IMG/VR virus record: IMGVR_UViG_3300013285_000514
Span: 1 to 26,349 of that record
Direction: 5' to 3' (one strand)
Length of the DNA: 26,349 bases
Origin: a virus
Shown: positions 1 to 26,349 of the stretch, piece by piece
Layout: the number at the start of each line of letters is the position of its first letter
How positions within the stretch are numbered: position 1 is the stretch's first letter
Notes under the pieces: model-generated
What the model saw: only the letters and a program-made list of their open reading frames with translations
Told to the model about the DNA's origin: nothing
The model's database searches: none
Made by a program: the position numbers and the translations under genes

Positions 1-65
1 CCATACTCACCACCTTCGGTGATTTTATAGTCAACTAACTCCATCCATTCTTTTATCGTAATCAT
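1..65 (-). CDS. 3'-truncated phage hypothetical protein (N-terminus only)
   Basis: An ATG at 65-63 on the minus strand opens a frame that runs off the left edge, giving 21 full codons (it begins MITIKEWMELVDYKI). The TGA of the upstream 204-aa gene overlaps this ATG as ATGA, the usual coupling in this operon, which is the main reason to call it real. Too little of the protein is present to assign a family or function. Confidence 0.6.
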   Translation of the reverse strand, partial: MITIKEWMELVDYKITEGGEY

Positions 66-676
66 TCTTCAAATCCTTCTTTAAGTAGTTTACGTTGTTC
101 CCATTCTTCGTCTGCTTTTGCACGAGCAACTTCACGTGCTTCCTCACATGGTGTACAATACGTATGTACCCATCCTCCACCACGACGTTCACCAATATTA
201 CCACAGCTTTCGCATGTGACTTCAGTCATACTTTCTGCTAGGCTAACCATGCCACTAATGTAGTCATCTCCGCCTGAGTAGTAAAAACGCAGTGTGCCAA
301 ACTTTTCTTTAACTTGGTCTAGTGTTACTTGCGGAATAGAATCGGGTACTTGTCTAAAGTCTCCAGCAATGATTTCTGCCAGTCGTTTTTCTTTGTACTG
401 GTCGTTAGGCAAGGCTTTCATATCTTCTTCAAACAGTTCAAAATTGCCTGCTTTGGCCTGCGTGGCCATTTCGTTATATTTGATAGCCCAGTTACGTTGT
501 TTCTCTTTCCAATCAATGTGATGTTGGATACTACCCATGAGCTGATCCAAAATATTGAACCAACCATCGCCACATTCAAAGCCCCAACACATACAAGTTT
601 CCTGCATGTTTTTGTTGCGGTTAACCATCATCTTTGGATACCGCTCGCACAACAATTTATCTAATTCTTGTTTCAT
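62..676 (-). CDS. Conserved phage protein with C-terminal zinc-ribbon-like Cys pairs
   Basis: A 204-aa protein. The N-terminal part holds a Cys/Trp-rich patch (CMCWGFECGDGW, about residues 28-39), the middle is charged and probably helical, and a VKEKFGTLRFYY stretch lies near residues 122-133. Four cysteines follow in two CxxC pairs (C155/C158 and C174/C177), typical of a small zinc-binding ribbon. I recognise the KEKFGTLRFYY type as a common unassigned phage family but know no established function. The start is supported by ATGA overlap with the upstream 47-aa gene and an AAGGA Shine-Dalgarno about 8 nt away. It belongs to the long minus-strand operon that begins near 4305. Zinc binding is inferred from cysteine spacing. 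Confidence 0.8.
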   Translation of the reverse strand: MKQELDKLLCERYPKMMVNRNKNMQETCMCWGFECGDGWFNILDQLMGSIQHHIDWKEKQRNWAIKYNEMATQAKAGNFELFEEDMKALPNDQYKEKRLAEIIAGDFRQVPDSIPQVTLDQVKEKFGTLRFYYSGGDDYISGMVSLAESMTEVTCESCGNIGERRGGGWVHTYCTPCEEAREVARAKADEEWEQRKLLKEGFEE

Positions 677-816
677 TCTTGATCCTTAACTTTAATTTCT
701 ATTTTCTTTTCTTTAACAATTGGTTCAGGAAAATATGGTTCGATTACATAGTGGTTAGCACTCCACCATCCTATGGCAGAAAAAAATCCAACTACTACCC
801 ATCCAGCAACTAGCAT
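673..816 (-). CDS. Small single-span membrane protein (47 aa)
   Basis: A 47-aa frame between two operon genes. Residues 2-18 are strongly hydrophobic (MLVAGWVVVGFFSAIGWW), consistent with one N-terminal transmembrane helix. A short acidic/Pro-rich linker and a very basic C-terminal tail rich in Lys and Ile follow. A GGAGG Shine-Dalgarno sits 7 nt before the ATG. Its start overlaps the upstream stop as TAATG and its stop overlaps the next ATG as ATGA, so it is coupled on both sides. Function is unknown; a single helix with a basic cytoplasmic tail is common among small phage inner-membrane proteins. Confidence 0.75.
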   Translation of the reverse strand: MLVAGWVVVGFFSAIGWWSANHYVIEPYFPEPIVKEKKIEIKVKDQE

Positions 817-1067
817 TAGTTAACCTCCGGAACTTCTGCGTAATGGCTAATGATTAAATCTAATGCCGCGATAGTTTGAAGGTTAATGCCCACGTCTTCA
901 GGGTGCAGCCAATAGCCATCTGGATTACTATCGCTCTTTGGATTCTTCTTCCATTGTTTTAATTCTTTCTTAAGATACGCACGATAGTCGCGTAAGGTAA
1001 GACTTGTAATACGATCGGCTGTTTCACCGTCAATATACAATTTTGGAATATGTTTTTCTTTACTCAT
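816..1067 (-). CDS. Phage hypothetical protein (83 aa)
   Basis: An 83-aa soluble, charged protein with a Lys-rich central helix (about residues 27-42), a GYWLHPEDVGIN segment and a hydrophobic C-terminal helix. An AAAGG Shine-Dalgarno precedes the ATG and the start overlaps the upstream gene as ATGA. I do not recognise a domain. The length, charge and position in a tightly coupled operon fit a small phage accessory protein; no function is proposed. Confidence 0.7.
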   Translation of the reverse strand: MSKEKHIPKLYIDGETADRITSLTLRDYRAYLKKELKQWKKNPKSDSNPDGYWLHPEDVGINLQTIAALDLIISHYAEVPEVN

Positions 1068-1756
1068 TGTGCGGCCTTTACATAGTGTAGTCTAGTAACA
1101 TCATTTTGATGTTTCCAATGCTTATTACAATCTTTAATTTTGGCTTTAACTATAACAGCCGGCCCTAAATTAAGACTTGTTTTATTCATCCAAGATACCA
1201 TCTTATTGTTTATTATAGCATCTATATTCCAACCTTCAAAGTTTTTTGACTTAACTGAGGAAATTATTTCTGCATCCAAATCTTTAACTGTACTGCCTAT
1301 TTCTGCCAAAGCGCCTTCTTCAACAGTCCTAGCGGCTTTTTTAACTTTGGTCTGTGCAATGTCTCTTACATGAACACTTGGCAAACAAGCCACATAGCCA
1401 AATTGATTTTGTTTAACTGTATCGCTACCTAAGATCGAATTAATGTTAGTTTGAAAATCGTTAATGCCTTCAATGGCACTAAACATAAATTTACGAAAAT
1501 GCTTTTTGATTTCTTCTGCAAGTGCTATATCTTCAGGCAGTACTTTTAAGGGCATCGGAGCATCTTTTGGATCTGCTGTCCAAATTGCTGGCTCAAGTGT
1601 GCAGAGCATCTGCATCTTATTAGTCTGCTTGGTGTACATATAGATGCCATCTTCTGCATATACAGCTTCGGGTTCTTTGATATATGCACCTTGTACTCGT
1701 TGTGCCGCACAGGCTAGCTCTAAAACTTGCTGGGTAGGAAAATCTTTTTTGGACAT
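1064..1756 (-). CDS. Phage hypothetical protein (230 aa)
   Basis: A 230-aa protein without a recognisable catalytic motif. The N-terminal third contains short beta-like segments (GIYMYTKQTNKMQML), the centre is helical (about residues 80-110, including IKKHFRKFMFSAIEGINDF), and the C-terminal half contains repeated Lys-rich strands ending in a basic tail. The composition would suit a nucleic-acid or protein-binding role, but this is not demonstrable here. It follows the zincin-like gene after a 35-nt gap, the largest gap between genes in this operon, with only a weak GAG element before the ATG. Its stop overlaps the next start as ATGA. Confidence 0.7.
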   Translation of the reverse strand: MSKKDFPTQQVLELACAAQRVQGAYIKEPEAVYAEDGIYMYTKQTNKMQMLCTLEPAIWTADPKDAPMPLKVLPEDIALAEEIKKHFRKFMFSAIEGINDFQTNINSILGSDTVKQNQFGYVACLPSVHVRDIAQTKVKKAARTVEEGALAEIGSTVKDLDAEIISSVKSKNFEGWNIDAIINNKMVSWMNKTSLNLGPAVIVKAKIKDCNKHWKHQNDVTRLHYVKAAQ

Positions 1757-1791
1757 GCTCGCTCGCTAAGTGAGTTAATATACTTTGTATT

Positions 1792-2457
1792 TTACATGAA
1801 GATGTATCGTTTGTCAATCGTTTCCAAATGATAGTATATCTTTTTGGCAAGACGTTTGGTTAGCTCATTCATACCAAAATGTCCAATATATGCACGTAAG
1901 GTCGGACTAGTATAAACTGCGCCCGTGCGCATCTTGCTCATAATACTGATTCTACTTAGATTACGCTTGGCACGAGCTGGCTCTAGTGTACGCAACAATT
2001 CAATCGCTATACTAAACGCATACGCATCTACTTCGTCTTGATTAGCCAAATATATATCGTAAGGACTAGTTTCAGCATGTTCTACATATTCATTATGGCC
2101 TCGACGCATACTTTGATACTGATGCCTAAACTCATGTACAGTAGCATCGAAAATTTCTATGAGGAATGATATTACTTGATGCTGTCCAAATTGTTCACTG
2201 CCGTCTAGATTATGGTGTACAATCACTTCTATAGGAGTTTCGGAGTTGAAATCATTTTCGGCATCGTAGTATGCCATGATATACCACTTGTCTGCGTCTA
2301 AGGTTTTGTCTTTTTTACTTTTAATTGCAATATCAAAATCGTGCAACTTAAAGGCATTGCGAGTCCTGCCTATCAAGTTTTTAAGATTGATACCATGCGG
2401 ACTCTGATCTCGAACTTGTTTACAAACTGCATTTACACGTTCGAGAATAATGTTCAT
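1792..2457 (-). CDS. Zincin-like putative metallopeptidase (HEFRH)
   Basis: A 221-aa protein with a HExxH motif at residues 108-112 (H108, E109, H112), followed about 30 residues later by DEVDAYA (E142). The E142 spacing suits a gluzincin-like third zinc ligand. The helix before the motif (VISFLIEIFDATVHEFRH) is typical of an active-site helix. Known zincins use two His plus a downstream Glu/Asp to bind zinc and hydrolyse peptide bonds. Whether this one is an active protease, and on what substrate, cannot be read from sequence. The gene begins 2 nt after the IF-1 stop, so the two are almost certainly co-transcribed. There is no signal peptide, so it should act in the cytoplasm or virion. Confidence 0.7.
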   Translation of the reverse strand: MNIILERVNAVCKQVRDQSPHGINLKNLIGRTRNAFKLHDFDIAIKSKKDKTLDADKWYIMAYYDAENDFNSETPIEVIVHHNLDGSEQFGQHQVISFLIEIFDATVHEFRHQYQSMRRGHNEYVEHAETSPYDIYLANQDEVDAYAFSIAIELLRTLEPARAKRNLSRISIMSKMRTGAVYTSPTLRAYIGHFGMNELTKRLAKKIYYHLETIDKRYIFM

Positions 2458-2459
2458 AG

Positions 2460-2678
2460 TTATAACCTATACGTTACTCGACCCTTTGATAGATCGTATG
2501 TGCTTACTTCCAATTTAACCTTATCCCCTAGGATAATTTTAATTTTGTTTTGCTTTAACCTACCGCCTAAATATGCTAACAGTATGTGTTCAGTGTCATC
2601 TACTTTAACTCTATACATGTTTGCAGGTAAAACTTCAGTGACCACTCCGGTCATTTCTAACAAATCGTCTTTGGCCAT
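2460..2678 (-). CDS. infA: Phage-encoded translation initiation factor IF-1
   Basis: A 72-aa protein, the length usual for bacterial IF-1, covering the whole S1/OB-fold. It starts MAKDDLLEMTGVVTEVLP, has the central RVKVDDTEHILLAY strand region, the basic KQNKIKIILGDKV loop-strand and the signature end YDLSKGRVTYRL. By knowledge of the family, IF-1 binds the 30S A site, blocks premature tRNA entry and aids IF-2 and IF-3. The basic segment contacting 16S rRNA is kept, so it looks functional rather than decayed. It overlaps the upstream AbrB-like gene as TAATG and is followed 2 nt later by the zincin-like gene, so it sits in a phage operon rather than a host ribosomal-protein cluster. The likely role is to supplement or bias host initiation during infection. 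Confidence 0.92.
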   Translation of the reverse strand: MAKDDLLEMTGVVTEVLPANMYRVKVDDTEHILLAYLGGRLKQNKIKIILGDKVKLEVSTYDLSKGRVTYRL

Positions 2679-2851
2679 TATTGCTTTTTGCTGATATGTA
2701 TGGCTCCATCGATTACTTCGATGTGCATTGTATCGCCTTCTTTCCAGCCTTGAGTTTCACAGATTTCGGGAGGTATTTTCATTATGACATTGTCCGGATC
2801 TCCAGGAATGTCTTCAAAAATTTCTTCTACTTTAAAAGTTAATGCTGTCAT
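2678..2851 (-). CDS. AbrB/MazE-like small protein (57 aa)
   Basis: A 57-aa frame immediately upstream of infA. Its centre and end follow the swapped-hairpin AbrB/SpoVT/MazE pattern: IMKIPPEICETQGWKEGDTM, then IEVIDGAIHI. In this family the IPxE..........GD segment forms the beta-hairpin that dimerises and often binds DNA. The N-terminal 20 residues are acidic (EEIFEDIPGDPD), unlike a typical DNA-binding arm, so a structural or non-DNA role is possible. Similar short proteins are common in T4-like phages without a known job. The start overlaps the upstream methyltransferase-like stop as ATGA and the stop overlaps infA as TAATG. Confidence 0.72.
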   Translation of the reverse strand: MTALTFKVEEIFEDIPGDPDNVIMKIPPEICETQGWKEGDTMHIEVIDGAIHISKKQ

Positions 2852-3450
2852 TTTGTTCCAATTAACATATATCTATCATAGTTGGGTAAATTCAATGTAC
2901 CCGACCATCTAACATTAATTTTACATTGTTCTGCAAAATTGTCAACTGAACTGGCAGTACGAATGTGTTCGGGTATATTATAGTTATTACTTTGCAATAC
3001 TAGTAATTGATTATCTTGGCGTTTACTCAGCCACGTTTCGTATTGTTCTTGTGTTATATGTTCACAACTAGTATTGATTACAACATCGACAAAGGATATC
3101 AGATTGCACATGTCGCCGGTGCTAGCTGTAAATCTACCTGCTATTTCTTCACCTTTGTTCATCATAGTAGCGATAGGTTCACACGTAGGATCGATATCAA
3201 GACTGTAAATGCGTTTAATCGGAATATTACTTTGAAATAGCATACTAGCCAATACACCCACCCAGCCTCCATGTATTTCAATACTTACTGGATCATCCTT
3301 AACTGAGAATTGCATACTCAATGCTTCGATAAGCCATTCTTTACTTTTTAGCTGACCCGACCAAAAGGCATCCATAGTCCGCAAGGGATCTGGACTTTGT
3401 CGGATAGCCTGCATCCAATAGTGTAAGTGTTCTGTATCAAATATCATCAT
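2848..3450 (-). CDS. Class I SAM methyltransferase-like (Rossmann) protein
   Basis: A 200-aa protein with a Rossmann-type order: a Gly-containing motif I-like loop (IEIHGGWVGVLASMLF, about residues 57-72), an acidic end to the second strand (IYSLDIDPTC, D85/D87) and a fourth-strand motif (DVVINTSCEHI, about 123-133). The pattern resembles class I methyltransferases, but motif I is HGGWVG rather than a canonical GxGxG, so activity is uncertain. No substrate-recognition domain is present. The gene starts inside the end of the upstream 188-aa gene (14-nt overlap). An in-frame second ATG at 3447 is better spaced from a GGAG element and may be the real start. Confidence 0.55.
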   Translation of the reverse strand: MMIFDTEHLHYWMQAIRQSPDPLRTMDAFWSGQLKSKEWLIEALSMQFSVKDDPVSIEIHGGWVGVLASMLFQSNIPIKRIYSLDIDPTCEPIATMMNKGEEIAGRFTASTGDMCNLISFVDVVINTSCEHITQEQYETWLSKRQDNQLLVLQSNNYNIPEHIRTASSVDNFAEQCKINVRWSGTLNLPNYDRYMLIGTK

Positions 3451-4003
3451 CGCTCCAAGGAACTGGTCTCCAACCTAATCGGTTTAAATCCAATTCGATT
3501 TCTTCGGTAATTTGGCCTTCGGGAACATAAGTTCTACCATGTTCATCTTGTACTGGTATAGTTCCATCTAGGCCATTACCTAATTCTTCATTACCAATAC
3601 CGCTACAATACCAATCGATGTAGTCGCCTTGTTCTCGCATGTCTGCAACGATACCGCCACTGTGACGCCAACTAGCTGACCATAATTCGCCTTTTAACTC
3701 TTGCCAAAACTCTCTACTTTGCCACTGCATATTACACATGGCCGCATACAAGTTTTGAGCATAGTTATCGTATTTTTTGACCTTGTCGCATAGCTCTTTG
3801 CTACTACGCAAGTCATACTCCATATTGTTCTTTTGCCACTCGGGATCGTGAATCTTGTTAGCGTCGTCAATCTTGATCTGATCCCACATGTCAACATAGT
3901 CTTGATTGGGCTCCTCACCCGCTTCTTTTGCCCGGCGTATAGCACCTTCCTTTTGGAAGGTATGTCGTTCAGGACTGCTTGCTACTTTTTTCATTAATGC
4001 CAT
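3437..4003 (-). CDS. Conserved phage hypothetical protein (188 aa)
   Basis: A 188-aa, Trp- and acid-rich protein. A basic N-terminus leads into a helical half, then a Trp-rich segment (MQWQSREFWQELKGELWSAS, about residues 93-112), a central SGGIVADMREQGDYIDWYCSGIGNEE block and an EEIELDLNRLGWRPV ending. Proteins with this SGGIVA...WYCSGIG...LNRLGW layout recur in T4-like marine phages, and I know of no assigned function. The start may be the ATG at 4003 or the in-frame ATG at 3994, which overlaps the upstream stop as TAATG like other pairs in this operon. Confidence 0.75.
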   Translation of the reverse strand: MALMKKVASSPERHTFQKEGAIRRAKEAGEEPNQDYVDMWDQIKIDDANKIHDPEWQKNNMEYDLRSSKELCDKVKKYDNYAQNLYAAMCNMQWQSREFWQELKGELWSASWRHSGGIVADMREQGDYIDWYCSGIGNEELGNGLDGTIPVQDEHGRTYVPEGQITEEIELDLNRLGWRPVPWSDDDI

Positions 4004-4305
4004 TTACCTTGAAAACAATGTTGTAACTCATGTCCGATCGTATCTCTATTAGTAATTTTTTTAGTGATGATTAAACAAATTTTACCGTCCCAAAATGAAC
4101 ATGCTTCTACAGCCTGGCCGTAGTTGGCAAATCCTCTACGCACACGTTCTTCGGAGCATACTTTAGTTGGATTATCAACTGGTTGCCAAGTAATTAGTGT
4201 AGACGGAGTAAAGTTTTTACTCGTATCAACCGGCTCAAATGGATTTTGCCAATCTGCATAAGCTAAACTAGATACTAACAATAAACCAAATAGTGCTTTT
4301 TTCAT
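3994..4305 (-). CDS. Small secreted protein with a HELQH zinc motif
   Basis: A 103-aa protein. Residues 1-17 form a classic signal peptide: a basic start (MKK), a hydrophobic core (ALFGLLLVSSL) and an AYA cleavage site before D18. The mature part is short, with three cysteines, and ends in TIGHELQHCFQGKWH, where H92-E93-x-x-H96 is a HExxH metal site. Such miniature zincin-like exported phage proteins may act in the periplasm or outer membrane, for example on the envelope during lysis, but their substrates are unknown and the chain is very short for a full protease. It is the first gene of the minus operon, with an AAAGG Shine-Dalgarno about 7 nt before the ATG, and lies directly downstream of the tRNA-like RNA. 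Confidence 0.72.
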   Translation of the reverse strand: MKKALFGLLLVSSLAYADWQNPFEPVDTSKNFTPSTLITWQPVDNPTKVCSEERVRRGFANYGQAVEACSFWDGKICLIITKKITNRDTIGHELQHCFQGKWH

Positions 4306-4334
4306 AAATTGCCTTTCTATGCCTGTGTTAAAAA

Positions 4335-4451
4335 TGGTGCAGTCGGTAGGATTCGAACCTACAAGGACGGTCTAAGACCAAGTCCAATTCCCTCCGTTCA
4401 GCTGGGGGTCAGCTTACTTGGAGGAGGTTTACCAGTTACACTCACGACTGC
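4335..4451 (-). tRNA. Atypical 117-nt tRNA-like gene, anticodon unassigned
   Basis: On the minus strand, GCAGTCG (4451-4445) pairs perfectly with CGACTGC (4345-4339), followed by discriminator A (4338) and an encoded CCA (4337-4335). The T arm is perfect: GTAGG, loop TTCGAAT, CCTAC (4362-4346). A D-like arm (GAG/CTC with a GG-containing loop, 4443-4424) is present. A second hairpin (GGAC-TT-GGTC-TTA-GACC-GTCC, 4385-4365) fits a long class II variable arm. The anticodon position holds stem CTCC/GGAG (4423-4420 with 4395-4392), closing a 24-nt loop with its own AGCTG/CAGCT hairpin and no clear U33-anticodon. If a 17-nt insert sat after position 37 the anticodon would read GTA (Tyr), but position 33 would be A. 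It may be a tRNA with an insert, a degenerate tRNA or a tRNA mimic. It lies at the boundary between the minus operon and the island. Confidence 0.6.
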
Positions 4452-4471
4452 CTTAGTAGTATAGCATCAAA

Positions 4472-4479
4472 CGTAAATA
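4472..4479 (+). promoter_or_regulatory. Late-promoter-like octamer before the first island gene
   Basis: CGTAAATA matches six of eight positions of the T4 late promoter TATAAATA and ends directly before the ATG at 4480, 6 nt before the in-frame ATG at 4486. If it is used, transcription would begin near the second ATG. No Shine-Dalgarno is present. This is weak on its own and gains support only from the same geometry at 9640, 15764 and 17539. Confidence 0.35.
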
Positions 4480-5451
4480 ATGTCAATGTCATTTTCATCT
4501 ATACCTTTCGAAACAATAACCAAATTTGGCCAACAAACTATGTTGGATCGTCCATTATTTAACATAAGTTGGATATTGGGAAGATTTTGTAATTATAACT
4601 GTAGCTATTGTTGGCCGTATGCTCGAAGTGATAAATTGGATCACCAAAATTTAGATGTATACAAGTCTACAATAGATGAGATTAAACGTCAAGCTCGTTT
4701 GAACGGATTCAACGAATTTCATTGGAGCTTTAGTGGCGGTGAACCCACTGCATATAAACAGTTGCCAGAATTGGTAAAACACTTAGACGAGCTCAAAAGT
4801 ACTTACCAAAGTATCCATATGACCACTAATCTAAGTCCTGGCTCAAAATGGTGGAACAATTGGTGTCGAAATACAGAGTTATTGCAACGCAGAAGTATTA
4901 CTGCCAGTTTCCATGACGAGTTCGCCAAAGAACAAGAGTTTGGCGACAAGTGCTTACAACTAATGTATGAGCGTGTTCATGTAACTGTTAACCAAGTGAT
5001 GGTTCCGGAAAAGTTTTTTGAAACACTAGAACGCTGTGAGCGTCTACGTTCTCGTGGAATTAATGTAACACTTAAACCTCAAAGTAATGATACTGCTACA
5101 ACAATCGTAGAAGGATATACTCCTAAAATGATCGAGATTATGCAGGACGATTATGAACAACAAGAAGGTTTTCAGATTAGGCTGACTGACGGCAAGCAAG
5201 ATTACTTTATAGATCAAGCAGAGCGTTTTAATGCGTTAGGGTTTAATAAGTTCCAAGGATGGACTTGCAATGCTGGATACCAAAGTGTTATTATACGAGG
5301 TACTGAGGTTAAACGTGCATACAGTTGTAAAGAAAACAATATAGGAAACATACTTACAGGTTTTGATTTATTCAAAGAACCTAAAAAATGTATTACACCC
5401 ATTTGTGTAAGTAGTGCAGACAGCAAAATACCAAAGATTAATAATGCCTGA
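4480..5451 (+). CDS. Radical SAM protein, family A (SPASM-like C-terminus)
   Basis: A 323-aa protein. The radical SAM cluster motif CNYNCSYC gives C37, C41 and C44, and the SAM-binding FSGGEP motif is at residues 84-89, so the core looks intact. After the barrel, a GWTCNAG motif and later cysteines (YSCKENN, KKCITPIC) form a short SPASM-like region that may bind an auxiliary 4Fe-4S cluster. Radical SAM enzymes cleave SAM to a 5'-deoxyadenosyl radical; the substrate here is unknown. It is a paralog of the protein at 11031-11987, sharing the CNY(N/D)CSYC core and the G(W)TCNAG tail. It overlaps the next radical SAM gene by 8 nt, so the two are co-translated. The start may be 4480 or the in-frame ATG at 4486. 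Confidence 0.88.
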   Translation: MSMSFSSIPFETITKFGQQTMLDRPLFNISWILGRFCNYNCSYCWPYARSDKLDHQNLDVYKSTIDEIKRQARLNGFNEFHWSFSGGEPTAYKQLPELVKHLDELKSTYQSIHMTTNLSPGSKWWNNWCRNTELLQRRSITASFHDEFAKEQEFGDKCLQLMYERVHVTVNQVMVPEKFFETLERCERLRSRGINVTLKPQSNDTATTIVEGYTPKMIEIMQDDYEQQEGFQIRLTDGKQDYFIDQAERFNALGFNKFQGWTCNAGYQSVIIRGTEVKRAYSCKENNIGNILTGFDLFKEPKKCITPICVSSADSKIPKINNA

Positions 5452-6544
5452 GTTTATACTTAAACAAGCCAGCAAGTATCCAAACATTAGTAACTTAGCC
5501 AAACATAGTTGTACTAAGATGTTTACTAACTTTGAGATCGACTATTACGGCGATGTTAGAATTTGTTGTAAAACATGGATGCCTGAGCCTGTAGGAAATC
5601 TTCTTGAACAATCAGCATCAGAAATTATCAACAGCCAAAAAATTAAAGGTATGCTGTTTGACATGCGTCAAGGCGGATTTGGTTATTGTAACGACTTGTG
5701 TCCAACCTTAAATGATTTTCTACACGATAAATCACAATTTTATATTGTACCCAAAACAGAGGTAGATAATCAAATTAAAGGACAGTCTATTGTTGTAAAC
5801 TTTAGCTATGATCCTAGTTGTAATTTGCAATGTCCTAGTTGTCGCAGTGAATTGTTGATGGTAGATCCTATTAATCCCACAGATCCTCGAGAATTACACA
5901 TTTTACAGGTACATGAAAAAGTTAAATTGTTAGTCGACGAGCTGTTATCAACTGGCCGTATTATAACACTATCTATCACAGGTAGCGGAGATCCATTTGC
6001 TGGAAATATATTTTGGAATTATTTAAAAGACTTGTCATCTAAAACTGTACCTGCTAATTTACGTATACAGTTAGTTACTAATGGCACGTTGATGACTGAA
6101 AAGCGATTACTAGAAATTAAATCATTGTGGCCGCATATTACAAATGCAAGTGTTAGTATCGATGCCGCGACCGAAGAAACATATAAGGTAGTTAGGAAGA
6201 ACGGTAGTTTTAACAACCTAAAAAAGAATTTAATACATTTTGATTCGTTAATTATGTCAGGTGCATTTCCTAGGTGGCAAGGGTGGCAAACTAATTTTAT
6301 TGTACAGAGAGATAATTTTAGAGAGATGAAAGAATTTGTGGAATGGCAGTTAACATACTTATCACGTCCTGTAATATGGCTACACTTGATAGCACAGTGG
6401 TATCATATACCCGACGAGAAGTTTAAAGTAATGGCAATACATTTAGATGGGCATGACTTTAAAAATGACTTAGTAGAAATTATTAAAGATCCTGTGTTCA
6501 GTAATACACAAGTTAGAATGGGTAATTTAAACTCAATTACTTAA
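5444..6544 (+). CDS. Radical SAM protein, family C (N-terminal SPASM/twitch domain)
   Basis: A 366-aa protein. Cysteines lie N-terminal to the core (C23, C41, C42, C82, C86), with FEIDYYGDVRICCKTW resembling the beta-hairpin of a SPASM/twitch auxiliary-cluster domain. The radical SAM motif CNLQCPSC follows (C126, C130, C133). The usual GGEP is replaced by TGSGDPF, and an SIDAATEETYKVVRKNGS segment is typical of the barrel. An auxiliary domain placed before the barrel recalls the N-terminal-twitch radical SAM class found in phages and bacteria. I chose the ATG at 5444 because it overlaps the upstream stop by 8 nt; an earlier in-frame ATG at 5414 lies inside the previous gene. The end overlaps the convergent radical SAM gene by 12 bp. 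Substrate unknown. Confidence 0.85.
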   Translation: MPEFILKQASKYPNISNLAKHSCTKMFTNFEIDYYGDVRICCKTWMPEPVGNLLEQSASEIINSQKIKGMLFDMRQGGFGYCNDLCPTLNDFLHDKSQFYIVPKTEVDNQIKGQSIVVNFSYDPSCNLQCPSCRSELLMVDPINPTDPRELHILQVHEKVKLLVDELLSTGRIITLSITGSGDPFAGNIFWNYLKDLSSKTVPANLRIQLVTNGTLMTEKRLLEIKSLWPHITNASVSIDAATEETYKVVRKNGSFNNLKKNLIHFDSLIMSGAFPRWQGWQTNFIVQRDNFREMKEFVEWQLTYLSRPVIWLHLIAQWYHIPDEKFKVMAIHLDGHDFKNDLVEIIKDPVFSNTQVRMGNLNSIT

Positions 6545-7612
6545 CTTGGTAACATCTAAATTATCAAACTCTGCTGGATCGTTATATCTGCCATCGAATG
6601 ATGAACACGTACCTGCGCAAGTGGCTAACCTTCCCGTAGTATAATCTTTGTCCCAGCTATTGCTAATGCCATTAAAGAACTCACCGTTGAACACAGTATC
6701 CCATTCTTGTAAGTGTAAGTTAACTAAGTCTCCGCCAGTTCGGGCCCATAGCTCATCCCATCCGTCAGGAAACTTCTTACCATGTCTTACCCACAGGCCA
6801 GCACCCAGATAACAACATGGCCACAAGTGACCCAGGTAGTCAATATATGCCGCACGATCTTTTTGTGCATGGCAACTAACGCAAGTCTTTTCAGACTTCT
6901 TAAACCACTCTGATAAGTTCAGAGGTTTAGTTTGCATTACTACCTTGTGTACCATGCCTTCCGTAGTGGGCGGCTGTATCAATACACCATTACCGCCAAA
7001 GCGTTGCACTCCAAACAACTCGTCAAGAAAGAATCTGTGACTAGGTTTAACTATGAATTGTTTAAAACCCAGCGAGTCCGCAAATACACGAGCATCTTCT
7101 ACTTGATGTTGGTTGTGCTGAAACACGATATACTGCCAATTAGCATTGCCACCGGCCGCAATAAATGCTTTGGCATTTTCGATTACTTTGTTCCATTTAA
7201 CATTTACACGATATATGTCGTTAGTGTCAGCAAGTCCATCGATAGCAAACTGTACTTCAGAATTTGGGCCAAGTGCTACTGCTAATCTTGCCCACCAATC
7301 TGCACTTTTCATTCCGCCATTGGTGCTTACGTTGATCTTAAAGTGTGTACCTTTTTCTCTTACTGCCTTACATACTTGTAAAAAGTTAGGTGCCGCACAT
7401 GGATCACCTATCGTGCCTGCAAAGCGTAAAATTTCCAAGCCTGCATAAACATGATTTGGAATACGATTCTTAAAAAAATCTACACTGAGACATTTTTCGT
7501 TAAACCATGAGTGGTCGCCGGGAGTTAATTCTCTAACGCACTGTGGACAAGCCGCATTACAGAATCCGCTACTCTCAATTTCTAGTTCTCGTAGTTTAGT
7601 GTAAAAAGTCAT
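6533..7612 (-). CDS. Radical SAM/SPASM protein, family B
   Basis: A 359-aa protein with the radical SAM motif CNAACPQC (C18, C22, C25) close to the N-terminus. AGTIGDP takes the place of GGEP, and a conserved STNGGMKSADWWARL block follows. The C-terminal CVSCHAQKDRAAYIDYLGHLWPCCYLG region is a SPASM-type auxiliary-cluster domain. It is a clear paralog of the protein at 16425-17513: both share TNGG..(S/N)ADWWARL, FAIDGL, KVIENAKAFI.AGGNA.W and H..HQVE. I prefer the ATG at 7612 because the core then begins just like the paralog; an in-frame ATG at 7633 would add seven residues. It follows the possible kinase-fold gene with a 17-nt overlap, so the two form one unit. Substrate unknown. Confidence 0.86.
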   Translation of the reverse strand: MTFYTKLRELEIESSGFCNAACPQCVRELTPGDHSWFNEKCLSVDFFKNRIPNHVYAGLEILRFAGTIGDPCAAPNFLQVCKAVREKGTHFKINVSTNGGMKSADWWARLAVALGPNSEVQFAIDGLADTNDIYRVNVKWNKVIENAKAFIAAGGNANWQYIVFQHNQHQVEDARVFADSLGFKQFIVKPSHRFFLDELFGVQRFGGNGVLIQPPTTEGMVHKVVMQTKPLNLSEWFKKSEKTCVSCHAQKDRAAYIDYLGHLWPCCYLGAGLWVRHGKKFPDGWDELWARTGGDLVNLHLQEWDTVFNGEFFNGISNSWDKDYTTGRLATCAGTCSSFDGRYNDPAEFDNLDVTKLSN

Positions 7613-8297
7613 GTTGTTGTATGATAGTGTCAATTAAGTCTGCTGGATAATTAGATCTAAAACTGTTAAATGCTACTTGTTGTAATGTTTTAACATTGTA
7701 AGGAGTATCTAAGTCCATGCCTGCATCTTTTAAAACTACTCCTAACTTTTCTTGTCGTTCATAACTTATTTGTTTTAGTACATTGCGTATTGTAATGTTA
7801 GACTCTGCTTTATCATAACAGAAGAACCAATTGAACGGAATCAATACTCCATTATTTGCAACCCAACTATTAGGATGCAAGCTAAACTTCATAATATTCT
7901 GGCTCCACATTTTCTTCACTAAATCGACCCATTGTGTTTTCCAATCAGGTAGTACTGCATCGTATCCTGATACTCGCCCTTGCATATAAAAATCATCTCC
8001 ATACCATTCGACGAAGATTTTACGGTTAGTATGATCAACATCTTTAATAGCTAACGTAGGCATTACTTTAGATGCACGAGTATGGAATTCTAATTCTTTC
8101 TCAAATCGCTCAATTAAATCTGGTTCAGTCCAATTTACATTTTCGTAATCATAAATATGATATGCTGGATCTCTGTTAAAGCTCATACAAAATGTTGTTT
8201 TGTCTGGACTCACATAAGGAGTGTACACTAAGTTTGCACGAACCATTTCGTCGCCTTCCTTATTGTAGTACAAGTTCCAATTTGAGATATTAGTCAT
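7596..8297 (-). CDS. Unknown protein, possible kinase-like fold (233 aa)
   Basis: A 233-aa protein. After an Asn/Tyr-rich N-terminus there is an acidic helix (ERFEKELEFHTRASKVMPTL), a strand pair with RKIFVEWYGDDFYMQG, a helix containing WVDLVKKMWSQNI, then KFSLHPNSWVANNGVLIPFNWFFCYDKAE (about residues 137-165). The SLHPNSWVANNG...F.W.FCYD arrangement is reminiscent of the catalytic and metal-binding loops of small-molecule kinase folds, but there is no HxD and no clear nucleotide loop. Kinase or pseudokinase is therefore only a guess. It is the first gene of a two-gene minus unit with the family B radical SAM gene and lies head-to-head with the oxygenase at 8340. I see no Shine-Dalgarno. Confidence 0.7.
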   Translation of the reverse strand: MTNISNWNLYYNKEGDEMVRANLVYTPYVSPDKTTFCMSFNRDPAYHIYDYENVNWTEPDLIERFEKELEFHTRASKVMPTLAIKDVDHTNRKIFVEWYGDDFYMQGRVSGYDAVLPDWKTQWVDLVKKMWSQNIMKFSLHPNSWVANNGVLIPFNWFFCYDKAESNITIRNVLKQISYERQEKLGVVLKDAGMDLDTPYNVKTLQQVAFNSFRSNYPADLIDTIIQQHDFLH

Positions 8298-8339
8298 TTT
8301 TTGTTTGATAATTAAGTATATAAACTAGTTATCTACAAT

Positions 8340-9119
8340 ATGATCCGCGGAATAAATTCTCAGCCCTATCTTAACTTAGACTCTTACATAGATGTAGAAG
8401 GTTTCAAAAGCCTTCATTACAAAATTTGTAAGGGTATAGTCATGTCTGAACAGAAGAAAGAAGGCAACATTGTTATGATGGGTGGATGGAATAATCAGTA
8501 TGATGTAACGTGGAAGCCTTTAGCATTTGCCATTGACGAATACAATGCATTACCAGAAGATCATGAAGTTAGAGTGTTGGGCAGAGAAATAGGCGAATGG
8601 GCTAACCGCGATAAGTTTGTATTATTTTTAAAACTTGCCCTCGGCGGTTACGATGCGTATCAGTTTATTTTCCTTAAAACAGAAGATGGCGGGTGGGAAA
8701 GTCGTTTTGAAGAAAAGCAATGGACGCACGATGCACAATATTTTCTAGAATTGAAACAATGGTTAGAAAAACTAGTACCCAGTGTGTTTACACATCTTGG
8801 CCGCATTATTATTTTTAAAGCAGAACACGATTGTATAATGCCGCTACACAGAGATTTAATATACCCTAACGAAACTGATTATTTTGATCATAGACATGAA
8901 TTTATACATATCCGTCCTAATGCCGATAAACCATTTTATATCTGGGATAGCGAAGCTGATAATAAAGTATTAGTAGAAAGCCATGCAACATTCTTTAACG
9001 ACCAGGACTGGCATGCAGGTGGACGTACTAACAAACAAACTTACAGTATTCGCATAGATGGTGTGTTTACAGAAGAGTTTCGTAACAAGATAGGCATCGG
9101 GCACCTACCTGGTTATTAA
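8340..9119 (+). CDS. Fe(II)/2-oxoglutarate oxygenase-like protein (DSBH fold)
   Basis: A 259-aa protein with the facial-triad pattern H170-x-D172 (PLHRD), a distal H225 (DWHAGG), and R238 in YSIRIDG as the likely 2-oxoglutarate carboxylate ligand. Strands such as HEFIHIRP, FYIWD and ATFFND fit a double-stranded beta-helix. By family knowledge such enzymes hydroxylate or desaturate with O2, Fe(II) and 2OG. The N-terminal 90 residues are an extra domain. It is a paralog of the protein at 17539-18312, sharing IN..P(Y/F)LNLD.Y near the start and GVFT(E/D)EFR at the end. Both copies are divergent from a family B radical SAM gene. The end overlaps the convergent oxygenase-like gene by 4 bp. No Shine-Dalgarno. 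Substrate unknown. Confidence 0.82.
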   Translation: MIRGINSQPYLNLDSYIDVEGFKSLHYKICKGIVMSEQKKEGNIVMMGGWNNQYDVTWKPLAFAIDEYNALPEDHEVRVLGREIGEWANRDKFVLFLKLALGGYDAYQFIFLKTEDGGWESRFEEKQWTHDAQYFLELKQWLEKLVPSVFTHLGRIIIFKAEHDCIMPLHRDLIYPNETDYFDHRHEFIHIRPNADKPFYIWDSEADNKVLVESHATFFNDQDWHAGGRTNKQTYSIRIDGVFTEEFRNKIGIGHLPGY

Positions 9120-9640
9120 AGTTCGTAGCTGACTAGTTGAAAACTTACTTTAGGTTCAAAGCCAATATTAGCCGCACCGTGCCATTCTCTAGCATTATCA
9201 AACTCAAATAAGTCACCACGTTTATACTCTAGCATTTTTCCTGCGTAGAGGAAAATGTGTCCGTCAATGTGATCCTGCATTGCCATCCAGAAACGTCTAA
9301 AGCTCTTGGATTCTGTTTTAAACGCATCAACGTGTAAGGGAAAAACCTTACATGGTTCGATCTTACACATCCACCACTCAATTGTACCCGGCAAGTCTAT
9401 AGGCAGTTTTAAGTCCTCCATGCTAGTCATTCCAAAGTCATTAAAGTAGTGCATACTCCAGCCAGCGCCTTTTAAGTCATAGCCCAAATTCCACCACTTG
9501 TCTGCTTGTTCCTTTTTCCAAGGATCGTCTTCTTTTAGATAAACAGGACGAGCCTCACCCCTTCCATCTAAAGTCATCTGTAGTAGCTGAGGATTGGCAT
9601 CGATCCAATCTGCATAATTTCCGATATATTTCATAGTCAT
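9116..9640 (-). CDS. Fe(II)/2-oxoglutarate oxygenase-like protein (174 aa)
   Basis: A 174-aa protein with H103-x-D105 (PLHVDAFK) and a distal H154 in REWHGAANIG, spaced as in the iron-binding triad of cupin-fold oxygenases. Strands FLYAG, GDLFEFD and VSFQLVSYEL fit the beta-helix. Basic residues that could bind 2-oxoglutarate occur (R115, R116, K164), but which one does so is unclear. It resembles compact peptide-hydroxylase relatives rather than the longer 8340 type. I chose the ATG at 9640: it lies 5 nt after a perfect TATAAATA late promoter, and the extra 33 residues of a longer frame would overlap the divergent gene at 9680. A possible second ATG is two codons further in. Confidence 0.78.
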   Translation of the reverse strand: MTMKYIGNYADWIDANPQLLQMTLDGRGEARPVYLKEDDPWKKEQADKWWNLGYDLKGAGWSMHYFNDFGMTSMEDLKLPIDLPGTIEWWMCKIEPCKVFPLHVDAFKTESKSFRRFWMAMQDHIDGHIFLYAGKMLEYKRGDLFEFDNAREWHGAANIGFEPKVSFQLVSYEL

Positions 9641-9645
9641 AAAAT

Positions 9646-9653
9646 TATTTATA
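9646..9653 (-). promoter_or_regulatory. T4-type late promoter
   Basis: A perfect TATAAATA on the minus strand, followed by 5 nt (ATTTT) and the ATG at 9640. In T4 the octamer spans about -13 to -6, which would place the transcription start on or beside the A of the ATG, giving a leaderless mRNA. No Shine-Dalgarno is present. Confidence 0.7.
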
Positions 9654-9666
9654 GTTATTGAAAACA

Positions 9667-9674
9667 GATAACTA
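9667..9674 (+). promoter_or_regulatory. Weak late-promoter-like octamer
   Basis: GATAACTA matches six of eight positions of TATAAATA and is followed by five T and the ATG at 9680. The match is poor, but the 5-nt spacer is the same as in the divergent promoter at 9646-9653, with which it shares a 39-bp intergenic space. Confidence 0.3.
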
Positions 9675-9679
9675 TTTTT

Positions 9680-11104
9680 ATGACAAACAAGACATTCTGG
9701 ATTCAGCCTAAAGAAACTCAAATCGGACAATGGCAACAACAGATTACAGATTTAACTGGTAGCCCAAGTTTTTGTGTATTGCCCTGGATACATTTAGCGA
9801 CCCGTCCAAACGGCGATATGCGTATCTGTTGTGTTGCCAATGCTAGTGGTGCCGACACCGGAGATTATAGTGTTGGACTAGTTAAAAAAGAAGATGGTAC
9901 TCCTGCTAACTTTGCACACGATTTGCCCACCGAGGCATTTAATAATGATTATATGCGTAGTGTACGTAAGACTATGTTGGAAGGTGCTGTTCCTGCTAGT
10001 TGTACTAAATGCTTTAAAGAAGAAGAACAAGGCATGGCAAGTAAACGTATATGGGAAACTGGTACTTGGCATTTACAAGAAGGTATTGACATTCCTGAAC
10101 TTATTGCTCAAACAGCAGAAGACGGTAGTGTGCCTTACCAACTGCAATATTTGGACTTACGACTAGGCCACACTTGTAATCTTAAATGTATTATGTGTAG
10201 TCCACATGACAGTAGTATGTGGGTTCCAGAACACAAGAAAGTATTTCCTATATTCACTAGCCCATTAATTAAAAAACAAATGAGTTGGCAAGCTGACGAG
10301 TTTAATAACAAGTGGCACGAAAATCCTAAGTTCTGGGAAGAAATTTACGACCAGATTCCTAACATTAAACAGTTATATTTTGCTGGTGGTGAACCGTTAC
10401 TAATTAAAGAACACAAATCTTTCTTATTGGAAATTATTGCTCGCGGATATGCCGGTAAGATTACACTACGCTATAATACTAACGGTACACTAATCAGTGA
10501 AGAAATGATTGACATATGGAGTAAGTTCCGTAAAGTCAAAGTTGGCTTTAGTTTGGACGGCATGGAAGAACGCGGCCACTATATTCGCTATCCATTAGAT
10601 TGGGACGCAGTAGACGCTAATCTAACTATGTTAGATAACGCACCGGATAACATACAGACCAACATTGCTTTTGCTGTACAAATTTTAAATATCAAACACG
10701 TACCGGCATTTATTAAATGGAAGGTTAAACGTAATTTTAAGAAGATCAACTTTGACAAGAACGCCAGTGGTCAAACAATGGGTGGCGGATTGATCGGTGT
10801 ACACTTGTTATGGATTCCTACTTGGCTAAGTCTACGGGTATTGCCAAAGGAAGATAAACTGGCGGTGCGTGAATTGTTTGCTGAACTACAAGAATGGTTG
10901 TGGAAACACTACACTCAAGACAAAGAATTTTGGGAAGTTAATCCCTACGGTTGGAAACGTTGGGAAGGCATACTGGACTGGATGGATGCTGAAGACCATA
11001 CCAACTTACTGCCAGACTTTAAAGATTACATTACAACAATGGATGCTCAACGTCAGACTGACTTTGCTGTTGTGTTTCCAGAGCTTGCACACTTACTTTT
11101 GTAA
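9680..11104 (+). CDS. Radical SAM protein, family C (N-terminal twitch)
   Basis: A 474-aa protein. The N-terminal domain carries C32 (FCVLPWIHLATRPNGD), C50/C51 (MRICC) and C108/C111 (ASCTKCFKEE), the layout of the 'twitch domain-containing' radical SAM class with an auxiliary cluster ahead of the barrel. The core motif CNLKCIMC gives C166, C170 and C173, then FAGGEPLL and RYNTNGTLIS. The C-terminal 130 residues are Trp-rich and helical. It is a relative of 12900-14159 (same FC..P(W/F).(H/G)LATR.(N/D)G opening) and more distantly of 5444-6544. The last 74 bp overlap the convergent radical SAM gene. The ATG follows a T-run without a Shine-Dalgarno. Substrate unknown; proteins of this class are usually unassigned. 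Confidence 0.88.
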   Translation: MTNKTFWIQPKETQIGQWQQQITDLTGSPSFCVLPWIHLATRPNGDMRICCVANASGADTGDYSVGLVKKEDGTPANFAHDLPTEAFNNDYMRSVRKTMLEGAVPASCTKCFKEEEQGMASKRIWETGTWHLQEGIDIPELIAQTAEDGSVPYQLQYLDLRLGHTCNLKCIMCSPHDSSMWVPEHKKVFPIFTSPLIKKQMSWQADEFNNKWHENPKFWEEIYDQIPNIKQLYFAGGEPLLIKEHKSFLLEIIARGYAGKITLRYNTNGTLISEEMIDIWSKFRKVKVGFSLDGMEERGHYIRYPLDWDAVDANLTMLDNAPDNIQTNIAFAVQILNIKHVPAFIKWKVKRNFKKINFDKNASGQTMGGGLIGVHLLWIPTWLSLRVLPKEDKLAVRELFAELQEWLWKHYTQDKEFWEVNPYGWKRWEGILDWMDAEDHTNLLPDFKDYITTMDAQRQTDFAVVFPELAHLLL

Positions 11105-11987
11105 GAGGAATGTCTGCCGCGCAGGTACAGAAATTTCTATCGCATCTAACGGGTTCGCTAGGAGCAACAAAGTTGCCTTCGTATATGTTGCCTAGACTAC
11201 CACCGACTCTACAAGTGGCGCGATGTACATCACCGTCCCAATTTATCATGAGACTTTCTATACCTGCGTTGCAAGTCCAACCATTAAATTTATTCTGATG
11301 ATTCTTAATCATGTCGTTGGCATGATACAACAACTGTGCATATTCTTTATCTAACCAAACTACTGTATTTGCTTCTACTGTAGATTCTAATTCTTTAAGC
11401 AAATCCAAATCATTTGTATTATAACGCATGTCGTCAAACAAGTCATGGTCGCCTTGTGTCCAACGTATACGACGAACAGTATTAGGAATATGTCCCAACA
11501 AACACTTAGCACGTAATTGTGTAACAACATCCATGTAATCATGGTGTGCCATAATCTGTGCTATGACTTTTATTCCAGTTATCTTATGTACACTTTCTAC
11601 AGTATTGAATACACGTTGCCAGTCGTATTCTAAGTGTATGCTAAACACATATTGATCCACCGGTAATTTAGAATAAAACTCATAAGGTAGAGTGCCATTA
11701 GTTGTTACGTTAATCCAACTAATTCCAACATGCTTACAGTATTTTATAAGTTCTTCAAACTTGGGATGAACGCAAGGCTCGCCGCCCGTAAAACTAAGAC
11801 GTACAGGTTTACCTAACAGCATCAATTTATCTACAGTTGCTTTAAGTATTTCTATATTAGTATGCGGACTGGAATTGTCGTGTATACTACTAGGACAATA
11901 GCTACAGTCGTAGTTACAACGCTTGCCAAGATTCCATTCAATCTTAATAGTATTTTGATGAGGATAGCGACTTGTTACTTTAATCAT
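11031..11987 (-). CDS. Radical SAM protein, family A (SPASM-like C-terminus)
   Basis: A 318-aa protein with CNYDCSYC (C24, C28, C31), SFTGGEPCVHP and NVTTNGTLP, a complete radical SAM core. The C-terminus has GWTCNAGIESLMINWDGDV followed by C-rich segments (RATCRVGG, VRCDRNFCTCAAD), suited to an auxiliary 4Fe-4S cluster. It is a paralog of 4480-5451. It is the last gene of a five-gene minus operon and its ATG lies 8 nt inside the preceding gene. The final roughly 25 residues, a Gln/Ser-rich tail, are read from DNA that also encodes the end of the convergent gene at 9680, so that tail is probably a by-product of the overlap. No Shine-Dalgarno. Substrate unknown. Confidence 0.86.
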   Translation of the reverse strand: MIKVTSRYPHQNTIKIEWNLGKRCNYDCSYCPSSIHDNSSPHTNIEILKATVDKLMLLGKPVRLSFTGGEPCVHPKFEELIKYCKHVGISWINVTTNGTLPYEFYSKLPVDQYVFSIHLEYDWQRVFNTVESVHKITGIKVIAQIMAHHDYMDVVTQLRAKCLLGHIPNTVRRIRWTQGDHDLFDDMRYNTNDLDLLKELESTVEANTVVWLDKEYAQLLYHANDMIKNHQNKFNGWTCNAGIESLMINWDGDVHRATCRVGGSLGNIYEGNFVAPSEPVRCDRNFCTCAADIPLTKVSVQALETQQQSQSDVEHPLL

Positions 11988-12903
11988 GTTGCGTGTGCTT
12001 TAAAAATGTAGTGTAAGCAAGGTCACTGCTAATAAACTCAATCTTTTTAACTCTCTTCACTTTACTCATTACTTGTTTATTCCATTGAAGTTTACAAACA
12101 TGATTAGGAACATACCAATCACTGACAGTCGGGTGAAAGTCTAGCATATCTTGCGTGATAATAATCTCGCCTAGCAAGTAGCGTCCCAGTGCCAGGGTGT
12201 TTAATTCTGCGATTGGGATTTTCTTTTGTTCTTCTACATCTAAACTCGAGTACCACTTGTAAAAATTATTCTCGGCAAACTTATCCCATAAATCTTCTAT
12301 TTCAAATACTAATAATGTTTCTGTTTTTATAAATTGTTGTACAACTAACTGATTTATATCCATCAATGTCATATCGTTATCGAACCACATGTCTAGCCAG
12401 TCTTTGCCTACTGTACTATATCCTAGCAACAATGCTCCCCAGTGGTGGTTGCGTGTAGTTAGCCAATGTTTATGATACTCCTGTAACGGAACACTTTTAT
12501 CTGGATTGGAATTAAATTGAAACGTAGCGTTAAACTCTCTTAGCGGGTTATCTATCTTAACTTCAATTTTATGTATTAGTGTATTAATACGTTGCCATAT
12601 ACTTGTTTGCTTGCTGTCTACAAACTCTGCATGTAGTTTGTTTAGTTGCTCGTGTGTAACAGGTTCTGTAATTATTGTACTACTAACTGATTCTGCAAGT
12701 TGATTAAGTTCCTGTAATATTTCACTAACAGATCTAGTATCTGATGTAACAGTGACTAATTTTGTATAATGATTTAAATTTTCCTGCCAAATATGTTGTA
12801 CAGGATTGTCGTTGAGTTTGTAATACAATGTCAGCTCTTTATCACCGCAGTCTGTTACAATACGTGCGGTGTTGTTGGTTTTGTTATTAAACAACTCTTT
12901 CAT
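11980..12903 (-). CDS. Unknown protein in radical SAM operon (307 aa)
   Basis: A 307-aa protein that I do not recognise. The N-terminal part has beta-like strands (ARIVTDCGDKELTLYYKL), the centre is helical (SVSEILQELNQLAESV; WQRINTLIHKIEVKI), and a conserved-looking aromatic patch follows (WLTTRNHHWGALLLGYSTVGKDWLDMWFDNDM, in about residues 147-178). The end is basic. It has few Cys residues and no metal motif, so it is unlikely to be a redox enzyme itself; a binding or scaffold partner for the radical SAM proteins on either side is possible but unproven. It overlaps the upstream radical SAM gene by 4 nt and the downstream one by 8 nt, so it is translationally coupled to both. Confidence 0.75.
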   Translation of the reverse strand: MKELFNNKTNNTARIVTDCGDKELTLYYKLNDNPVQHIWQENLNHYTKLVTVTSDTRSVSEILQELNQLAESVSSTIITEPVTHEQLNKLHAEFVDSKQTSIWQRINTLIHKIEVKIDNPLREFNATFQFNSNPDKSVPLQEYHKHWLTTRNHHWGALLLGYSTVGKDWLDMWFDNDMTLMDINQLVVQQFIKTETLLVFEIEDLWDKFAENNFYKWYSSLDVEEQKKIPIAELNTLALGRYLLGEIIITQDMLDFHPTVSDWYVPNHVCKLQWNKQVMSKVKRVKKIEFISSDLAYTTFLKHTQHD

Positions 12904-14159
12904 TTAAATGCGTTAAACTCCGGAGTAACATCGAAGAAACTTTGTTGTCTAGTGGCATCTAGTTTAGTGTTAAAGTCTATACAGTCTTCCCATTTGTCAC
13001 TTTGATCTCTAGCCATCAAATAATTAATATTATCTTGTATTTGTCCCCGGGTGTATTCTAATAATTCAGGATGTAATTTTATCATTTTAAATTCTGATAA
13101 CTGTTCTTGTATTGCACGTAATTTTGTTATGGCTAGTACTTGTAATTCTCTAGGTAATACTTGTGCAGATAATAGTTTAGGATATTCAACTCGATGTGTA
13201 TGAAATATAATTCCAAGGTCGTTTAAGAAATATTCTATTATTTTATCTAATACAAGTATGTTACTAACTTGTACGGTAACGGCGCCAACTATACGACTAA
13301 TATTTGAAATAGTTTGTATTTGTTTAATGTTGTTAATTAACTCTGCCCAAGATGCATTGCCACGTATGTATTCATAACTATTACCAATCCCGTCAATACT
13401 AACATTAACTGCTACGCTTTTAAATTTAGGCCAGTATTCCCATATAGTACGATTGCTCTTCCCCAACGTGGTCAAGTTGGTAGCATACTTAATTTCAATC
13501 TGATGACCGTAAGGAGCAAGCATATCTAATATGCGATAGTGCTGTGGATCCATTAAAGGTTCGCCGCCAGCGAATTCTATTCGGCGAAAATACGGAAGCA
13601 ATTTTTCTAAACTAGCCCACCATTCGGGATTGTCTTGAAACTTATCAAGGAACGGCTTAAATTCTAACTTATGTTCCTCAACGATGTCATACATTATGTT
13701 ACTTTCTTTTTTGTAAAAGTCTTTAACTTCACTCCAGTCGTTCCAACTAGTACTGTCCATAGGGTGGCACATACGACATTTAAGATTGCATAGGTTATTT
13801 AATTTAAGTTCCATAGTGGGAATCTCAAACGGCATCGTATAATCGCTGTTCATTGTACTAACAGCATTAGGATATAGTTTAATACGTGATTCTGGAATTT
13901 TTCCACGTACATGGCGTAGTCGTAGGCTTTCAACTCCTTGATCTTCTAAACTAAAACATGGCTCGCATTCAGTCGGGCGATAACCTGTAAGTACTTGCTT
14001 ACGTATACGTTTTATGTTATCGCCATTCCATATTTCTTCTAGTGTATTATTTTGAATAAAACCAATCGGATGACTACGACAGCAAGCACAAATTGCGCCG
14101 TCTTCTCTAGTAGCTAATCCTGTGAAAGGATGCATACAAAATGTTGGAGGATTAATCAT
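12900..14159 (-). CDS. Radical SAM protein, family C (N-terminal twitch)
   Basis: A 419-aa protein. Twitch-type cysteines C8 (TFCMHPFTGLATREDG), C24/C26/C27 (ICACC) and C65/C68 (TECEPCF) precede the core motif CNLKCRMC (C124, C128, C131). FAGGEPLMD and VSIDGIGNSYEYIRGN follow. This is the same architecture as 9680-11104, with an auxiliary-cluster domain before the barrel. I chose the ATG at 14159 because the conserved opening begins there and it overlaps the PP-loop ATPase stop by 8 nt; a longer in-frame start at 14219 would add 20 unconserved residues inside the previous gene. It sits between the QueC-like ATPase and the 307-aa unknown in one operon. Substrate unknown. Confidence 0.88.
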   Translation of the reverse strand: MINPPTFCMHPFTGLATREDGAICACCRSHPIGFIQNNTLEEIWNGDNIKRIRKQVLTGYRPTECEPCFSLEDQGVESLRLRHVRGKIPESRIKLYPNAVSTMNSDYTMPFEIPTMELKLNNLCNLKCRMCHPMDSTSWNDWSEVKDFYKKESNIMYDIVEEHKLEFKPFLDKFQDNPEWWASLEKLLPYFRRIEFAGGEPLMDPQHYRILDMLAPYGHQIEIKYATNLTTLGKSNRTIWEYWPKFKSVAVNVSIDGIGNSYEYIRGNASWAELINNIKQIQTISNISRIVGAVTVQVSNILVLDKIIEYFLNDLGIIFHTHRVEYPKLLSAQVLPRELQVLAITKLRAIQEQLSEFKMIKLHPELLEYTRGQIQDNINYLMARDQSDKWEDCIDFNTKLDATRQQSFFDVTPEFNAFK

Positions 14160-14880
14160 TTTGGTCAATCGCCCACGCTCGTTCTTTACACCAAAAACAC
14201 TCATTGCATATAGGCACAAATTGTCCTAGTTTATATGTTATATAATCAATACCTTCAAACTCGCCTTCACAACTTCTTGTGATATTAAACAAGTCCATTA
14301 TATCAAGTTGTTTGTATTGTTTCAACACCCATGCTTTGTCAACAAATCTAAATGGATGACTAGCAATTTTCCCCATGTGTATCATATACTCTAAATGTTT
14401 GTTTTGTTCCGATGACTCTATGTCACGTTCGCGCATGCCATTGAATAATGCCAGCCTTGGATTGCGTGTAACTGCATTGAAGTATGCATCGACATCATTG
14501 TTATAACACACAAACTCTGCGTAAGCACGTTGTTGTATGTTATCGCCACTAACCTTTTTGTCATATTCGTCGGTTAAATTCGGCCCCATATTGCCATATT
14601 CTAATTCCGGTGCTATAAAATTAGTATGCCTTACAAATCTAATATTTGGAAATCTTTGCAATAGCCAATTATAAACATTGAGACTATCGTAACTTTGCCA
14701 AGGACGAGTCTTCCACATTCTCTTATGAGAAATTATATGTACAGTTTGATGTGTTACTAATGAACATAATAAGTATGCTAATAGTGCTGAGTCCGCTCCG
14801 CCACTTACACTAATAGCAATATTTTTCCATTCTGTGTTTAATGGAATACGTACACCGTCTACGTTATTAAATGTTTGCAT
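14152..14880 (-). CDS. QueC-like PP-loop ATPase
   Basis: A 242-aa protein with the N-type ATP-pyrophosphatase loop SVSGGADSALL (S26-GGAD-S31) on a first strand/helix, and four C-terminal cysteines: C204 (SCEG), C225, C228 and C231 (CNECFWCKERAW). In QueC (7-cyano-7-deazaguanine synthase) such a cysteine set binds zinc. By family knowledge these enzymes adenylate a carboxylate, making amides or nitriles. QueC-like proteins also occur in defence systems as protein-modifying enzymes (Cap9, QatC). No QueD, QueE or FolE partner is visible, so deazaguanine synthesis is not supported here. The gene overlaps the aminotransferase-like gene by 14 nt and the twitch radical SAM gene by 8 nt. It most likely activates a carboxylate in the operon's pathway. 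Confidence 0.8.
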   Translation of the reverse strand: MQTFNNVDGVRIPLNTEWKNIAISVSGGADSALLAYLLCSLVTHQTVHIISHKRMWKTRPWQSYDSLNVYNWLLQRFPNIRFVRHTNFIAPELEYGNMGPNLTDEYDKKVSGDNIQQRAYAEFVCYNNDVDAYFNAVTRNPRLALFNGMRERDIESSEQNKHLEYMIHMGKIASHPFRFVDKAWVLKQYKQLDIMDLFNITRSCEGEFEGIDYITYKLGQFVPICNECFWCKERAWAIDQND

Positions 14881-15724
14881 CTTCTAAATACCTTATCAAT
14901 GGACTTACTCCTACTGGCTGTCCGTTACGCAATGCCAAGTAAATGCTTTTAGTTGGTGTAAGATTAAAGTCTTTACACACTTTATAATAGCGTTCACCGT
15001 GCGTGTTCCACAAATAGTCGGGTTCTAGATTACGTATAAAATGTAATGCGATCATAGCAGGTGCGCGATTATTCATTTGAAAATCATTCATTATACTAAT
15101 AGCATCGGGTTTAAGATTATTAGTAAATCTTAAACCTATTCTATTCCAACCAAGACCCAAACCTTTGCTTAAACTAAATGATGCGCTTTCAATCGGCACA
15201 TAGATTAAATTAAGTCTGATGTTTCGACAGCAAGACATCCATGCCGCATCGATGTGTACTGTTACGTGTTTGTAAAAAGCTTCTTCCATTAAATCACTAA
15301 ATCCGCGAGTCGTATCTCCTGTGCTAGGAAACGGCTGTGCCAAAATTAAAGGAAGGTCGCCTTTTAAAGAACCGTGCTGTGAATACTCTATATCAGGATT
15401 CAATCTTTCGTGGTAACGATAGTCGCCTTTAAGTATTTGCACAGGACCTTTCATGTATTGTGTATCAATTGACTGTGTGCATCCTGTGATAATATCAACA
15501 CGTTTAAAAGATGCTAGACCTTCTATAGTATTGAGTTTGGATGATAGGAACCAATCAGTACATTCTTCTTTGAAGTTAGTATATACTTGGTCCGAAATAT
15601 CTGTATCAATTTTACCAGTTAATACTTCTTGTTGTAATGCTTCGATTTTTCGATCTGATAGAGGTTGCGGTCTATCAATTTCTAACCAGTGTGCTTCGTA
15701 GGTAGGTGCAACCTTTAGTCTCAT
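14867..15724 (-). CDS. PLP-dependent aminotransferase-like protein (fold type I, short)
   Basis: A 285-aa protein. HIDAAWMSCCRN (D159) resembles the Asp that contacts the pyridine nitrogen of PLP. SFSLSKGLGLGWNRIGLRF (K187, R195) is the Schiff-base lysine motif and phosphate-contacting region of class I/II aminotransferases. A DIITGCTQSID stretch near residue 77 may be the cofactor-phosphate loop. It is about 100 residues shorter than usual (around 390), so the N- and C-terminal small-domain parts are reduced, and activity may differ or depend on a partner. It is the first gene of the five-gene minus operon. The ATG lies 4 nt after GTTAAATA, a weak late-promoter match, with GAGAAGG further upstream. 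Its end overlaps the QueC-like gene by 14 nt. Confidence 0.72.
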   Translation of the reverse strand: MRLKVAPTYEAHWLEIDRPQPLSDRKIEALQQEVLTGKIDTDISDQVYTNFKEECTDWFLSSKLNTIEGLASFKRVDIITGCTQSIDTQYMKGPVQILKGDYRYHERLNPDIEYSQHGSLKGDLPLILAQPFPSTGDTTRGFSDLMEEAFYKHVTVHIDAAWMSCCRNIRLNLIYVPIESASFSLSKGLGLGWNRIGLRFTNNLKPDAISIMNDFQMNNRAPAMIALHFIRNLEPDYLWNTHGERYYKVCKDFNLTPTKSIYLALRNGQPVGVSPLIRYLEDANI

Positions 15725-15728
15725 AAAA

Positions 15729-15736
15729 TATTTAAC
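15729..15736 (-). promoter_or_regulatory. Weak late-promoter-like octamer
   Basis: GTTAAATA on the minus strand keeps the TAAATA core of the late promoter (6 of 8) and is followed by four T and the ATG at 15724. It faces away from the strong site at 15752-15759 inside a 39-bp intergenic region, mirroring the arrangement at 9641-9679. Confidence 0.35.
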
Positions 15737-15751
15737 CTTCTCTTGTTAGCA

Positions 15752-15759
15752 TATAAATA
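15752..15759 (+). promoter_or_regulatory. T4-type late promoter
   Basis: A perfect TATAAATA followed by TTTC and the ATG at 15764. A T4-type start point would fall on or next to the ATG. This site also shows that a longer upstream frame from 15743 cannot be the real start if the promoter is used. Confidence 0.7.
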
Positions 15760-15763
15760 TTTC

Positions 15764-16447
15764 ATGCTAACCAAAACTAACGTACATTTTAACATAGATC
15801 CAATCATAGAGCAAGTACTTTCTTTGTCGTGGGCTGAAAAAAGCATATTATTGAATGAAACGTCCGGCACACTACTCAATGGGCCTTACTGCATATTACC
15901 CGAATTTGTTAATACTCCGTTAGGAGATGTATTAACCAAATTAGGCAACGTTGGTGAGGCAAGATTACTTCGTCTAGAGCCCGGCGAAACTTACTCGGCA
16001 CATACAGACCCGGATGACAGATTGCATTTATCGATCATCAGCAATGAGTTTTGCTATTTGGCCAATTTGGAAAATAATACAATGCATGGACTTCCAGTAG
16101 ATGGATTTATTTGGGAATTAGATACGAGTATTAAACATAGTGCATTTAATCTTGGAAGTTATGTACGCATTAACTTAAATGTTAGAAAATTATTACCAGT
16201 ATTTGTTGAACCCGGGTATGCTGTTACTGCCGACACAGATAAATTTAATTGGAAACAAGAGCTGTATTTAGATGTTATGGGTTATGTTAATCGTAAGATT
16301 AAAGAAGGTGTAATTACTGGATTTACAAAAGTAGACGAACGCACTATAATGGTTACCACCGATGACCGTACAGTATTAAATTATCTAGTAAATATATCTA
16401 ATCTTAAAGGATATCATTTATCAGTTACACCAGTTGGGTTCGAGTAA
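15764..16447 (+). CDS. Aspartyl/asparaginyl beta-hydroxylase-like oxygenase
   Basis: A 227-aa protein. EPGETYSAHTDPDDRLHLSII contains H80-x-D82 and R86-x-H88, and the second half of the motif is H125 (IKHSAFN) with R135 (YVRINLNV). This order (HxD, RxH, distal H, distal R) matches the AspH-like branch of Fe(II)/2-oxoglutarate oxygenases, which hydroxylate Asp/Asn side chains. The C-terminal 80 residues form a separate alpha/beta segment (DVMGYVNRKIKEGVI, ERTIMVTTDDRTV) of unknown role. The ATG at 15764 is chosen because a perfect late promoter ends 4 nt before it. The end overlaps the convergent family B radical SAM gene by 23 bp. Substrate unknown; protein or peptide side chains are plausible by family. 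Confidence 0.8.
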   Translation: MLTKTNVHFNIDPIIEQVLSLSWAEKSILLNETSGTLLNGPYCILPEFVNTPLGDVLTKLGNVGEARLLRLEPGETYSAHTDPDDRLHLSIISNEFCYLANLENNTMHGLPVDGFIWELDTSIKHSAFNLGSYVRINLNVRKLLPVFVEPGYAVTADTDKFNWKQELYLDVMGYVNRKIKEGVITGFTKVDERTIMVTTDDRTVLNYLVNISNLKGYHLSVTPVGFE

Positions 16448-17513
16448 TAAACTGATCTGAAGGTTTTGAAATATTATCCTTGGCCATTACTCCACATGCT
16501 CTTGCACATGTAATCAGTCCTTTTTCTTCCCAGTACTTGTTCCATACTGTTTGATAAGGCAAGCTATCAACGATATCTTTAATTGAAACTACAGTTGCAT
16601 CGATAGCATCAATGCCGCCCAAGTCAGATAATAAATCGTTATATTGTTTTGCTATCTCATAGCGTATAGATGCTATGTTATTATTTGTTTCAAACGGAGT
16701 ATACGGTATCATGGCGATCCAGCAACAAGGAAATACTTTGCCAAATGCATCTATATAAATTTCTTTCAATTCAAGTGCTTGACATCTAATTTCACTAGCT
16801 TTGACGATTGCTTTATAATTTTCAATAACTTTCTTATCAATGAATTTTAGTTCTGTATAGTGTGACGGTTCGATATAATGTGTAGTTTTTCCTTGTTTGT
16901 TGTAAACTGGAAATTGTTTGTCTAACATAAAACGCGAACTATCTTTCATAGTAAAACTACTGAATCTCAATGTGCTAGCCAGTGCTTTTGCTTCTTCAAC
17001 TTGATGTTCATTGTGCTTAAATCTGATATAGGCCCATTCAGCATTGCCACCTGCATCTATAAATGCTTTGGCATTTTCGATTACTTTAGAAAATGTTGTT
17101 CCTATACGATATAATTCATGTGTACCTTCCAACCCATCTATAGCAAATATTACTAAATGCTCTTTTGGTAATGCTTGAACTAATCGAGCCCACCAGTCTG
17201 CATTACGAGCTCCCCCGTTAGTATGGATACGTATAGGAGTATTGGGTGACACTTTAGAAGAGTAGGCACACATTTCAAGTAGTTCGTTGTTAAGTATAGG
17301 ATCGCCAAAATTACCACAGAAGTAATAGCTATTAACTTGATTTAAAACTTCTTTAGTCATAATACGTTTGAATGTATCCAGTGACCATGAATTAATAGTC
17401 ATAAGCGGATTCGGCAAACCTCCGTGTATGTTGCGTGTACACATGGGACAACTGGCTTGACAGTTGTTGGTTATCTCCAAATGGATTGTTTGTAATTCCG
17501 AAAATTTAAACAC
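16425..17513 (-). CDS. Radical SAM/SPASM protein, family B
   Basis: A 362-aa protein with CQASCPMC (C18, C22, C25) just after FSELQTIHLEITNN, the variant CGNFGDP in place of GGEP, and HTNGGARNADWWARL. A SPASM-type C-terminus includes RCQALELKEIYIDAFGKVFPCCW and late cysteines (LITCARACG). It is a paralog of 6533-7612 along most of its length. The start is a GTG at 17513: upstream in-frame codons to 17591 would overlap the divergent oxygenase gene and are not conserved with the paralog. It lies head-to-head, 25 bp apart, with the oxygenase at 17539 and convergent with the AspH-like gene at 15764. Substrate unknown. Confidence 0.84.
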   Translation of the reverse strand: MFKFSELQTIHLEITNNCQASCPMCTRNIHGGLPNPLMTINSWSLDTFKRIMTKEVLNQVNSYYFCGNFGDPILNNELLEMCAYSSKVSPNTPIRIHTNGGARNADWWARLVQALPKEHLVIFAIDGLEGTHELYRIGTTFSKVIENAKAFIDAGGNAEWAYIRFKHNEHQVEEAKALASTLRFSSFTMKDSSRFMLDKQFPVYNKQGKTTHYIEPSHYTELKFIDKKVIENYKAIVKASEIRCQALELKEIYIDAFGKVFPCCWIAMIPYTPFETNNNIASIRYEIAKQYNDLLSDLGGIDAIDATVVSIKDIVDSLPYQTVWNKYWEEKGLITCARACGVMAKDNISKPSDQFITRTQLV

Positions 17514-17526
17514 TATTATAATCCGC

Positions 17527-17534
17527 CATAAATA
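17527..17534 (+). promoter_or_regulatory. T4-type late promoter (7 of 8)
   Basis: CATAAATA, one mismatch from TATAAATA, followed by TTGG and the ATG at 17539. The 4-nt spacing equals that at 15752-15759, so the transcript would again have almost no leader. Confidence 0.55.
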
Positions 17535-17538
17535 TTGG

Positions 17539-18312
17539 ATGCATCTAATTAACAATAAACCGTTTCTTAATTTAGACAAGTATTTAAACATAAATCACTT
17601 CCTATCATTGAAGAAAGACTTCTGCTTGCTATCTGCCCAAAATATCGATAAAGAAGTATCGTCTTGGGCTAGCGGAGGTATAGATGCTGACACTGCGGTT
17701 GAACGTTTTAAAAAACCAACAACGCTATATCAAGCATATCATAATACTAAACAGATTGATGATCCAGTAATGCAAGAACATATTAGTCTATTGGAAAATA
17801 AAGACAGTTACTATGAGCGCGGTGAAGGATTAGCACGTTATTTGCAACTGATGGCAAAAGGATATTGTGCGTTTAAACTATTACGATTAAAAACAGGTGC
17901 CCAGCCTAGTGCATGGCAAGACTTCGTTACTAATGATACTATCAAAGAATGGGTAGATACTTTACCATTCTCTGAAGTCACCAATGTAGATATGTTTTTT
18001 AAAGACAATCATGTTGTTCCGTATATACACAAAGATCATAATTTATTTCCAGTGGAAGAAGGCGATGACAGAGCTACTCCTGGGAAAGTGCAAGAGCTAA
18101 TTTACTTTAGATGGCATGTTGGAAAAGGATTCTGCGTATATGATATAGATGCTGATGGCAATATCATAGAAGAAATCCCATTGGATGGCCATGCTATTTT
18201 TTTTAATCATTACAACTGGCATGGAAAGCTAGGACATTCTATATCGGCATCTTTAGTGCTTAAAATTGAAGGTGTGTTTACTGACGAATTTAGAAAGTTG
18301 ATAAATGAATAA
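17539..18312 (+). CDS. Fe(II)/2-oxoglutarate oxygenase-like protein, paralog of 8340
   Basis: A 257-aa protein with H164-x-D166 (YIHKDH) and H228 (YNWHGKLGH) as iron ligands. The position that is Arg238 in the 8340 protein is K242 (LKIEGVF), so 2-oxoglutarate may be bound by Lys. Shared blocks with the 8340 protein are IN.(K/Q)P(F/Y)LNLD.Y at the start, the double-stranded beta-helix strands, and GVFT(D/E)EFR at the end. I chose the ATG at 17539 because conservation starts there and a late-promoter match ends 4 nt before it. It overlaps the SDR-like gene by 8 nt and so heads a three-gene plus operon. It is divergent from a family B radical SAM gene, as is its paralog. Substrate unknown. Confidence 0.8.
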   Translation: MHLINNKPFLNLDKYLNINHFLSLKKDFCLLSAQNIDKEVSSWASGGIDADTAVERFKKPTTLYQAYHNTKQIDDPVMQEHISLLENKDSYYERGEGLARYLQLMAKGYCAFKLLRLKTGAQPSAWQDFVTNDTIKEWVDTLPFSEVTNVDMFFKDNHVVPYIHKDHNLFPVEEGDDRATPGKVQELIYFRWHVGKGFCVYDIDADGNIIEEIPLDGHAIFFNHYNWHGKLGHSISASLVLKIEGVFTDEFRKLINE

Positions 18313-18847
18313 AATTTTAATAATCGGCGGTACGAATGGACTGGGTAAAAGTTTAGTCGAACAGTTTAATGCTATAGGTATTGGTCGTTCCAACGGTTAT
18401 AAATTGCCCGATACAACGGACAGCGTAATACAGTTGAGTATAGATTACAATGTTATTATTAACTGTTTGCCCGATGTAAATCAAAATACAATTATTAAAG
18501 CACTTTGGCAAAAGCATGTTGAGTTAAGTAAAGATACATATTTTATTAGCATCGGAAGTTTAAGTACTAAAGTTGAAAAATATATGACCACTAAAAAAGA
18601 ACTTGTAGACATAACAGACAAATTTTGGTTAGAAGAAACCAAATGCAAACACACGTTGATCGCTCCCGCCAATCTAGAAGGAGTAGAACTACCGTTCACT
18701 CCATTAAAGTATAATAGTGTTGCCAAAATTATTGATACCTTAATTACGTCATTTAATAATGATGATTATGTAATAGGTACTGTAGAAGTTGTTGGCAAAC
18801 ATGTAACTGATCCCAACTTTAAAAACACTTACGATATCGAGGATTAA
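18305..18847 (+). CDS. Short-chain dehydrogenase/reductase-like protein (short)
   Basis: A 180-aa protein starting with MNKILIIGGTNGLGKSL, a Rossmann nucleotide loop (GGTNGLG). Then come a short NVIINCLPD strand, YFISIGSLST holding the expected catalytic Ser, and YMTTK, which fits the YxxxK catalytic pair. APANLEGVELPF matches the post-catalytic segment. The family usually has about 250 residues; here the region between strands two and four is shortened, but the Ser-Tyr-Lys set is kept, so NAD(P)-dependent alcohol/ketone redox is plausible. It overlaps the oxygenase gene by 8 nt and abuts the next radical SAM gene (TAA followed directly by ATG), so the three are co-expressed. Substrate unknown. 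Confidence 0.78.
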   Translation: MNKILIIGGTNGLGKSLVEQFNAIGIGRSNGYKLPDTTDSVIQLSIDYNVIINCLPDVNQNTIIKALWQKHVELSKDTYFISIGSLSTKVEKYMTTKKELVDITDKFWLEETKCKHTLIAPANLEGVELPFTPLKYNSVAKIIDTLITSFNNDDYVIGTVEVVGKHVTDPNFKNTYDIED

Positions 18848-20452
18848 ATGTACAATGTAGTATTATTTTCCGACTTACCATTTGCACAGTTCTTCAGTAG
18901 GAATTTTGGAATGCATCGACTTGCTACAGAGCTACGTGGCCAAGGTTATACTGTACTATGTGTAAATTATATCTCCAGTATCAATTATGAAAACTATTGT
19001 AAACTAATAGATTTAGCCGTTGGGCCTGAAACATTAATGGTAGGGTTTTCAACTACATGGTTGCCTTACCTAGCATCGGGGAGTGAAAATAACGGAAGGG
19101 CTGTAATCGGTAGCAAACTGTTCTTTGCAGAATACGACAGCGAACAGCATCCGTGGTATTTTGAAAGTATGGGTTACAGATTTACCCAAGAAGGTCCTAA
19201 GTTATGGACTGATTATATTAGACAAAAGAACCATAAGACTAAAATTACAGTGGGTGGTTGTAAAGCCGCAAGTTACGTAACGTTTCCTGAAATTGATTAT
19301 GCATTTATCGGAGCAGGGGAAACAATGGCTGTTGATTTTGTTAATAGTTTAAGCGGTAAAGGCCCTAAACGTATTTTTAATAAAGTGATAGATTACGATA
19401 GAAATGCACAGAATCCGCAATGGGAATTTCGTGAATCGTTTACACAATATATCGAAGAAGACCTACTACGATCAACCGAGTTTATTAATATTGAGTTTAG
19501 TCGCGGATGTATGTTTCAGTGTGCCTTTTGCAGTTACCCATTGTTAGGACAAACTAGTGCTCGGGACATTATCAAGTATAAGGAAGTTATCCGTAAAGAA
19601 CTAATGGATAATTGGGAAAAGTGGGGAGTAACAAAATATCTAATTGTGGATCATACGTTTAACGATTCAACCTTAAAGCTAGAACTAGTTAAAGAAGTAA
19701 TAGACTCACTTCCATTCAAGCCTTCGTTCTGGGCTTATGCTAGAATAGATTTATTTGCTAGCCATCCAGAACAAGCACAACTACTATTAGATATAGGAGT
19801 AAAAGAAGTATTATTTGGATTTGAAAGCCTTAACCCAGAGACTGGCAAGGCAATTAAAAAAGCACACAGGGTAAACACACTCAAGGGATTAAAGATTGCC
19901 AAGAAAGTATGGAAGGATGAAATTTATCTTACTGCTAGTGCTATCTTAGGTTTACCTAAAGAAACTGTTAAATCGTTTGAAGAAACCATTGAATGGTTTG
20001 TCAAAGATGGCCACAATTACATAGATCATTTAGACTATAGTCCGCTAACACTTGTTAGTAGTTTGTTTGATACACGCTATGCTGAAACTAGTATTATCGA
20101 TCGTGATATGAAAAAGTTTGGGTACAGTTTAGGCAACAATTTAAACTGGATTAAAAATGACGGTACTGATATCACCAGCAGAGATCAAACTATTGAAATT
20201 ATTAAAAAGTGGTATGATACCTATAATAAAATTAATAAAGAAGATAAACAGTTGTTTTGGTTGTCGGGTTACGAAGCAGTAAGCTCTGCGCATTCGTATG
20301 AGAATTTAAAAGCAAGGCCTGGTAATGGGTATTTTGGTGCATTATCTAAAGAACATGGTAGCCCAGCTGACTTGTATCGCAAATACACTAGCACGTTGTA
20401 TTGGCCAGAATTATTTGCAATACTAAAACATAAATTAATCTCCGGGAATTAA
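18848..20452 (+). CDS. B12-binding-domain-type radical SAM protein, family D
   Basis: A 534-aa protein. The N-terminal 190 residues look like the cobalamin-binding-type fold seen before many radical SAM barrels: GMHRLATELRGQGYTVLCVN, MVGFSTTW, ITVGGCKA, and IDYAFIGAGE. No DxHxxG is present, so cobalamin, if bound, would be without the usual His ligand. The core motif CMFQCAFC (C221, C225, C228) is intact. KEVLFGFESLNPETGKAIKKAH and SAILGLPKETVKSFEET are typical of the MiaB/Elp3-like barrel. Members often methylate or rearrange unactivated carbons. A GAGG Shine-Dalgarno lies 6 nt before the ATG, inside the SDR-like gene. The end overlaps the convergent GNAT-like gene by 18 bp. Substrate unknown. 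Confidence 0.85.
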   Translation: MYNVVLFSDLPFAQFFSRNFGMHRLATELRGQGYTVLCVNYISSINYENYCKLIDLAVGPETLMVGFSTTWLPYLASGSENNGRAVIGSKLFFAEYDSEQHPWYFESMGYRFTQEGPKLWTDYIRQKNHKTKITVGGCKAASYVTFPEIDYAFIGAGETMAVDFVNSLSGKGPKRIFNKVIDYDRNAQNPQWEFRESFTQYIEEDLLRSTEFINIEFSRGCMFQCAFCSYPLLGQTSARDIIKYKEVIRKELMDNWEKWGVTKYLIVDHTFNDSTLKLELVKEVIDSLPFKPSFWAYARIDLFASHPEQAQLLLDIGVKEVLFGFESLNPETGKAIKKAHRVNTLKGLKIAKKVWKDEIYLTASAILGLPKETVKSFEETIEWFVKDGHNYIDHLDYSPLTLVSSLFDTRYAETSIIDRDMKKFGYSLGNNLNWIKNDGTDITSRDQTIEIIKKWYDTYNKINKEDKQLFWLSGYEAVSSAHSYENLKARPGNGYFGALSKEHGSPADLYRKYTSTLYWPELFAILKHKLISGN

Positions 20453-21049
20453 TTGTTCCCATTCTTCCTGTGTGATAGAAGGAAGTGTAAATGTATTTGG
20501 TTCTAGTTCTTTATAGATAAAATTTTGCCAACATTTTTGCACCATATGCGGACATGTTTGTACATAACCCGGAGCTTCAGTCCAGTAATTATTACTAGCG
20601 GCATTCATGGTCATTTTCCATAAATCCCACCAACGTTTAGTAGGTTTTTTATCTCTATTCTGCATAGTAATAAAATAACAAGAATAATTATTAACAGCCA
20701 TTAGTGGAAATATCATATGATGATGTAAGAACTCGTAACCGTTAATTAATTGAGCAATACTACGTCTGCGCATGTGGGGAAATACATAAGCACGATTGAG
20801 CATACGTCCAACATGTATAGGCCAACGTCCATCATTAAACAGTCCGCCCATGACAATTGGTATATGAGTTTCACTATCATATACAACTACGTAACCTTTA
20901 TGGTCTTCGATTACAAGATTCTCTTTAGTATAGTTGCTACGTAACCAGTTATCTTCTTCTAAGCATAACGTTCGTACTTGTTCAAACTCATCACATGTTC
21001 TGTAATAAATTTTATGATATGCTTTGTTAATATCTACGTATACTGACAA
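20435..21049 (-). CDS. GNAT-like putative acyltransferase (204 aa)
   Basis: A 204-aa protein starting at a TTG preceded by GAGGGG. Its centre, VVYDSETHIPIVMGGLFND then GRMLNRAYVFPHMRRRSIAQLINGYEFLHHH, follows the strand-4/acceptor-loop/helix order of GNAT acyltransferases, although the acetyl-CoA loop is R-R-R-S rather than a canonical QxxGxG/A. The final third is Trp-rich. A possible role is acylation of an amine made elsewhere in the island; this is inference from the fold only. It is a single-gene minus unit, convergent with the radical SAM gene (18-bp overlap) and divergent from the desaturase. The TTG start lowers certainty about the N-terminus. Confidence 0.6.
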   Translation of the reverse strand: MSVYVDINKAYHKIYYRTCDEFEQVRTLCLEEDNWLRSNYTKENLVIEDHKGYVVVYDSETHIPIVMGGLFNDGRWPIHVGRMLNRAYVFPHMRRRSIAQLINGYEFLHHHMIFPLMAVNNYSCYFITMQNRDKKPTKRWWDLWKMTMNAASNNYWTEAPGYVQTCPHMVQKCWQNFIYKELEPNTFTLPSITQEEWEQLIPGD

Positions 21050-21073
21050 ATTATTCCCCTCGTGGAGTTATTT

Positions 21074-21081
21074 AATAAATA
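21074..21081 (+). promoter_or_regulatory. Late-promoter-like site upstream of the desaturase
   Basis: AATAAATA, one mismatch from TATAAATA, 33 nt before the ATG at 21115. Here a normal leader would remain and contains GGAAAAG, a partial Shine-Dalgarno. This differs from the leaderless-looking island promoters. Confidence 0.45.
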
Positions 21082-21114
21082 TGATTATACTAGCACTTAA
21101 TCACGGAAAAGTAA

Positions 21115-21891
21115 ATGTCTACTAACCCTATTTCAAATTTTAATGCACGAATTCGCTGGCTACAAGCTATAAACCATTTAGCACTTTTAGGTGGAATAGT
21201 AGCAATAACTCTTGGGTTTATTTCTACATCTTATCTTTGGATCGGTCTTGCATCCTACTTGTGGTTTGTTTTGATCGGAACTACCATCGGCCTACATAGA
21301 TATTTTAGTCATCGATCATTTAAAACAAGTCGCATTTGGGAATATATCATGGCATGGAGTGGCACAATTTGTACAGTGGGTACAATTATTGGTTGGGCAG
21401 GACTACATCGGTATCATCATGCCAATACTGATACTGAATTAGATCCGCACGATCCTCGAAGAATTGGCATTTGGAATGCCTGGACGTATAACTGGAAACG
21501 CAGTAAATTTGGCAAAAAATTTATTCGTATAGAACTAAGTGATCCTATGATTGTGTTTATGCACAAACATTATTTTAAAATTATCTTTAGTTATATTGCG
21601 TTACTTGCAATCATTAATCCTTGGTTGATCATATGGGCTTATTGTTTGCCAGCTTGCGGATCATATCTTGCCATCAGTGCTGTTACTGTAATTGGACACA
21701 TGCACGGTTATGTAACTTATGATGTAAGTGATAACGCACGTAACAGTTGGATCACTAGTTTATTAAGTTTAGGGGAAGGCTGGCACAATAATCATCATGC
21801 CAGATCTTTTGATTATCGAAACGGTTATCAGTGGTGGGAATTAGACCCAGCGGCGTGGGTTATTGAACACGTAATTAGTAATGGGTCGTGA
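21115..21891 (+). CDS. Membrane fatty-acid (acyl-CoA/acyl-lipid) desaturase
   Basis: A 258-aa protein with the three histidine boxes of the delta-9-type membrane desaturases: HRYFSH (H61-H66), HRYHH (H98-H102) and GEGWHNNHH (H224-H228), plus GHMHG near 195. These bind the diiron centre that oxidises an acyl chain with O2. Hydrophobic segments near residues 20-60, 78-95 and 150-195 fit membrane helices. The chain is near the usual length. No electron-donor (cytochrome b5 or ferredoxin) domain is present, so a host or phage electron carrier would be needed. It starts the last plus unit, and its stop precedes the AspH-like ATG by 7 nt. Role: probably alters membrane or product acyl chains during infection (inference). 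Confidence 0.9.
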   Translation: MSTNPISNFNARIRWLQAINHLALLGGIVAITLGFISTSYLWIGLASYLWFVLIGTTIGLHRYFSHRSFKTSRIWEYIMAWSGTICTVGTIIGWAGLHRYHHANTDTELDPHDPRRIGIWNAWTYNWKRSKFGKKFIRIELSDPMIVFMHKHYFKIIFSYIALLAIINPWLIIWAYCLPACGSYLAISAVTVIGHMHGYVTYDVSDNARNSWITSLLSLGEGWHNNHHARSFDYRNGYQWWELDPAAWVIEHVISNGS

Positions 21892-21898
21892 TTATTTA

Positions 21899-22534
21899 AT
21901 GACCCAGGCAAAATGTCTAAAACTAGACATTGCTGTACCACATGAAGAAATGCTAGCTGAAGCAAAAGCATTACGCAAATATTTTATAAAATATGACCAA
22001 GGCTTGGAGTATGTACACAGTGGATGGTACGCTTTACCCTTGCACGGCCTGGGTGTAGATAAAACAAAATCGTATCAAGCATACGGATATACTGATCCAA
22101 ATACGGCAAGCGACAACATGCAGTGGACTGTATTTGCTAATAAATGTCCTGTAACTATGAACTGGCTTGATACTGTATTTCCAAGCGGTAAGTATGGTCG
22201 TGTAAGGTTCATGTTACTAGAAGCCGGCGGACATATTGCATCGCATATTGATAGCGAACATTCTATTACTGAAGCAGTTAATGTTGCATTAAATAATCCT
22301 ATCGGATGCGTATGGACTTGGGGAGATAATAGCACTTTGCAGTTTTATCCTGGTGACGCTTATGCTATGAATATCAGTTACCAACATGCTGTTAACAATG
22401 CTAGCGACGAAGATAGGTATCATCTAATAGTACATCATCACGATTCCACGACAGAGTGGAAGCATATGATGCTCGATGCTATGAAAACTCAAAATGAAAC
22501 TGGTAACTTTTTTTACAGTACAGTCCTTTACTAA
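21899..22534 (+). CDS. Aspartyl/asparaginyl beta-hydroxylase-like oxygenase
   Basis: A 211-aa protein with H116-x-D118 (ASHIDSEHSITEAVNVAL), H163 (ISYQHAVNNAS) and R173-x-H175 (DRYHLIVHH). These are the iron and 2-oxoglutarate contacts of the AspH-like Fe(II)/2OG oxygenases. RVRFMLLEAGG, CVWTWGD and GDAYAMN are the beta-helix strands around them. It resembles the 15764 protein in motif order but is more canonical, and it has a Trp/Tyr-rich N-terminal part. I chose the ATG at 21899; an in-frame ATG at 21881 overlaps the desaturase stop and would add six residues. Co-transcribed with the desaturase. Substrate unknown; peptides or proteins by family analogy. Confidence 0.78.
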   Translation: MTQAKCLKLDIAVPHEEMLAEAKALRKYFIKYDQGLEYVHSGWYALPLHGLGVDKTKSYQAYGYTDPNTASDNMQWTVFANKCPVTMNWLDTVFPSGKYGRVRFMLLEAGGHIASHIDSEHSITEAVNVALNNPIGCVWTWGDNSTLQFYPGDAYAMNISYQHAVNNASDEDRYHLIVHHHDSTTEWKHMMLDAMKTQNETGNFFYSTVLY

Positions 22535-23789
22535 TAATACATGGCTTGATAATAAGTTAGTGCAGTTAACTAGCAAGTGTCAAGAGTGGTGGGCCGACTA
22601 TAAGTATCCAACAATAAAAGTAGACACTTATACAGATTTATATATTCCAGATTCTGAATGGATAGTTATACAGACTGCTGGTGATATTATAACAGAGCGT
22701 GATCATTTGTGGCACAAGCTAACAACTATACCAGATGATGTTGGATTAATTACCCATTTAGTTTGGTACAAAACAGATGAAACACCGCACATTAGTCTAC
22801 AATGTATTATACTTCGCACTAGCGCAATTTCTAATTTAAATTTTTCACCTTACATTAAAGAGTCTAAATCGTTTGTACGCAGTGATACAGATATGCATCA
22901 CGGAGATTCACCTTACGAAATAACACACGGTGATACTATTAGCCGTATGCAATATGGCATTGGTACCGATATTATAAACCAAGTACTAACTAACGGATTT
23001 AAAGTGATTAATTTTGATAACGATTGGCGCTTTGGTTCTAACACGTGGCCTATTGTAGTTCCATATCAAGTACAGGAAATTTTAAATCAATTTAATTGGC
23101 CGCATTATCCTAGTAGGGGTTTCTGTTTTCCAACTGTAGGTACAAACTTGTTTGCCAAAGCATTAGAAGAGTTAACGATATATCCTAATTTAGATCCAAG
23201 TCAAATTATGCTTATTGGATTATTGCAGGGAATAATTGATCTACAAACTACTAAAGTCATAAACATACTACACTGGGATATAGTGCCACAGACAACAGAA
23301 GCATCTCATGTTATTACTCCTGCCAATGGATTTTTAGGCGAAACAATAGCACTACGGACTGGAGCAAAAAAAATTACATTCTATGATGTTAACCCTAATA
23401 ATTTAGAATTTAAAAAGTCTTTGTACAATGTTTGGAATGAACAGGATTATATCAGGTATGCAACAACATGGGCAACAGAACGCAATTTAATTACGGAACC
23501 AAAATGGAATAGTTCTAAAGAAGTTGCAGATGAGTTTAACTTTGAAGATATAGCCAAAAACTGGGATTATTTCAAATCCCTAGAAGTTTCATTTGTACTA
23601 CTAGACATTATACACGATCCAGACAACTTTGCTAGCTTAATTACAGACAATTCTCTAGTACATACTAGCACTATATTAAACTATTATCCTATTACTCACA
23701 TGTTATATACCAGTAACGATGTTGATCGTGCTATTGAAATTATATCTCACAAAATACAACAGACTAATTCCACTTTAGTACAGACGTAA
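22494..23789 (+). CDS. Unknown protein with methyltransferase-like C-terminal part (431 aa)
   Basis: A 431-aa protein that I cannot assign. The N-terminal half has WIVIQTAGDIITERDHLWHKL and LITHLVWYKTDETPHISLQCIIL, an alternating strand pattern with conserved Trp and Asp. The C-terminal half has ANGFLGETIALRTGAKKITFYDVNPNN then VSFVLLDIIHDPDN, the strand-loop-helix and acidic strand end of a Rossmann methyltransferase; the motif I glycines are incomplete, so activity is uncertain. The ATG at 22494 overlaps the upstream oxygenase gene by 41 nt, and no later ATG is well placed, so the start is tentative. It is the last island gene and ends at the terminator at 23788-23815. Confidence 0.72.
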   Translation: MKLVTFFTVQSFTNNTWLDNKLVQLTSKCQEWWADYKYPTIKVDTYTDLYIPDSEWIVIQTAGDIITERDHLWHKLTTIPDDVGLITHLVWYKTDETPHISLQCIILRTSAISNLNFSPYIKESKSFVRSDTDMHHGDSPYEITHGDTISRMQYGIGTDIINQVLTNGFKVINFDNDWRFGSNTWPIVVPYQVQEILNQFNWPHYPSRGFCFPTVGTNLFAKALEELTIYPNLDPSQIMLIGLLQGIIDLQTTKVINILHWDIVPQTTEASHVITPANGFLGETIALRTGAKKITFYDVNPNNLEFKKSLYNVWNEQDYIRYATTWATERNLITEPKWNSSKEVADEFNFEDIAKNWDYFKSLEVSFVLLDIIHDPDNFASLITDNSLVHTSTILNYYPITHMLYTSNDVDRAIEIISHKIQQTNSTLVQT

Positions 23790-23815
23790 AAAAGCCGCAT
23801 AAAGCGGCTTTTTTT
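23788..23815 (+). terminator. Intrinsic terminator at end of island
   Basis: GCCGC (23794-23798), a 5-nt ATAAA loop and GCGGC (23804-23808), extended by A/T pairing (A run 23788-23793, T run 23809-23815). It overlaps the stop of the 431-aa gene. Because it is flanked by A and T runs it can act in both directions, so it may also end the tail-fibre transcript arriving on the minus strand. Confidence 0.85.
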
Positions 23816-23828
23816 AATCTATTAATTA

Positions 23829-24932
23829 TTAATTCAGATTTACCCAAGCTGAGCCATTATATCCTTTAAATGTTGTACCATCTAACACAATCATACCAGC
23901 TGTAGGAGTAAATGCTGTTTGCGAACTAACTGTAAACGATCCAACTTTTAGAACTGGAACACTAAGAATACCGCGTGAGTTAAATGTTAAAGATTGGTTG
24001 CCTTGAGTACCAATAGTAACGACTCCAAATGTTCCAGGAACAAAACCAGTTGTAATTGGGTCGGTAGAATCGACTTGCATACCAAATGCACCCGATGTTA
24101 CAAAGTTTGTACCATCGTATCCTTGTGCAAACATTTTAATCGTTCTATCACCGGATTGTAAAACAAGAGGACTTGCTAGCGAACCACGAGAAATTCGCGA
24201 TACCAAGTTTGGTGCTGTATCTACTGTACCAACTATACCTGTATGTACAGCAAAGTTTTTATTAGCATATTGCCAAATAGTTTGTGGATTTGTATTGCTA
24301 CCAAAGCTAAATTGAAAATCTGAATCTACATTTGTAATTACTGGTGCGGGTTTAGCAGTCAGTAACACATCGCTAGCTATAGATATATTTCCAATAGTTA
24401 ATCCTGTTCCAGTAATACTTCCTGAGATACTGATAGTTCCAGTTCCATTAATAGTCTTACTGTTTAGACTTAGATTTCCGCCTAATGCCGGGTTTGAATC
24501 ACTTTGTACACTTGCTAAACCGCCTGATCCCGAAACTGTTGCGTTAATTACTCTAGTGCCAGCATTATAGCTAAACGTAATTCCGGTATTGCCAGCGTTG
24601 CCGTTGACTAATGCCGCACCTGCATCAATTTTTACCTGGTTTGTACTATAATATGTGTTAGTCGAACCTGCGGCAATGTCGTCTGCCGTTAATGATACAA
24701 TACCAACTTGTACCCCGCGAGCTACTGTAGAAATACCTCTTACAGGTGCAACACGTAAAGTTGAACCCAGCGTTAGAGCATTTGCTCCAGGAGTAGTTCC
24801 GTCACCAATGAATAATTCATTGCCGCCAGCTCCAGCAGTGCCGTTTGTAGTGTAAATCAATTCACCCTGGGCAGGAATAAAACCAACCGTTGTAAGATCG
24901 GTTAATGCACCTCTTCTAATTTGTAGCGCCAT
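23829..24932 (-). CDS. Tail fibre/receptor-binding protein with Mtd-type N-terminus
   Basis: A 367-aa protein. The first 55 residues (LQIRRGALTDLTTVGFIPAQ, GELIYTT, ELFIGDGTTPGANAL) match the N-terminal beta module of the major tropism determinant/phage fibre family. The middle is a low-complexity Gly/Ser/Thr/Asn beta region (for example SGGLASVQSDSNPALGGNLS). The end (MIVLDGTTFKGYNGSAWVNLN) is a common fibre tip. No catalytic domain is visible. It probably forms a trimeric virion fibre that contacts the host surface. A GGAG Shine-Dalgarno lies 7 nt before the ATG and a late-promoter site about 40 nt upstream. It converges on the island and shares the terminator at 23788-23815. Confidence 0.82.
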   Translation of the reverse strand: MALQIRRGALTDLTTVGFIPAQGELIYTTNGTAGAGGNELFIGDGTTPGANALTLGSTLRVAPVRGISTVARGVQVGIVSLTADDIAAGSTNTYYSTNQVKIDAGAALVNGNAGNTGITFSYNAGTRVINATVSGSGGLASVQSDSNPALGGNLSLNSKTINGTGTISISGSITGTGLTIGNISIASDVLLTAKPAPVITNVDSDFQFSFGSNTNPQTIWQYANKNFAVHTGIVGTVDTAPNLVSRISRGSLASPLVLQSGDRTIKMFAQGYDGTNFVTSGAFGMQVDSTDPITTGFVPGTFGVVTIGTQGNQSLTFNSRGILSVPVLKVGSFTVSSQTAFTPTAGMIVLDGTTFKGYNGSAWVNLN

Positions 24933-24972
24933 TTAATTCTCCGTGTATAATTCGTACGATGCCGTTATATAC

Positions 24973-24980
24973 TATTTATT
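24973..24980 (-). promoter_or_regulatory. Late promoter for tail fibre
   Basis: AATAAATA on the minus strand (one mismatch from TATAAATA), 40 nt before the ATG at 24932. The expected start point leaves a leader of roughly 34 nt with a GGAG Shine-Dalgarno, as expected for a late structural gene. Confidence 0.5.
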
Positions 24981-25008
24981 CTATTGCGCCATTTGTTCTA
25001 GTCAAAAA

Positions 25009-25030
25009 AATAGGGCCCTAAGGCCCTATT
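25009..25030 (-). terminator. Intrinsic terminator after the metallophosphoesterase gene
   Basis: Read on the minus strand, AATAGGGCC, a TTAG loop and GGCCCTATT form a 9-bp stem followed by a T run (25008-25004). It lies 14 nt past the metallophosphoesterase stop and upstream of the tail-fibre promoter, so it separates these two transcripts. Confidence 0.85.
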
Positions 25031-25044
25031 AAAGTGCTACTATA

Positions 25045-25650
25045 TTACATAGTAGGACCGTTTCCGTTACGGAATCCTATACTCCCACCCTCTGCTTCAA
25101 TGTTCTTTATGACATCTTCAAACAGGATTGGAGCAAAGTCTGGAGTTTGTTCCACGCATACACAATGATAACGAACATCGTTTTCGTCGCTGTACAGGAT
25201 TTCTCCAGTTCTAGCATCTACACCACGGGCTCGTTTCACACGATTTGCGTGAGTATGCCCGTGAATGTTAGTACCAAAACGACCTAACGAATCCGAATGT
25301 AACGGAATATGGCTAAGGATCATACCGTTCATAATGTGATAAGCTCTGAGTTCTCTAAAGTGTTCACGATAATCCGTGTCCTTAAAGATATCGTGGTTAC
25401 CGCGGATTAACACTTTGTCGCCGTTTAATCTCCGCATGATGCTTAACGCTTTACGATTGATAACAACGTCACCCAAATGGTAGACCTTGTCAGTGGGCTT
25501 TACCCGTTCGTTCCACGCCTTAACCATTGCTTCGTCCATTTCCTCAGCCGAGTCCCATGGGCGAAGTTTTGTAACACCATCGTTACGTGTGAAGCGGCAT
25601 ACACCCATGTGACCAAAGTGCGTGTCGCTTACTAAGAATACACTTGGCAT
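25045..25650 (-). CDS. Calcineurin-like metallophosphoesterase
   Basis: A 201-aa protein with the full set of dinuclear-metal motifs: SDTHFGH (D9, H11), HLGDVV, RGNHD, SHIPLH and HGHTH. This order is that of the small calcineurin-like phosphoesterases, which hydrolyse phosphomono- or diesters, sometimes nucleotides or RNA. The length is typical of the many phage members, whose substrates are mostly unknown. A strong AAGGAGG Shine-Dalgarno lies 6 nt before the ATG, and a terminator follows the stop. The 56-aa gene ends 13 nt upstream, so the two probably share a transcript. Confidence 0.9.
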   Translation of the reverse strand: MPSVFLVSDTHFGHMGVCRFTRNDGVTKLRPWDSAEEMDEAMVKAWNERVKPTDKVYHLGDVVINRKALSIMRRLNGDKVLIRGNHDIFKDTDYREHFRELRAYHIMNGMILSHIPLHSDSLGRFGTNIHGHTHANRVKRARGVDARTGEILYSDENDVRYHCVCVEQTPDFAPILFEDVIKNIEAEGGSIGFRNGNGPTM

Positions 25651-25663
25651 ATTGCCCTCCTTT

Positions 25664-25834
25664 TTAGTAAACTTCTTTTACAATTTTAAATTCTGTTGCT
25701 GGATATTTTGCTTTGAACTCTTCTGTGTTAACAAAATCGTTGTATTGTTTAGCATTAAAAAACATGCGATGAAAAACTGATTTGTGATCCAATGTAGTTA
25801 CTGTTAAGTAAACTGATTTCGCCTTGCCCGCCAT
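25664..25834 (-). CDS. Small phage hypothetical protein (56 aa)
   Basis: A 56-aa frame with a GAAAGG Shine-Dalgarno about 7 nt before its ATG. The sequence is basic with a strand-rich start (KSVYLTVTTLDHKSVFHRMF), a helix around FNAKQYNDFVNTEEF and a short KIVKEVY end. I do not recognise it. The good ribosome-binding site, its position between two coupled-looking phage genes and the small gaps on either side support it being real. Confidence 0.65.
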   Translation of the reverse strand: MAGKAKSVYLTVTTLDHKSVFHRMFFNAKQYNDFVNTEEFKAKYPATEFKIVKEVY

Positions 25835-25882
25835 TTGATGCCTTTCACTGTTTAATGTACTATTGTAACACTATTTCTGTGA

Positions 25883-26349
25883 TTAGTCAACCGATCTAAA
25901 TGTGCGCCAATCGTCGATGTTGGGCTTTTCATCAGCATCGTATGTCCAGCCTAACACTTTCATCATACGATGCTTGACCAACAAGTTAGGACTACGAAAC
26001 CGTTCAGTATCACTGAAACCCATCATAACACCAACTTCACAAACTGCACCCGAACGGCAAACGCCTGCATAGCAATGGACTACAACATTCATACGATTGT
26101 CCAATGCGTGTTGTAGCAAACGAACAAGCTCTGCGGCCTGCTCATGACTACACTTCATTGCTTCTTCGAGAACTTCGTCTTTTTCTTCCACATCCAAAAA
26201 TTCAAAGTTGTGACGCTCTTTGAATCGGTGCTTGGCTTCGGGACGCCAGCTGGCAGGATCAACTATACTGATCAGCATACTATTGGGGCCAGCATCGTGA
26301 TGAAACCCAATTGGAATATCACTTGCGGCTACGTTTTCAATCCAAGGCA
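25883..26349 (-). CDS. Dual-specificity/tyrosine-phosphatase-like protein, 5'-truncated
   Basis: The frame is open to the right edge, adding 23 in-frame residues (PWIENVAASDIPIGF...) before the internal Met at 26278, so the true start lies outside the window. The motif HCYAGVCRS is the HCx5RS phosphate loop of cysteine phosphatases: the Cys attacks the phosphate and the Arg binds it. A candidate general-acid Asp lies upstream in the FLDVEEKDE region. The C-terminus has WTYDADEKPNIDDW. Similar compact cysteine-phosphatase-like proteins are common in large phages with unknown targets. A 48-nt gap separates it from the 56-aa gene. Confidence 0.82.
   Translation of the reverse strand, partial: PWIENVAASDIPIGFHHDAGPNSMLISIVDPASWRPEAKHRFKERHNFEFLDVEEKDEVLEEAMKCSHEQAAELVRLLQHALDNRMNVVVHCYAGVCRSGAVCEVGVMMGFSDTERFRSPNLLVKHRMMKVLGWTYDADEKPNIDDWRTFRSVD

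Follow-up and report, generated by a model that had tools for sequence, protein, structure and literature searches.

A conserved island of radical SAM and 2OG-oxygenase-like genes in phages, with a chromosomal counterpart in Bdellovibrionota, as a possible tailoring pathway

What chemistry is carried by a viral gene island in which eight radical SAM (rSAM) genes stand together with genes for five HxD...H oxygenase-like proteins, one desaturase, one QueC-like PP-loop ATPase and one compact PLP enzyme? The window analysed here, a 26,349-bp IMG/VR virus record, holds such a set, flanked by an Mtd_N tail-type gene. It found no match among GenBank phages by megablast, and tblastn searches of phages with the rSAM protein S6, the QueC-like protein and the PLP enzyme likewise found none. 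An earlier note, made from the sequence alone, had read this density of enzymes as a biosynthetic or modification system, a reading that the clustering, intact motifs and selection data described below support.

All eight rSAM genes match PF04055 (E ≤ 1.4e-5) and retain an intact CxxxCxxC motif (8/8), although S3 and S7 score slightly below the Pfam gathering cut-off. The earlier note was right that the cores are intact but counted only seven, because what it gave as one '16425-18848 region' is two genes, S7 and S8. S4 (9680..11104, + strand) and S6 (12900..14219, − strand), the latter being the most conserved gene of the island, are twitch-domain rSAMs that belong to NF033640 (393 and 330 bits, respectively, against a curated cut-off of 170 bits), with invariant rSAM cysteines and invariant N-terminal twitch cysteines C50, C51, C108 and C111. 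S2 (5414..6544, +), which is rare in relatives, is an N-terminal SPASM/twitch rSAM (PF13186 8e-8, PF04055 2.4e-7). S1 (4480..5451, +; PF04055 4.7e-13) has extra C-terminal cysteines, and S5 (11031..11987, −; PF04055 6.7e-13) also bears C-terminal cysteines. S3 (6533..7633, −; PF04055 1.8e-6, just under the cut-off) and S7 (16425..17591, −; PF04055 1.4e-5, under the cut-off; phrog_21308 1.6e-24) belong to one family, while S8 (18848..20452, +; PF04055 2.8e-16) is closest to B12-binding rSAM models, with a sub-cut-off match to TIGR04072 (2e-20).

The HxD and later His that had been noticed in five proteins are present in O1-O5, which qualify as predicted 2OG-Fe(II) oxygenases, O2 and O3 resting on motif and sub-cut-off evidence. 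O5 (21881..22534, +) is assigned to the Asp/Asn beta-hydroxylase family with a PF05118 match over the cut-off (4.3e-13), and the Asp/Asn-hydroxylase-like O3 (15743..16447, +) matches the same model below it (3e-4). No Pfam hit was obtained for O1 (8340..9119, +; HRD...H), its paralog O4 (17464..18312, +; HKD...H) or O2 (9116..9739, −; HVD...H); H170, D172 and H225 are invariant in the O1/O4 family alignment. The proposed desaturase (21115..21891, +) is of the fatty-acid-desaturase diiron type (PF00487 2.8e-15). The protein first described as aminotransferase-like, hereafter AT (14867..15724, −), proved by AlphaFold2 and Foldseek to have the fold of a compact fold-type I PLP enzyme (pLDDT 92), with an invariant Schiff-base Lys187 in SLSKG. 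Its nearest structures include the O2/PLP-dependent arginine hydroxylases RohP and MppP (Z ~17.7), tied with many aminotransferases.

Several further proteins are less readily assigned. K (7596..8297, −), which often adjoins oxygenase or rSAM genes, is a pseudokinase-like protein with a predicted Bud32/Rio-like kinase fold (AF2 pLDDT 92.6; Z ~14), and the lanthipeptide synthetase ThurKC is among the folds that it resembles. The HRD Asp is replaced by Ser/Thr/Ala, and K does not qualify as an active protein kinase; the DFG Asp is Asn in one subfamily and retained in the other. The labels SDR-like (18305..18847, +) and GNAT-like (20435..21049, −) were given by eye and gained no support from Pfam or PHROGs. 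An accessory protein at 22494..23789 (+) looks like a transferase plus methyltransferase by eye only, with no Pfam or PHROG hit, and g11983 (11980..12903, −), between S5 and S6, is an unknown accessory protein without a Pfam hit. The island-linked protein g06 (2848..3450, −) is conserved and appears methyltransferase-like by eye only, an assignment that no profile confirmed, including in a PDB profile search.

The QueC-like PP-loop ATPase (14152..14880, −) was recognized from SGGADS and a C-terminal CxxCxxC, and both motifs are invariant in 26 QueC-like sequences; its phrog_1550 match (5.5e-6) spans only the C-terminus. Together with weak QueE matches of S1 and S5, and with a QueD-like gene near the rSAMs of the Campylobacter phages CP220 and CP21, this protein could suggest that the island modifies nucleic acids, either DNA in a 7-deazaguanine-like manner or tRNA. 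We regard this as very unlikely, given that every QueE score falls far below the cut-off, that no QueD, FolE or transglycosylase gene occurs in the window, and that a single PP-loop protein stands amid many unrelated oxygenases. Membership of a queuosine/7-deazaguanine pathway is not met by a QueC-like protein without QueD, QueE and FolE partners.

The island is not confined to one record. A scan of IMG/VR with S6 found relatives encoded on at least 108 contigs, with 66-85% identity among the matches listed (80 of the 108 viral loci). In 23/23 contigs searched whole there were 7-14 PF04055 matches, and the rSAMs were clustered wherever they were placed. Counted over 82 loci, many of which are incomplete, S6 occurs in 82, S5 in 80, the S3/S7 family in 80, S4 in 77, O3 in 72, g06 in 69, K in 60, S1 in 58, AT in 58, O1 in 57, the QueC-like protein in 48 and O2 in 47. 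The 47 loci with a length of 20 kb or more contain a median of 8 rSAMs (range 5-13) and 4 2OG-type genes (1-7), and the neighbourhoods AT-QueC-S6-S5 and g06-S3/7-S1 recur. Tested window genes compared with their nearest relatives gave dN/dS of 0.03-0.13, which indicates purifying selection, with dS near or at saturation in these comparisons.

Could such a set nevertheless be a chance build-up of selfish or unrelated auxiliary metabolic genes at a hypervariable site? From phage to phage the genes change their order and orientation, accessory genes vary, and the nearest relative differs from gene to gene, which makes the island a mosaic. This explanation is scarcely tenable, and is already contradicted by the clustering, the fixed core in nearly all loci, the selection data and the shared chromosomal loci of Bdellovibrionota. 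The earlier note had itself named two findings that would speak for chance: homologs that never cluster, which fails because they cluster in every related contig examined, and motifs that prove inactive, which fails because the active-site motifs are intact.

The largest relative, G001 (353 kb), encodes a T4-superfamily-type terminase (53% identical to the terminase of the Pseudomonas phage PA5oct group), a tail sheath, a sheath stabiliser and recombination genes. On this gene content G001 is a T4-superfamily jumbo phage, an assignment that rests on G001 rather than on the window. As to the late-promoter matches reported earlier, exact TATAAATA is not enriched in the window (2 found against 4.7 expected); promoter evidence was for that reason drawn from the 82 related loci, and at this group-wide level the suggestion of late promoters stands. 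In G001 the late-promoter core ATAAATA lies upstream of 43/395 ORFs, compared with 0/780 coding controls. Across the 82 loci it occurs within 90 bp upstream of 127 of 418 genes that lead a same-strand run and of only 24 of 1220 inner genes (Fisher p ~1e-57), making it 15 times commoner at first genes than at inner ones. It also precedes 44/72 members of the O3 family, and in the window it is found at 21075, 40 bp upstream of the desaturase, and 47 bp upstream of the tail-type gene adjoining the island. These statistics make late expression of the loci most likely, an inference from promoters rather than a measurement.

Late promoters would fit a pathway that acts on virion proteins. The coding fraction of the window between 4,480 and 22,534 is 99.3%, with gaps of only 42, 18 and 65 bp, in keeping with the earlier statement that no precursor peptide is visible; a RiPP cluster with an internal precursor is rejected on this basis. 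This lack of space argues against an ordinary RiPP cluster and not against RiPP-like modification in trans, in which the SPASM/twitch rSAMs and Asp/Asn-hydroxylase-like enzymes would act on a structural protein encoded elsewhere, for example a tail fibre. Twitch/SPASM rSAMs often act on peptides; the NF033640 membership of S4 and S6 would agree with this, as would weak matches of several S genes to peptide-maturase models and the likeness of K's kinase fold to that of ThurKC, among others. We nonetheless consider modification in trans doubtful, while keeping it as a real possibility: the island itself has no room for a precursor peptide, the PLP, PP-loop, GDSL and carbamoyl enzymes are better suited to small substrates, and no obvious common peptide was seen in a non-exhaustive search of the Bdellovibrionota loci.

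These Bdellovibrionota loci provide a cellular counterpart of the island. Bacterial homologs of S4 and S6 are concentrated among Bdellovibrionota MAGs, and large contigs (for example of 936 kb and 1.6 Mb) encode matches to S4 of 530-569 bits and to S1 of 438-471 bits, window S1 being 53-54% identical to its homologs there. Contigs with S4 and S1 also hold S3/7, g06, whose homologs adjoin S4/S1, and the DxD transferase-like families fam35/fam68. Loci of 20-40 kb combine S1, S3/7, S4 and g06, to which several genomes add S6, AT, the QueC-like protein and O5, whereas K, O1 and O3 were not found adjoining the S4/S1 core. Of 144 Bdellovibrionota genomes, 41 contain NF033640 over the cut-off and 4 contain AT, most AT copies being no more than a few kb away from a twitch rSAM. 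Unlike the phage island, these cellular loci form larger paralogous arrays, and a single genome can have as many as 33 NF033640 hits. That the flanking DxD proteins are glycosyltransferases is kept as a purely motif-based inference, unconfirmed by Pfam (E = 0.075), PHROGs or a PDB profile search, and the window holds no confirmed glycosyltransferase.

Phylogenetic analysis places phage S4 and phage S6 in separate clades. The S4 clade (support 85/72) is sister to one made up of Bdellovibrionota and metagenomic sequences, the two being joined with support of 100/99; S6 groups with other bacterial sequences (100/100). The split between S4 and S6 thus predates that between phage and bacterium. Several rows of the tree are long branches, and the direction of transfer is not resolved. 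Judged from these homologies, a module is common to phage and bacterial lineages; the link to Bdellovibrionota is one of shared genes and not a host assignment.

A module shared with predatory bacteria raises the question of whether its product is a diffusible small molecule, an amino-acid-derived metabolite, signal or antibacterial that serves both phage and predator. The likeness of AT to RohP and MppP, albeit with many ties, would be consistent with such a product, as would LeuA/LeuC/LeuD-like genes seen by eye in one Bdellovibrionota array and the amidinotransferase-like family fam108, which is present in two relatives and in CP220 and absent from the window. We judge it improbable all the same, as the island is without a dedicated transporter or regulator and late expression, shortly before lysis, would leave little time. 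Moreover, we know of no lytic phage that conserves a whole pathway for export.

The explanation that we favour, with a probability of about 0.42, is that the island encodes a functional, late-transcribed, multi-enzyme tailoring pathway, belonging to a group of large, uncultured T4-superfamily phages, whose product is most likely a displayed glycoconjugate or a modified peptide. The computations show that the island is conserved and clustered, that its motifs are intact and its tested genes under selection, that the loci have promoters of the late type and that they share a chromosomal counterpart; the substrate, the order of steps and the location of the product are inferred. A conserved core of the rSAMs S1, S3/S7, S4, S5 and S6 with AT, the QueC-like ATPase, g06 and O3 would use radical C-H chemistry, amination and amide-type chemistry driven by ATP to build and re-shape a conjugate or a building block rich in nitrogen. 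The variable 2OG oxygenases, the desaturase and acetyl-, carbamoyl- and SGNH-type enzymes may then add phage-specific decoration, and the product would most likely be carried on virion fibres or, at a late stage of infection, be placed on the envelope of the host. A displayed glycoconjugate is favoured because of the carbamoyltransferase, GDSL, FkbM methyltransferase and UDP-glucose dehydrogenase families, which, like Mtd_N tail domains, are found among the accessory genes of relatives, and because of the DxD neighbours and the tail-type flanks. Against this, many of the island's enzyme types are also found in free small-molecule pathways, and, no substrate being known, confidence in the product class remains limited.

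A broader and more speculative proposal, which we think unlikely as it stands, is that large phages and predatory Bdellovibrionota have in common an undescribed rSAM/2OG pathway that makes a new surface conjugate or metabolite for attacking bacteria and that was captured and diversified by phages. If the product were indeed a new conjugate or metabolite, the pathway would be among the most elaborate virus-borne chemical pathways. The conserved core, the likely timing, the selection, the cellular counterpart and a cultured relative, the Pelagibacter phage Mosig EXVC030M, make the question now testable.

Phage rSAM clusters as such are already known; they have been on record since 2010 and are unexplained. 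The lytic, T4-like Campylobacter phages CP220 and CPt10 (Firehammervirus) carry 11-12 rSAM genes of unknown function (PMC2853527), including an interchangeable five-rSAM cluster near tail genes with an rSAM/amidinotransferase combination (PMC2853527, Timms et al. 2010). Like them, window-type phages have several clustered rSAMs in a T4-like phage, as seen from G001, and the two groups share distant S3/S7-, S5-, rS9- and fam108-type matches, the last to the glycine-amidinotransferase-like gene of the CP220 cluster. The CP220/CPt10 stretches examined gave no match to NF033640-type S4/S6, AT or the oxygenases. TARA_ERS488813_N000010, a T4-like environmental ocean genome, has 12 rSAM genes (PMC5332604, Nishimura 2017), which the passage concerned discusses only as Fe-S protein load, without describing their clustering or partners. 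Open-access literature searches on phage-encoded rSAM gene clusters yielded no report of the present system. Its new features are a conserved core that brings together NF033640 enzymes, AT, the QueC-like protein and oxygenases, the late promoters and the chromosomal counterpart.

Host-recognition clusters of pelagimyophages, whose defining place is between VrlC and gp14 amid tail-fibre genes, are known to differ by rSAM cassettes (PMC7029224). In Mosig, an island beside the tail-fibre genes has three genes annotated as MoaA-type (rSAM), two Asp/Asn hydroxylases, a desaturase, an aminotransferase, a carbamoyltransferase and a GNAT protein. It differs from the window in having only three rSAMs, no S4/S5/S6 core and very low identity, and in adding nitroreductases and an FMN reductase. 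Profile matches nevertheless extend to AT, DES (the desaturase), O5, S3/7, rS9, g06 and SGNH, and by this measure Mosig carries diverged versions of the island families.

On the chromosome of one Bdellovibrionota genome (G024), an array of approximately 30 kb (L198/L199; contig C1, 738-778 kb) consists mostly of radical SAM genes and also holds two Asp/Asn hydroxylases and the compact fold-type I PLP enzyme, in a genome with 33 hits to the twitch-domain radical SAM family NF033640. Within the radical SAM array of a second such genome (L201; G026 C47) lie genes that, read by eye, resemble LeuA, LeuC, LeuD and an aminotransferase (4953-8850), a set hinting, from sequence alone, at an unusual amino acid.

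The families of the phage island also occur on four contigs from MAGs labelled Thermoplasmata (L111), Rickettsiales (L115), Neisseriaceae (L116) and Gammaproteobacteria (L128), which look like phage contigs misbinned into cellular MAGs.

The protein of unknown function at 22494-23789 (+), glycosyltransferase-like and methyltransferase-like by eye only, has similar proteins (family f22) recurring in related phages and Bdellovibrionota arrays. The tail-type gene adjacent to the island (23829-24932, -), with a weak Mtd_N match (4e-5), is preceded 47 bp upstream by an ATAAATA late promoter. Pseudokinase-like proteins form a large family, comprising the window protein at 7596-8297 (-) and members among the 82 related viral loci, in which one subfamily keeps the DFG Asp and the other has Asn there. 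The phage also encodes a homologue of translation initiation factor IF-1 (2460-2678, -; PF01176, 2.5e-19), likewise present in 16 related loci.

Follow-up and report, generated by a model that had tools for sequence, protein, structure and literature searches.

QueC-fold ligases have been described both in the canonical queuosine pathway and outside it. Motifs of canonical QueC (YxQxHxxE, VPxRN and YPDC, together with Y189) were recently defined, according to the available text of PMC13329287. The relatives outside that pathway are Cap9, of type IV CBASS, and QatC, of the qatABCD systems. In the accessible portions of these reports, Cap9 keeps the canonical YPDC base-recognition motif (PMC13329287), QatC is without the canonical substrate residues (PMC13279940, PMC13329287), and the acceptor in the Cap9 and QatB systems is a glycine at the N-terminus (PMC13279940). 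Radical-SAM-rich modules of T4-like phages have been in print since 2010, with no known function. The Campylobacter T4-like phages CP220 and CPt10 have interchangeable modules in which a glycine amidinotransferase accompanies several radical SAM genes and for which the available part of PMC2853527 assigns no function. Likewise from partial texts, pelagimyophage host-recognition islands carry radical SAM cassettes (PMC7029224) and a T4-like marine genome has 12 radical SAM genes (PMC5332604).

Here we analyzed a freshwater phage fragment, IMG/VR virus record IMGVR_UViG_3300013285_000514, whose whole stretch of 26,349 nt is referred to as the window. Five adjoining genes are read from its minus strand, the first of the run being A:

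14867 to 15724, minus strand: A, 285 aa, resembling a PLP fold-type I (aminotransferase-like) enzyme
14152 to 14880, minus strand: Q, 242 aa, PP-loop ATPase of predicted QueC fold with a zinc-site-like set of four cysteines and a non-canonical active site
12900 to 14159, minus strand: R1, 419 aa from its ATG, radical SAM protein with an N-terminal SPASM/twitch cluster domain
11980 to 12903, minus strand: U, 307 aa, no fold match in the PDB, optional, between R1 and R2
11031 to 11987, minus strand: R2, 318 aa, radical SAM protein with five conserved C-terminal cysteines (SPASM-like)

The initial annotation had described five overlapping genes, and all five open reading frames were recovered, with overlaps of 14, 8, 4 and 8 nt at A/Q, Q/R1, R1/U and U/R2 when R1 starts at its ATG; an alternative TTG start at 14219 gives a longer frame and a Q/R1 overlap of 68 nt. 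From these overlaps it had also deduced that the genes are probably co-translated from one transcript. This argument is weak because 19 of the 31 junctions among the 32 frames taken as genes in the window overlap (opposite-strand junctions included); overlap alone therefore says little and was rejected as a sign of function. Conservation is what counts, and the run is indeed conserved in relatives. An Rfam search gave no match, promoter and terminator scans stayed at chance level and no tRNA was detected.

To define this conservation, we searched IMG/VR with Q, which returned 204 matching stretches. The best 80 were kept, and removal of 19 loci with the same Q left 61 distinct-Q loci, a set that leans towards close relatives. 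Near Q, R1 was present in 59, R2 in 56, A in 40 and U in 9 of these 61 loci (best 80 of 204), with counts varying slightly by method (A, 38 loci by clustering and 40 by bit score; U, 8 and 9); a separate search with A gave matches at 18 loci. A lies directly upstream of Q in 38 of 58 loci, overlapping it by 4-20 nt in every one of the 38, while R1 overlaps Q in 43 of the 55 loci with enough downstream sequence (best 80 of 204). R1 and R2 overlap in 34 of the 53 loci having both, the other 19 holding an insertion of 0.6-1.2 kb (best 80 of 204). The gene-order comparison proposed at the outset thus revealed a conserved set. All five genes are not required together, as no A stands upstream of Q in 20 of the 58 loci (best 80 of 204) and U is missing from most. 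On the best reading, the five genes form one operon inside an extensive, modular island of enzyme genes carried by freshwater phages, part of them demonstrably T4-like.

That last description holds only for the 3 of 15 phage records in which gp23 was found and for the genome of locus L110, the one genome with the T4 neck protein. The related records are fragments that may be incomplete, and from their match scores G002/G009, G004/G010 and G001/G007 look like near-duplicates. Searches by tblastn of 50,697 named phage records with Q, A, U and R1 gave no match at the limits used. The pelagimyophages and the T4-like marine genome resemble the present phages in being T4-like with a radical-SAM-rich variable region or genome, but they are marine; in the available text of PMC7029224 the freshwater pelagimyophage genomes are without radical SAM genes, and neither that text nor the available part of PMC5332604 describes the order A-Q-R1-R2. 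Unlike the operon with its Q gene, CP220 and CPt10 come with no mention of a QueC-fold ligase in the accessible part of PMC2853527.

Q is a QueC-fold ligase, not QueC. Its predicted model (pLDDT 92) matched QueC 3bl5 most closely in the PDB (Foldseek E 4.5e-6; Z 14.3, rmsd 3.1, 171 aligned) and lay near Cap9 (Z 13.0) and QatC (Z 12.7), in agreement with its first description as a QueC-like ATPase. With canonical QueC it shares this fold, the phosphate-binding loop and a CxxCxxC site close to the C-terminus. The loop, SGGADS (QueC-type SGGxDS), is present in 62 of 63 homologues, one family member being a 188-aa fragment, and is invariant together with C204, C225, C228 and C231 in 49 aligned sequences; H52, R54, W56, K57, D113 and E205 are further invariant residues. 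The differences lie in the spacing of the cysteines, which is C(x)20CxxCxxC in 63 of 63 homologues as against C(x)8CxxCxxC in the canonical zinc motif, and in the motifs YxQxHxxE, VPxRN and YPDC, each found in 0 of 63; [ST]CY at the cysteine site was likewise found in none of the 63. Alignment by hhalign placed R99, Y131 and Y189 of QueC at D113, M149 and E205 of Q, at a low probability of 6% (E 0.006), and an alignment of eight sequences repeated these placements. The neighbours of Q are R1, R2, oxygenases and radical SAM genes rather than queD or queE. Clear orthology to canonical QueC, which the initial annotation had named as evidence that would count against a different product, was therefore not observed. 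Q also departs from Cap9 in having no YPDC and from QatC in having no long extensions, and gave no match in PADLOC. Since the fold, the ATP loop and the four cysteines are retained but the substrate motifs are gone from all 63 homologues, ATP-dependent carboxylate chemistry has plausibly been kept with a new substrate.

The two radical SAM members of the operon are likewise strongly conserved. R1 scored 330.2 bits against the N-twitch family NF033640 (N_Twi_rSAM; curated cut-off 170), in line with its earlier description as a twitch radical SAM protein, and C124, C128 and C131 together with C8, C26, C27, C65 and C68 are invariant in 34 sequences. R2 matched Pfam Radical_SAM (E 6.7e-13), with C24, C28 and C31 as well as C239, C259, C282, C287 and C289 invariant in 30 sequences. 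Its earlier designation as a SPASM protein agrees with this conserved five-cysteine C-terminal pattern but not with the Pfam SPASM model, which does not match. The core of R2 resembles viperin, Tes, MoaA and QueE, with scores far under the NCBIfam cut-offs (viperin NF038283, 51.5 bits, cut-off 180; QueE TIGR03365, 30.1 bits, cut-off 206.1); PADLOC pVip matched residues 14-184 at E 2.5e-16.

A appears to be a PLP fold-type I-like enzyme, an assignment read from its motifs. HxDxAW is found in 43 of 45 family sequences and SxSKG and GWNR in 45 of 45, and D159, K187 and R195 are invariant in 37; we take K187 (of SxSK) to be the catalytic lysine, D159 the PLP-pairing aspartate and R195 the arginine after the lysine loop. 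The motif residues are thus consistent with the aminotransferase-like label given to A originally, but profiles are not: PLP Pfam families matched 0 of 37 homologues at E <= 0.1, and of two PDB profile searches one gave L-allo-threonine aldolase at E 0.54 and the other nothing relevant. In L110 a neighbour of the Q-like gene is a genuine match to Aminotran_1_2, but A aligns to it only weakly.

U has no convincing family in Pfam, NCBIfam or PADLOC, and its matches in PHROG are weak (E 0.017 and 0.031). Its AlphaFold model (pLDDT 76; five models 55 to 76) gave no fold match in the PDB at E <= 0.001. A distant homologue occupies the equivalent position in other phages (hhalign 96.8%), and a diverged homologue is present at nine loci beyond the nine with direct similarity (best 80 of 204). 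Photorhabdus lectins matched U alone at E 3.8e-5; this match was gone once diverged homologues were added, and we took it as chance.

The operon is set among the following genes of the window:

4480 to 5451, plus strand: radical SAM gene, Radical_SAM above cut-off
5441 to 6544, plus strand: radical SAM gene, Radical_SAM above cut-off
6533 to 7633, minus strand: radical SAM gene, Radical_SAM 28.7 bits, just below the cut-off of 29.5
9680 to 11104, plus strand: second N-twitch radical SAM protein, NF033640 393 bits, convergent with R2
15743 to 16447, plus strand: Asp/Asn beta-hydroxylase-like oxygenase, PF05118 E 3.2e-4, 21.0 bits, just below the cut-off of 22.6, divergent from A
16425 to 17591, minus strand: radical SAM protein, phrog_21308 E 1.6e-24, Pfam Radical_SAM 25.7 bits, below the cut-off of 29.5
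18848 to 20452, plus strand: B12-binding-radical-SAM-like protein, Radical_SAM E 2.8e-16, TIGR04072 E 2.1e-20 and 72.8 bits against a cut-off of 360
21115 to 21891, plus strand: fatty-acid desaturase-like gene, PF00487 E 2.8e-15
21881 to 22534, plus strand: Asp/Arg-hydroxylase-family gene, PF05118 E 4.3e-13
23829 to 24932: receptor-binding-like protein, Mtd_N match below cut-off

Radical SAM proteins number at least seven in this island, next to several oxygenases; the window gave seven radical SAM matches, and 14 related records gave 7-17 apiece. Outside the operon, the second N-twitch protein is a common companion of Q (56 of 61 distinct-Q loci), as are the oxygenase at 15743 to 16447 and a homologue of the radical SAM protein at 16425 to 17591 (57 of 61 each; best 80 of 204). 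Like R1, the second N-twitch protein scores far above the NF033640 cut-off, which supplies a family name for which we found no assigned reaction; it matched three named phage records at 22-25% identity. Tailoring genes vary across loci and include SGNH-, GNAT/acetyltransferase-, sulfotransferase-, amidinotransferase- and glycosyltransferase-like genes, recognized by eye, with one sulfotransferase confirmed by Pfam.

Taken as a whole, we favor a modular phage pathway in which the operon acts on a polar, carboxylate-bearing substrate and leads to a polar decoration of a surface or small molecule, at a rough probability of 0.4. In this pathway the five gene products would work jointly on the substrate. 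Q would use ATP to form an adenylated carboxylate, from which an amine would displace AMP to give an amide, with A possibly helping to install or provide that amine. R1 and R2 would perform radical steps on the same scaffold through auxiliary Fe-S clusters, in an order that we infer, and U, if present, may partner the R1-R2 pair in a non-catalytic role or by holding the substrate. Groups would then be added or altered by nearby oxygenases, by further radical SAM enzymes and, among relatives, by the SGNH-like and acetyltransferase-, sulfotransferase- or amidinotransferase-like enzymes, so that the product would differ from phage to phage. Most likely the product would be a decoration on a surface molecule of the cell or virion, be it a glycan, a lipid or a small molecule, a destination that is our guess. 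Counted in favor of the decoration pathway are the linkage in 61 loci (best 80 of 204), the invariant catalytic residues of Q, R1 and R2, and the motif residues of A. Further points for it are the QueC fold of Q with its lost substrate motifs, the many radical SAM matches together with an Fe-S carrier in most records, the varied tailoring genes, the scant intergenic space for a precursor-peptide gene in the window island, and the related set on L111 described below. Against it, sugar-nucleotide and glycosyltransferase genes were scarce, contrary to what a glycan product predicts; A is assigned by motif; A and U are missing from part or most of the loci; que-type genes occur in some relatives; and proximity to tail-fibre genes is weak, consisting of one neighbour (23829 to 24932) with its sub-cut-off Mtd_N match. 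There is slightly less than an even chance, in our estimate, that this is a widespread freshwater phage pathway built on a new QueC-fold ligase subfamily that no longer acts on deazaguanine and stands in line with two Fe-S radical enzymes, yielding a chemically new decoration diversified by swapped tailoring genes.

A related set was found on L111, a 710-kb contig labelled as a Bdellovibrionia MAG, where a Q-like ligase (26% identical to Q) occurs together with an N-twitch radical SAM and a B12-radical SAM protein. Also present, as read by eye, are an oxygenase and a radical SAM protein resembling those of the window at 17464 and 16425, and sulfotransferase-like and CysC/D/N-like (sulfate-activation-like) genes adjoining the Q-like gene; no A, R2 or U was recognized by eye. 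The set suggests a product useful outside phages, with the bacterial placement of L111 taken from its label, its length and genes read by eye.

Known phage hypermodification pathways bring together radical SAM, PLP and acetyltransferase enzymes, and the operon and its island could likewise make a bulky base, or a substituent on a base, with the effect of protecting phage DNA or altering tRNA. We regard this as unlikely. The earlier statement that no QueD, QueE or FolE gene accompanies the ATPase holds for the window, where no FolE or QueD-like (PTPS) gene was found and the QueE model matched only R2 and the radical SAM gene at 4480 to 5451, far under cut-off. It does not extend to the relatives: PTPS/QueD-like genes are present in 8 of 15 records searched and FolE in 2 of 15, both with QueE-type genes near FolE, so that precursor genes, which had been named as counting against a different product if present elsewhere in the phage, do occur in part among relatives. 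No record of the 15 reached the TIGR03365 cut-off of 206.1, which only 1 of 14 control genomes reaches. While these genes favor base hypermodification, no TGT-family insertion enzyme was found in the 15 phage records with a Pfam model that may miss diverged phage forms, no recognized base-modifying transferase was seen among the scanned window proteins, and a similar set lies on the bacterial-labelled contig.

Nor is it probable that a phage structural protein, such as a tail fibre, is modified by these enzymes through radical chemistry, hydroxylation and ligation. In favor stand the Asp/Asn-hydroxylase-like and radical SAM/SPASM proteins, which typify peptide modification, and the receptor-binding-like protein at 23829 to 24932 with its Mtd_N match below cut-off. 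However, the window island has no small precursor gene and almost no intergenic space for one, and L111 again carries a similar set.

Protein conjugation as in Cap9 and QatC, with U or another partner as protein substrate, had been put forward in the initial annotation and now seems very unlikely. Although the fold of Q is near both enzymes and QatC has likewise lost the canonical substrate residues (PMC13279940 and PMC13329287, in their available parts), no Met-Gly partner was found in the operon: 0 of 10 aligned U sequences have the N-terminal Met-Gly that is the acceptor in Cap9/QatB systems. Moreover, U is optional across loci (9 of 61, best 80 of 204), Q, at 242 aa, is without the long QatC extensions, and no other protein substrate was evident.

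A link to deazaguanine is disfavoured, and it is a long shot that Q acts as a 7-deazaguanine enzyme on CDG from phage or host FolE, QueD and QueE. Because some relatives have FolE, QueD-like and QueE-type genes, we nevertheless leave a deazaguanine substrate a small share of the probability. QueC is the top fold match of Q; G004 has all three kinds of gene and no QueC-family match besides Q; and 15 of the 49 Q members gave a PF06508 match with E <= 0.01, in G003 through the C-terminal part of the profile. Against this stand the loss of all three motifs from 63 of 63 homologues, the missing [ST]CY, the linkage of Q to R1 and R2 rather than to que genes, and the presence of Q at full strength in 14 of 15 records, compared with 2 for FolE and 8 for QueD-like genes. 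We rejected the canonical queuosine pathway, for which both signature and linkage fail, viperin-type defence, given the score of R2 far under the viperin cut-off, and a RiPP pathway with its own small precursor, for which the window island has no space.

In the operon, a compact core that recurs across loci (Q-R1-R2, in many cases joined by A) is open to expression and testing. The operon also extends the QueC fold by a phage branch whose substrate is probably a different one. Should the product decorate surfaces or nucleic acids, it would matter for host encounter or defence evasion by abundant lake phages. An A-type Fe-S carrier was found in 11 of 15 records, which fits the heavy Fe-S demand of such islands.

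The source record, a virus contig of 26,349 bases, carries a run of five minus-strand ORFs, listed here in the direction of transcription:

15724-14867 (-), A, aminotransferase-like by motif
14880-14152 (-), Q, QueC-fold PP-loop ATPase
14159-12900 (-), R1, N-twitch radical SAM protein
12903-11980 (-), U, no convincing family or fold match (structure model against the PDB; profile searches)
11987-11031 (-), R2, radical SAM protein with five conserved Cys in its C-terminal part

The initial annotation had described this five-gene run correctly, and its coordinates and junction overlaps of 14, 8, 4 and 8 nt were confirmed in the window, given that R1 starts at the ATG at 14159. Overlap between genes is a common feature of the window, where 19 of 31 junctions overlap and several of them join opposite strands. 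A contains DxAW and SxSKG..GWNR motifs, which we take to be reminiscent of fold-type I PLP enzymes; searches with Pfam PLP families and PDB profiles returned no profile match for it.

In the Q family alignment, SGGADS and four Cys are invariant. The AlphaFold model of Q (pLDDT 92) had QueC as its best match (Foldseek E 4.5e-6), with a Z-score of 14.3 over 171 residues at 3.1 Å, followed by E. coli MesJ (13.1), Cap9 (13.0) and QatC (12.7), where Z differences within 1 were treated as ties. According to a 2026 study (PMC13329287), canonical QueC is defined not only by the loop and the four Cys but also by YxQxHxxE, VPxRN, YPDC and a Tyr at the zinc site, and PMC13279940 indicates that the base-holding Tyr and Asp of Cap9 have QueC counterparts. 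Although QueC is the nearest fold, Q lacks three of these canonical motifs: YxQxHxxE, VPxRN and YPDC were each absent from the Q sequences (0/63). Q has its own invariant or near-invariant residues, namely a stretch from H52-x-R54 to Q62, DEY, VSGDN and TRSCEG. Since the loop, the Cys and the fold are kept while the QueC motifs are replaced, Q would, as judged from alignment and model, retain the ATP-dependent activation machinery and not the known substrate pocket.

A new substrate is the likelier reading. A role for Q in the 7-deazaguanine pathway, which the initial annotation had weighed against a different product, appears less likely. Related phages do carry que-type genes, with QueD-like PTPS genes in 8 and FolE in 2 of 15 phage records, and each FolE locus has a QueE-type gene close by (L105 4598-9825, L106 4875-7428; by eye). 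In the two FolE-carrying records, G004 and G006, no QueC-family gene besides Q was found, and Q might conceivably fill that role in them. However, Q is present at full strength in 14/15 records, most of them without FolE, and clear orthology to QueC was not borne out, as its motifs differ. TGT was not found in the phage records (0/15), and a separate 199-aa QueC-like gene occurs in two of the 15. One record, G013, has a QueC-fold paralogue adjoining an oxygenase gene in place of a strong Q. The chemistry that the initial annotation drew from the gene set is plausible, its suggestion of protein conjugation being less likely than a new substrate.

Other observations at related loci were a second QueC-fold paralogue ending in CxKCWWCQER (L102 4920-5624, +), neighboured by a homologue of window gene 21881 and three TauD-like genes; GT4-like and phosphoribosyltransferase-like neighbours of the FolE-QueE genes in L105 and L106; and a QueD-like gene close to a UV-damage endonuclease (UvsE) lookalike (L099 4939-7367), the neighbours all assigned by eye.

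A search of IMG/VR for Q relatives gave 204 stretches, of which the best 80 were kept, 61 with distinct Q. Among these 61 loci (best 80 of 204), R1 was present in 59, the Asp/Asn beta-hydroxylase-like oxygenase (15743) and the 16425-type radical SAM gene in 57 each, R2 and the second N-twitch radical SAM gene (9680) in 56 each, window gene 2848 in 49, A in 40 and U in 9. Within the same best 80 of 204, A lay immediately upstream of Q and overlapped it in 38 of 58 loci with 1 kb of upstream sequence, and was not found upstream on the same strand in 20. Among the 55 with 3.5 kb downstream of Q (again best 80 of 204), R1 overlapped Q in 43, was separated from it by an insertion in 10 and was not found on the same strand in 2, and R2 lay downstream in 53. 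Gene order was conserved in part (best 80 of 204): A-Q-R1-R2 was kept in 35 of 52 loci with both flanks (contiguous in 18), and the exact order with U was a minority. Among the nine loci with U, no A precedes Q in L070, and R1 is set off by an insertion in L054. Nine proteins that BLAST clustering had split from U proved to be a U homologue by profile comparison (96.8%), and most sit, by coordinates, between R1 and R2, the position of U.

In the search outside phages, only two genome contigs encoded a Q relative. One, L110 (PAAV01000055.1), labelled Chloroflexi, has T4 gp23 on the same contig as its Q-like gene and is apparently of phage origin and binned into a MAG; numerous radical SAM genes, together with a gene for an Aminotran_1_2 protein, lie in its first 14 kb. 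The other, L111, is a 710-kb contig labelled Bdellovibrionia, whose Q-like gene (within the cluster at 7575-17846) is accompanied by N-twitch and B12 radical SAM genes, one other radical SAM gene and an oxygenase-like gene, beside sulfate-activation-like (CysC/D/N-like) genes and sulfotransferase-like genes (by eye). This cluster hints that such gene sets may serve more than virions.

Radical-SAM-rich modules of T4-like phages are a kind already known and still unexplained. Published reports describe 11-12 radical SAM proteins with an amidinotransferase in exchangeable modules of Campylobacter T4-like phages (PMC2853527) and radical SAM cassettes in a host-recognition island of pelagimyophages (PMC7029224); another T4-like genome, of marine origin, has 12 radical SAM genes (PMC5332604). 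No published description of the A-Q-R1-U-R2 operon was found in the literature searched, and we regard it as a so far undescribed variant of these modules.

Radical_SAM matches at E <= 0.001 numbered seven in the window and 7-17 per record in the 14 related phage records. Among the neighbours encoded in the window are proteins resembling Asp/Arg hydroxylases, one resembling a desaturase and a radical SAM protein of the B12 type; related loci also have SGNH-, acetyltransferase-, sulfotransferase- and amidinotransferase-like genes (by eye; one sulfotransferase confirmed). An A-type Fe-S carrier occurs in 11/15 records, and T4-like gp23 was found in three records (G002, G006 and G009) as well as in L110. 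Elsewhere in the window, a 72-aa gene (2460-2678, -) matched translation initiation factor IF-1 (PF01176, E 2.5e-19), a gene at 23829-24932 (-) gave a weak match to the Major tropism determinant N-terminal domain (E 4.1e-5, 23.8 bits, cut-off 26.3) and is possibly receptor-binding, and a dual-specificity phosphatase-like gene (25883-26347, -) runs past the record end.
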